Below, piece by piece: positions 1 to 64,000 of a stretch of DNA of 64,000 bases. Positions within the stretch are counted from its first letter, which is position 1. Every line of letters starts with the position of its first letter. The notes under the pieces were generated by a model. It saw only the letters and a program-made list of their open reading frames with translations, did not search any database and was not told the DNA's origin. This DNA is from Hyaloscypha bicolor E (taxonomy: Eukaryota > Ascomycota > Leotiomycetes > Helotiales > Hyaloscyphaceae), in NCBI RefSeq assembly GCF_002865645.1, contig NW_020194627.1:496001-560000 (forward strand), in the 5' to 3' direction. Both the position numbers and the translations under genes were made by a program.

Positions 1-1
1 T

Positions 2-163
2 GCAATGGGACTAGTGGATAAATTGGCTTGTGAGCCAGAAAACTTGGATGAAATTGCGGCTGGAAATCTCGTGGACCTTCTCAAGGATTCACAAGAGATT
101 TTAGAGAGTGTGAAGGACGATATGATAGAAGAATATAGAACAGATAGGGAGCGCTTAGAATAG
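2..163 (+). CDS. 3' end of an unidentified gene
   Basis: An open frame enters from the left edge and ends at TAG 161-163, giving 53 residues. The composition is acidic and helical, ending in a charged stretch (MIEEYRTDRERLE), as expected for the C-terminal helix of a real protein. The G+C and codon use look like normal fungal coding sequence. No family is recognised from this tail, and the 5' part lies outside the window. Confidence 0.5.
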   Translation, partial: AMGLVDKLACEPENLDEIAAGNLVDLLKDSQEILESVKDDMIEEYRTDRERLE

Positions 164-731
164 ATATATTTTGACGTATGTCCCGTATTTACTACATCTA
201 TAATTAGGGGACGAATTACTGGCGTCAATCAGTAATGCCCTATACGTATCCTAGCCTTGACAAGTCTATATATTCACTTTCAAGATGAGCGAACAGACAT
301 ATATAGCTTCCGAGGTGCCTCTAGGGCCTATGGTCCCCCCCGAAGACCTGCTTGCGTGAGAGAAATGGCCACTCTAAGCCTAAAGACGCCCAATATGAAA
401 TCGTTAGCTGTATTTCAGACACCCTTTCGACCCTGTCGGTGCTTGGGCATCAATAACAAGATACAAAGAGCAGAAGAATAAGTCAAGAGTTAGCCCTAAC
501 CCTAAGTCACAAATACAGTAATGAAAGACCAGCTGGCGACCAATTGTGGCACCTGAGTGAAGACTTGTCCGTTTGGTATTTCCTGTGTAAATAAGTACAG
601 AATGCGAACCCAAGCCGGCTTTATCGAGAAGTCAGGTCCGTCCCAAATGCCACAACCTTCCCTCTTCTGAGATAGCAGCCCATTATCAGTAATGTCGGTC
701 GTCGAGGAAGCTTCGATGACGGAACGTCGAT
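164..731. other. Intergenic spacer
   Basis: Ordinary-composition DNA between the partial gene and the convergent 2EXR gene. Short open frames on both strands here (at 257-481 and 404-613) have no coding signature. I see no RNA gene. It presumably holds the 3' ends of the two flanking transcripts. Confidence 0.5.
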
Positions 732-1286
732 TTAGCGGGCGATCCGACGATACTTTTTTGGTCGTGTCTTCCTCCTTTCAAATTCCAAGTATTGTCCCCA
801 GAATTGTTCCAGGAATAGTGCTACTGATTTGATGGGAGTAGACGAGTCCCCAAATTGACTCATTAATTGACGACTTTCATAATCGACTGTGTTCTTGAGT
901 ATTTGCAAAATATCTTCTGGCCTCTCAGAGAGAAGCTTTAGAGACACTGTGGCGAGTCCTACGAATTGGAGAACATCACGATCGGGACAGAAGTAGATCT
1001 TTCTCCCACTCATGACGAGCTGCTGGTAGATCCGTAGGGCTGCTCGGCGAGATTCTTGGGTAGTTCTTAATGCTGTTATAGGATCGTTATCCTTGTAGGA
1101 AAATGTGATGTTGAGGACCTTTGAAGATTCGATATCGCGGTAGGTTAAAGGGCAATCTTCATCTATGAGTGGAAGCACTTGAATCATGCAGGCTTTAGGG
1201 AAGGAGAATGTCCAGATCTTGTCTCGGATTTCGAGAGGGAGGCTTGGGAAAAGGTGAAAATCCTGAGGTCCTTGAGATCTATAAGA
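732..1286 (-). CDS. 2EXR-domain protein, 5' end unresolved
   Basis: The frame is open from 1286 down to the stop at 732. It starts with the hallmark 2EXR opening FHLFPSLPLEIRDKIW (about 1259-1212), then the central ESRRAALR block (about 1049-1026) and a CPDRDVLQF motif like the family's 'FNPxxDxL'. 2EXR proteins are a large fungus-specific family of unknown function. The first ATG in frame (1187) lies inside the domain, after FHLFPSLP, so it cannot be the true start. The upstream frame closes with TAA at 1287-1289 and no in-frame ATG remains, so the initiator is either on an upstream exon I could not place or has been lost. Sequence between 1290 and 1380 on this strand contains an ATG frame (MADFCQFILYYEKG) in another phase that could be a former 5' exon. 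Confidence 0.65.
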   Translation of the reverse strand, partial: SYRSQGPQDFHLFPSLPLEIRDKIWTFSFPKACMIQVLPLIDEDCPLTYRDIESSKVLNITFSYKDNDPITALRTTQESRRAALRIYQQLVMSGRKIYFCPDRDVLQFVGLATVSLKLLSERPEDILQILKNTVDYESRQLMSQFGDSSTPIKSVALFLEQFWGQYLEFERRKTRPKKYRRIAR

Positions 1287-1289
1287 TTA

Positions 1290-1650
1290 ATAACGAGGGG
1301 CCTCGATATAGGGCCGATGCCGATCAAGGCGTCCCTTCTCATAGTAGAGAATAAATTGGCAAAAATCGGCCATCTCTCCGTAAGTGCTTATATTTGGCGG
1401 TGACTTGAAACTAGGTAAGACTACTATTAGCATAAGGAGAAAGCAGTAGGGGAGGTGATAGGGTAATGAGAAGCTAGTCCAACCTAATATGAGCGACAAA
1501 TTGGGATGAGATCGAAGGAAGGATGATACTTGAGTTGAGGAAGACGAGCGTTTGGAGAATAAAAAGAGTTGTGGGAGGTCGATATACGGGCGGCCGCGTT
1601 TTATAGGGGTTAAGCGGCCGCTAGAGCCATACTAGGGCCTAGGTCACGCA
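1290..1650. other. Upstream spacer with paired NotI-type palindromes
   Basis: Upstream side of the 2EXR gene. It contains two GCGGCCGC palindromes at 1590-1597 and 1614-1621, 24 bp apart. The composition turns abruptly AT-rich just right of them, so this is the edge of the RIP-affected tract. No gene is seen. Confidence 0.5.
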
Positions 1651-4600
1651 AGCATAGCCTTAACGACTAGCCTTAATGCAACTCTGATCTGGCACATCGG
1701 TGGCAAAGTGGTATAATCAAGCAAAGAAAGCAGGGAGACCAAATAGTGGTATATTTGACTAAGGAGCTAAATATAGTCTCAAGATGTTTTATCCTGCTTC
1801 GCTTATATCACGTCCGTCGACCCACAATATGCTTTAAAATTAACTGGCAGGTTAATTTTTACTGGGCGAATTTGTATTACCTAATCTATCGGGAGTATTA
1901 TAAAGTATCTAAATAACGGCCTCTAAGGTCTATACTATTAATTTTGCTTTCTAAAGCTCCTGGGATAAGGCAAGGTTCGAGTTCGATAGAAGCTCGCAAT
2001 AATATCTCATCTAGCTATAGTTATATACGTATTACACTAATGCTTCGGTATACTTATTAACCTGGGATTAAAGCCGCCGATTTCTTTAAATCTCTCGTGT
2101 GACCTTAGTATGTTTAATTAATAATTCTTGCTCGGTATTCTGGGTATAATACTATAAGTCATATATATTGGTAATACTAATACTATGTATTATAGGGATA
2201 TATGGGACTTCTTTAAGGTTATTATTAGATAGGTATTCCTCCTAATATATAGTTAGAATTATACCTTACTAATAGTAGTAAAGTACTTACTAATGCCATA
2301 TTATATTTAATATAATATCTTTTAATATCTTGTCTTAAGGTAAGATAAACTTTATATTTTGGCCTTTCGAGTCTTATATACCTAATTATATATTATTATA
2401 TAGGTTATTAAGGTAAAGGTTTTAAGACATTATATAGTATAAGGGTAATATTATTAGGAATATATTACTATTCCGAAAATTAATTATAATTACCCTAAGT
2501 CTATTAATGATCTATACTAAGCCAAATTACCCTTAAATAGATAAGGGCTTAGTAACTTAGTAACTATCTTAACCCGAATACTTAAAGGCTATAAAACATA
2601 AACCTATTTAAAGTTCTAATTATTAAATATTAAATGTTTAAAGGCTACTAGAACTATAAAGATAGTACTAGAGGTACGAACTAATTATTTTTTATAGTAA
2701 CCTAATCTAATAAGTATAGAAATGTGTCTTATTATCTGGGTTAATAAAGACGTCTTTATAGGAGAGAAAAAAAGAATTAATAAAGAGAAATCGAGATTTC
2801 ATTATACTATTTACTAACTGGTTTCTAAGTTCGTTCTGGGGCAAGAAGTATTACCGGGGCAGGAAATATTACCTCCTTTATATAAAAAAGAAGCCTCTGT
2901 CTAGTAAGGCCCTTAAAAAGTAATTTTTAAGAGACCCGACTCTCTTACTTTTCCTATATATACAGGCTATTATAAGCCTATAGGCACTCAGATTTTAGAG
3001 GAGGTTACTAGTTCAGAGAAATAATTAGGGAAAGGTAATAATAATGGATTTAGGGAATTACAAGAAATATGAGTTTCCTATATATAAATCACCTAAGAAT
3101 ATATTACTAATTATAAGAGAATATATCTAAAGTTAATCTTTAAATAAATTAGTTTTTGCAAGAGTATGAGATAGTTAGTAAAAGTATTTCATGAATAGGA
3201 TATAGTATATTTATAATAATAAGCTAATATATAGATGTCTTATATACTAAAATAGCTAAAATAGCTAGATAGTATTACTAAATAATTCTAACTACTTTCT
3301 ATTATTCGTCTATTCTAGTAATATACTTTATAAATCCTCTAACTATAAGCATATAGTCTTTTGCCCTGGCCTAGTACTAATACTATAATAATTTCCAATT
3401 CTCCTTATTATTTAGTTATTTCTTTATAGGTTTTTTATTTGAAAAATATTTATAATACTATCTTACTATTATATTACCTGCCTTTCTTTCTACCTAAGTC
3501 GTGTACTTAGTTTCGGAGGCCTCTTATAAAGATTTAAGCTTTAGCTTATACTTTTCCTCTTTTTTCTTATTTATATTTTTTTCTTTCTTTATATTTTCTC
3601 TCGCTTCTTTCTTTCTTTTCTTTTTTTATATTACCTTTAGTACTAGTGTCTTTTTATTATCCTTATTCTTTGCCTTTATCTTTACTTACTTATTTCGAAG
3701 TTTCGAACTATTCGAACCCTTATTTCGGAATAAGCATGTTTTATAAGTATTTATTATATCTAAATAGCTCAAAACATATTAGAATTTTCGCTATTAAGGA
3801 AGAAATAAAGAAAGATTAATAAATAATTATATAAAACATATTTTAATATAGAGGAAAATAATAAACGGGCCGACTTGAATATAAGTAAAAGAGATAATAA
3901 AAAAATATAGGAAGAAGTATAATAAGGTAGGCAGTTATAAATAACTCTATTATGTAATAATTCCGAGGTCACGTGCTACTTGCAAAATCTTTGCCATGTC
4001 CTAAGATTAGTCTTATTATTGAGATATGGCTAATAATAGTTAATATAAGTTATTTAATCTCTGGTTTCTATTACCTTGCTTAATTTTAGTTTACCCTAAC
4101 TACTTTACTTAATTTTAATTATTTCCTTACTATCTTGCTTAATTTTAATTAATCTTTAAATTAACTATTTCTTAACTATTACCTTATTACCTTATTATCT
4201 TATCTAATTACTATATAAATTACTATTATAATATAACTCTTAGGATCCGGCTATCTTGTTTTACCTTATATATTACTTATATAGGTTAAGTAACTTTATA
4301 TATATCTAATAATTCTCTAGATACTCGAAGTTACTAGTAAATATTATAATTATTTTCGTATTTAAATAGTTCTTAAAAAAAGGGCTAATTTCTCTAACCA
4401 GGCCATATATTATAATAGTATATACTTACTAATATTAGCTTTATATAAATTAAGGCAAAATCGGTATTAGGCTATAATATATAAATTAACTCTATTATAT
4501 CTCAATTTCTTTTTTATATCCTATAAAGCAATACCTATTCCTACTTTTCTTTATTAGTAAGTAGTTTAAAAGTAAAGTATTACAAGCTCTATTCCCTAGT

Positions 4601-4729
4601 AATACTATATTAAACTATTAAAAGTATAGTATTACAAATATTTGCGTCTATTTAATTATAAGAAATAATAACTATTTAATCCTTATTACGAATAGTAGCC
4701 CTAATTACGTATAAGTAAAACTAAGAAAA
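1650..4729. repeat. AT-rich RIP-mutated tract, no gene recognisable
   Basis: Very AT-rich sequence dominated by TA-rich words, with stops in all six frames. Short frames here (for example the T-rich one at 3501-3746) are low-complexity. The general look matches the decayed coding sequence further right. The last part may contain the N-terminal region of the PLP relic that follows, but I could not align it. Confidence 0.6.
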
Positions 4730-7630
4730 GGCAAAAATACATACTATGAGATATTTACTTATCTAGTAACCTGGCTAGTTAATGAGAATAGAGGACCCAA
4801 GTAATAGGAATTACTAGCTAATTATATTCTTACTAAACTACTTTTATTATTTATTAATATATTATATATCTTTATATAGGACTATGGCGGCCTTAATAAA
4901 GTAATAGAGATACTAGCCACGTGAATAGTAAGAGGTTTGGTATTAAGCCTGCCTAGAGCTATCTGGCCTTAGTTACTTATAATTACGAGTATACCTAGTA
5001 ATACTTTTAATTCCGAAGCTCTTCGTTTTTATCTAAGAATACTCTCTAATCCAAAGTTCTTAGATTTATTTTCTTTTTTAAAAGTAATTAATTTTTTAGG
5101 TACTAGTTAAAAGCCTACTTGCTAGTATTTTAGTAATCTATTATAGGTTTTATAAAATAAGATATATCTAATACGCGCTAAGCGAGTTAATACCTATATA
5201 CTATTCTCTATAATTTATATTACTATATTCTTTAATATAGTACTAAGTTAGTTTATTATATTACTATTATAAGTCTTTAATTTTATTTATTATATAAGAG
5301 AAAACTATCCCGTTTCTCCTAGTTTCTAGTATTATATAGCTATATTTATAAGCTTATATTCCGGGTATGGGTTTCCTAATAATATTTTCTAGGACTTTAT
5401 TACCTTAGTAATTATTCTTAATAGTTTCCCTCCTAATATATATAATAAGTACTAATTTTACTAAGAAATACTCTAGCTATACTAACTAATTCAAGTATTT
5501 AATTCTTTAGAGATCTTCTATATATTATACTATTAATCCTATGCCCTTAGTATTTAAGACTATATAAACTCTTAATAGCTAAGTAATAACTTAATCTATA
5601 TAAATATTAAGGCATAAATAATATCTATATTCTCTTATATAAAGTATAGTAATTAGTTAGCTACTAAACTTTATTAGCGAAGCCTAGAGCAAAATAACTA
5701 GTACTAGTTATTATTATGGTATACTATTCTCTATCTCGCCTATCTTTAGAGAAATCTAGAATATTCTCTAAAATATAGTTATATTATATATAATATCTAT
5801 ATATATATCTTTAGTATATTATTAAAAAAAATAAAGTATTATTATGACCTTATTATCTATTCTCTTTACTAGAAAGAGATTCGGTTCTAGGCAAGATTAC
5901 TACTACTAACTTATTAGGTAAGATTAGTAGTATTTAATAAAAGTAGTTCAAGAAATATTATTTTATTAGGATTTATAAAAGAATTATATTAGGCGCTTGA
6001 TTTCCCCTATCCTATATAGGAGTACTTTAATTATATTATTAGGACGAGCTTAGATAAGAAGCTACTTTAAACTTTAGTACTAGGATACTAACTACTTATA
6101 AGAGATATTATAATTATTGGGCTTTTTACTAAGTACTAGAATCTAAAGTAATATCTCAATTTCTTTTATAGATTTATAAGAATTATCTTCTTATTAAAGT
6201 ATAATATTAGATATTTAATATATATAATATTCCGGTATATTTTCGCTTTTTATTTTATAGATAATAAGTATAATATTACTATTTTAGAAGAAGCTTTAAA
6301 GGAGGTATTTAAATTAGGCCTTATTTTTAATTCTCTAAAATTATAGCTATTAGAAATAAAATTCGCAATTATGGCTATTATAATATTAGATATTATATTA
6401 TATTTAATCTCGAATTATAATAGTAAAGGAATTTCTAGTAAAAATTCAAGTAAATTAAAACCTTTCCCGTTTTACTAATATTAATATATTAGGGTATAAA
6501 TATCTTTATACTAAGAAAATAATAAATAAGATATTACTTTAGAAAGCATAAGTATCTATAGTTTATTAATCTATACTTACTAATATAAGTAAGGCAAGGT
6601 ATATAATAGTAGCTCCTATATAAGGTATTATAACCTAAAAGATTTGGGATTAAAGCTAACTAAGCTAGTTTTTTTAAACTAATATATCTTAAGAATTTTG
6701 GTATATTCTAGGATAGCGGGTTAAAAAATAATAACTTTATTTAGCCAGGCTTATTTTAAGCTTACTATATCTAGGATAATATAGGCTATAACTTAATTCT
6801 TTTAATTAGGACTGGCTTTTAGTAAAAGCTCTTATTACTAGTAGCTTTAAATATTCGGAATCTTATATAGGATAGAGCTCTAGCTCATATCTATTAAGCC
6901 TCTATATAGTTATTATTACTTAATAGCTAATTTAGCTAGGAAGATTACTAGTATAAACTAGATAAGAAAGTAAAGAAATAGTATTTCTGCCTTAACTTAT
7001 TACTTATAGGCCCAGAACCTCAGATTAATAATATTAATAAGATATAGTATTTTTATAACTAGATCTATTATTATCTAGGTAATATAGAAGATATTACTAG
7101 GGCTTTTAAGGTAATATCTTTCTTTTTTGAGCTTAACGGGCCTTTAATATAGGAAGATAAGTTATATATATATTACGGCTTTATTTTATCCTAAAGTCTA
7201 GATAACTGGGGTCTTATATAAAGTCTTAGGACTAGTTACTCTTTTATATAGTTCCTATATTATAAGACTTCTCTTGGGTTTCTTAGCCCGAATAATATCT
7301 ACTAATAGTACGGGCGCTTCTAGAAAGGGGCTATATTTCATATATACTATTTCTTTAATTAAATTAATCTCTAACTAGTATTTAATAAATTATTTTATTA
7401 AAGTATTAGTAGGTTTCTATAGAAAATAGAATAGTTTATTAAATAATAGAGATTTAGTATAAAATTTGAACTTCCGGATTATTAAAGTAGAATTAAGTAA
7501 TATTAATTCCTGGCTTATATTTATAAGCTCTAATATTACTATAATATATCCGCTCAGGTATTAGAAAAGAAATAGGCTTTTCCTATTTAGATAAGAAAAC
7601 ATAATAAGAAGCGGCGCTTATAATAAAAAA
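4730..7630 (+). pseudogene. Patatin-like phospholipase (PLP) relic, RIP-inactivated
   Basis: The plus strand translates into protein-like sequence interrupted by TAA/TAG where Gln or Trp would be expected. About 4900-5350 shows the N-terminal region of large fungal PLPs (LATWIVRG, LSLPRAIWPQLLIIT, FNFIYYIREN). About 5930-6130 matches the patatin core: a degraded glycine-rich phosphate loop (SSSRNI), then LLGFIKELY, DFPYPIQEYF and a remnant of the GTSSGG nucleophile elbow (RTSLDK). About 7110-7500 matches the usual C-terminal beta-rich part (FFELNGPL, GRFQKGAIFHI). The intact enzyme would hydrolyse lipid acyl chains. The active-site Ser context is destroyed and dozens of stops are present. PLPs are one of the four accessory families of Starship elements. 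The assignment is by eye; exact ends and frameshifts are not resolved. Confidence 0.65.
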
Positions 7631-8286
7631 GAAAATTTGATTTTTAAATCCTATATTATCTTAATTTCTCTAGTTATCTTAATAGATCTTTTTTTTACTA
7701 CTTCTATACTTATAAAGATAGGACTACTACCTAACCTTAAGAATCTCGTACTATAAACTAGCCAAGTGCCTTACTTCTTTATTACCTAAAGTAATAACCC
7801 TATTAACTTATCTCGAATATTATATAATTTCTATAAGATATAAGAGAAGTAATTATTCTTACCTATATTTACGGGTAGGTCCTTTAATATAAGCAGAAAT
7901 TTGCGAAGCCAAAGTTTAATTACTATAAATATATTAGAGATAGTTTATACTAAAGTTAAATTAATAAATAAAAAATTATTCTTTAACTTGTGAATTTGGT
8001 CGAAATAAAGTCGTATAATACTATAGTAATGCCCTCTTAGTAATCTTTTCCTTAATATAAGATAAATAGTACCCGGAAATGCGAACCGAGACCCGTAAGC
8101 TTCTAGAAGCCTTACTAGTATTAGATATAGGCAGAAACCTTGGTCCTGAATCTGTTTCTCTATAGATTCCCGTATTTCGAGGCCAAGTCTAATAACTATT
8201 CTTAAAACTACTTCTAGGCTTAGTAAGAGGCTCTTAAGAATCTCGTCCGAAATCTTATTCTCTGCCTTTATTCTCTCGTATTTGCT
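7631..8286. repeat. AT-rich RIP tract between PLP and zinc-finger relics
   Basis: RIP-type sequence grading into more normal composition at its right end. No frame could be followed with confidence. The final part contains scattered CCCGTA/CGAGA words suggesting less mutated DNA. Confidence 0.5.
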
Positions 8287-8679
8287 TTAAGATAAAGCTA
8301 TTACTATTCTAGAAATATAATAGGATAGTTTAATAATATTATGGATAATGGCCGCAGGAAGTAATATGAGTCCTATTATTCGTAGTAATTGGTTAGAGGA
8401 TAAAGTATTATCTATTGCCTCTCTCGTTAAAGGCAGTAGCGTAAGCCTTGATCTGTATCGCTTTGCATTATTAGTAAGGCGAAAGAGCTTCTCGCATGAG
8501 TCGAGGTAGCAGAAAGGGGTATTGCCTGCTATCTATTCGTCTACCTGATGTGAGATCCCGAACACAAATCTGTTACCATACTCCGGAGCATGGCTGTCTT
8601 CATATGCAGGTGGTTGATCGTACTCAGGCAGGTAACCATACTCAAGGTGGCTATACTCGGTAGATGATATTGATTCTAT
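8287..8679 (-). pseudogene. C2H2 zinc-finger protein relic with a lost start codon
   Basis: Minus-strand frame of 131 codons with one internal TAG (a CAG-to-TAG type change) and the end at TAA 8287-8289. The N-terminal part is rich in Glu-Tyr-Pro (EYSHLEYG, LPEYDQPPAY), followed by CYLDSCEKLFRLTNNAKRYR. This fits a C2H2 finger (C-x4-C-x12-H) in which the first His has become Tyr (CAT to TAT). The position expected for the initiator, 8679-8677, reads ATA rather than ATG in the context ATT-ATA-GAA, also a RIP-type change. A TATA box lies about 64 nt upstream, so a short 5' leader is implied. It was probably a DNA-binding regulator. It shares the strand with the relics at 9.1-11 kb. Confidence 0.5.
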
Positions 8680-8742
8680 AATGGAGGGTGGCAAAAGATA
8701 AAGATGATGAAGACGGGAGGTTAATGAAAGCGAAAGTGCTGC

Positions 8743-8750
8743 ATTTTATA
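8743..8750 (-). promoter_or_regulatory. TATA box for the zinc-finger relic
   Basis: TATAAAAT on the minus strand, about 64 nt upstream of the degraded start at 8679. A GCGTCGCC octamer sits 18 bp further upstream (8768-8775); the same octamer is clustered at 34.1-34.5 kb. Confidence 0.4.
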
Positions 8751-9103
8751 TCTCTAGAGCTTGTGGGGCGTCGCCACCCAAGTCTTTAACCGGGATAGCG
8801 TTATAGCGAGATGGAGAACAGCCCGACTAACTGTTTAAGGGGTTCATTGCTGCGCCTTTAACGGTATTGGACTATTGTCCTGCAGGTAGTAGTTAAATCC
8901 ATGATATTAGCTCGCACCAGCCTCTTTCCCTTACTTGGCGAGCAGACTTTCCCGGAAAGTGCTAGATCCAGAGCTTTAAAGACGGGCTAAAGTCAAAAAA
9001 GGGATATCCGCCCTTACTATACTCTAATTCGCAATCGTATCCATTAATAGAATATCCAGGGGATTACGCGCTCTAACTGCTTCTTCATAGCCACATTCTC
9101 TCC

Positions 9104-9688
9104 TCAATGGGGATCCAATGTGGAGCATCCGACTGTTCTGGACATGGGCAGATCTTCACGGCTTTGAGAGCAAGCTGAAGATTCTGCACAAGAGCTTCTG
9201 ATACGAGCAGAAAAAGTCTCCCTTGACTTCGAAGATTTGACGATTCCTGAAGGCGCGGACGCAGAAGCCATCGAGTGGCAGGGATCGAGCTTGATTTGGT
9301 CTTTGCCTTTCTTGACTTTGTCGGACTTGATCGGAAGCACGCTGCTGGCAAGTTCTTGTCTTTCTGCTTGGGATTGACCTTTCTATAGGCCGGCTTGTGA
9401 GAGACCGTCGGGCTGTTTTCGATTGGACAAGATGCCAGATTTGGTATCCTTTAGAGTTATAGTCTTGAATTTTGGGCTCCGAGAAGTGTATTCCTTGGTT
9501 GGTGTTGCATCAATTTCTTGAGCTTCTCGTTATTGTTGTATTCCATATTTTCTTGCACTATTCGATGCTTCTCACATAGCGTCCTGTGAACCCAGCACCG
9601 CGGTATAGTGCTGCTCACCACTGCGAACTTGCTCCTGTGAACCTGAAGTGTTGGAGGCCGGGGCCCTGTCGTTAGGGAGCACTGCCAT
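9104..9688 (-). pseudogene. Ser/Lys-rich protein relic, three premature stops
   Basis: One frame runs from ATG 9688 to the stop at 9104 (195 codons) with only three internal stops, TGA, TAA and TAG. All of these can arise from CGA, CAA and CAG by C-to-T. The predicted product is hydrophilic, rich in Ser, Lys, Arg and Gln (KEYTSRSPKFKTITLKD, SDKVKKGKDQ, SSKSRETFSARIRSS), like a disordered nuclear protein or a C-terminal tail. Upstream, another phase reads MGLLTFEELL-NYGAEENLEQ, so a one-base frameshift may separate an N-terminal piece. Another frame here also reads partly protein-like, so the choice is not certain. It may be the 3' part of the same gene as the relic at 10.0-10.6 kb. No family is recognised. 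Confidence 0.4.
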
Positions 9689-10012
9689 TTATCTCAGCAT
9701 CCATCTCGTTGCCGTTTTGCTCTAGATTCTCCTCAGCGCCGTAATTTCAAAGTAATTCCTCGAAGGTCAGAAGTCCCATTCAAACACATGTCTGCTCGCT
9801 TTTATTAATGTCTTCGGCGACGCCAAGATCGTGATATCTTCGTCCAAAGTTTGCTACATGTTGAAATAGTCTCGTTCTCTAAAGCATTCATAAAGTGATG
9901 TTTCGCTATATTTTCTCTATATTTGATTTGCTCACGTGGCGTGATCCTAAATTTCAAATTATTCGAGAAGGTTCCCTAATGCTTCTCAAATAATTGGTAG
10001 CCTCCATACTAT

Positions 10013-10648
10013 CTATAAGGGACTTTCCGCCTCGCTATCTTTATTATACTTCATATATCTAATGACATGGCTTATAATGTTCCGGGATTCCACGAGTTGG
10101 CGATGGATAGCTGAAAATCTGTTATTAGGCAAGCCCACTGCCTCCTTAATCGCCTGACTAATATGTTCTAAGGCCCTATTTAACTAGTTAGTCATTACAT
10201 AATCGCTCAATCTCCCCGTAGCCTGTGGCTTTTGAAATTTGTCGTGGTCTGATATTAGTGTTTGCATTAGCCTAGTAGTGAAAAGCATGGATTGCAGTTC
10301 ATACTTACTTTCCCTGTCTTGAAGTGCGACTTTCTTATTATAGACTCTAAATGTGGAAGAAGATTAGCTTGAGCCTTCCTTAATATGATTCCAGACCCAA
10401 GTATTCTTGGTTTCCTCAAGACGTAGTTTTTGTTTCCGAAGTCGAGTAATTATCCGCCGGGTAGCTTGTACTATACTAAGCCTTTTTGCGTTAGAATATC
10501 CAAGCTCTATTATCTTGTTTAATGATTTTATCTCGGTTCCCAAGAATTCATTAAATTGGCGCTTCTTTCTAGTATGTGAAAGTTGTTTACCGTTCTTATT
10601 AAAGATTACGAAGTCTGTTATTTATAAGTATTTGCTTCTTGAGACGTG
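10013..10648 (-). pseudogene. Helical protein relic of unknown family
   Basis: A 212-codon frame with intact phase and only a few TAA/TAG stops, each where Gln would fit. The product is basic and helical (RQFNEFLGTEIKSLNKIIEL, RRIITRLRKQKLRLEETKN, RLSDYVMTN, HISQAIKEAVGLPNNRFSAI). The density of charged residues and the absence of indels indicate a once-functional gene silenced by RIP. It may join the segment at 10804-11013 upstream and the Ser/Lys-rich relic downstream into one minus-strand gene of about 2 kb. I do not recognise the family. Confidence 0.5.
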
Positions 10649-10803
10649 CTATATTAAACTTACTGGTATTAAGATTAATTACTACTATCTTACTATATTC
10701 TATATTATGTGATTCTCTTTCCAAAGCGTTCGAAGCTATTTCAAGTATTAATCGGACTAGGGCATTCCCGCTTTGCATCTCGTAGTCACTCTGGGATCTA
10801 CTT

Positions 10804-11013
10804 CTAGTAGCCTTCTGGGCTACAATGCCGGGATCTGTAATAGTAGTCGGCGGACAGATATATGCCCCAGGGAAAATCTCTTAAAAGTCTGAGCTCCTCT
10901 TTGCTATGGTGGTAGTGCGTGGTATTGTTTTTAGGTGCAATCTCTAAATGATAGAGTAAAGGGAAGAGTGAAGTCGAAAGATCTAGGAAGTCTCGCAACT
11001 TTATACTCAATTA
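10804..11013 (-). pseudogene. Further 5' segment of the unknown minus-strand relic
   Basis: Open frame of about 70 codons (LRDFLDLSTSLFPLLYHLEI, HHSKEELRLLRDFPWGIYLS), preceded by a TAA that could be a mutated CAA. The same phase continues beyond its TAG stop with further Gln-type stops (PEGY-K-IPE-LRDAKRECPSPINT) to about 10.7 kb. Likely part of the same decayed gene as 10013-10648. No ATG is visible, so its true start is unknown. Confidence 0.35.
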
Positions 11014-12225
11014 GACTAGAGAGACACCCCTCTATTCTATTCTCGGTAGAGGTGGGGCTATGGAGAAGGGCCGAACGTTGCGTTAGGATGATCTCATAGC
11101 TACTTCCTGAGGGCTAGTATTATTCTCGTATCTATTTGTTAATAATAGCATATATTATATGTTATGAGGTCCGCTATATGTAGCGTTTAGCTAGTGACTT
11201 GTTCCGCTATTCGCTAATTCTCGGCACACGTATGCAGCCCCTTTTTGCTCGCTTAGTAGTCATATAGTCACGTAATGCATTATTAAGTCGTGTTACTAGA
11301 GGATCTTTACTCTAAATTTAACTCTCTTTCGCGGATTGAATTCTTTATAGCAGGCGGCCGTGAGGTTAGTTATATAATTTGGCTTTAAAGACACAGCTCC
11401 CTAAATCTAGTACAAGATTCTGCCATTTTCGTTAGCTACTACTTCTTGTGTTAATATTAGTTATTATCTTTATTTATGTATCCGGATGCATTTATAAGCC
11501 ATAATCTCAGCCCCTGTATAGACAGGTGTTATTCTTCGTGCCGGTAAATACATAATAGCCAAGCTATTCCCTGTTATCTTAGCGGGGGAACTGTAATGGT
11601 GGGATTTATGGGTCAGTATAAGTATCAAGCCGAGTCGTGGAGCTATTGGGGATAGGTATGAAGGTGGATGTGCGGATAGAATAGTAAAGACCGTAACTAG
11701 CCCTTCCTAGGTCGCCCATTACCTTAGCCTGATGGCCGGAGCATTATCTCTTCCTATAGATCGTTAAGTTGGCCTAGACCTATGAAGAACCCGTTATGGG
11801 AACTCAATCTTACCAAGAGGACGACCCTGGTCCTGTGTCTCTGCCTGATATCACGATGTTTAGGGGGTTCGGCGTTAGCTGAATCATGGTTCTCTCATGG
11901 TTAGCACGGGTTTCCCTAAAGAGCATGTTAACCTTAATACGAGTGACACCCTTGACGCATCTCCAAATTTAGATCGGCCACACTTTGCCATGCACCATGT
12001 TCCTGATAACGATGTATCACCCGAATAGCAGGTGGCTGTGAAGTGATCTCGGCGGCTCCGTAACTGTGGTTCTCGCAGGACATGCTTGCTTCTTTGGTTC
12101 GAACTGCTAATAATGGCCTAGACAAGTGGATTAAGAGAGGCGCAGAAGTGAAGCTCTCAGCATTGCGAGTACTTATCCAAAATAGCGAGGCAGACTTGCC
12201 GCGGGACGGGAGGAGGGACTTTGGG
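11014..12225. repeat. Non-coding segment; right half duplicated at 24.4 kb
   Basis: No gene is seen in the left half. From about 11770 to 12000 the sequence is recognisably similar to about 24370-24570. Shared strings include GGTTCGG-GTTAGCT, AACCTTAATACGAGT and CTCCAAATTTAGATC versus TTCCAAATTTAGATC. The 24 kb copy is richer in A+T. Both copies lie upstream of a plus-strand coiled-coil relic, so this is a duplicated promoter or upstream region. Confidence 0.5.
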
Positions 12226-12233
12226 TATATAAG
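12226..12233 (+). promoter_or_regulatory. TATA box of the coiled-coil relic
   Basis: TATATAAG, 73 nt upstream of the ATG at 12306 and followed by a pyrimidine-rich leader. This is a convincing fungal core promoter surviving upstream of a degraded gene. Confidence 0.5.
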
Positions 12234-12305
12234 AGTGCGGACAGTCTTTTGTTCCCACCTGCTAACCATCTTTCTCTGCTATTATCTTATAACTCGTCTT
12301 GCGAT

Positions 12306-13460
12306 ATGAGCGCCAAACTTTAGACTAAGATGATGCCTATAATAGATGAGCTCTCTCTCGCGGTAAGTTCTTGAAGATTCAAGAATATTAAACGATATAC
12401 TAACTGCGCAAGGAATCTGAACCCATGCCTCTGAGCATGGCAGCAGATTACGGAGCGCGAGAAGACTTGGAAGTTATAGAAATGTGAGCTAATTACTAAC
12501 AAATTCATGTTCCCGTAGCGAATAGGCCTAAGACTGATTATGTATGCAGAGCTAAAGACTATAGCAGAGAATTAACCCCCTCTAATACGGCCACTGAGCT
12601 GGCCCCTGAGCTAGTATGAATAGATTTAACTGTAATAATTGGAGCTATCTGAGCTGATGCAAGTATCTAGACGCCTATAACGGAGCTATTTAAGGAAAAA
12701 AATACCCGGGTTACTGCACTATGACATATTACCGCACTAACTATTCTCCTCCCTTAATATTAGCTGATACCTTTAGTGCTAGGCGAAAGATTTTAGGAAT
12801 GGGCAGAAATGACTAATAACTATCCTATTAATATTTCATTCGGGATAATAGGCTCTTTTTAACTAATAGTTCAAAGTTCTATTCGTAAGTGCCTCTTATT
12901 TACTAATGGCTATTTATAAACTTACTTTTATCCTTTAGAATTTATAAAAGAGCAGGATGAATATATTATAGAATTAGAGCGGATAAACTAATGGCTATAA
13001 CTATAATTCGAGAAACTGTACCGTAATAATTATTAAGTATACGTAGGGTACTCACAAATGCAACGTAAGTCCTCTTATTATTTCAGTTACTGGGACTTTC
13101 TATTGACTAGTTTACAGGTCATATGAAGTTTCTCGAACGCGAGAATAAATCTCTAAAAGGTCAGGTCTATTGTCTTTAATTTAATTATATTTAAAGCTGA
13201 ATTATGTAGTCAAATGCGATGAGTTGGAGAGATGTACTATAGAGAATGGGTTTGCAAGAACAATGATACAGAAAGAAAATGGCGATCTGCTGGAAGTAAT
13301 AAAAGCCATGGAAGGGCGGGATCTTACTGTAATAGCTGATTTGCGAGCAGAAGACATGGTAGTTATACTTGAAGCAAATGTAGATGTAACTGAGGAGAAA
13401 GCTGGGCATGAGACTAAGTTAAGCGAAGATAGTGCGAGGAAGAGAATCAGGCTGGATTAA
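12306..13460 (+). pseudogene. Coiled-coil protein relic, copy 1
   Basis: From ATG 12306 one frame can be followed to 12812 with TAG/TAA (Gln-type) and a few TGA interruptions. A candidate intron starts GTAAGT at 12363 and has a perfect TACTAAC branch sequence, so some of this frame may be intronic. Further right, helical pieces continue in other phases: about 12940-13035 (FIKEQDEYIIELERIN), about 13123 (MKFLERENKSLKGQ) and the long open piece 13185-13460, which ends at a TAA and reads ELERCTIENGFARTMIQKEN, then LLEVIKAMEGRDLTVIADLR. The last piece has no stops. The product was a Glu/Lys-rich coiled-coil protein. Its upstream region is duplicated in front of a similar coiled-coil relic at 25.1 kb. 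Exon structure is not solved. Confidence 0.45.
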
Positions 13461-13851
13461 ACAAGATGGTTCTCAAAATCGGAGCTCCATTAAGTAGACT
13501 TTGCTTACTTTTTGTAAAGGTTGAGCTATTTATCTAAAGTTATGTCTGCTTATATTTCTAACCCAAATTGCCTGCTATTGTTCTTGTGTCACCTTACCAC
13601 ATGTCGTCGAAGGAGTGAAAACTATCTCAGAGGTGTGAAAATTGAGTTGGTATTGCTCCCAAATACAGTGAGATATAGGAAGTAATAATAATATTTTTCT
13701 GCTATGATATAACCTATTAGCCTAAATCATCTTTAAAAAGAATCCCTTTTGATATCCAATTCTTGCCTGCGTTTTGCGCAGTTTAATCTCTGTTACGTCA
13801 GATATATAAACGCACCTTGGACTTTAGCCTCTATATAAGCTAGCTTGGAGA
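13461..13851. other. Spacer between coiled-coil relic and small membrane protein
   Basis: Moderately AT-rich. It contains the 3' side of both flanking convergent frames. No gene or RNA seen. Confidence 0.4.
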
Positions 13852-14265
13852 TTAGTGGAGGTTGTCTAAAAGAACTCCGTTGAGGTTTCCACTGCTTCCC
13901 GCGTTCGTATCTGGTATTCTACGTTCTGCGAGGCGCTTGGGAGAACAAATACCAGCAAGTCCAAGAGTGAGTGCTATGAAGAATGCATTCTTAGCGACTT
14001 TGCCGATATGGATAAGTATGCCGCTCTGAGCAGTGAGAAGAGATGCTGTAGTAGTTAATAAAGAACGTACGAAAGCGGGGAAATAAGGAGAATAACCTTT
14101 TCTATATTCGTAGAGGAAGATGCAAATGAATGCGATAACAAAAACGGTGAGAACTGCAGTAATAATAGCTCCGCCAATGCCTGATATTATTAGAGTTTTT
14201 GGAGCAGGTATAAGCAGACTTGGTTCATACGGATAAGAGTTCGTGTAGGTGCCATTTCGGTCTGT
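13852..14265 (-). CDS. Small putative membrane protein, no visible start
   Basis: A 137-residue open frame ends at TAA 13852-13854 and is bounded upstream by TAA 14268-14266. It contains an extracellular-like segment (RNGTYTNSYPYEPS) and then strongly hydrophobic stretches: GIGGAIITAVLTVFVIAFIC, a mid segment TASLLTAQSGILI and FFIALTLGLAGIC. The tail is short and polar. This predicts two or three membrane passes. No ATG is present between the bounding stop and the first membrane segment. It is therefore a downstream exon, or the bounding TAA is a mutated Gln codon and the gene is damaged. Composition is healthier than the RIP tracts. Family not recognised. Confidence 0.4.
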   Translation of the reverse strand, partial: TDRNGTYTNSYPYEPSLLIPAPKTLIISGIGGAIITAVLTVFVIAFICIFLYEYRKGYSPYFPAFVRSLLTTTASLLTAQSGILIHIGKVAKNAFFIALTLGLAGICSPKRLAERRIPDTNAGSSGNLNGVLLDNLH

Positions 14266-14452
14266 TTATAGTGCAAGCCGCGTTGGCGGAATGTTTCTCC
14301 CAGGTGCTTTTCAGTTTTATATCGCCGCTGCGTTTTCCATATGTGGCCCAGTTCTCATAGGGTAGTGCGTGACTATCCAGGTAGTCCGGGGAGCATCATT
14401 CTGATGGTCACGACCACATTAAGCGAGGCGGGTCCTTGTGCCAATGCGTTTG

Positions 14453-14741
14453 CACTAATTACTTCCTGGTACCACTTGGTTTATGGTACCAACAAATGAT
14501 TTGTACTAATAATTTGATACTACTACTAATTTTTTAGTACTAATAAATTTCTTATACTAATAATTTAATAGTACTACTAGCCTATTAGTACTAATGGTTT
14601 CTTTATGCCAGCAAATTCTTTATACCAGTAATATAATAGTACTAATAGTTCCTTGGTACTAATAGTGCCATGGCACTAACTATGCGTTTATACTAATAGT
14701 ATTTTGGTGCCAACCCAATTTTAGTACTAACCTTTCATAAG
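14453..14741. repeat. 17-bp minisatellite, 17 degenerate copies
   Basis: Perfectly phased 17-bp repeats starting at 14453. The first eight bases are conserved as TACTAATA (variants TACCAGTA, TGCCAGCA, CACTAACT, TGCCAACC) and the last two are usually GG, AG or TA. The period never slips across 17 units. Differences between copies are mostly C/T and A/G transitions, consistent with RIP or deamination acting on a once more uniform array. It lies outside any gene I can identify. Confidence 0.9.
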
Positions 14742-14783
14742 CTATCTTTCGTTACTACCTTGCCTACTTGTGGATGTAATTAT

Positions 14784-14833
14784 TCCCTGAAATTTGGGTC
14801 CTCGAAGAGCGCTCCGCCTCAGAATTTCAGGGA
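14784..14833. other. Inverted repeat (11-bp perfect stem)
   Basis: TCCCTGAAATT at 14784-14794 pairs with AATTTCAGGGA at 14823-14833, leaving a 28-nt loop. It sits next to the minisatellite. It could be a terminator-like hairpin or a remnant of a small mobile element. Confidence 0.5.
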
Positions 14834-14899
14834 GAGTTAGTACAAGTCTGTGGGGAGGTCACTTTACAAAGTTCTGGTGAGTGGGGAGGTTTGGATTAT

Positions 14900-15208
14900 A
14901 GGTGTTATAGGGTTTAATGCAATGCATAATAAGCTTTGATTTCTTTTTGAGTGTTTAGCGACATTTTTTTAATAATGTCTAAGTAATATATTCCACTTAA
15001 TAATTATAAACGGTTTTTGAAAATATCCCGACCTAAACGGGTAGAGAAAGCGGATCTAAATCTAATAATGGTTTTATGCTAAGGCTTTTAATTATGTCCC
15101 AACTCGCATAATATATGAATAGAATTATAATAGTTAGTAATACATATATTAAAAAGCAATACTAAAATATAATATAATATAATAAGTAGATGCACTTTAA
15201 ATAGCAAG
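14900..15208. repeat. AT-rich RIP tract
   Basis: Start of the second large AT-rich block. No frame can be followed here. Confidence 0.5.
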
Positions 15209-15397
15209 GGAACCTCCTATCTTCTCAATTGCCTCTAATATTCCCCAAGAAGCGACCTTTAGGAAGTTTTCTGCCTTTAGTAACTAATATTTGGGGTGCC
15301 TCAAGACGAACTCCTTATCTGCCTCGGGAAGAATACTATTCTGTATTATTTTAGTAGTAATAATCACGAGAGGACGGGCGGTAGTAGATCCTATAGA
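15209..15397 (-). pseudogene. Fragment of an unknown RIP-killed gene
   Basis: About 63 codons read coherently on the minus strand with a single TAG (LPEADKEFVLRHPKY, then NFLKVASWGILEAIEKIGGS). The helical, charged pattern is protein-like. Flanks are too decayed to extend it. Family not recognised. Confidence 0.35.
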
Positions 15398-16549
15398 CCT
15401 ATATTTATTAAAATAGGCTTAAGCCTCTTTAATTAGACTAATATCTATAATATAATCTCATAAAACATACTAATTTTTATATACTTATCTAGTAAGAATA
15501 AAACTTTGGAACTATTAAGTCTATTATATACCATGCCAAATTTCAATAGATATTACATGCTTTTAAAGACCTTTAGGCATATTAGTAGGCTGCTATTAAA
15601 TATGGACAAGGGAATTATCTAATAATAAGTAGTAAATACGTGTAATTCCTCGAGGGGAAGTGGGATAGCTATAATTTATTTGAGAGTAGTAGCTATATAA
15701 TTAGTAATAATATAGAAAGCACCTTTAAATTAATATACTCTCATAATAGCGAGTAGGTTCTCATGCTAGTGTTTCCGGAGCTCCGTAAAGTTATTAGAAA
15801 GAAGCTTCTTAATAGTAATTATATAAACTAGAACTTCTCGCATATAAGCTACTATAATCTGGCCACCGCATTTAAGGTACCGGAGTAATACGTATGAAAT
15901 CTATGAACTCTTTACTCTAATAAGGGAAGGCGGATCTAGTTATAATAAATTAATATTTATTATAGGTATAGGTCTTTCTAAAACCGCATTAGGTGGGTTT
16001 ATTCTTAATAGTAATTGAGATAGGGCAGTTATTTCCTTTTTAGGGATTTCTTTAAGACATAATTTCTCTTTTTCTAATAAGAGGATCTTTTATATATCGG
16101 AACTTCCTAGAAACCGGGTATATTAGTTAGTATTAATATTTTTCTTACTAGTATGAATATTAGCTAATAGGTCTTATACCTCTTTACCGGGAAAACGGGT
16201 TTTCCGATCAACCTTTGGCTTCATGGTTTAATAGCCTTAAAATACATATTATGGGTAGTTTGTAATATATACTATACTATAATTAAATTACCTTGCTTAA
16301 CCTCTATGCCCCTAAATAATTATTGCCCTATCTCGCGTAATTCTGACTACCTTATACTCTCTAGATATAAAGGATTTATATTACCTAGGAAAGTACTATA
16401 ATATTAATTAATAGGGAGATAGAAGAGAGGAACTGCTATGTAGTACCTCGATTTCTATCCTCGAAATATTAAGCTAGCTTAAGTATATAGGTTTATGCCT
16501 ATATTATATACCTAGTATTACCTAAGTTTATTACTAGGTTTATAGAAAT
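15398..16549. repeat. AT-rich RIP tract
   Basis: Decayed sequence between the fragment at 15.3 kb and the DUF3723 relic. Nothing can be assigned. Confidence 0.5.
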
Positions 16550-18829
16550 ATTAAATTCGGAGCTTATTACTCTCGAGCTAAAGATTATAAGTAATAAGCT
16601 TGCCAAGTTTAAGGATATAGCTCGAGTATTAATTACTTATCTGGACTTTCTATATCTAACCCATTAGATTAATAAAAAGATTATTAAGTAATTAATTAGG
16701 GACTTTAATAGTAAAGAATATATTCGAGAGAAACCGAGCTATTAGATTCCGGCTATTATAGATAATTCGATATTAGAAGAGGTACTAGAAAAGATTCGGC
16801 TAATTACTAAAGTATTTAAAGCTAAAGTTAATAATTTGCCGGATTTAAAACTAAGAAGGGAAATGAAATTGAAATGCCTTTATAAGTAATACCGAGTTCT
16901 AGTAATAAAGAAATATCTTAATATATTATAATAATAGTAAATTATTAATATTTATAGGACTAGTAAATATTATTATATAATTAATTATTTATGCTAACTA
17001 ATACCTAGATCTTAATAAGAATACTAAATAAGTACTTTATAAGGGATATTTCTATTCTGTAAAATATATATTAGGCGAAATATTTCGCTATATAAGACTC
17101 TATTACTATAATAATAATACTTTGAGAGTATAATATTAGCGGGAAAGATTTACTTTTTCTTAAGATTAATTCCTAGAGTAATTATTTAAGCGTCCTATAC
17201 TTATTATAATACTGGATTCTATTCTCTATATTTAAGGTATCTAGAGATAATTCTATATAGAATTACTAGATACTTTCTTATTCCCGAAATATAACGAGGT
17301 TAGGTTTTATAAAGCTTTTAAATAATAAGTCTAACTTAGTAAAGAAAAAAGCATATTATATTAAGTTTATTAAGATAATTTAGACCCGTATATTTAATAG
17401 TAATATTACAAAAATAATATAAACTAACTTCTTTACTATAGAATCTTTATAGTCGAGAGTACTAGTCTTTTTAAAGTCCGACTTCGAGTTTATTTAAAAT
17501 AGTATGAAATATAAAGAGCTTTTTCTAGGAATTACTAATTAAGTAAAGAGAGATAATATTACTTAATACTTACTTGCTTTTGAGAAGCTAATACTAATTC
17601 TTTATATACTAATTAAAGATATTAGGTATTTAAAATAGCTAGCCAAACTCTTAACTAAACTTTTACTAGAGTCCCGTAAGAAAACTTTTTGCTAATAGTA
17701 GTATTATTATTTTACTAACCCCGGATTAAGTAACTAGACTATTAAAATATAACGGAGCGTATTAGGACCTTATATAACTATTTTAAGTTACTATCTTAAT
17801 TCTTTTAATATTTATTATTAATAGCTATAGCTTTGCATATATAAAGTCTATAAATATTTAAATACATATAGTAAATTAAAGCTAGTATAGCTTGCCTAGT
17901 AACTAGGCTTCTGAAATATAAAGATTAAAATCGAAGTAACTAAGGATCCTACTTAAGCTATAATTAAAAAAACATTTTAAGAAATACTTTATATTCTATA
18001 GCCTAATGAAAATTTTAACTTTAATACTAAAAAAGTAAGACCTATTATTATCTTATTTAAGGAATATCTAAATTGGCTAGAGCTAAGTCCCGTAAATATA
18101 GTATATCTAGTAATAACCGTAAATAGAATAGGGGTTCCGCTATTAGCTAGGTATGGTTATAGTAATATAAATATCCAGGATCTCGCTTATCTCTTTTTTA
18201 ATAAGATTTATATTCCTTTCTAGGAATATAAAAGAGACGGAGATAAGATTAGTTTCTTTTATATTAAATAATTATAATATATTATATTCTTTGGTTTACT
18301 AGATCTTACGGGTAATCACGAAAGCGGGTTTCCTTAATATAAATGCAGGCCTACTTAATTTAATTCCGGTAATATATCCCTAGAATAGTAATTAACTAAC
18401 TTGCCTAGTCTTACTAGAGAAATTACTAGATCTGGTTCTACTTACTTTCTAGATTAAAATCTAGTTAAGAGTATTTAGGGCAATATCCTAAATAAGGTTA
18501 TAGTATATTTAGATCTAATAATTAGGTTTATAGGGAAAGATATTCTTTTATAAGAAGTACTATTTAGGGAGCAAGATATTAATAATTAAGTAAAAGAATA
18601 TACTAATTAAGGCAGGAAACTTTATATAGAGCAAGGTGCTTTTTTTCTTTAGTAGTATTATTTTGAGATACTTATAAGGACTAGATAGTTAACTATATTC
18701 GTTACTACTATTTCTTAACTAGTTAATAGGAAGCGCTATAGGAATAAGGAGCTACCTAATAGGTTATAACTAGTAATAAAGGACGATTTTGACTTTATAA
18801 TAGAAGATGAGGAGGAATTGCAATCTTAG
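16550..18829 (+). pseudogene. DUF3723 relic (Starship accessory family), RIP-inactivated
   Basis: Plus-strand translation shows the DUF3723 N-terminal signature at about 16740-16925: IPAIIDNSILEEVLEK, NNLPDLKL, then KCLYK-YRVLVIKKYLN. This corresponds to the family's 'CLHGRHRIxAAxxFL' element, with its His and Gly codons mutated. After a badly degraded middle, a long coherent stretch runs to TAG 18827-18829 (YGYSNINIQDLAYLFF, FFGLLDLTGNHESGFPQYKC, VNRKRYRNKELPNRLQLVI, an acidic tail DFDFIIEDEEEL). Stops are TAA/TAG at Gln-type positions. The function of DUF3723 is unknown; it is one of the accessory families repeatedly carried by Starship giant transposons. Assignment is from memory of the family pattern. 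Confidence 0.6.
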
Positions 18830-19168
18830 AACTAAGTAATATAATAACTTTTACTAATATAACGTTTTATTAAAGAGTAACTATTTGAAAACCTAACCAA
18901 ATGCCCATCTACTAGTCCTGAATCTTCTTTTTCTCCTCTTTCCTCTCTAATTCACTCCTTATACTTCACTCCTTTCTCTCAATTCTTAATCTTCTTCTCT
19001 AGATTGTATTTCCACTCGCCCCCAAATTGTGAAAAGTATTCCAAACTATAAGATTAATTCACGAATAACCCAGAAGTTCGCTATAATAATGTGAATCTAC
19101 TCCGTTAATATGGTATTTCCAAATGATTTATTAATATTGCTTACCTATAGAACTAGCTCCCAGTCTAC

Positions 19169-19798
19169 TTAATGTTTCAAATTAATTAAGAAGGAGATAA
19201 TAGCTATAAGGAATCCAAGTATGGTTATTCCTAATACAGATAATATGAGGTACTATTAATATTACTTTTCGTTAATTATACGGAATATTATCTAGTAGTA
19301 TATAATAGAGAGTCCTATCTACTTTATTATAAATGAAACTAGTGCGATTTCTAGTATAGTACTTATAGCTCGGTCTCGGGCGATTTCATAAATAATAAAG
19401 ATAGTTAACCCAAGGAAATAGCTATAAAGCCCTAGAAGAATCGAAGCCATATTTTTATATAAATAATAGGAAAACTTTTTCTAGAAGAAGTGAGTCTAAG
19501 TCAAATTAGTATTAGCTTTTACTAATTTTATATTAGAGCTTATTTGGGTTATAATTAAAACCCTCCCATAAAATAAGAGAAGTATCTCAATACCCTTCTT
19601 GTCTATAGAGTATAAACATATAAGTAGTGAGATATTTAAACCGATTAATGTAATTGTTACTACTAAGATATACAGGGCAGTTTTCTAGGAAAGTTCTTTC
19701 CGGTTTAGATATAACTGGATCTATCTTAGTAAAGACATGAGAGATATAGTAATAAGAATTACTAAGGACGCGGTAATAGAGAGGTCCTGTAAATGCAT
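19169..19798 (-). pseudogene. Multi-pass membrane protein relic
   Basis: One uninterrupted phase of 210 codons from ATG 19798 to TAA 19169. Internal stops are TAG or TAA, each where Gln would fit. It has at least five hydrophobic spans (SITASLVILITISLMSLL, TALYILVVTITLIGLNISLL, IEILLLFYGRVLIIT, ASILLGLYSYFLGLTIFII, LILSVLGITILGFLIAIISF). No indels are needed. This is an integral membrane protein gene silenced by RIP. No family motif is recognised. Confidence 0.55.
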
Positions 19799-20224
19799 TT
19801 TGGAATAAAGGTAAAGAGGCATACGAGCGATTCGTGAATATAGAGAATGTGCGGCTGGCCTTTATAATGAGATTTCAGACCATATTAAAATTAGGGACCT
19901 AGCTTCATTTTGTTATATTCCCAGAGTTGCCTTAAATGTCCGGTGGCTTAGTTAGTAGTATATTAGGGGCAAGGCAACGAGAATATTCTCTCTAATAGGT
20001 TAGCTTGTGGATTGAAGCATAGTATTACGAAGGTGGCCTTAGAGCGCATCTAATTAGGGGAATGAGTAATGCTCTCACTATAGGATTAACTTGAGATGAG
20101 CTACTAAGTGGCAGAACTGAAATTTTAATGCAAGTCTTTATTTATGGATACGAGTTGTGAATATCCTCTCTTGGATATACCTTTAATAGGACGTCTGAAT
20201 GGCTGTAAAAGACGTTTCAACTAG

Positions 20225-20360
20225 TCTATAAGATCATGTGGGTAGGGGATTTGTAACCTCTTGCTAGTAACTACCTAGAGAAGTAAAAGGAAGCATAATT
20301 TGCCTTTAATTGTGAATAAAAATAGGGCTTAGAAGGCGTGCCTATAGAATAGACTCGAGT
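20225..20360. repeat. Dispersed repeat, copy 1
   Basis: Shares a long match with about 24065-24200: GCTAGTAACTACCTAGAGAA followed by GTAAAA, then TTTGCCT-TAATT-TG-ATAAAA and GGGCTTAGA. The two copies differ mainly by transitions. The sequence is non-coding as far as I can see. Confidence 0.6.
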
Positions 20361-20389
20361 ATTATAATAATAAAAACACGCCATACGTC

Positions 20390-20715
20390 TTCCCTGCTAG
20401 GCTGTATAGGATTACTAAACTTTGCCGATTTCTGTTACCTTATTAGGCAGGGGTTTGGGAGCATACGGCCCGAGTTATTTTGAACCTGGGGGATATTATT
20501 AGAGTAGTAAAGTACCTCCTAAGTTCTCGGATCCTATCGTGATATGGATCTCCGTAGAGTCCAGAGCATTATTTTCGGCTGCTCCTATAATAATATGGGC
20601 ATGTGTAACTCTACTTCTTTTTGCTCTAGATACTCAGAATTTGTGTTCTGCGGGAGCAAAACTTTGGAATAATCTAACTATAGGCCTATTGAGTAGCTAT
20701 AATAGAAGGAGACAG
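20390..20715 (-). pseudogene. Possible decayed coding segment
   Basis: Minus-strand phase reading HIIIGAAENNALDSTEIHIT, IGSENLGGTLLL, PYAPKPLPNKVTEIGK with Gln-type stops between. The plus-strand frame at 20539-20736 is its shadow or the alternative. The evidence is amino-acid composition only. Confidence 0.25.
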
Positions 20716-20896
20716 AGTTGCCTTTCGCGTTTTTAAGGTGTGCAGGTACCTATAAGGGGCCTTTAACCATATGCGGTGGCAGCCTAGCTAGACGTAGTAC
20801 TAAGGTCCTACTCAAGTTTATTTTAATTTCTTAGCTAAATATAAATGCCTCCCTATAGTCTTGCTTCATCTTTTACTAAACGTTATTTTCTATAAT

Positions 20897-22078
20897 ATGC
20901 CTCTAATATGAATAACTAGTAGTAGACGTGCTTCTAAGCTTACTATAAAGAAACGCACTAACCCAAAACGCAAATACACTAATATATTTAAGCGTCTTAT
21001 AAAGAAGTAATACCATAATATTAGTACCCGAAACCCTAATATTTCTTACCCAGACGAACTTGGGCCATTAACTCAAGCCCCCAAAATCCGCGACTACTTA
21101 TATTATATTAGAGCAAGCTATGAGTTTGGAAGGTGTGGCTGGCTACTTATTGCATACCCTATTGCCTTTAAAGACAAGAAGGCAAAGAAAACCTGGATAA
21201 AGTATATTCCAGATAGAGCTGAACTCGCAACCTTTTCGTTCTTTTATAAGGAAGTATAACTCTAATAACTATTACGAATTGGTTTCTTTATAACCTGGGA
21301 AAAATCATGGGTCTAGTTTAAAGGATACTGGTCTGAGATTAGCTGGTATGCCTGGCTTGTAATAGTTGAGACCATATCTAATGGGAAGCATTTGTTTCTC
21401 TATAATTGTAATACAAGTAGCCAATGGCTAGACCAGTCTACTGTCCCCGTTAAGGAGCTATTAGGCATGTAACGAAAATTCATTATTTATTTTTAAGAGA
21501 AACGGAAGTACAACTTGCGAGAGATCTGGATTAGTAGTAGTGGAAACGTTAATCCAGGCTTTTGCATGTCCTTAACTAGCGCCTTCCTCTAATAGCTATT
21601 TAGTAACCCGGTATATATATAGTAATTGCCATGGAACTACTCGTATCTCGTTACTACTAGCTTTAAACGAGTTATAACTTCTCCCGCTATTCGCGAATTA
21701 ATTAATAATGTGGCAGGTTCTCTTGTTTAGCTCACACTCGATTCTTATAATCTGGAAAGAGGGCTGACCCTAGAGCCTCAAGTTACTAATAGTAATGAGG
21801 AGGAAAATGCTCTGGGAGACGTACTTATTAATACTAATACTGAAATATTACTATCTCTAATGCCATTTCCTGTTGCCATAAATAGATAAAGAAGATAAGT
21901 GTCTAAGCATTTAATAAATCTTTTCATGGCTTTGAATTATTTGGGAATTTGGTTTAAGGATTTTCAAGAGATAATATAATTTTAGAAGAATTATATTAGT
22001 ATATTATAATACTATTTCATATCTTTATTCTTTAATCTAGGTAAAGGTAGTAGGATATTAAGTAGTAGCCGAGAATGA
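20897..22078 (+). pseudogene. 394-codon RIP-killed gene of unknown family
   Basis: From ATG 20897 to TGA 22078 a single phase is kept without indels. The interruptions are almost all TAA or TAG in place of likely Gln codons, plus one early TGA. The translation is clearly protein-like: a basic N-terminus (SRRASKLTIKKRTNPKRKYT), RASYEFGRCGWLLIAYPIAF, KTWIKYIPDRAELATFSFFY, WSEISWYAWLVIVETISNG and an acidic C-terminal part. Tryptophan and Tyr content is high. Many Trp codons survive, so mutation has mainly hit CpA on the coding strand. I recognise no catalytic motif; the basic start followed by an alpha/beta-like body could be a cargo gene of a mobile element. Confidence 0.65.
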
Positions 22079-24059
22079 GAAAGGGGGGTATTACGTAATA
22101 AATATTAACTAAGTGATCTCTTATTAAGGCAAATACATGATTCCCGAAAGCCTACTAGCGTAATGAAATAGTTTAATTACTTATGGTACCCCGAGTACGA
22201 GGGTAATAATGCTTACCTTATACTAATATAGTAGTCTTCCGACTTCTACCGATAATAAGTAGGAGTCTAATTATATAAACTTAGATCTAGAGAGCCGTTA
22301 TAACGAAATAGGATTACTAGTTGGCTGAGAATAATGCGAGGTAGTATCTCCGAAGTTATATATGCTATTAGGCAAGTCAAGTAAGGATTCCGCACTTGGA
22401 TAGCGGCTAGATACAAGTATAGTGGCGGGTGCTAAAGGAAAAGCCTTACTAAGGGAAAAGGGCACTATTTTGGATTCACTTCTCCAGGTTACTATAGTTA
22501 TAATCTTCTTGTTCCAAGGAGATTCTCCGGAATACCTATAGAAGACGTTAATATTATAACCGAGTTAGCTAGAAAGAATAAAATCACTTTGTCGAATTTG
22601 GAAGATTACGAAGGCACCTTGAAATCTGGAAGACTCTTATAACTTGGAAGTAAACTTCTTATTGCTATAAGGCGAGAAGGTCTATAAGAGAATTCGTACT
22701 TTTTAGTTCCTTTCCCAAGATAGGCTAAATATTCTTGGAATACTTGCATGCTACTAAATTATTTAGCTCCTTTAGTAGCACCCAAAATTTTACTTTTCTA
22801 AACCTTATATAAAACGCTAGCGTATATGCGACTTGTACTTGGAATAATTAGTTCACGTGTTCTCTATTATCTTTTTCCGCGAAAGCCATTTAACCCTCTA
22901 TTATACTCTTTAAATTCATAATAATAGCGAAGCCTACTCTAGTTCCGCAAACTGGATACTATTATACTAAACCCTCTCTATTCTTTTCTTTAAGATTAAT
23001 TTATACTACTTCTATAATATTTCCTATTAATAGTAGAAATAATACTCTAGCTTGGTATACTCGATTTAGCTCCGCGTCTAACTTCGCCTATACTTCTAAT
23101 TAGGAGCACATATTGTATTTGTCCATATTAGTATCTATAATAGAATCTGTATTATTAAAGACTAAATTATCTTCCTTAAGCTAGTTTGTATTCTGGGTAT
23201 CTTTGTCTTTTCTGAGCGTGAATCGGTTTGCTTTTAAGAGCATAATATTCTCTCGATTAACTCGCTTCGTATGCGTAATATCTATAAAGTAGAATTAGAA
23301 GAATAGTATATAGATATTTTAAATAATTGAATTATGTAAGTACTATTATTACGAAAATCCTTAATAGCCTTGCCCTTACTGGCCGGCTTCTTCTACTGGA
23401 TTTGAGCGGCATTATCTAGAGCCTTTCTCTTTCGAGTTAAAGGAGCCATCTTCGAAATAGGAGGGAAAGAATTATAAAGGACTTCTTGGCTTTATTAATT
23501 TTGCTTTAAAGTTTCTGATCTTAGCTATGTTTATGAGGAAGTAATAATTTTAAAAGGATAAGAAAGATAATTAATAAGGGGATTTATACCTATATACGAG
23601 TAAGTATGGTACCTGCTATTATAGGTAATTGTAAATACCTAGCTAAGCTAGCTATAATAATATTAGTACTGTGTGGCTTAGCTAACTATTCTCTTGCTTA
23701 AATATGGTAATTAAATAGTATTATTATAAGAGGAAGGAATGGTTTCTGACTAGTATGGGCTTTTATAAAGAGAGTAGCTATTTCTAATTACTTTTTTAAA
23801 TACTATTATATACCGAGCTTTGTACTAGCAAAATGTAATAGGAGAGCTATTTTCGACTATAAAGACTTACGAGACGTATTTTGGTATAGGAATAGAGGTA
23901 ATAACCCAAAAAGAGGGCTATTACTCACGTAATTACTTACTAGACTAATCTTTATTCTTTGATTTAGTAAGGTGAAATAATACTATTCGAATCTTAATAG
24001 CTAAAAGTTACTACCTCGCTTATAATAGAACCCTATCGCATGGTACTATTACCCAGAAT
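22079..24059. repeat. Mixed AT-rich tract with degraded coding remnants
   Basis: Composition alternates between RIP-type and milder DNA. Around 22460-22760 a plus-strand phase reads protein-like with Gln-type stops, but no gene can be delimited. No RNA gene seen. Confidence 0.45.
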
Positions 24060-24064
24060 TATAC

Positions 24065-24200
24065 TAATTATGCGAGTAGGATACGTAACTCTCGCTAGTA
24101 ACTACCTAGAGAAGTAAAAAGAGGTATACTTTGCCTCTAATTATGGATAAAAGGGGCTTAGACCGTGCGCTATTAGTAGTAATAGACTCAGGTCTTCGAG
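24065..24200. repeat. Dispersed repeat, copy 2
   Basis: Second copy of the repeat at 20225-20360, about 3.8 kb away in the same orientation. It shares GCTAGTAACTACCTAGAGAA and the following A-rich and TTTGCCT segments. Confidence 0.6.
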
Positions 24201-24369
24201 CTATAGCCAAACCTACTTTTGGACCTTCTTGAAATAGTAAGGCAGAATAGGAAGAGTTAGTATTGGGGTACTCGACCTGGGAGGCTTAATATTATTATAT
24301 CCTGTATTAGGGCTTATGTATAAGCCACGAGTATTAATTTTCCTACTAGTGAATAGGCACATTACTTGG

Positions 24370-24570
24370 CCTTTAATTATCCTTGTCTTACGAAGAGCCC
24401 CTTTTGGGAAGCTCAAATCTCAGGACAATCCTAGTACTTAGCCTCAGTATATGCTCTCTGAAATAACGCTTTTTAGGAGGTTCGGTATTAGCTAAGCTTC
24501 TTATAGAACCTTAATACGAGTAGTATCCTTAACTTATTTCCAAATTTAGATCTGTTATATATTACCTTGC
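24370..24570. repeat. Duplicated upstream segment, copy 2
   Basis: More mutated copy of 11770-12000 (shared GGTTCGG-ATTAGCT, AACCTTAATACGAGT, TCCAAATTTAGATC). It precedes the coiled-coil relic at 25.1 kb, as copy 1 precedes the one at 12.3 kb. Confidence 0.5.
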
Positions 24571-24739
24571 GTTATGCCCCCTATTAATGCCAGGAGGGCA
24601 GGCCATGTAATACGAGCTATAGATTTAATCTTTTAATTCATACTATACGAGCCACATTATATGGTTCCACTATTTACTATAGGCTATCTGGGCTATCTGG
24701 GGACTCGGACTTAGGGCTTGGGATAACCTGTACCATGAA

Positions 24740-24747
24740 TATAAATA
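24740..24747 (+). promoter_or_regulatory. TATA-like box upstream of coiled-coil relic 2
   Basis: TATAAATA in the context AATATAAATAAG, at the position equivalent to the TATA box at 12226 in the paralogous locus. An ATG follows at 24867 and another at 25063. Confidence 0.35.
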
Positions 24748-25062
24748 AGCGCCGTTTTTACTAGTAAGACTTTAGTATAAGCTAAATATTACTTAGTTCT
24801 TTCTTTTATTCGCCCTTTATAATTTTTAGCTAATAGTATAATACTATTATTAAATTAACTTAAATCATGTCTTCTTAATATCCTTAGGGTCAGACTATAG
24901 GAGGCCAAATAGTTAGTATAAAGAATATTTCTTTTAAGATATATCCTAATTTATATTTAGGTAGTTTAACTAAGAGAGATATAAACTTCTTATAAAAATG
25001 CCAGATACTAGTCGGATCCTATAGACCATAACCTATTCTATATTAATTAAAAACTCTATTAT

Positions 25063-25734
25063 ATGAGCTCCATAATCTCCGAAGCCCTAAAGGTAGTATA
25101 TAATAGTTATAGCAAGATTACTTTAATAGAGAGATATGCGTAAAACCTATATATATAATATAAAGATCTAAATACCAAGAATAAGGCAACTATAGCCAAG
25201 CTTAAAGAAGACTACTACTCCTTGAATTAGCAACTCGAGATAGCTCGAGAGTCTATTAAAGCTAGAGAATGAGAGGTATAGTAACTAGTAAAAGGATACT
25301 AAATCGTACTTAAAAACGCTAAAAACTATATAGAGATTACCGAGAAAAAGCTATTTAACCTAAAGGAGAAATCATAGAAGTATTATAGAGTAATAGCCAT
25401 GGCTAGGGTATTTGGGGGGATAGCTGTGCCAGAGAAGGAAAAGCCAGACTAGATATAGAATTATTGGGCTTTACTAATTAGTTCTTGCGAGCAGGGGAGC
25501 CAAGTACTTGGTAATAGGCGCCAAATGCTTTAGACTTCGGAAGGTATTCAAATCTCTCTGGTAATTACCCAAAAAATTACTCTGGCACTAATTTCAAAAA
25601 AACGGCCGAGATCTAAGAGTAAATGAGATATATATGTCCAGAAGCAAAACCGCAAGGCTAGAAGGGAGGAGGGTGCTTTAGAGAAAGTTAATGAAAGCAT
25701 AATTATTATTAAGACAGGAGAAGGTAGTATATAA
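25063..25734 (+). pseudogene. Coiled-coil protein relic, copy 2
   Basis: A single 224-codon phase from ATG 25063 to TAA 25734 with about ten internal stops, nearly all TAA/TAG at Gln-type positions. The central part is a long heptad-like coiled coil (IAKLKEDYYSLN, LEIARESIKARE, LVKGY-IVLKNAKNYIEITEKK). It is followed by a basic region (ISKKRPRSKSK, QNRKARREEGALEKVNES). Another ATG phase begins upstream at 24867 (IVSIKNISFKIYPNLYLG) and may be an earlier exon. The similarity of its upstream region to that of the 12.3 kb relic suggests paralogous genes. Family not recognised. Confidence 0.55.
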
Positions 25735-28700
25735 TTATTTCTTGGCTAACTTTGGCATGAAAAGAAGATCTCAAATAAATATTATTTGTAGTTATATCTC
25801 ATAAATAAAGGAGCAAGGAAGTTAAGATAGTTTAATAGTATATAATATAGAAGTAGTATTAATATATTAGAGTATAATTAATAGTATTAGATAATAGTTA
25901 GTTTGAATTTGTACTATTACGTTTATTTACTATCTTATACTTCCGCGGTAATACGAGCTAAACTTTACCTGACTATAATTAGGATAGTTTCCTAGCTATA
26001 TAAGTAATCTATAGGGTAAGCCTCTAATACCTCTATATATATGTTAATATTATTTATATAATTCTAATTATTTCTTATTATTACTTTAAAGCCTATTGTA
26101 TTTATTACCTAAGTAATATAATTTATAGGGTTTAAGAATGGGTTTGGCCTTTTATAAAGTAATATATTTTACTAAGCATAGCGGTTTCTATAGAAGAAGT
26201 TACCGTGCGCTAGTACTTAAAAGCAGGGAAGTTCCTATGGTCCAAAGGCCCATATAGCAAAGTTATATAGATCCCTAGCTTTAGTTAAGTATTTATTATC
26301 GAACTTCTTATTATTAGATAAGGGTCTTATATAATTTATATATGTTTTATACTTATTAAATCCCGTTCTCCTAATATGCAGGAGCATAAGTATTTCTTTT
26401 AATATAATAGTATTGAGACCTAATTTCTAATATAAACCGCAATATTAGTTATATCTTATTATTAGTATAATAGGAAATCCTATTAGGTTAGAGAGAAAGT
26501 AATATAGACTAGTATACTCGAGTTCTAGGCCAATATTGAGGCTACTAGTACTAGAGCTTAATAGTACCCTATTTTAAGGAAGTATTAACCTATTATATTT
26601 TCCTTTATTTTCAGGGAGTTTTTTATAATAGATAAGTCGCTTTAGTATTAGTTAGTAAAGAAGAATTATTTCTTATAGTTCTTTACTAATTCAATTATTA
26701 TAGGTAAGTAGGTAAAAAGCTTTAAGACCCCTAAATAATACTAGGAACCTAATTAAAGAATTAGAAAGGCCAAGGTTTCTTGCCTTAATAACTAGTTCTA
26801 GTAAAGTAAGTTAAATAGGCTAGCTTACTTATATAACTACTTTAAATAGGTTTCGTATATACGAGTATTTATTTAGCTTTAGTAAACGAAGTTTACTAAA
26901 GTTTAAGGCTAATACTATCTCAAATACTATAATATAATATGAAACCCTAGAGAGAGATAAGGTCTTTAATAATAGAAATAATTCTTTCTAATTATTAGAG
27001 CCTATAAGTAATATATTATTAGCCAGAAAGTACTAAGGTTTGTCCTAGCTCTATTTTTTATAGTAATAATAGAGCTTAGTAAAGGTTTATCTAATTAGGT
27101 CTAGCTCTAAAGTTTTGAGATACTTTAAATTTACCTCGAGCGCATCTTATAGAGCCAAAAAATCGCTTCTTAATTATATTTCTTGCTAAGAGATTAATTA
27201 AAAATACGTAAATTTAGTAAGTTTAGGAATTACTTTATTAGTCTAGTAGATTCTATTATTTAGTTAGTATAATGAGTCTATAATAAGTAATAGAGCTTCG
27301 AGTCGGCTTTATATTATTACTAAGTACTTAGAAGCACTAAGTAATTCCGAGGATATATATATCCCGAACTACTAACTACGAGATATTAGTATTATAAGAA
27401 GTAAATAATAAAGGACATACTTACGAGAAGCTACGTAAACTATTATATTATAATTAGTAAAAAAGGGCTAGAAAACTAGAACTAAGGGTACTTAAAGTTA
27501 CTTTATAGTCTAGCTAATTATATTTCCCTTTCTCTTTATTATATTCCTCGTATTTCTCTTTATATTCCTTCTTATATACTTCTTTATATGCTTCCGTATC
27601 CTTATTCTCTCTTTTATAAATATAAAAATACTAGTATTTAATGTTTTTATAAATTAGAGTAAAGATATAAATATTTTTTATATACTTGAGATATTCCGGA
27701 TACTTAGAAAGGGTTTATAGGAATAAAGCAAGACTCAAGTTTACGAGATACTACTCGTCTTTTACTTTAACCTTAATTATTTTATATAATAATTAGAAAG
27801 TAGTATACTAGAAGTATTTCGAGACCCTATATAGTCTTACTAGGTCTAATTTATCTAGAAGCTACCTAGATTAGATATTTACTAAATAAAGAAGAACTCG
27901 TTCTTACCTAATTAATAATAATTTCCTATACTTTAGTAAAAATACTTTTCTATATTATTTTAATAGAGTATAGGGCTATAAAGAAGCTAGAAGTATAGGG
28001 TAGCTTTTAAATATAATAATAGTTATATAAGGGGAAATAGAAACTTGGTATGTATTAAGAAGAAATATAAGAATAATATATATAGGCTAAGGTTTATATA
28101 AAAAGCTAATTTCGTTATTATTACCTTTAATTTAGTAAGTTACTAGAAGAAAGCAATTATTCAAATATTAATAGCCAAAATTTATTACCTCGCTTGAAAT
28201 AAAGCCCAAGTCTATAGTATAACTAACCCATAATATAACTATAATAATTATATAAATTAAATAATTACATGCTATTACGAAATAGCCGCTATAATATATA
28301 TTAAATCCAATATTGCCATTTAATAAGTACTTGCCTTTCTTTCTTCCTATCTTAGTATTTATATTTTCTTAAAGTATTTATTTCCTTAAGATTCTATTAG
28401 AAATAATAAAATAATAAGTTAACTAGTATACTATTATTTAAAGAAAGCTAAGGCTTTTCTAGGTCATTTATCTAATAATACTAATAATATTTATTTAATA
28501 TTTATAGATTTAGGAGCGCCTAAAAAGATTTAAAGAATACTTAGGATATTACTTAAGAGTTTATAGGATAACTATAACTATATTTAGTATCTCAATTAGA
28601 TTATATTAGTACTATGCAAAGCATTATTCTTCTAGCTTACCGAAATTCGAGAGGTTTCTAGTTTTAATATCCTGGGTAATTCCCTAATTTTGCCTTATAT

Positions 28701-30674
28701 CTAATACCCTAATATTATAATTCTCTATAATATCTATTCCTATAATAATAGAATATTTCTTATTACGAAATACCTCAAAGTTTCTTTTGCTTAATTAAAG
28801 TTCCAGGAATATAAGCTAGAGAAGCGGGAGATAGTAATAATACTTATAAAAGTACTCAGATATCCCTAATACTAATTAGGCCATGACTTATAAAGACAGG
28901 TCCTAAAGGGAATTACTTATATCTCTTTACTAAAACTTTCTTATAAAGATCTCTTATAAAAAAACGTTTAATTATTTTTAGATAAGGAAATAAAGCTTAG
29001 TTAGTCCTTCCTATACCTAAGACATAATTAGGGCTTATCTATTTATTAAAGTCTTAGATCTTCGAAAGCTTAAGTATAATAACCTATATAAAAGCCCTAA
29101 GGTTTTATAGGTTTTATTAGACTTCCCTATTTTAGCCGAAATTATAAAAGAAATAATACTTTCTAATAATAAAAGATAATTAAAAAATATACTTAATTTT
29201 CTTTCTTATATTATAAAAGAATTATTTGAGAGTTTAATAAATATAAGAAGGCTACTTTAGATCCTATTTTACTAAACAGATACTAATAATAATAGTATTA
29301 TTTCTTAAAGCAGGCTATATTATTAAGGGTATTAAGACTACGTATTTGCTTTATTCACGAAACTAAATATAGGTCTCGGGTTTCTAATAATAAAGAAAAG
29401 CAAGCCTTTAATTTTAATTTTACTATATTAACTTAGTAATAGAATTCTGAGATATAGCTTACTCAAATTTATAATACTATAAAAAATAGATAGTAATAGT
29501 ATTACTTACACGAGTAATCCGTTAGCTCTAGTAAAAGGGAGGAGCCGAGACATTTCCTTCCGAATTTCTTATTACTTTATAACTAATACATATTCTAGTT
29601 TAACTCTCTCTTACTTATCTTTATAGTTCGAATTCACGGAAATAATACTAGTAATAAATATTAGAGTAAATTACTTTATTTATAATTTACTATATTTGTA
29701 TTTTTTACCTAGAAATAAAGTAACTTAAACTATCCTACCCGCCCTATAAAGCTAGTAATAGCTCTATTTCTCAAAGTAATATGGTAGAAGATTTATTAAT
29801 AGAAGGAACGCGAAATCCTATATTACATGTATTAGTTACGTATTAGATCTAATTCTAACTTAACTTACGATTTCGACCTTTAGTAACCACCAAGATTTAT
29901 TATTAATTAATCTGAATATAGTAATTTAATCCTGTTATCGAACGAATAGAGCTACCTTAAACCCAGAAATCTCCCCCAATTCGTAGGCTTTCTTTATTAA
30001 AGTCTTCTTCCTCCCTAAGGCTTTCTTATATGACTTTTTCCCTTTTATTATTGTGTTATAGTGGATATTCTGGAAAACGGGGTGCCTCGTAATATTAATA
30101 TATACCTATATAAAACTAGAGAAGGTTATCTCTTAATCCTCTAACCTATAATGGCATTATCTACCTTATTATTAAATTTTAAATAAAGGAAATAACATAT
30201 AAATAAGGCTTACCGTTCGTCCTATTATTTTTATTAGTTAGTAGTAATACTATTAGAATATTAACCCCTTATTGAATTAGCGGTAATTAACCACACTAGC
30301 ACAACTTTTACTAATCGGTTATATAGTATCTACCTAACTAAGAGACTAAGCATATTATGAAGTCTATCTAATTAGGTTTTTTGCACCTAATAGTAGCATT
30401 GGGACGAAGTAGAAGAGATCAAGATATAGCAGGCTAGTAAGAATAAATAGGGAATGATCTCACGAATAACCCTGAGCTTGTCTATATTAAGTAATAAATT
30501 GCCATAAATACTAGGACCACTAGTTCTTCCTTTTAATCTCAAATACATAATACATTTAATGCGCATTATTGTTTTCTTCCTAATAGTATTTAAGATAGTC
30601 TTATATCTTAATAATAACCGTTTCGTAGATTATATTAACTGGTATGTGCCTTACCTTTGTGAGGTTCTGGCTAA
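25735..30674. repeat. AT-rich RIP tract, unassigned
   Basis: About 5 kb of strongly RIP-mutated DNA. Around 29100-29900 the plus strand gives a long coherent phase with Gln-type stops (for example YRSRVSNNKEKQAFNFN and EEPRHFLPNFLLLYN), so decayed genes are present, but no family can be named. The right edge at about 30.65 kb is a sharp change to normal composition. Confidence 0.55.
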
Positions 30675-31412
30675 TGGTGCGAGTCTAGCCCGTGTCTCCA
30701 AAGTGCCTTTAGCCCAGAGATCTCTAGTTCTATAACCTCCCAGAGCCCTGCTGTCCAAAACAGCTCGATTTCCTCCGCCAGTTATTTGCAACCTGCAGCT
30801 GCATTTACAATCTGCCAGAGCCATATTACTCAAAACAGCTCGATCTCGTCTTCTACCAGTTTGCAACCTGTAGCTGCATCTACAATCTCTCAGAGCCCTA
30901 TTGCTCAAAACAGCCAGACTAGCGAGTCCATTACAGTCCAAGCTTCATCCTCTTCCAACCTCTCATCCTCCACTAGAGCAGTCTCTTTAACGACCATTTC
31001 AAGCTCAAACCCATCCCAGGCGCCTGCATTATCTATAATTTCCAACGCTGAGCCTTCGGTATCTAGTTCTTGCATTACTAGAGGCACTTGCAATAGCTAT
31101 AAGCTCCTCGCATGCCCCGGCGGAGTGTGCGCCTGTGGCCAAGATATTAACCATATCCCAACTTGTTTCCAGGACAAACTTTATACCGATTTGGCTGAGT
31201 GCAATAATAATACTGATTGTGGTACTAGTAAAGCATGTGCTGTGAACACTTACTGCGGTAATGGTGGATATTGCATCCCACTAGAAGTAGGGTGCCTGAC
31301 CAGCCCGGCTTGGGCGGCACCGCTTCCCGAATATCTATGCAAAAAGATTAAAAATAGGAGTATTTCAGCATTGGGTGGGGGTGAAATAGGGACAGACCGG
31401 CTTCGTTATTGA
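30675..31412 (+). CDS. Ser/Thr-rich, Cys-rich extracellular-type protein, 5' end missing
   Basis: Frame open from 30675 to TGA 31410-31412 (about 245 codons) with no ATG before the repeats; the first in-frame start-like codon is TTG 30786. The N-terminal half is a Ser/Thr/Gln-rich linker built partly from 25-residue repeats. The C-terminal half has twelve cysteines in a compact pattern (CACGQDINHIPTC, CNNNTDCGTSKAC, YCGNGGYCIP) of the kind seen in fungal secreted proteins with 'NxDCGxGxxC' motifs. A signal peptide would be expected but is not visible. Its place would fall in the RIP-mutated DNA just left of 30.65 kb, so the 5' exon has probably been lost to RIP. The last 30 residues, basic and Gly-rich, may be read-through rather than native. 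Confidence 0.5.
   Translation, partial: WCESSPCLQSAFSPEISSSITSQSPAVQNSSISSASYLQPAAAFTICQSHITQNSSISSSTSLQPVAASTISQSPIAQNSQTSESITVQASSSSNLSSSTRAVSLTTISSSNPSQAPALSIISNAEPSVSSSCITRGTCNSYKLLACPGGVCACGQDINHIPTCFQDKLYTDLAECNNNTDCGTSKACAVNTYCGNGGYCIPLEVGCLTSPAWAAPLPEYLCKKIKNRSISALGGGEIGTDRLRY
30741..30905 (+). repeat. 75-bp tandem repeat in coding sequence
   Basis: Unit starts at 30741, 30816 and 30891, each beginning CAGAGCC and containing CAAAACAGC and TTGCAACCTG. Two full copies and a partial third, in frame, encode 25-residue Ser/Gln-rich repeats. Copies differ at scattered third positions. Confidence 0.85.
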
Positions 31413-31669
31413 CAGGAAGACGGCGCGGTGAAGTGGGTTGGCTAATCACGTGCAGTCAAGTAAAAAAGATTTGGATTTTCCTAGCGTTACGTAGTTAGAA
31501 TGCCTTTCACTGGCCCTGTATTTAAACACTATAACTAGAATTTTCCTTGAAACCGGAAAAGTTCATCCTCATCTAGAGGCAACCTGTATTCTTTTCGAAT
31601 TTTAAAATAACATATCTGGAACTCCTTCTAGGCATCATCGAGACTAAGTAATTCCAATTGACAAGATGA

Positions 31670-32906
31670 ATGCTAAAACCGAAACAGCTTGGCCTCCGTG
31701 CAATTGCAACCTCCCGTTACTCCTTTGGTTTCTATGGCGCAAAGCTCTGCTCCGTCCTCAACGTGGTAATCGGCGGTGGTTTCGCAGTTGTGAACGTCGT
31801 GGTTGTCGGACAAATTCTCTCTGCCGTCTCAGACTACACAATGACCATCGCGGTAGGCTGCATCATCATTGCAGTAATTGGCTACGTAGTCTCCATCTTC
31901 GGATTTGCACTCATTCACACTTATAAGAAGTACTCCTGGATAATGACTGTCATTATCCTCTCGTCTTAATCGGGGAGGTTGCACCTCAAGTGGATCCCTC
32001 TATCCCTGCTCTCGACACCGGGTTAGGATTTACAGGTTCCTTCCTCAGCTTCCTCGCTATTAACTTCTCGTCCGCTTCAGGATGGTGCTCTATCGCATCG
32101 GACTACTACTGCAACTACCCCGCCAACACTAAGTCGTGGAAGATCTTCTTCCTGACCCTGGCTGGTATCTCCATTCCCACCATTTTCGTGACGGTAATTG
32201 GTGTATGCCTTGGAAACGCAGCTATCAGCTCCTCCGTGAACCCCATCCTGACAGAAGCATACAACGACCACGGGCTCGGCGGGCTCCTACGAGAATCGTT
32301 CCACCCACTGCGATTCTCCAAATTCTGCCTTGTCCTGCTCGTCTTCTTGGTTCTCGGGAACAACATCGCAGTAAACTACTCCTCCGGTCTCAGCATGCAG
32401 CTTCTGGGCCATTACTTCCACGCCGTGCCCCGTTTCATCTGGTCCTTCGTCAACGCACTCATCATTGCAATTCTCGCTATTGCCGGCCGGCAACATCTCT
32501 CGACTATCGTTAGTAACTTCGTGTCCTTGCTCGGCTACTGGACTGTGTCTTTCACGCTCATTCTCCTGGTTGAGGATCAGTGGTTCAGAAGAAAGGAGGG
32601 GTACAACCTCCTGGTCTGGGACGTACCGAATAAATTACCCTGGGGCCTAGCGGCTGTAATGGCGCTGCTGACAGGATACTTGGCCGGTGGAGTGACAGGC
32701 ATGTCGCAGACATGGTATATTGGTAAGTCCCACCTCCGCTTCTCTCTATACACGTTTCCCCAAACATTCTCTAACTGGAAATAGGCCCTATTGCAGCCAA
32801 GTTCGGCGGTTACGGAGGCGATGTCGGCATCTATCTTTCTGGCGTCTTGACTCTTATTGTATACCCGCCAGCACGCTGGTATGAGCGCAAGGTGACTGGG
32901 AGATAA
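31670..32906 (+). pseudogene. NCS1-family purine/cytosine permease, truncated and frameshifted
   Basis: Homologous to fungal FCY2-type permeases that import cytosine and purines through the plasma membrane by proton symport. The first recognisable residues, LGLRAIATSRYSFGFYGAKL, correspond to the middle of the family's N-terminal half ('GxRxxxxSRYSFG'), so roughly the first hundred residues are missing. The frame ends at TAA 31967-31969 (after WIMTVIILSS) and resumes one frame over at LIGEVAPQVDPS; one base is missing near 31960. The second frame carries the conserved core (SASGWCSIASDYYCNYPANT and several membrane spans). It is interrupted by an intron at 32723-32784 (GTAAGT, branch CTAAC, ATAG) and finishes with GPIAAKFGGYGGDVGIYLSG to TAA 32904. 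Splice sites and codon use are intact, so decay is recent. Acceptor-like CAG at 31686-31688 hints that an exon was lost upstream. Confidence 0.85.
32723..32784 (+). other. Intron in the permease pseudogene
   Basis: 62 nt, GTAAGT donor, TCTAAC branch and TAG acceptor. Removal joins TGG-TAT-ATT-G to GC-CCT in frame, restoring the conserved NCS1 C-terminus. Confidence 0.85.
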
Positions 32907-33442
32907 GCGTCTCTAATCTCGCTCTTCATGTTCATAAAATGATATCAGTGCCTTGAACAGTTTGGCTACACATACTTTTAATAGATCCAAATTGGAGAGT
33001 TGGATATTGCTGATGCTGATTAATATCACATTCATCATGCTCTATCATTTCAAACTTACCCCTTTCCCTGTGGTTGGGCATTTGGCTCGAACCGTGAAAG
33101 CGTGCGAGACATCACGTGATTCTATTTCTAAGGTATGTTCCAGATTGACTGTCCGGGGAAAGTTTTCCGTTTCCAATACAACTATATGCAGCGCTCTATT
33201 ATCTCGTCCTTACTTTAAGTCCCACCTCCTCAACACTTTCCTATGCTCCGTCACACTATCTGCAGACCGATGCCTCAGCCCTACATCTCCACCCTCAACC
33301 TCAACATCCACTCCCATATCCTCAAGTGATGAGCCTTCTGCTATATCTACCGAAGACCCATATTGCGAACCACCGAGAGAAGAGAGGCCATCGTCGGAGA
33401 GACCGAGTGCGGATTGGATTATGTCGTCGAGGTGTGCTGAAA

Positions 33443-33921
33443 TTATTTCGCGGGTTGTTGGAGGGTGAGAATGCTGGGATTGTGGATTTGATCGGGGATG
33501 ATAGAGGGGATGAGGGGAAGGAGAAGTTCTTCGTGAGCGGGTGTGGTTGTGGGTGTTTGGGGAAGGGGGGCGGTGGGGTGTATGGTTGTTGTAGGTTGGG
33601 AGGAGGAGGCCGATGAGTTGTTCTTCTGTGGGGAGATGTTAGTCTCGATTGAAAAGCAGAAGGTGGAAAGCAGGCTTGGGGTTGGAGAAGTGTTGTAACT
33701 GTTATGGAGAGGAAGTGTAGTCATTTCTGCGGGAAGATGTGCAGAAGGAGGGTGGGTGGTCTACCATCAATTCGTCGTGCAGTTCGACGATACTTCTTCC
33801 AGATGAAGGCTATGCTCACGATGATCATTACTACTCGGTACACGATTGTAGCGATGACGGGAGGAGTCCAGATGGGTTGCTGATTTGACTGAGACGGCAT
33901 GGTTGGGTTGGCACACAGCAT
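33443..33921 (-). CDS. Small single-span membrane protein, possible two exons
   Basis: Minus-strand ATG 33921 (or the second Met, MPSQSNQQPIW, at 33900) begins a frame with one clear membrane segment, PPVIATIVYRVVMIIVSIAF, followed by WKKYRRTARRID. A GTAGAC...CCGCAG segment at 33727-33764 (38 nt) would splice it, phase kept, to a Ser/Thr/Pro-rich tail (TTTIHPTAPLP, TTTPAHEELLLPLIPS) ending at 33443. The intron is unusually short, so the alternative is that the 66-residue frame ending at 33721 is the whole protein. The plan, a short N-terminus, one span, then basic residues, is common among small fungal proteins of unknown function. Confidence 0.4.
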
Positions 33922-34142
33922 TTTCGTGTACTCTACTTCGGTGTGGATGCGGTGAAGATTTCAAGCTCGAAAATGAATTGGAGAATGTTTGGAGTAAGGT
34001 TGGTCTTCAAAGTGAGAGTGAAGAAAAGTTTTATGGAGGAAGAGATTCGTCGATGGGGCAGGAAAGCTCGTATATCTAGTGATGAGGACCATGGCGATGT
34101 TCTTGGGTATCGTAGGCGATGTTCAATTGACGGGAGTGTCAA

Positions 34143-34542
34143 GCGTCGCCTTGAAGATGGGCTTGCATGGCCGTTTGGGGTGCGTCGCCGAAACCACATA
34201 AACAGCACAGGGCTCTTTAGGGAGCTTGCGAAGAGGTATTTCTGGTAATCCAGGCGACGCTCTGTCTTTCAATCACTCCAAAAGACTTTTTCACAAAGTC
34301 TGCTTTTTGCCCAGCGTCGCCTTGATGACTTCTTTTGCAGAAAGTCCCGATAGAACGTCGCCGTGAAGTGGAAAATCATCGCAGAAGCTGCTAATGCAAG
34401 CCACTGGATTGAATGCAAAGCATTTTAAGCTACTCGGGCAGATTTGGCTAGGTTGGCGCCTCCTGTTGGTTTCCAAGAGCATCGCCGTACCCTTTGCGCG
34501 GGCGTCGCCGCGTCGCCTTGAGTCGTCTAGCGAAGCGTCGCC
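34143..34542. repeat. Cluster of GCGTCGCC octamers
   Basis: Exact GCGTCGCC at 34143, 34182, 34314, 34502, 34510 and 34535, with a reverse copy at 34253-34260 and near-matches (ACGTCGCC about 34355, GCATCGCC about 34479). The spacing is irregular. The region has no supported gene and lies between the small membrane protein and the 3' end of the CorA-like gene. It could be a binding-site cluster or a degenerate satellite. Confidence 0.75.
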
Positions 34543-34766
34543 CGGCTGCTGAAAGGTGGTTTTATTGCACCGCCTTGATTCGAACCAGCCGTCGGCGGGG
34601 CCACCTTGTCAGTCCGCGTGCTGCAATCGGAGTGCAGATTGGGATGCTGCAAGCTTAAGTCGTCTGATCGGTATCTACTTTACTTACTTTTATTGAGTAA
34701 CTTTATAATATTAAACTACTTTTCTAAATTAAAATTATTTTAAAATGCGAGTATAAATAATTATAG

Positions 34767-36437
34767 TTAATTACCTTTGATTATTTTTCGATACACCTCC
34801 TTTATTTGATCTGCATAGATATAGATGGCGTAAATGCCAAGTGTAATAGCGGTAAGAGGAAGAGAGAGGATCAGGTACCACGACCACCGTGGAACAGCTT
34901 TGATATCTCCCATTGAGTCAAACTCTGGTATGGTCATGAGTATCTAAGGTGAAACTTTCAGCAAAGTTCAACAGGAACAGGAAAGCGGCATCTTCGTTCT
35001 TACCGCTATAAAGGTCCCCGGTAGGAATATCATGGTTAGAATAGCGATAGTTTTCATCTGTCGAGCATCTTCTCTTGCTAGATGGGCGGTATCCTGCAGA
35101 GCCACTGGCATTAGGTTTGCTCTCATTCACGGCTAGTGGAACCATGTACCTTTTGAAATGCGAGTGAAGTAGTTTGTAGGACGAGTTCACAATTCTGTAT
35201 CAGTACATCGTACTCACGCACCAGCCGGTCAAGGTAGTCGGAGGGATGAGCCTCTTGTGATTGGGGCGGTCTCATAGCCTCCAGTTCCGCAGTAAATTTC
35301 TTCATCTCAAGGAGTTCCGCTTTCCAGGCCATCAGTCCACTCTTCAGATGTTGTTCCTCGAGGTAGGACTGGAGAAGCTCATGGGGATCGTCGGTATCTT
35401 TTGCGGCCTCTCGCGGATTAGTTTCTGTCTGTACCTCTCCGTGGCCCTCGATGAGGTTCTCAGTCTTGTCTTTGTTATGGCCCGAGCCCACGACGCGCTT
35501 CTTTTTTTCATTCTCAAGGAAGATCTTCATGGAAGTGAAAGGTGAAAACATGAGCTCGGGGGCAGCACTCATGTTTTGGTATATATCTCCAATCTCTTTA
35601 CCGTTGAATCCAAGTGCCAGGGCATATGTCTTGCTGCCGAGTTTTTGAGTTTTGTTGCCGAGTACTTTTTGAGTACTGGGGAAGTATGTGATAGTTAGGG
35701 CCGTATGCTCAAACGACTTGCGTTCTACGCAGAGAGTATAGACTTGTTCACCCACGAGGTCAACAATCGGTCAGGATCATCCAAGTCTAACTTACCATTG
35801 CATGGTCGGTCTTCGATCGTACATGAGATCCTGGAAAACGCCGAAAAACCATTACTGAGCAATTCGACCAAGGCCCTATGGAAGTGGAACTTTCTCACGG
35901 TCTCCTGGAACAGGGCTTTGCTGATGGGAATCTTTCGAAGCGACGGTGCATCGAGTTCTCTAGAATCGCGGGGGAACCAGCTATTCTAGATATCAGTCCC
36001 AAGCTTTGCGACGAAACGTCAGAATTCTTCAAGATACGCACAGAATGCTCACAACCTTATCCGGACTTTCCAGATCAAACCATTCCGCATTTTCATCCAA
36101 CCAATCCATCGAGATCGTGGGAGTATTCCTAGCAAGTCCATCCTGCCTCTCGTCACCCTCATCACCCTCATCAGCTTCCTTACTCCTCGCGCGGAAGAGC
36201 GTGGCACAACGATCCGATGGACGAGTTATGGGAGTCCTAGGATAGTGAAAATATCCCCAGTCGTTATTAGTGAATTCGTCCGTTCGACAAAGAGCATCCA
36301 TGGCAGAAATTCTCGTGAAGCCTATGGACGCTGAACTAGAAAGGAGCCTGGAATTCAAGAAGAGATTGGAGTGGTGCGTGCCAACGAGAGCAATCCACAT
36401 CGCCCAGCCTCCGAACGAGTGTTGGTTTACGAGGCAT
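34767..36437 (-). pseudogene. CorA-like Mg2+ transporter domain protein with one frameshift
   Basis: Five exons: 36437-36053, 35985-35796, 35742-35150, 35093-35004 and 34943-34767, total about 477 residues if the frameshift is ignored. Introns of 67, 53, 56 and 60 nt all keep phase. The N-terminal block starts at ATG 36437 (PTLVRRLGDVDCSRWHAPLQ) and continues, after a one-base insertion near 36340 that creates TAG 36338-36336, with DWGYFHYPRTPITRPSDRCA. Middle exons carry ISKALFQETVRKFHFHRAL and YLDRLVREYDVLIQ. The C-terminus has the two-span CorA-like module: MKTIAILTMIFLPGTFIA and WSWYLILSLPLTAITLGIYA. The GMN loop of true CorA channels is not visible, as is usual in this fungal family, whose function is unproven. 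Everything except the single frameshift looks intact, so it is a very young pseudogene or a sequencing error. Confidence 0.8.
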
Positions 36438-37085
36438 TTTTCAGCCCCTCTGTTAGGTCATGTGCAGCATTGAGTTGGCATATTTGAAGGCAGCCACAAA
36501 ATTAATTCGATAAGGAGTGAGTGATCCCATTTGCGAGCCAGCTACCAGCCTGCAGGTGGTGGCGCTGTGTGAAACAAAGTAGGCGTCGGGGAACCAACCG
36601 GGCATGCTAGAGCTTGCTGCCGTGGCTGGCTCTTTGCGGACGTCGTAGGTGCCCGACGGGTTGCGCATCGTATTCTCGGGCCGCACGAAGCCCTGATATG
36701 TTCCTCTGTCCTCAGTCGCCCTGCTTTGGGCAGCATACTACTAGTCATCGCGGGGATTACATACTGTACGGGATTACCTAGTAGATCCCGAGGCCTGTCA
36801 GACTAACGTGGGATCTGGGTATTTGAGCATGATGGGTGGGGCGGAGGGGGGGCGGAAGCTTAGTCTACCTATAGGTAGGTTAACATGTAGGGGTAGGCAC
36901 GTGGCAGGGAGGAAATTGCGCTAGCGAATCTAGCCAGGCTTTCTCACATTACCTAATTGCTAGGTGGTAGGTATCCACTTCCCGACAACCAGTTCGGCAC
37001 AGCCGCTTTGACATCTTCATCATCTACCATCGTTTCCTACCAACGCCTTGGCGGAATTCTTAAATAGCCTTCTAAGATATTCAAG
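36438..37085. other. Divergent promoter region
   Basis: Lies between the 5' ends of the CorA-like gene (minus) and the subtilisin-like gene (plus). Minus-strand frames at 36453-36748 are GC-rich but carry no recognisable feature. About 36865-36900 has short TAGGTAGG-type repeats and a G-rich run. Both genes may be expressed from here. Confidence 0.4.
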
Positions 37086-38553
37086 ATGTGGGGGAAGGGA
37101 AAACGGAAATCAGGGTCCTCTCGATTCGGCAGAAAATCTGCCCCCCCTAATGTCACCGACTCTGTCACCGACTCCAGTGCTGTGGGCATCATTCTTTCCC
37201 CAGGTGCTCTTGAGTCCAACTCTCAAGACAGTGACCAGCGTGAATCTCGCAAATCCGAAGAGGGGGTCCCATCTGCGTCTTCCCCGTGGGCTTCTAAAGG
37301 CATGCGAGCGATTCGCACGTTCTCTATCGACTCGGAGGACATCGATCCGTGGGCGATGCGAGAGCAACTTGATGAATATCCCGGCAAAGGCCACTGGCAG
37401 TTGAAAGTAGATATTCACTTCCCCAGCTTACCCTGCTTAGGGTTCCATCATCATGCTCACGACTACAGCAACACCTCGATAGATACATTCTCCTCACCGA
37501 TCAAGATCTCAAACAGGTGACAGACGAACTTCCCTGCGACATGACGGCAACATTCGCTGACGTGACCTAGGATGACCTGGCTTCTCTGACAAGCACGCTA
37601 CGAATAAGTCCGCCTACGGAAAACGACTCGGACGAATGGTTCGAAAGGTTCCACACTCTGAGCAAGGTCCTCGAATCCAAGACTTCGACGCCCGTGAAGA
37701 TTGCTGTGATCGATGGAGGAGTGCTACCGCACGACTTTGAGTCAAAGAAAATAACATGGCGCAACTTTGTCACGGAAGGAGATTCGAACGTGGACAGCAG
37801 TGGCCCTGACATAGTTTCCCTTGACCTCATCCGGAAAGTGTATGATAGAGACGAACTCTCTGTGGCGGTTGTATCCCCAGGCTCTTCTCCTAACGAACAC
37901 ACCGCGGATTATATGGCTAGAGTACAGGTGTCCGCCCGACCTCATTAATTGTTCATTGCTAAAGGTTTTAGGCTATTGAATGGGCCATCGGAGAGGAAGT
38001 CGACATCATCAGCATCGCGATTGGCCTAGAAACGCGCACTGAGCGCTTGGAGAAGATATTGCGCAAGGCGGCAACCGCAAGCATCCTCGTATTTGCTTGT
38101 GCCGGTACAGGAAAGAATATGCCTATTGCCTATCCAGCCAGGATGCGGAACGTATTCTGCATGTTCTCCACCGACGGCCACCTCAATGTTTCAAAGTTCA
38201 ATCCACCGCCCAGCCCTTTTGCCGAGAATTTCGCCATCCTCGGAGAGGGAGTAAGTGCGGGGAAACGCCGCTCTGATGGTACGTCTGTTTCCGCGGCCAT
38301 TGCCGCTGGGGTCGCCGCATTACTGCTAGACTTCGTGCGACAGGGAGATGCTTCTAAGAAAATACACCCTGATGCCCTCGAGAGAGTGCGAACCAAGGAT
38401 GGCATGACTGCTTTATTCCAACTAATGTCTAGAAGAGCGAACGGCTATGATTGCATAGCTCCGTGGCTCCTTCTACCCCGTCGCTACCGCGATGATGAAG
38501 ATGCCAGGGAGCGGGCTTGGCAAACTATATCGGAAGCTTTATTACATCTCTGA
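37086..38553 (+). CDS. Subtilisin-like serine protease domain protein, His motif atypical
   Basis: Four exons: 37086-37406, 37469-37516, 37571-37927 and 37972-38553, 435 residues. Introns are 62, 54 and 44 nt, all phase 0, with branch-like CTCAC, CTGAC and CTAAA. The first ~107 residues are basic and Ser-rich, without a signal peptide. The S8 fold follows: KIAVIDGGV with catalytic Asp about residue 171, IEWAIGEEVDIISIAIG, oxyanion region ACAGTGKN about 291 and SDGTSVSAAIAAGVAALLL with catalytic Ser about 347. The normal HGTxxA motif is not found. The only His nearby is in SSPNEHTADYMARV (about residue 233), and the linker between it and the following strand is short. The protein may therefore be inactive or a non-catalytic member. 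Domain-only, cytosolic subtilisins of this type are common in fungi, often as modules of self-recognition proteins. Confidence 0.8.
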
Positions 38554-39733
38554 TACAATTCCGGAATTTATTGTGGAGGCAACAATTTGGGATGTCTTAC
38601 ATCATCCAAGGGGAATGCTACGGTCTTTATCTACCAAGAAATATATCCATGAGCGCAACCATCAAGTCAAGCAAATGACTATGATCTACCGGGAGAGGTC
38701 GCGCGTCATTGTCTTGCTAACCCTGCAGAGAATGATGCTGACGAGGAGCTGGCCTTGGAATCAACACTCTAGAAGTTTCGTTCAAGCCGTACGCTAAGCA
38801 CATTGTTCATACACCCCCGATCGGTAGGAGTTTTCACGTGGGATGATGCAGACCCATGGTTCGAGCAACCGGAAACCGTGAATCATTCTGTACTTCGAAG
38901 GACTGCATAGACCTTGCTCGTTGTACGAGAAGGACCGAAGAAATGGCTTAGGGAAGGAAGTCAGAAGTAGAATATCTAGATCAGAATCTTAAGATCATCT
39001 TTAAACAGCATTCTCAACCCTAAACTCGTAGAGGCAATGGAACAGTCCAGTTATATGATATTATCAAGACTCAATTTAGAAATGAGAAGTGCAATAGCTT
39101 TCTAAAGAACTTTTTAATATAGACCTCTTATAGTTCAGACAACTCTCTTCTTAAGTTAGAAATATAATAATATTAAGTCTGCTTCCGAAGCTCGAAATAT
39201 TCGCTGAGGGAACTGACTTACGGTCATGAATTTTAGCTCCTTCAGGTTCTAGGTGGAGCCTGGTCTGCCCCGAGGCCAAACGATCATAGCCTTCCCACGA
39301 AACGGAGTCTAAAACTGCTCTGTCAAACACGTGTCTCCCAATCCTTCACCACCAATCATCTTGACCCCTTCTGACAGCTCGTAGCCAATGAGATGAATTA
39401 AATAGAGGCAGATCGACGACGCAGAGGATAGCAGTGCCAGAGGGTAGAGGGGCAAGAGGGTCTGTGCTTTCAGGCTACAAGGGCGGCTAATATGAGGCTC
39501 CTAGATTCAGCCGTCTAGCCAATTAGCATTGATTAGATAATTGACCGACGTTATCCGTCGAAGCCAAATGCCGCGGGAAACCTACTTAAACGCTTCACCC
39601 CTCTAGCGAGAGTTGGCTTTCACCTTAATCGGCTCTCTTCACTGAAGCGACGGCACCTTTCTCCGCATATCCTTGAACGCTATTGATATTGGAGTCGCAA
39701 ATCACCTATTATTAGTATCCTCTCTATTAAACG
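38554..39733. other. Intergenic region
   Basis: Normal to slightly AT-rich. A frame at 38492-38797 overlapping the protease end is a shadow. No coding pattern, RNA gene or repeat was recognised. Confidence 0.4.
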
Positions 39734-39814
39734 ATGGTTGAGTGCCAAACTTGCCAGGACAAAGCCCCACCCGGAGGGGGCGAATGCCCTAGTTATGGGA
39801 AAGGTCAGAAATGA
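39734..39814 (+). CDS. Possible first exon or small ORF with CxxC motif
   Basis: ATG 39734 opens MVECQTCQDKAPPGGGECPS and stops at TGA 39812-39814 (26 codons). The C-x2-C plus a third Cys resembles the start of small zinc-ribbon proteins. A GTCAGA...TTTTAG intron could follow from 39803. The downstream sequence is interrupted by the hAT-like element at 39953, so any larger gene is broken. Confidence 0.25.
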   Translation: MVECQTCQDKAPPGGGECPSYGKGQK

Positions 39815-39952
39815 AAAGGTTCGAACAGGGAGGATTTTAGTAGTACCTGCTAGGCAAACATATCTGGGTTCGGAATTCTGGTCTATTATTTACTAAGACG
39901 GCCTAATTGACTATTTTTAGGTGAAGACAATGTTTAAGCTTGTCGGCGCTTC

Positions 39953-40984
39953 AGAATCAGGCTCGGCAACGATTGCTGAGCAATCGATTAGTAATCGATT
40001 GTGTGCACTATTGATTAGCTATCAATTGTAATCGATTGGTAATCGATTACTAAACGATTATTACCCCGCACCCCACGAAAGCTAAGCACTAAATTTTTAG
40101 TACCTATAGCCTATAATTTAGCGATCGTAGCCCTAAAATTTAGCGATAAGCAGCCTATAATTATAGGGCTCCCTTTTCCTCGCGACCACAAGCCTCGAAG
40201 CTCACTTCTCACTTTCTCTCTCCACTTATTGCTTTTTACTTTTATATACTCGCCCTCTTAACCCCTCCCCCATTAAAAGTTGCCAAGCTTATGGGCCCAA
40301 GGCAGCCAGCGTATGGGAGGGCTAGTGGGAGACTAGTGGATTTGTACTATATTAAGGGGCCTTTCCCTGCCTTTAATAATGAGAACCAAGGCTTTTAACT
40401 ACTTAAATTTAATATCCCCTAATCCCCCCTTTTACTTTTATACTTTTATATATATAGAGAGAGAGAAGAATTAAAGAGAGAGTAAATACTGAGAGAAAAG
40501 GAAGGAGGGGCAGTAATATGTGAGTGCGGCCGATTTTTGGTAGGGTAAATCGTAATAGACCCCCTTACTAGTATAGACTATATCTTACCGGATACAGGAA
40601 TAGCTATTAATATCATCTCAATAGTACTAATGAGCGATAGGCCAGAGGGAGTCTTTTCAGGGGCTTATCGTACGGTAAGCTACCTAGAATAGGGGGCAGC
40701 TTGAAGCCAGACAAGATGCAGGAGTACCTTAAGTACTAGAAAAGGAGCAGAGTTCTAGATACTTTCTTTAAATAAGTAAATAAGAGAGAGCCTTACCTTT
40801 ATTATATATAGTATAGTACTCTACTAAACTCCTGGATCTTCTGGCATTAGAAAAGGGGTAAAATCATACGTATGTAGGGATTAGCTCGCTAAATAATCGA
40901 TTGCACTATCGATACAATCGATACCTTACGATTGTGGCATCGATTGTTATCGATAGTGCAAAACGCCAATCGTTGCCGAGCCTG
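39953..40984. mobile_element. hAT-like non-autonomous DNA transposon, about 1.03 kb
   Basis: Terminal inverted repeats CAGGCTCGGCAACGATTG at 39958-39975 and its exact complement at 40967-40984. An 8-bp direct repeat GGCGCTTC occurs at 39945-39952 and 40984-40991, sharing one base with the right terminus and separated from the left terminus by AGAAT. hAT elements make 8-bp target duplications and often start CAGxG-TTCGGC. Subterminal zones on both sides are dense in AATCGATT/ATCGAT repeats, also a hAT trait. No transposase frame is present inside, so it would depend on an element elsewhere. The 5-bp offset on the left is unexplained. Confidence 0.7.
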
Positions 40985-41173
40985 GCGCTTCTACTTGAGT
41001 CGATAAAGCCTACCCTCGCTTAGTGCCGAACATATTTAAAGAATATATATGTGCCTGCCGTACATTTCTCAGATTTCAAGTTTAAAACTCTGTGTACTGG
41101 TTTAGTATTTTCGAGTTACGGAGAAAGCCACTTGCCTTATTTGCTTTTATCCGAGGTGCGCGGATCAAGCAGC

Positions 41174-41535
41174 ATGTGAGTCAAGCGGCAAATTTAGAAG
41201 CTTGGGCCATCTGCAACGGTGCCCAAATTCTAGAGCCAAAAAGCTGTTATCTTTGATCAAGAGGAAGATATTGGACTCTAGTAATACAAGTACGAACAAT
41301 ACTACTTTGCGACCGAAGAAAGCTCTCTATTTCACTTCCGGTTTTCCCATTTCTGCTGGAGCCCTGCGCCGGTCTTCGCCACCACCACGCCACTATCGGG
41401 AACACAGCCTCAACCCCTCGTAATCTGCAGCCGCATCACGTGGGATAAAGCTGGATTCCCCGCTAGAACACAGCCGACCTTCCATCTCTTTCGACCACCG
41501 CTGCATTTTCATCTAATGACATACCATAGCTTTAT
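41174..41535 (+). pseudogene. Possible 5' coding segment of the following relic
   Basis: ATG 41174 is followed at once by TGA and then a phase with Gln-type stops reading KAVIFDQEEDIGL, YKYEQYYFATEESSLFHFRF, ATTTPLSGTQPQPLVICSRI up to a TGA at 41540-41542. The start of the next relic overlaps its end in another phase. It could be an upstream exon of the same gene. The TTG-initiated frame at 41202-41423 is an alternative reading. Confidence 0.3.
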
Positions 41536-42474
41536 ATGGCATTGACCGTATTCGAGCTAGAGGTCGCGAAATGTCTGTTTAAAGGAGGCCCCGGCTACTC
41601 CGAATTAAAAGACTCAGTAGTCGGGGATAGTATCTTGGAGATGGAGAAGAGGAACTTCGTATTTTTTACGGAATATGGCCTGGACTTTTGTAAATAGTAC
41701 GTCCTTAATTCGGTAGGCAGAACCAAATATTCTATAAATATCTATCTAATCTCTTCCAGAGAATTATACCCATTATATAATCCTTTTTCGACGGCGAAAT
41801 TTGCGTTCTAGTATACTAGTTAAAATACATAGCGTACCCGGGCCATATCTCGTTCTTTAGGAGCGGTAGACCTGAGGCCGGCCGGCAGGCTTTATTAGTC
41901 TTTCTAATAGCTAAGGGATCGCGAATATTATACTAGAGTAATTCGCATTAATATGCGTTACCTTTTACTAAAGGGAAAAGGTACTTGTATAAAGGTATTA
42001 AATCTGCCCTCCTTATAGCAGGCTGCCGAAGGAAGAAAGAAACATATGCTAATGGCGGCTTATAAGGTTCCTATTACTATTATAGTTCTTTATTCTAATA
42101 TATCTCGCAGATTAATTTTCGATACTTAACTAAATTTCGGAATAGAGAAAGGAGATATAATTATATTTGAGTTTGTGACCCCTAAAGTAATTAAATAAGT
42201 AATTGAACCGTGGCTAATAATAAATCTTCCGGACATACTAGAGCTAAGACAAAAGGTAGCAGATATGGGAAGTAGTAAAATCAGAATAAACTTTGTATTT
42301 ATAGTTCCTAAAAGTAGAAAAAGAAAAAGGATTTCCTAGGTAAAATATAACTTTCTATATTCCCAGTCCTTATCCTGCCAATTCCCCTATATAAAGTTTA
42401 TTATAGTATTTATTAGAGTATTAAAGCTAATAGGATTCGGAGGTGCGGTTAGGTCTTTAGTAGACTCGGGGTAG
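41536..42474 (+). pseudogene. 313-codon RIP-killed gene of unknown family (plus)
   Basis: From ATG 41536 to TAG 42472-42474 a single phase is kept. The first 53 codons are fully open (MALTVFELEVAKCLFKGGPG, KDSVVGDSILEMEKRNFVFF). About eleven TAA/TAG stops follow, all where Gln is plausible (SISRSL-type text such as YTRVIRINMRYLLLKGKGTC, NFGIEKGDIIIFEFVTPKVI, GSSKIRINFVFIVPKSRKRK). There are no indels. Last part overlaps the convergent relic on the minus strand. A DNA-binding or enzymatic role cannot be told; no motif recognised. Confidence 0.6.
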
Positions 42475-43115
42475 TTTGAAAAGCCGCCTGCGTAATTATA
42501 CTTATTCTTAGTTACTATATTCGGAGCTATATCCTCTTCCCCCATAGTACCCATAGCCTCTTGCTCGCCGTATGTCGCGCCTGCTCTAATGCTTAGTCTC
42601 GGAATTAAAAACTTTATAGTATCCCTACCCTCTACGTTTACTTCTTTAATACCTTGCCCTTGCTTATATACTAATTATTACTCGTTAAAGGCCGCGCATG
42701 GCTCGGTGAAAGGTAGATCTGTTTAATGCTTAGCTATCCTCAAAAGTAATTAATGGAATAGGATTATATAATCTGGAAATAAGATACTTATAATATTTGT
42801 CTAATTATTAGTTTCCTAAAGCCCTTTCCGAGAAAGCATTCGCTTAATAAGTATTATGTCTGGATCTAGAAACATGTCTGTAAATTCAATAAAACCTGGC
42901 ACTTTCCCCTTTTCTAATATTACCCAATTCCGGAAGGTAATAATAGTCCTATAGTCCAAGTTGAATTAATAGCTCTTATTATATTCTTTAATTGTTTCGA
43001 GGAATTCGGTAACTGACTTCTCCGTACATGTTCTCTCTAATATATAGAATATGAAAAGAATAAAGAAGTAGTGGCCTTTAGATAAGGCGGTTTTATAGAT
43101 AGTATATCCTCTTTT
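42336..43115 (-). pseudogene. 260-codon RIP-killed gene of unknown family (minus)
   Basis: A single phase without indels from about 43115 to TAG 42338-42336. Stops are Gln-type. It reads GHYFFILFIFYILERT, KSVTEFLETIKEYNKSY, FRNWVILEKGKVPGFIEFTD, DPDIILIKRMLSRKGL, EVNVEGRDTIKFLIPRLSIR and GFSNYPESTKDLTAPPNPIS. The N-terminal end is not fixed; a TAG at 43118-43116 bounds the phase. It converges with the plus-strand relic and overlaps it by about 139 bp. No known family is recognised. Confidence 0.55.
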
Positions 43116-43303
43116 CTATTACCGTTCGGATGTCGTAGTGATTTAACGGAAAGTGCGGAGAAAACGAGGCCAGAGGAGGCCCTTGTAAACCTCGAGCCAT
43201 ATCTTTTGGCTTTTAATATTATGAGCGATTATAATAAGTTTCTTGCAATCCGGAATAAGCCGCTTGCCTTTTAGTATTAGAGAATAAATTTGCGCCAGAA
43301 AAT

Positions 43304-43427
43304 AAAGGGGTAGTAAGGGGTAGTAAAGGGACGGTAAAGGGGTAGTAAAAGGAGAGTAAAAGAGTAGTGGAAGGGTAGTGAAAGGGTAGTGAAAGGGTAG
43401 TGAAAGGGTAGTGAAAGGGTAGTAAAT
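43304..43427. repeat. 11-bp minisatellite
   Basis: About eleven copies. The right half is nearly perfect AAAGGGTAGTG repeated from about 43370, and the left half varies (GGGGTAGTAA, GGGACGGTAA, GGAGAGTAAA). Strongly purine-biased on the plus strand. A minus-strand frame (43219-43449) that translates it as repeated Leu-Pro-Phe-His-Tyr is a by-product. Confidence 0.9.
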
Positions 43428-43604
43428 AGGCAGAACAAATATTTTCCACTAGTATCCTATACGACTTCCTGGTCTCCCCTCGCTATTAGCTGCGTTTTGC
43501 ATCTCGCCTGTCGGATATGGAACACTCCCCTAATGTCCCGCATGAAACATTCCTAGTCTAGCATGTGAATGCTGGCTAGCTCGGATTTGGCCCTATACCG
43601 GAAT

Positions 43605-46600
43605 ACTCCCGAGATTTCAATATTTGCTTAATTTATTTAAGGGGGCGGGGATAGTAATAATACGAACGCATCCCTAAATAACATCTCGCTCTCGCTAACT
43701 AATACAAACTGCCTTATGTTTATATAATCTAATAAGATACTAGAGAAAAGAAAAATTTGTAGTTAACTCGAATTAATAGCCCGTACCTCTTCCTGGATAT
43801 TATTATAATGTTAATGCGTATGAATAATACTCAGGATACTCGCGTGTTAAAAACAAATGTCATAAAATAGCAAAGTCAAATAAAACTCAAAACTCTTACT
43901 AATAAATAAGTCAGAAAACTTGCATGTATTAAAGGTATTTTGGAGGCTTATTCTAGTCCTAAATAGTATTTAACTGTAATTCTAGAAGCCATTATAGGAA
44001 GTAAGAAGATATATATCCCGGTGCGTTTTCTATTACTAGCTTCTACTACTACTTTCGCGCCCAGGGCTTCTATTTATTATTCTGGATTCTAAGGTAAAGT
44101 ATTAGTTAATATTAATACTAAACCGCATAACCAAGCTCTATTATAATAATAATATATAATAATACTAAAGTTATCTAACTAAAACGCTATTATCTTTAAC
44201 TATAATATAGACCTTGACCTCTATTATATTTCCTAAAGCTCCGGATACTAAACTCAAGAACTTAATTCCTTTAATATAGGCTTTCTAGCTTATTTATATT
44301 AAAGTATATACTATATTTATAGATATAGTATTATGGTACGAGATTATATTTAAGCTAATATCTAACTTAATTAAATCCCTAATTAAATACTACTAAGGTA
44401 TTTATTACGTGAACTTAGTAAATACACATGCCTATTTAGAGCTAGAAGTTAAGAAGCTATAAGAGGAATTTATTTAGGCTATTTATAAGTTCATATACCA
44501 TACTTATATATTTACTTTAGAGAGACTTAAACCGGATAGTTCTGGGGAATTATTATTTAAGGAAAGTAAAGAAGTTAAGACTAATATTCTTAGCCTTTTC
44601 CTATAAGCTCTATCCCAGAAAATACTTCCTCCTTTATATTAAGAGCCACCTCTACTACTCCCGTATCTAATATCCCGAGAACTAGTTCTAGATAACTAGG
44701 TTAGAGCCTTTTTAAATTTTTTTATCTTATAATTTTATATAGGAGTTTTAGGCTTAGGTTATAATACTTAATTCTTTTTAGGTTAAAAATATATATTTTA
44801 TTACTATATTAATAAGCTATATTTACTATTTTATTTTCTAATTACGTTCCCGTTATCTTTTCTTTTTCTGCCATAGTATTATATTAAGCTTTTAATAACT
44901 ATAATTATTATACGAATATTAATAAGATTCTCGCTCGCTATTCTAGTTAATAAAACCCTAATAAACTAATATATTATAATTATAAAAGTTATAATAGCGG
45001 CTTCTAATCTCGAGATTAAAGTTATAACTTAGAGTAAGTTCCTTGCCTTTAAAAGTTATTTATAAGTCCTAATAATAATATAGAAAAATATACTTTTTTT
45101 AATTATATGCCGCGAAAAGTAAGAAATATTATTCTTTTCCCTTAACTTAATTATCTCTACTACTATATTTGGCTTATAGCTATAATTAGTAAAGCAGGTA
45201 GTATTAGACTTATAAATATAGTTAATAATATTATATTTATTAATTATAAATAGGAAATATTCCTTAATACTAATTCCCTAGTAATACTTCTCTAGAGTAT
45301 CTACTTTCTTAGCTATAACTTTCCTTTCTATTAACTTAATAATTATCTCACCTTCCCTAATATTTTTCTTAGTAAATAACCCCAATTTGTAAATTAGTAA
45401 TAATATAACTTTTATAGCCTTAAACTCCGAATAGCTATAACCCGGTTTAGATAAATTATTTAGAAAAAGTCTAATAAAGAAATCATAAAAATAAATTGTT
45501 TTATAGTATTTCCGGGACTATACTAGTAATTACTTGCTTTTTTATTTGTGTCTCGGTATTATGGGCCCGCTACTAGAGGAGTCTATTTAGTAAAGAAGTT
45601 AAAGTCCAGGTATAGATCTTTATATCCCAAGTATAAGTTAGTGCGGGAGGTTATACTAGTTAAAGATAAATCTTTTCTATACTCGCTATAGGGACTCGGA
45701 TAATAGTAGAAAGAAAGAATTACTAAATATAAGCCGCCTCTAAATCTCGATTAATAAGCGAGCCTCTTTTAGCCTAAATTACATATAATAGCGCTTCTAG
45801 TATCTAAAAAACTAGCCTGCTTTAATTATTTTAGCCCGTTACCGGATTATTAGTAGGCCCTATTATAATAGCCCGCTATATAACTATTATAAGAAGGAAG
45901 AATAGCGAGAGGCCTTTAAGTAAAAAGAATAATAATTAGAATATAAAAATACCTTAGCTAATTCTAGAGATAGATTTATTATTTTATATAGACGGGAGGA
46001 ATTCTAGCTAATTACCCAAGTTTAGGAACTAGTATAGAATAGGTAATCCCGATTCTTGGCTATATAGAGAATAGGTATAAAGGCGTAATAGTATAGTAAT
46101 AAAGGAAATTATATATAAAGACATATCTAATAATAAATATCTAAAGATATTAACTCGTATATAAAAAGCGCTATTAGAGGCATTATATAAGCTACTTGAG
46201 CTATCTAATTACCCGAAGTATCTATTAACTTAGTATTAAGGAAATCACGAAAGGAAAAGCTCTTTATAATTCTTTTTCTATTTCTTTTCCTAAAGTTTAC
46301 TTTTACGAAAATATAACTTCTTTTTCTTAAGATAATTATTTAAGTAACTTTATGCGGATTTAATACTCAGATAATTAAACTACTTAATTCATAAAATAAT
46401 TATTTCCCGTATTATTCTTTAGTTAAGAATAAGAAGGAAAATATCTAGCGTGATTTATTTCCTATTACTTTCTAGCCCGGTATTTATTAGTATTATATTT
46501 AAATACCTATATTAAGCTTTATAACTTTTCTAATAAAACCGCAGTTTTATATTAATAGTTATTACTATTATCTTCCTAATATATCCTTTATTATTAAGAG

Positions 46601-49600
46601 TATAACTAGCCTTGCTTTAAATATACTTAATATTCCCGGGCCCCAAGAATATAAACTATAAATAGCCACACTATACTAGCAGAAATTAATCTAATAATAA
46701 ATACTCTTTATATATAACTCTTTTATACCCTCCGTATAAAAGTCGCTATATAATTCCTCTTAGCTATTTTAATTTTTGCCCTTATACTAAAGATATTAAA
46801 ACTATTAGAATTATTAACTTATAAATCATAATTCTATATTATTTTCCTTTCTCTTACTATTACTTTTTGCGTATTCGCAAAATAGTATTATTTAATATAG
46901 ACAAGAATAGATTTTATACTATTAATTTTCGAGTATAACTAAGTAATAAATTATATAAAAATAAGAAAATAATATAAAGCTTATATTATAAACTATATTT
47001 AGACTAATTTAAAACATCTTTAGGAATTAATAACTAAATTCCAAGTTATTTTTGGCTCGAAATTTTCATCTCTAAAACTCTATCTTATTACTCTAATACT
47101 AAGCAATATCTTTACTTATTATCTAGTCTCTATTTATTAAAAATTAAATAGATTAATTATATAATTATAATAGCTTTATTTAAATAATATTTAAAATCTA
47201 TAAGAAAGAAAAAGCGAATTAAGATAACTTAAAAAACTACCTTTTAACTAATTAATTATTCTTACTCCCTGCCTATTATCTAGGGAAGAGAGGGAGGAGT
47301 TTCTCTTATTCTCTTACTAGGTCCCGAAATATTAGTATTGGCTTTTTATTTCATACTAGTAATAATACTTAATATTTCCTTTAGTATTTCCTGAGATTCA
47401 TTTTTTTCCTCTCTACTATCTTCTTTTGCCTTTACTTTAGTAGCTATTAGAAATCTGCTATCCGGGCCCCTGGATCTTCTTATTATATAATTATGCCTGC
47501 TTTTATATAGGTACGGTTTTCTTTCTTTTAATATTAAATAAAAAGCCTCTTCTAATTATTATCTTACTATATAATATTTTAGAATTCAGTAGAATTATTT
47601 AGTATTAATATATAGAGGAACTGGCTTAGGCGGCTCTAACTATAGCTAGCTAGATATAAATACAGGCAGTATATAAGATAAAGACTCCTGTTTTATAGGT
47701 TATCTAAAATCAAATACATTTTCTCCTTAGCTAGAGGCAGCCACTATAGCTACTTTTACTACTACTTATTATATGGTTTTTGGTAGGTATTAGAGTACTA
47801 GGTTAAGGTAATTATAACTAGCTTACGGTTATAGTAATTCTCGTAAGTATTTAGTATATTTAATAAATATAGACTTATAGTAAGATATCCGGTATTATAG
47901 GTACTTTATTAGTTATATTAGCTTAGTAGATTTATATCTCCAAGTTCTCTTATATAGTATAAATCACAAGGTTAAGGCATATAAAATAATAGAAAAGAAG
48001 AAATTAATTAAGCTTAATAAGTAGCAGGTATTAAGAATTAAGAAACAAATATAATAAGGTAATAACTCAATAAATACATAGTAATAGTACTAAAATATAA
48101 AGCAGGTACTAAGCTAAAGTAAGTAGTTCCGGTATTTAAGGAAAAGAAGATTATTACTCGAGATTAGTAATAATTAAAAATACTAATTTTCCCGAGAAAC
48201 AGAATTTATAATACAGGAATAGCGAGAGAAATATACAGGTATTAGTTCGGGAAACGAGTATTTTCTAATATATTAGTTAGCTTTATTATTATCTTATCTA
48301 AGGCTTAAGATTACTTTATAGAAATAATATCTAAAATAATAGATTTAAGACTAGATAGTAATTAGCCAAGATATAAGTAATAAAGAAATAGTAGGATATA
48401 TAAAGTAAGTAGGGAATAGGTAGGAAATAGGTAATAAAATTAGTATAAAAAATATATAATATAATAATTAATTTATAGGCAAAAGATAATAAAGAAATAA
48501 TTAAGAAATAATAAAATAATAAGGAAACTAGGTCCATATAATGGGATTAAATTAGTAATAAGAGGCTAATCTTCCTAAATAAGTACTCGCTTATATAAAC
48601 TTCCGGCTTACGGAGATACCTAGCCCAAAACTAGGGATAATTAAGATATCTCTTATTTCCTAATTACTAAAATAATAATTACGCTTTCTCTTAATTATAC
48701 TATTAGTTATTAATACTAGTAAAGTATTCTTAAGCGAGATATCTCTCGGTATTAGTTAATTAGCTATTAGAAAAAGGAAATAATATCTTACTAGGTCTAC
48801 TTATATAGTTTTAATTTATATATGGCCCGTTTTCTCTTCCTTACTTTCTCTTTTAGTTTAATCTAGTTCCCAAAAATATTTAGTTTTTTTAATATTATTA
48901 TATTTTTCTACTATAATTTAATACTATATAAATTAGGAATAATCCTAGCTATTTAAATACGAGAAATAATTCACGTAGTTATTTCTTAATAAGAGAGGCG
49001 AATTACTATAAACTAGATAGAAAACATATATAGGAATATTAATAAAATAAGGTAATATATATATACCCGCCTTAAATTATTCCTAATTAATTAAATACTC
49101 GTACCAAGTTCCTCTTATAGCCTTTCCCTAACTCTTTTATACGCCTCTTATAAAGTGCCTGCGCCCTCGCGCCTATCTCTAGTAAAGTTTTTATTATAAG
49201 AGTATTTAATAAGCTAATCTAAATTAATTACTTTTACTTATTCCGAGAAATGCCTATATTAGTTTTATTACTAGTATTCTCTATCTTAATATAGTTTATT
49301 ACGGGAGCTAAGGCTACTATCCTTACTTAGTAATACTAGTATAAATAGATTCTTACCTAATAATACTAGTATAAATAAATTACTGAAATTAATATAGCTT
49401 TAACTTTAATATTCTTAGTTATTAATATATTACTCTTAGTATTTTCTATTTAGTAAAAAAAAGAAATTACTTAATAGATTCTTCTCTTATTAGCTAATAA
49501 AGCTTTAATTCTTTATTAAGTAAGTTACCTAGTTCTTTAAGGAGCTATACTAACTAGCGAGTTAAATTTTTAGTAGATATATATATTAATATTTCTAGCC

Positions 49601-52600
49601 AGGAAGAAGTTTTATAATAAGTATAGGAATATAGTAATAATTCATATAGTTATTATTATTATAGTATTTATACTTTCCCCGGTACTATCTTATATACTAA
49701 AGAGAACTACTAAGGGGCTTTATCTCGCAGGTCTTATATTCTTTATAGTAAAGTATTATATACTATATAGTTTCTATTAATATGACTATTATAACTTATA
49801 TAAGATACTAATCTCTTAGCCTCTAATTCCTGACATTCTCTAATCTAATAAAATTCTTAGTATAATTACTCTTACTACTACTATTCCCTTTACTATTTAT
49901 TACGGGAAAGGCATAATTAACTTTAAGTTAACTTTATAAGTAAATTAACTTTAGCTATTCGTAAATACCCTTTAATAAGATATATAGATAAAGTATATGG
50001 CCACTAAGATATAGCTTCTATAATAGGTACTACTAAAGTATTTATAAAAGTTTAATATTAAAAAAGTGATTTGGTTTTAGTAATAGCTATAATATTCTAT
50101 AACTAATATAAACTCGGATATACTAAGTTTTATAATACAAGAATTACCTAATAAGTTAATTAAATTTCAATTTTTAGTAACTAATAAAGACTCGAAAACT
50201 CGAAGTATTATAATAGATAAAATACTATATATAAAATCAGAAGTCATATTACTATTACTAGTCTATTTTTCTAGTACTATAATATATAAAAGTAGGAATT
50301 CATCTAGAAGAACTATAGGCAAGGAACTACTATAATACTAATAGCAGGGATAATATTATTATCTATATAGGTATAATAATTCAAATAATAATTATAGTAA
50401 TACTTTATATCCTAGTTATAATTATTTATATTTATTAAGAAATAAACTATAATAATAATATATTTTATATCTTAGTAACCTAAATTCACGATATATAGCT
50501 AACGTACTTGGTCTATAAACGAAATTAGTACTTAATATTCTTAGTAATAATAGACTTAACCTAACTATAATCCAGCTATATATACTAATATATTTATAAG
50601 CAAAATACTTATTATTACTAAAAATACTCACGATATTAATTCATAATAAAAAAGCCACATAAATAAATAAGAGGAAATATTCCTATCTATTACGGGACCC
50701 TTATTAGCCAAATTAGTAATATCCTTGGGCCCTTTTATAGAGTATTAAGTCTGCCTTAAGATATTAGGTTAAACCCGACTTCCGCTACTAAATATTCTTT
50801 TAAACCTTTTGCCCCTGGCCACTACCTCATATATATAAGCCGGTTTCCTTAGGCAGCTAACGCGGTACGAGTATTAATATAGCTACGCTATACCTTAGTC
50901 TAGACTCTTTTACTAGTATTTACTCCCTTAATAATATTATTCCCTTAACCCCATATACTAATAGGGATACTAGAATAGCCCATGCCTCGTGTCTAAAGAA
51001 ATCTTATATATAAACGAGCTACTTAGCTACGGAATTACTGATCCTTATAACTCGAATTCTATAATCTAACTTAAATTCATATTATAAACCGCTCTCTACT
51101 TATAACTTACTAATTTTTCCTAAATAACTTTCTTATTTCTTTAATACTCAAAAATTAAGATATTACAGGCATATTACTTATTAAGAAAATATAAACCCCA
51201 ATTATAGATTCTTTTTCGAGCTAGGTAACTATACTACAAAGCCATATTTCCTATTTTAGAATTGCCATATTAAGGCCCAAAGTTTACCTAGTATACTCAT
51301 AATTCCCAAGTTAAACCGCCGGGAAAGAAATAAAGTTTATTAGGGTAATCTAGAGACTTAGAAATATACTTACTATTAAATCTAGTAAAGTCCGAAGCTA
51401 GTATAACTCTCACTAAGTTACTATAGCCAGAGATTAGACTAGCTATATAGTTTAGGATAACAAGAATTAATATACTATTATTAGGAAAACAACCTTATAT
51501 AGCGGAGCCCGGTCTATTACTAGCTTTAGAAAACCTTCTAATACTTCCCAAAAGTTTACTATAATAGTATATATTATTATGGCAAGTAAGTAAAAGTACT
51601 ATACTAGCTATAGGAATCATATTATAAAGTATAGGTCTATTCATATTTACTTCTCTCGCAAACCTTTTATAATAAGATAGATATATACCTCAAGTCACTA
51701 TATCTTATTCGAGTGCAATAGTATAGTAAGGAGATAGAATGTAATTCTAAGTACTATTATAATAATATAAAGGTTCGTATAGTACTTTAGCTACCTAGAT
51801 AGAAAACAGCTTTCTCTAAGGTAATATAAGTAGCTTAAGGCAGATACTAGTATTAGATCCTATTTATGTCCTAACTTTTATTACGCCTATATACATGTAT
51901 TATATACCTATAAATATATACCAAGTATTGCAGTTAGCTAACGAAAAGCGCGTGCTTAATATAGGAGCCTTAGTACGATTTCATTAATAGTAAAAAAAAA
52001 AAGAGCAAGAGGCTAATTATAATATCGAGAAGTTCTAGTAGTAAATAAGGGAGTTAGAGAGAAAGATTAGGGAAGTAAAACAAGAAAGAGACTTCTACTA
52101 TACTAAATAAAACCGTTTATATAATATTATATATAGGACTTCTAGTATAAGATACTTAATTATATAAGCTCTTCTAAGTCCACAAAGTATATACTCCAGG
52201 TTATTCCAGAAATTAATATCTCAGGTAGGAAATCCCCTACTTTTACTTCCCTTATAAGGAAATTTCACTAGCTTATTACCCTATATACTTCCTCTAGCTT
52301 CTATTTTACTACCTATTTAAGCTAGCTATTTACTAGGACCTAGTTAAGAATTAACTAGTCTTCCCTCTTTATGAGTCAAGAATAAATAATATTAGATAAA
52401 AGGCAATGTAATTACAAGCTAAAAAATTCATACGAGTATTATCTCTACTAACTAAATAGGTTACACGAATAATACTAGTAGCTTCTTTACCTACTAATAA
52501 CTCTATACTTCACAAACATAATTATTATTCCCATATTATTATCCTAACCTCGAGATTAAAAGATAAAGACACCCTATTACTCACGAAAATCTAGTTAGGT

Positions 52601-53979
52601 CAGGTATCTAGTAATTATTCCGAGAGGAAATATAAGAAATATATAAAAAAATACACCTTATATTATAGTATTTAGAGTACTTAAATTAGAATAAAGACTC
52701 TATTATTTTATTTCATATACTTAGTTAAAGCGTAAATACGGAAAGCTTCTAATAAGCATATTCTTATAATATACTATAGCAGAAATAGTCGGCGCCTGGA
52801 TATTAGTTTCCGATAATCTTAATATTCCTTTTTTTCTAAAATATAAGGAAATATAAAGTTTATAAGCTAATAGCTAATATATCCCGTATTTATTACTATT
52901 ACTAAAAACACGCATGGTATGTAGTAATTCGCAATAAAAAATATAGAATATTAGCTTTACTAATAGTTAGCTAGAACCCGAAATTATTCTCTAGCTACTA
53001 TATATTTATTTATTACATACCGCAAAAATAACTAATTAATAATTTATAAGAACCTCACAAGATCTAATGAATTAATTAGTTAAGACAACCTCAAGCCTAA
53101 TACTAATACTTCCCTATCTAATAAGATATACTTCTCTCATATAATTTCACTCTTGCAATATATAAAGAACATACTAGAGAAAGACAAATAAAGCCCTTAT
53201 AGGGCTGCGCCCGCGTTTCTATTCCTTAATTTTTAGTTACACAAGCCCCACTTTATTATATATTATACTTTAATAGTAATGGCAACGCCATTAATATCCT
53301 CATTAATAAATAAGGATCTTTATATATATAACATTGCCTTTTAATACTAGCCTATATAAAACTAATCTATAACTTCGTATTTCCACTCATATAGAATCCA
53401 TACAAACTAGCCTCTTTTTCTCTAGCATATATACTATAGATCTCGGAAAGTAATACCATGCGTTTTTTTTATATAAAGCTTAAATATATTTATAATATTA
53501 AAAACTACTAGAATAGCCTCGCATATTAGATAGTAATAGGCAATTATTAGTCCTGGCTTCTTATACAAGTAGCTCTTAATATAATCTATTATTTTCGCGG
53601 GCTAGTAAAAGGTCTTTTTCTTATTTTTACTAGTATAAAAAAAAATATATTAAGTCTTTTTATAAATAAGAGAAACGGGCTCTAGATCTAGAGATAATTT
53701 ACTCAAAGAATATTTTAGGGATAATACTTTACTAGTAGACTAGTAGCTAGAGTAATTACTAGAGCTATTATAACTCGAGACTAAATAAAGTTTAGGTCTT
53801 AGCGTCTCTTACTAAGAATAGAGTACTACTATTAGATTAATCGCGTGAATCTAGTATTAGATAATATCTTTTAGACTTAAGTTAATAGGAAAGTTATAGA
53901 GAACCTTCTATAGCCAGGTCTATTTAGGGAATTAGTAATAGATAACGGGTTTTATATACTCGGTAATCTTAATCTTATT
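43605..53979. repeat. Large AT-rich RIP tract
   Basis: About 10 kb of the most strongly mutated DNA, with stops in all frames. Local protein-like phases exist, for example 44340-44640 plus (YVNLVNTHAYLELEVKKL) and 45840-46000, where the decayed Cys/His-rich text could be a zinc knuckle. No gene can be named. It probably contains several nested transposon copies, and cargo of the putative Starship if the captain relic to its right belongs to one. Confidence 0.6.
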
Positions 53980-55960
53980 TAGCTACCTTTATAATTCTTT
54001 ATTATAAATATAGTAAAAGTACTATTACTAGAATACCTTCTTAATATTATTTTCTTACTTCTTAATTACCTTATTAATTTTTTAATAAAATATCTAGTGC
54101 CTCTTGCCCTTATTTATTCTTAGTACTAGGTATAAGAATTTATATTAGCTTTATATCTTAATATAGAGGGCCTTTTACTCCTTTTTCTATTTAATAATTT
54201 TCGGGTTACGAGAAAGAATATCTTTAATATACCTAGGGATATTCTTTAGGGCGCGCGGATTATACGTAATACTCATATATATAAAGGCATATATGAGCCT
54301 ATTAATAGATAGTTATTTTATTACTATTACTTAAATATTAAATTAAACCCGAGTATTAAGATATATTATAATAAAGATCGCCAAGTTCTACTCATGTCTC
54401 ATAATCTAGTTATAAACGGCTATTATAGCGGCCTCTAATAAAGCTTATAAGAAGAGAAAAAAGTAAGGGAATAAGATATACTTACTATCCGCGGCATTCC
54501 CTATACCTTAGTATATATAGTAGTAGGTAAGCCTTTACTCTAAACTAGTCTCTTATTCGAGATAATCCAGGTAATATATAAGGGTTAAGTAATAAAGAAC
54601 TTTATATTCTGAGGTTCGGAACCTATTAGTAGTTTATATGACTTATTAAAAGATTAGAACCTTTAGTTTTAATAGCTTCTAATATACCCTAATTGCCTTT
54701 ATAAGGTCTTTTAGGTTTATAGTAAAGAAAGATTCCGTACCTATAGGGCGGTTATCTACCCGAATCGCGTTATCTCGGAGCATAATAGCCATAATATAAG
54801 TAATTAGATAGAAAATAGGGAGCTCTTCCTTGCAAAAGAGGTAAGTTATACTATGAGTTATGTTATGGTTAGTAGGGTTAGTAAGAAGAAGAAAGCCCGC
54901 CTTATAGCTTGGGTTTCTTATTAGTGCCTTTATAGTACTTGAGGTTAATCTCTATTATAACTAGGTCACGCTTCCCAGGTTTGGGATTCTATATAATTCA
55001 GAGTCGGATATTCTCGTAATAAAGTACCTTATAATGTCTTTTGGTATTAGGAGATTTCCTAATATTATTATAGTAATTAGTATTATTAATATTATCCTAA
55101 GGTTTAGCTTAGTTATAGTCAGGGTCTTTAGAGTAATCTATTGGATCTAATTCTTTATTATCTAGGTTATTAAGGTCCGAGATAAGTTCCTCCTTATTAA
55201 GGTTAGGGATCTCGGGATTCTCCTATAAATACTTATAAAAAGCATTATACTTTATTATATTCACGAGCTCTGCTAGCTATACCCCTATAAAAATAGATAA
55301 AAGAAGGAAAGTTATAAGTATATGGCGCTAGTTCTCTATTAGGAATACGCAGGTATCCCTGGCCTAGAGGTAGGTAAGTAGGAATAAGAGGTCGTCCGAT
55401 CCTAGTATGGGCTTATTCTTGGGTATAAGATCTAGCTTAAATTTTTCTTTTAAGACAAGGATATACTATACTAAATATTAATATTTCTAATCTTCTTATT
55501 TACCTTAGTATATATAGTATACCTAGCAGACGTTTTTTCCGTGCCCCTTTTAGTAGTTTTTACTACTAAATACGAAGCCATTAATCCGTTTATAAAGTAT
55601 CTAAAACTACTTCTAGTACTAGCGGAGCGACTCTATCTTAAATACTTAATAGTTCTTATAGATAAAGCAAAGAAATACTATTATAGTTCCTTTATAATAC
55701 TTCCGCGCCTCTTCCTTCTATTTTCCTAGCTTTACGTACTTATAGTACCTATAAAGTATTAGCTCTAGCTAGGGTCTTCCTGGCTCCGGCTAGTATATAT
55801 TACTGGAATTTATTCGTGATACTATTAATATTCTCCTTAGTAATATTTATATCTTTCTGCTATAAAGGGCGTACTATATTAAGCTTTAAACTAAGGATAT
55901 TGAGTTCCTCTAAAGTAGTCTTTTCCTTTTGCTCTCGTGCCGTGGGCTTATTGCACTAGT
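53980..55960 (-). pseudogene. DUF3435 tyrosine recombinase relic (Starship captain family)
   Basis: The minus strand translates into a recognisable DUF3435 (FluG-type) protein. About 55470-55280 reads EKFKLDLIPKNKPILGSDDL, LLFLLTYL-ARDTC and FLLLSIFIGV-LAELV, the family's 'ARDTSVFPTERQR...YTGARPAELV' region with Gly/Arg codons mutated. About 54950-54840 reads LYYENIRL-IIQNP and KRDLVIIEINLKYYKGTNKK ('YEDIRLWIVxNP', 'LxHHKGxxxKP'). About 54760 reads IMAIMLRDNAIRVDN. About 54500-54350 reads GNAADSKYI then IMRHEQNLAIF ('GNAxxxxxSxxxRxxxMRHxxxxxxF'). About 54250-53980 reads YNPRALKNIPRYIKDIL and a coiled tail YNKELQRQLNK. Intact members cut and join DNA to move Starships. Stops are mostly TAA/TAG; at least one frameshift near 54800. 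Start not determined, likely about 55.96 kb. Confidence 0.8.
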
Positions 55961-56340
55961 TAATATATCTGGTGAGAACCGCTACGGGGTCGTATGGTTA
56001 CTGGGCGGTATTAACTTCCATACTCGCGGCCTTGGCTTAACTCCAGAGGGACAGACGTCGACAGAAGAGTAATAGAGGGTAACTGGACTTTGCGAGCCAA
56101 GATTTGCTCTACTTGAGATTAGACAGAATGATTACTTGGGGCCTCCCTATGCGAGTAAAGGGGATTGGGGAAGGCGATAGCCATGGCAATAGGGAATATG
56201 GCCCTCTATATTTGGCTGCCCTCCATGTTTGGCTGCCCCTGATAATGCTCGCTTAATTTGCCCCCTAATAATACTCGCTTAGTTTTAGTATTCCGACCCC
56301 CCAAAAACAGCGACATAACTATCCCGGATCTGGGGATTAG
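55961..56340. other. Short normal-composition island upstream of the captain relic; tandem direct repeats
   Basis: Composition returns to normal for about 380 bp between two RIP tracts. Two adjacent 17-bp copies (CTCTATATTTGGCTGCC at 56204 and CTCCATGTTTGGCTGCC at 56221) are followed by two roughly 25-bp copies containing ATAATGCTCGCTTAATTTG and ATAATACTCGCTTAGTTTT. Being immediately 5' of the DUF3435 gene, this is where the captain promoter and the end of a Starship would be expected. No inverted repeat or target site could be proven. Confidence 0.5.
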
Positions 56341-57609
56341 AATACTATTACCTTGACTCTTTAAGTAATATTTATATAAGTAATACCTTTATTAAACTTG
56401 AAATTATAATTAAATATAAGGTATTTATATTTTTTTAGCCAAGAACTTAGTTTTTTAAAGCTTTAATTACTTTGCTTTTATAAAATTATTAGTTTTAATA
56501 AATAAGATATTATTTATTTAAAGGCTAATAATTTTAAAGAATTATTTATTATAGAAAAGGCAAGAATTATAAGTTAATTATTTTATAAAAAAAACTCGTT
56601 AATATAATAGAAATAATAAGCTTTAAACTAGTAGTTTTTAATTTCTAATATATTATATAATAGTTTTATAACTTTTAAAATAGAATTATTTTTTAACTTT
56701 AGCTTTTTAGTAAACTTATAAAATAAATTAATATAAAAATTATAATTAAATAAAATTATTAATTAAATATAAGCTTATAAGATATTATATAAATATAATT
56801 CTATAATATTTATTATTATAATAATAATATTAAAAATAATTCTCTAGCTAATATATTAAATAATAAGTAATTAAATTAATATAATATATTTCTTTTTATT
56901 ATTATAAGCTCAAATAATAAGTTTTAATTTCTTTAGCTTTTTTTAATATTCTTTTTCTTGATTTTATTAATAAATCTATAATTAAAGATATATATTTTTT
57001 CCGGTATTTAAAATCTAGAAATAATCTTAAATATTTCTTTTTAAAAAGGCTACTAACTTTAGTTTAATAAATGTTCTTATATTAAATATTATTTTATAAA
57101 AATATTATAATATTCGAGTTCTTATAAAGTTATTTTTTATTATATTTTAATAAAGAGGCATTTATATTAGTATTATTAGAATTAGCTTTAAATTAATTAA
57201 AATTAATCTAAATTTCCGAAATATAAAGAAATTTAATAAAAGTCGAATAAAAAGTAATATTATTCTATAATAAAGCTAGTATATAATTTTCTTTATTAAT
57301 AAATATAAGCTTATATAGTTCTTTTTAGTTATTTAATTATTTAGTATTTCTTTTATATTATATAAGAATATTCGAATTTAGTAAAGGTTTATAATTATTA
57401 GTTATATTAGAACTATTTCAAATATTTAGTTTAAAGCTTCTGAATTTCTATTATTACTCTCTTAAATATTATTAATTATTATAATATAATTAATAATAAA
57501 GTATTATATTCGGTTATTTAAAATAAAATATTATAAATTAAAAGAATTAAAATAATACTATTAGGTTTTATAAAGTTATTAATAGCCTTAAAAGCTATTT
57601 GAAATATAG

Positions 57610-59265
57610 TATTTATTATAGATATAGTATTTAGGACTTAGAAAGTAAGATAAAAAGTCTTTTATAAAAATAATTTAAAGCTAAAAAAAAGAAAACTAGA
57701 ATATAAAAGGTTATAAGAAAGTATATATATTTTATAATATATTAGTTTTAAAAAGGCTTAGTTTTCTAAATATTTCTAGTATATTTCAAGTATATTTCTT
57801 TAGTAAAGCGGCTGTATTATATATATTTAGAAGGTATTTAGTATTTGGCTAGATATTTTAAATACCGAATATTTGAAAATTATAATATTACTTCTTTTTT
57901 TAGAATAAGCTTATTTCTAAACTTTATAAAAACTATTAATTTATCTAATTTTATATTATTCTCTTTTCTAAAATAAACTAGTATTTCATATATAAATATT
58001 ATATATAAAAGACAAATGCCTTTAATATATAATTTAGAAAGATTTATTATTATTTTTTATATAGTTTTAAATAAGTATTATTTTTTATATAATCTAGCTA
58101 ATATTATAGATTTTATAAAAAATTTAATATATTAATATTATTATTATAAAAGCTTTATAAAACCAGGAGGCTATTATTTAGTATTAAAGCTAGATATTAT
58201 AATAGATTCTTATTCTAACTAATTTACTAAATTCTATATTTTAGTTTATTTTTTATTAGCTTAATTATAATAATTTATTTAATACTATATTTTTATTTAT
58301 TATTCTCTAGTATTAATAAAGGTAGTTCCGGGTTTATTTAATTTAATAAAGAATTCTAGAGGTTTTTTTATAGCTTTTTTATATAAAAAACTAAATATAT
58401 TTTTATAGTTTCTAGTAGCTTTAAAAAAATAAGTAATTATTATTATAGGTATAGTATTTAGGGCTTAGAAAGCAAAATAGAAGATCTCTTATAAAGACGA
58501 TTTAAAGCTAAGAAAAGGAAAACTAGAATACAAGAGGCTATAAAGAAGTATATATACTCTATAGTATACTAGTTCTAAAGAGGCTTAGCCTTCTAAATAT
58601 CTCTAGTATATTTCAAGTATATTTCCCTAATAAAGCAGCCATATTATATATATCTAGGAGATATCTAATATCTAGTAAAATATCTCAGATATCAAGTATC
58701 TAGAAATTATAATATTACTTTTCCCTTTATAATAAGCTTATTCCTGAGCTTTATAAAAGCTATTAATTTATCTAATTTCATATTATACTTTTTTTTAAAA
58801 TAAAACTAGTATTTTGGATATAGATATTATATATAAAAGGCCGGTATCTTTATTATATAACCTAGAAGAATTTATTATTATTTCCGTATAGTTCTAAATA
58901 AGTATTATTTTTTATATAGTCTAGCTAGTATTATAGGTTTTATAAAAGTTCTAGTATATTAATATTATTATTATAAAAACTATATAAAACCAGAGAACTA
59001 TTATTTAGTACTAAAGCTAGATATTATACTAGATCTTTATCCTAACTAACTTACTAAATTCTATACTTTAGCCTATTTCTTACTAGCTTAATTATAATAA
59101 CTTATTTAATACTATACTTTTATTTACTATTCTCTAGTATTAATAGAAGTAGTTCCGGATTTACTTAACCTAGTAAAGAATTCTAAGAGTTTTTTTATAG
59201 CTTCTTTATATAGAAAACTAGATATATCTTTATAGTTTCTAGTAGTTTTAGGAGAAATAAATAGC
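57610..59265. repeat. 827-bp tandem duplication inside the Gypsy relic
   Basis: Copy 1 (about 57610-58437) and copy 2 (about 58438-59265) align with a constant 827-bp offset, for example GATATAGTATTTAGG at 57621 with GGTATAGTATTTAGG at 58448, and GAATTCTA at 58351 with 59178. Differences are almost all transitions, with copy 1 carrying A or T where copy 2 keeps G or C. No length change was noticed, so the duplication preceded most of the mutation. Confidence 0.9.
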
Positions 59266-59579
59266 TATATTATTCTAGAATCTTAAATAGATTCTCTATT
59301 TAGTTCCCTAGCTTTCGGTTTAAATAATTGGATTTCTAGTACTTTATAATAACTTATACTTTATTTCTAACTTTGAAATTAATTAGATAATAGTACTTAT
59401 TAGCTTATATTATATATTATTCTTATATTTATTTTATATAGCCTTAGGCAAGTTACTATAATTCATATAATTAATTTACTAATATTTTAGCTTTATTTCT
59501 ATTTAGTTTCTTTTTGGGTAAGTTAGCTTTAATAGAAAAGTTCTAGTCCAGAGAAATATAAGGCTTATAGTTCTTTTTA

Positions 59580-60270
59580 GTTATAAATAGGAACTAGCTA
59601 ATAGTTTTATACTAAAAGAAGGCTTATTAATAATTAATTATAATAACCTATTTATTCTAATTATTCTAGTAATAATTAATATACGAATATAATCTCTAAT
59701 TAAAGTATTAATTAATAATTTCTATTTATTTATTTATTTAAAAATAATTAGTTATAGAAAGCTTAAGCTTTATACTAATTCTTATATAGAATTAGTTTTA
59801 AAAATCGAATATAAATTAGGGTTTCTAATCTAATATAATTATTTCTGAAATAATTATTTAGTATATTATATAAAATAAAAATAAAAGTATTAGCTATTTA
59901 ACTATAATTATATCTTATACTAGAATTATAATTAGGTATTTAGACAAGTAATTTATAAATATAGTAACTATATTATAGCCTAATTTGCTTTCTAAATAGC
60001 TTTTGAAATCTATAATAATATATTATTAGAGGTAATTAGAAACTAGAAAAAAAATAAAATAAACCAGGCTTCTTATTTCTAAATATATATAATTTCCTAT
60101 AAGTATAATAATTACTATAGTATTAATTAATATTCTTACCTATAAATAGCTAGTAATATTATTTCTTTAATAGCTAATAGAGCTTTATATATCCAGGATA
60201 TCTAAAAAGAAGTTTATTATATATTTTATAAATTAGGGCAGTTTATAAAAGTCATCCGGGAGTTATTTTA
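59580..60270 (-). pseudogene. Gypsy integrase remnant
   Basis: Just downstream of RNase H, the translation shows the integrase zinc-binding layout (a degraded H...H...C..C with KIYNKLLFRYPGYIKLY, where 'GHPGxxKT' is expected, and NYYTYRK for 'CxxCxR'). The linker NKKPGLFYFF ('KPGLLxPLP') and then the start of the catalytic core follow. The catalytic acidic residues cannot be confirmed because of mutations. Intact protein inserts the cDNA into the genome. Confidence 0.7.
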
Positions 60271-61169
60271 TTTTCTATAATATAGAGTTTTCTATAATAT
60301 AAAAGAAGGCTGTCTTATAATATATAAATATTACTTTTAGTTTAGGCTATTATATATAGCTTTTCTAGATCCGGTAATATATAATTATTTTATAAGATCT
60401 TATCTATAAGTTATAAACTACTATATTTGATAGGAGCTTCTAATAATACTTTTATAGGAGCTACTATAGTAGAGTTTACTAGTAAAGCTTCTAAAAGAAT
60501 ACCTTTTTCTAGAGAAATTATACCTCTAATAAAAATATTCTTTTCAGAAAAGTCTTTAGTATATATTTGGTTTTTAGAGCCAAATTCCGAATTAAGTAAA
60601 CCGACTTTATAAAATATTACTATAAGCTATAAGTTATAGATAATTTCCGGATTAATCTTATTTTTAGAAAGAAATACTTGGGTTTATAGCTTTTTCTTAA
60701 TCTGGTTTTAAGTATTTACTTTATCTTATTTTTATAATAAAGTATTTATTTACTTATTTAATTTTCCAGAATAATATATAAGCTTAAAATAATAGTAGAA
60801 TAAGAGCTTAGCTTATCTAGCTTATTAAGAAAAGAGCTTTTTAGTAGTTATAAAGTACTTTAAGGTATAATAATTAGAATAGACTTTAAAGAAAGTATTT
60901 TAAAGGCCCTCTAACTTAGCTTTCTATTTCTCTAGTATTTGTATTATAATAAGTATTTTCTTATTATATATATTATAATTAAGTTCTACTAGAAGTATAG
61001 TTTTAAAAAAATAAGCTATAAGATACTAAAGGCCTATTTTTGGGTCTTATTAAGAGAATAGGTTAGTAACTACTTCTTTAGATATATTTATTTCTATTAT
61101 TATAAATAGATCTAGATTATAATATTATAAAACTAGAATAGAAATTATAGCTTTCTTTAGATAAATAAA

Positions 61170-61760
61170 AGCCTCTTAATATTACTTGAATTATTTAAAG
61201 AAAATTCCCTTTTTTATAAATAAGGTAAAAAATCTAGTAATTTATTTATATTTTCTAATAAAGTATTTATAAAAGTTATAAAAGCCAAGAAAGAACTATA
61301 TATTCTTAATTATCTTTAGAAGTTACTAGTTATATATTACTTTAACTTTATTAAAATCTATTTTAATACTAGATATAGAAATAATAAAGCCTAAATACTT
61401 TATATATATATATAACTTTAAATTCCGATTTCTTAATATTTACTTAGAGGCTAATAAGATATAAATAATCTAGTACTTTTTATATATATTATTTATATTC
61501 TACTAGGTTCTCTAAATAAATAAGAATATTATTAAAATATATTATATAAAAGTTATTTAGATATTCGAGAAATATATTATTTCTATAATATTAATATATA
61601 ACCGGGCCATTTATAAGGCCTTTTTAGAAAATATTATATTTATATATTTTATAATAAATACGAAATATTATTAGCTTTTAAGAGTTCGGGTCTATAGCTA
61701 TATAATAAAGAGCTTAGTAAATATCTAATTTAGTATAGATTTTAGTTTTAGATAATTAAT
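61170..61760 (-). pseudogene. Gypsy reverse transcriptase remnant
   Basis: Reads KIYTKLDIY at about 61740 ('KxFSKLDLxxAYxxI'). A degraded 'YEFxVMPFGLxNAPATFQ' block follows, then NNFYIIYFNNILIY at about 61540, the site of the YLDDILIYS catalytic motif with both Asp codons changed to Asn (GAT to AAT). After that come SEFKVIYIYKVFRLYYF ('CxFxxxxVxFLGFxIS') and FLGF-like text near 61260. Copies DNA from element RNA when intact; here the catalytic aspartates are lost and stops are frequent. Confidence 0.8.
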
Positions 61761-64000
61761 TTAAAGTCTTATTAATAAATAAAAAAAGATATTAATTCTT
61801 TTAAGTAATATTATTCAAATAGCGAAAATTAATATAAAAATATAAACTTCTATTTACTTTTTTTTATAAAAAGAACTAGTAAAATAAAAGAAGCTTAATT
61901 AGCTTTAATAAAACTTTTAGCTAGATTATTCTTTAAGAAATACTTAATTTCTAAAAGCTTTTAAATAAACTACTATTAGAAAGATTAATATCTAATACTT
62001 TTAGTTTTCTTTAGGCCTTTAATTTAAATCTTATAATTATATAATCTATAGAAAAAAAGAATATTAGATTTTCTTTTAAAAAAATAAAGACATATTTCTT
62101 GAATTCCAGAAGTAATATTTTCTAGAATTACTAAAGCTCTATTTTTTCTAATTATTAATTCTCTGAACTAGAAATAGTTTCTCTTTTTCAAGCTTTAAGC
62201 TTTTTATTAATCTTATAAATAGAGATTTAACTAATAATATTATTTTCTCTTTTAATTATATAATTAAATATTATAAAAATATAAATAGTTAAATCTAATA
62301 TTTGCTTTTTATTAGAAACCTCTTTTTATTTCTTTAGCTTTTATTTAGATATTATATAATTTCTTCTAATTAATTTAAAAGAAAAAAACTATTTAAGAAT
62401 AGAAAATTTCTAGAAATAGCTTATAATAGAATCTTATTAATTAGTATCTTTTTAATACTTTTTATTAAAATATTTCTTTAGCTATTACTAAGAAATATTA
62501 ATAATATAACCGAATTATATAGATTTAGGTTTATTCTTTAGTTATATTAGCTTATATTTTCTATAATTAATTAGAATATTAATATATATTATCTATTTTC
62601 TATTAATAATAATATTATAATTTCTAAGATTTAGAATAATTATAAGTATATTAATACTTTATTTATTAATTAGAAATAAGACTTTTATATATTTTTTAGT
62701 AAATTTAGCTAGCTTTTTATTAAACTATATATAATATAGAATAAAAAAAGAAGTTATAATTCTATTTTTAAGAATTATTCTATAAGTTAAATAAGCTTTA
62801 TATTAATAAAAGTATAATTATTAGCTCTAGTATTAATAAAAGAAAAAAACTTAATTCCTAATTCATTTATATTAATAGTATAAAATATTATAAAAGCTTT
62901 TCCTTCTATTAAATAAATCAAGTTAATTTTTATTAAATTTATATTATAAGTTTCTAAAATAGAAACTTTCTTTAAAAATACTCGTTTTTCGATTCTATAT
63001 TAGAATTAGAGCTCGAATTCTCTAAATACTTTACTAGAATAAAAATTAGATATTTTAATAAAATAAAAACTAAGCCTAACTTAATTCTAAAAAAAGCTAT
63101 TTTAATTTCCTTATTATATCTAACTAAATAATAATAAATATAATAGCCGAACTTATTATAGTTAAAATATTTAATAGTTAAGAGATTTTTAATTTTTATA
63201 AGATATTACTTATATTTATAAAAAGATATATATTTAATAAAAGTAATTAATATAGGCTTTTTAAATTTCTTTTTAAAAATATAAAAAGATATAATACTAG
63301 AAATAAACTTAGCTAAAATAGTTCCTGTTTTTTTATATTTTTTAGTTTTCTTATATATAGCCTTAATTTACTAATTATTAGTAATATAATACTAAATAAA
63401 GCAAATAATATTAATAGAAGAATTATTATAATATATATATATATACTAATTTCTAAAGCTTTAATAAAAGCTTTTTATTTAGTTTATATTTAATATTTTA
63501 AAAACTAATACTATTTTCTATAAATAATTATAAGAAAAAAATATAGAACTTCTAAAATATTTAACTAAAATATATTTAAAGCTTACTAAAATTATAGCAA
63601 GTATTCTATATCTTATTAGAATTAGAATATAGCTTCTTTAAATGAAATTATAGCTCTAAAAGCTAATAGTACTAATTCGGGCTATTTTTATTTATATAAG
63701 AATTCATTAAAATAAAAATATTATTTATAAGTTTACTAGAAATATAAATAATCTTAAAATTTTCTAAAGAATATAAATTAATATTTCCTTATAGTTTATT
63801 CTTAATTTAAACTAGCCAGTTATTAAAAATAGTATAATCTTTAATAAAGAGAATTAGATTTGAGAGCTTAATAATTCTAGTATTTTTAAAAGAAATATAA
63901 GATATAAAGAATTCTAAATAGAGATAAGTAAAATATAATTCGGAATTCTTTTAAAAAGAATTTAAAATAGCCGGAATTATAGAAATAATAAAAACAGATA

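Follow-up and report, generated by a model that had tools for sequence, protein, structure and literature searches.

The window, by which we mean the whole stretch of 64,000 nucleotides analysed on contig C50 of Hyaloscypha bicolor E, carries on its right-hand side the relic of a DUF3435 tyrosine recombinase, a short conserved terminus and AT-rich repeat DNA, and to the left of these the relics of a DUF3723 gene and of several other genes, together with stretches that show little RIP (Table 1). In Starships the captain, a DUF3435 tyrosine recombinase, is the first gene at the 5' end and reads inward. The ends of these elements are well defined and flanked by short direct repeats, and their large and variable cargo often includes DUF3723, FRE, PLP or NLR genes.

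Table 1. Features located in the window (positions count from its first nucleotide)
Feature	Position	Strand	Basis
Module X, relic like the sequence upstream of the C28 DUF3723	15619-15913	+	E 4.5e-9
DUF3723 relic	16509-18796	+	Pfam, tblastn
Module Y, relic like the sequence downstream of the C28 DUF3723	28519-28785	+	E 1.5e-9
Low-RIP stretch between RIPed blocks	31000-40000	.	Composite index
Permease	31673-33051	+	Pfam Transp_cyt_pur 4e-7
Subtilase	37972-38331	+	Pfam 8e-7
Piece repeated elsewhere	41605-42320	+	Genome matches listed
RIPed SET-domain relic	45095-45385	-	Pfam SET 2.7e-6
RIPed relic, NF-YA/HapB-like gene	47292-47618	-	Pfam CBFB_NFYA 1.2e-9; tblastn
RIPed relic, relative at C51:2219621-2220244	49403-50008	- (alignment strand)	DNA alignment
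Piece repeated at C73, C5, C62, C70 and C3	50727-51037	+	Genome matches listed
RIPed relic, bZIP-like gene (tentative); paralogue C5:1522549-1522877	51770-52098	+	DNA match
Nearly full-length relic of the captain (DUF3435 tyrosine recombinase), containing stops	53443-55937	-	tblastn
Short direct repeats of the 5' region, 17 bp and 26 bp units	56201-56285	.	Sequence repeats
Conserved Starship 5' terminus, about 100 bp	56269-56364	-	Pattern matches genome-wide
Dyad, second arm	56288-56301	-	Arm pairing
Dyad, first arm (14 bp)	56332-56345	-	Arm pairing
Target site TTAC (GTAA on +), junction of element and host repeat	56365-56368	-	Uninterrupted repeat copies and match start
AT-rich high-copy repeat DNA, host side of the insertion	56365-64000	.	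Genome matches

The captain relic was recognized with intact captains as tblastn queries, which bore out the minus-strand, inward-reading DUF3435 gene of the initial annotation. The Sclerotinia captain P0022 aligned in three pieces that cover its residues 33-758 and run through the relic from 55937 to 53443 on the minus strand (combined E 5.7e-62, computed against 124 kb with the composition correction off). The genome's own intact captain, on C51, matched the relic with an E-value of 5.9e-13 in a whole-genome search, and the alignment between the two contains 8 stops within 54908-55447. By Pfam alone the DUF3435 signal is weak (17.4 bits, E 0.0023, under the cut-off of 25.8), and C50 was absent among the matches listed in a genome-wide PF11917 search. 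The first matched residue lies 427 bp from the terminus, making the captain the first gene at the 5' end. DNA relatives of the relic were found at C29, C1 and C72, and a Pfam search of those at C29 and C1 yielded no family. The C28 captain (42% to the C51 captain) was rejected as nearest relative, and the database entries most similar to it (up to 79% in part) differ from those that best match the window relic. Words resembling a 5' end suggested a further captain at C50:471-476 kb, just outside the window on its left side, but the plus strand there gave no Pfam match and tblastn no support.

A 5' end had been predicted near 56.3 kb, in an island of normal composition with direct repeats; the island and its repeats are present, and the end was found at 56364/56365. 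With at most 3 mismatches allowed, the start of the terminus has 15 pattern matches in the genome, against 0 for the reversed pattern that served as control. Twelve of the 15 loci were read (C51:1229200, C54:1503433 and C56:824832 were left out), and here the terminus is preceded by TTAC in 11 cases, at a spacing of 4 nt in ten of them and of 2 nt in one, and by TAAC in the remaining case. Likeness between the copies often stops near bp 95-115, and the sequences that begin with the termini at C33:1079918 and C69:158925 are 88.6% alike over 1.5 kb. The intact C51 captain begins 432 bp inside a TTAC-led end; that end gave no blastn match over 60 bits to the other termini, and only a multiple alignment containing a gap of 11 bases links it to them. 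The terminus also contains a dyad, whose arms show 9-13 of 14 Watson-Crick matches across the 12 loci, as compared to 1-8 for slid versions; at the intact C51 end the dyad reaches just 7 of 14 and its slid versions reach 8. As a single strand the dyad does not fold significantly (z -0.4), and paired changes in the arms are not independent evidence because RIP strikes both arms alike. The dyad could constitute a putative captain binding site.

Beyond the junction lies high-copy DNA: a search with 56365-57100 gave 1245 candidates, and the best 40 that were scored included 39 other places at 85-88%, while the sequence right of 57100 matched C29 and C1 at 81-87%. Considering that the genome searches scored the best candidates only, all copy counts given here are lower bounds. 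Eleven other loci of the AT repeat were fetched and seven compared, leaving out L039 and the minus-strand L034, L035 and L038. In all seven the similarity to the window begins at the junction, and the copies run through it as TTAC-TAGAATT-A. Since they match from the junction yet run on past it, the copies can be used as paralogous empty sites.

At the other side the picture is less complete. Across C50:436001-552364, the 116 kb to the left of the junction, neither blastn (over 100 bits) nor a search with a 22-base word at 5 mismatches or fewer revealed the other half of the AT repeat, and no left (3') end or second direct repeat was found there; permissive alignments for a left boundary turned out to be composition noise. 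Either the element is longer than 116 kb, or the left end was rearranged, lost or too degraded to be seen. Of the single element from 1650 to 56340 in the initial annotation, the 5' end stands, at 56364/56365, whereas with no left end located its extent as one element is not demonstrated.

The DUF3723 gene proposed on the plus strand was confirmed by Pfam (1.4e-15 in the best frame, with weaker matches in the other two frames) and by three pieces matching C28 (combined E 6e-92); it lies 37 kb downstream of the captain relic. The proposed RIP fossilisation was likewise borne out, the captain relic being full of stops and the composite RIP index reaching +0.8 to +1.5 per kb in 2-8, 16-19, 26-30 and 44-56 kb. 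Values are intermediate at 19-26 and 40-44 kb and low at 8-15 kb (-0.9 to +0.3) and 31-40 kb (-0.2 to -0.8). The permease and the protease of the latter stretch were retrieved by Pfam, the protease as a subtilase. The other two predicted genes found no support. At an E-value limit of 0.01, no CorA-like match appeared in any of the six frames across 30-40 kb. For the patatin-like phospholipase placed at 4.7-7.6 kb, neither the three plus nor the three minus frames gave a Pfam match, no C50 place was among the 39 matches listed in the genome search, and frame 4601 plus, the one frame searched, had no homologue. The RIP-tolerant patatin words on the plus strand there were limited to the loosest (ATSAAP type), found once, at 6261, and this word type occurs throughout the window.

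Between 44 and 53 kb we found RIPed relics, some of which resemble genes for regulators. The NF-YA/HapB-like relic belongs to a family with at least 3 matches in the genome (CBFB_NFYA). Recent copying of the host gene is disfavoured as its origin because the host's own protein (72.0 bits) is outranked by 67 of the 121 tblastn rows (the best with 86.7 bits), an argument that RIP damage weakens. The DNA match of the SET relic at C54 has stops in every frame read and no clear RIP bias (188 columns with 16 RIP-direction changes, 9 reverse and 13 transversions). The relic with a C51 relative counts 32 RIP-direction changes, 4 reverse and 14 transversions in its first piece, and 27, 3 and 11 in its second. 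The bZIP-like relic itself has no Pfam match; its C5 paralogue matches bZIP_2 (20.6, cut-off 22.3) and EMP24_GP25L (20.9, cut-off 25.9), both sub-threshold.

On the basis of the above, the window holds the captain end of a giant fungal Starship destroyed by RIP, and probably a large share of its body as well. We consider it likely that this derelict element was integrated by its captain at TTAC within a copy of the AT-rich repeat, and that it extends leftwards from there. The captain recombinase would have acted at the conserved terminus, and the element, with ~15.6-56.36 kb as one unit, would have carried DUF3723 and further cargo. Later, at a time when some segments existed in two or more copies, RIP would have struck the shared parts (the captain, the DUF3723 module and the 44-53 kb cargo), and single-copy DNA (31-40 kb) would largely have escaped.

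A rather unlikely alternative is that the captain (53-56 kb) and the DUF3723 module (15.6-28.8 kb) derive from different Starships, by nesting, inversion or cargo exchange. Segment 14449-14735 matches segments that lie beside captains elsewhere, in the orientation that goes with a plus-strand captain; this is the wrong orientation for the window captain, and therefore the body may be mosaic or nested. The DUF3723 gene and the 41.6-42.3 kb piece moreover point towards the window captain, while at C27 and C3 the captain, DUF3723 and this piece are all on the plus strand, and module Y is about 10 kb from DUF3723 in the window as compared to within about 1.5 kb at C28. On the other hand, C28 has the same convergent layout, with DUF3723 on the plus and the captain on the minus strand, C62 and C71 likewise combine a minus-strand captain with a plus-strand DUF3723 downstream, and tblastn with the queries used found no second captain in C50:436001-560000.

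It is quite improbable that mobility was confined to the captain unit (about 53.3-56.36 kb), as in a short Crypton-like element whose two ends lie no more than a few kb from the recombinase, and that DUF3723 and the cargo to its left are unrelated RIPed DNA. The relatives at C29, C1 and C72 do cease to match at about 53.3-53.5 kb, where the captain gene ends, but Starships, too, combine a conserved captain with cargo that varies. Most other termini also lack a detected captain: none of the other 14 has one above the Pfam threshold within 10 kb, and only C29 has a captain relative close by, 2.9 kb off. Against this, of the 32 DUF3723 loci 17 have one of the 38 PF11917 loci at a distance of 100 kb or less, where at most 3.0 were expected (under uniform placement; the 100-kb limit and 3-kb merging were picked after viewing the hit lists), and 15 of these 17 are downstream of the captain, as at C51, where DUF3723 follows the intact captain at about 25 kb. 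The other 15 loci, that of the window included, have no PF11917 locus within 100 kb. Two cargo pieces also recur in similar positions. The 50.7-51.0 kb piece, 2.4 kb from the captain relic in the window, lies 24-47 kb downstream of an orientation-matched captain at three of its five places (C73, C5 and C3), and the 41.6-42.3 kb piece, 23 kb after DUF3723 in the window, lies 25-31 kb after DUF3723 at three of the six other places listed (C27, C3 and C62:730759). Finally, a chance gathering of independent RIPed repeats with no Starship is extremely improbable: the region is repeat-rich and RIPed, but the captain is nearly full length, the terminus sits exactly at a target site and DUF3723 co-locates with captains, and the junction evidence largely refutes this explanation.

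The derelict Starship can be compared to described elements. According to the report on the Prometheus Starships of Paecilomyces variotii and Spiromastigoides (PMC11623301), these are heavily RIPed with a RIP-free cargo region, explained by a second element without that cargo. The window too has low-RIP cargo (31-40 kb) inside RIPed stretches; it differs in having one known end, another cargo and captain, and no experimental history. The GtA Starships of Gaeumannomyces tritici (PMC11905480) are gene-poor with extensive element-wide RIP (average CRI 0.2-0.3); extensive RIP is shared, whereas the relic blocks of the window reach about +1 beside low-RIP stretches. For Hephaestus-family Starships the target is given as TTAC(N7)A (PMC12153272). 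TTAC stands at the window junction and the seven AT-repeat copies read TTAC-N7-A, which is compatible with that family at the level of the target site; in such AT-rich DNA the A that follows N7 carries little weight.

Derelict Starships were already known; this one stands out by its exactly locatable 5' end and by the regulator-like gene relics behind the terminus. As to the latter, it is conceivable though unlikely that the captain-adjacent NF-YA/HapB-like gene (not recently copied from the host), the SET gene and the bZIP-like gene form a regulator set, and that this Starship lineage carried copies of core regulators of transcription and chromatin from one fungus to another until RIP destroyed them. 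If cargo, these relics would broaden the range of known Starship cargo. In this one genome the pattern of a Starship terminus is matched 15 times, and the exact 5' boundary of a dead Starship could be obtained without a related strain, using the other copies of the repeat as empty sites. This approach may also serve for other genomes rich in RIP, where such elements are overlooked because the captain gene no longer scores.

Pfam alone left the DUF3435 (PF11917) relic below the family cut-off (17.4 versus 25.8 bits), and its contig, C50, of which the window covers 496001-560000, was absent from the 62 matches of a PF11917 search across the genome (82 Mb, 76 contigs). Its identity as a Starship captain is nevertheless settled, because intact captains align to it. 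Residues 33-758 of P0022, a captain of Sclerotinia, cover the relic in three pieces with a combined E of 5.7e-62, calculated for a small search space and with no composition correction, and the captain of contig C51 in the same genome (755 aa, intact, spliced) recovered the locus in a whole-genome search at 5.9e-13, with 8 stops within. The DUF3435 call of the initial annotation is thereby upheld. DNA relatives of the captain unit are found on C29, C1 and C72, and their similarity stops at 53.3-53.5 kb, the end of the captain gene. The C72 relative scored 26.4 bits in the genome-wide PF11917 search, over the cut-off, and 23.4 bits in the frame scan, under it; those on C29 and C1 showed no family in the Pfam frame scan. 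The best-scoring named relatives of the C51 captain belong to the Leotiomycetes (e.g. Cadophora, Lachnellula, Botrytis and Pseudogymnoascus), other classes appearing lower among the 80 matches. The C51 locus (G000:C51:2032500-2062105) carries a seemingly intact captain with an end led by TTAC and, around 25 kb downstream, a DUF3723 that is still open; it is a candidate living Starship.

Relics of Starship-type genes and putative cargo in the window (cargo domains were found in frames with X at stops)
Feature	Position	Strand	Pfam E-value
DUF3723	16509-18796	plus	
SET domain	45095-45385	minus	2.7e-6
NF-YA domain	47451-47618	minus	1.2e-9
DUF3435 captain	53443-55937	minus	

The region to the right of the captain has an abrupt edge that is common to its copies. 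A 28-base pattern of this 5' terminus gave 15 genome matches with up to 3 mismatches, against none for the reversed pattern. Among the 12 loci read, TTAC preceded the conserved block at a spacing of 4 nt in ten and of 2 nt in one, the last having TAAC; by eye, the sequence before this tetranucleotide varied between the loci. The conserved terminal block was commonly just ~95-115 bp. On C51, the intact captain begins 432 bp inside the TTAC-led sequence, and a multiple alignment places this end in register with the conserved block, with an 11-base gap, although blastn gave no match above 60 bits between it and the other termini. Within the block, the 12 loci share a 14-bp dyad with 9-13 of its 14 positions matched (1-8 when slid); the C51 end has 7 of 14, and slid versions there reach 8; one might guess that it is a captain binding site.

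A high-copy AT-rich repeat adjoins the terminus on the right (1245 candidates, 40 scored). In all seven copies compared (L036, L037, L040-L044), similarity to the window starts at C50:552364 (window position 56364), and the same copies extend leftwards past the junction, where they are mostly 81-91% alike, and serve as paralogous empty sites. Uninterrupted copies read TTAC-TAGAATT-A on the minus strand, consistent with TTAC(N7)A, the target site of Hephaestus (PMC12153272). The AT-rich repeat DNA also holds a tandem duplication of ~830 bp (57567-59273, 82.6% identity).

The missing half of the AT repeat is expected at the 3' end and was therefore sought to the left as a marker. Neither this half (blastn, >100 bits) nor a 22-base junction word (up to 5 mismatches) was detected in C50:436001-552364; the element would either exceed ~116 kb or have had its left end obscured by rearrangement, loss or heavy degradation. 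For the left boundary first proposed, at position 1650, a base-composition change was the one supporting observation. DNA without RIP at the window's left margin encodes a 2EXR family domain (969-1259, minus strand, 7.8e-15).

The DUF3723 relic was likewise recovered. Of the genome's 32 DUF3723 loci (after merging), 17 lay within 100 kb of any of 38 PF11917 loci, 15 of the 17 downstream of the captain. Uniform placement predicts no more than 3.0 and is a crude null, given that repeat-rich regions cluster, that one captain was common to two loci and that the limits were chosen after the lists were seen. The 15 loci without such a neighbour include that of the window, because its captain scores too low. 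With the captains found by the C51 protein added (58 loci), 22 of 32 were near (4.5 expected), 19 of these downstream, the window locus included. On C28, DUF3723 (plus) and captain (minus) are convergent as in the window, 64.5 kb apart versus 37 kb, and both flanks of this DUF3723 match the modules at 15619-15913 and 28519-28785. Among five other copies of 50727-51037 and six of 41605-42320, three in each case were close to captains or DUF3723. Between DUF3723 and the right-hand module, 64-bp direct repeats (20258-20321 and 24089-24152, 88%) lie 3.8 kb apart, possibly reflecting a nested insertion; 22663-23487 had a single 79% relative among the matches listed (C75:764526-765338).

Two segments count against a simple single element. 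Copies of 14449-14735 occur elsewhere beside captains and on the same strand (e.g. C27, C22, C1, C28 and C71), some locally duplicated, and also near termini (C33:734850, C50:782573), with the orientation reversed beside C54:1503433; by this comparison, its orientation in the window would need a plus-strand captain. Similarly, 29805-30000 recurs close to such segments on C27 and C22 in inverted relation.

At 31-40 kb the RIP index is negative. This stretch contains the permease proposed initially, of purine type and with one 79% relative on C19, as well as the protease, a subtilase. The only other matches at 30-45 kb (best 39 of 243 candidates) were a short repeat at ~39958-40985 and a piece at 41605. 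The former, ~1 kb with inverted ends, is un-RIPed and 99-100% identical to copies on C1, C22 and C70, pointing to a non-autonomous DNA transposon of recent origin and to RIP that is weak or absent at present. RIP is likewise low at 8-15 kb, where no Pfam family was found in the minus frames or, at 9-13.8 kb, in the plus frames. The best account is that the captain would have driven insertion of the element, after which RIP would have hit segments existing in more than one copy and spared DNA present once. For the RIPed cargo at 44-53 kb we infer a former duplication. The same RIP pattern and reasoning have been published for Prometheus elements (PMC11623301).

NF-YA had three matches in the genome: an intact host gene on C46, the window relic and a partial one on C70. 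Aligned with the host gene over 159 columns, the relic shows 36 RIP-direction transitions, 5 reverse transitions and 6 transversions. A recent self-copy of the host HapB is unlikely, because this protein ranks only 68th of 121 rows in the comparison with the relic; its own nearest named sequences are from Phialocephala and Mollisia (83-84%), unnamed ones reaching 95%. Together with the Leotiomycete relatives of the C51 captain, this places the host probably in the Helotiales. Compared with its C5 paralogue, the relic at 51770-52098 has 81 RIP-direction changes, 5 reverse changes and 10 transversions; this paralogue has a bZIP-like stretch (20.6 versus a Pfam cut-off of 22.3) and an EMP24_GP25L match (20.9), likewise under its cut-off. 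Among the papers listed in a literature search, there was no Starship study with HapB or CCAAT-binding cargo; HapB was mentioned once, in a paper on Tremella accessory chromosomes.

RIPed Starships have been described in Gaeumannomyces (PMC11905480), and derelict RIPed Starships are already known as a kind, to which the window element adds a member. What gives it moderate interest is a boundary that could be fixed exactly with no sister strain to compare, together with how large the terminus family is and with the relics that resemble regulator genes.
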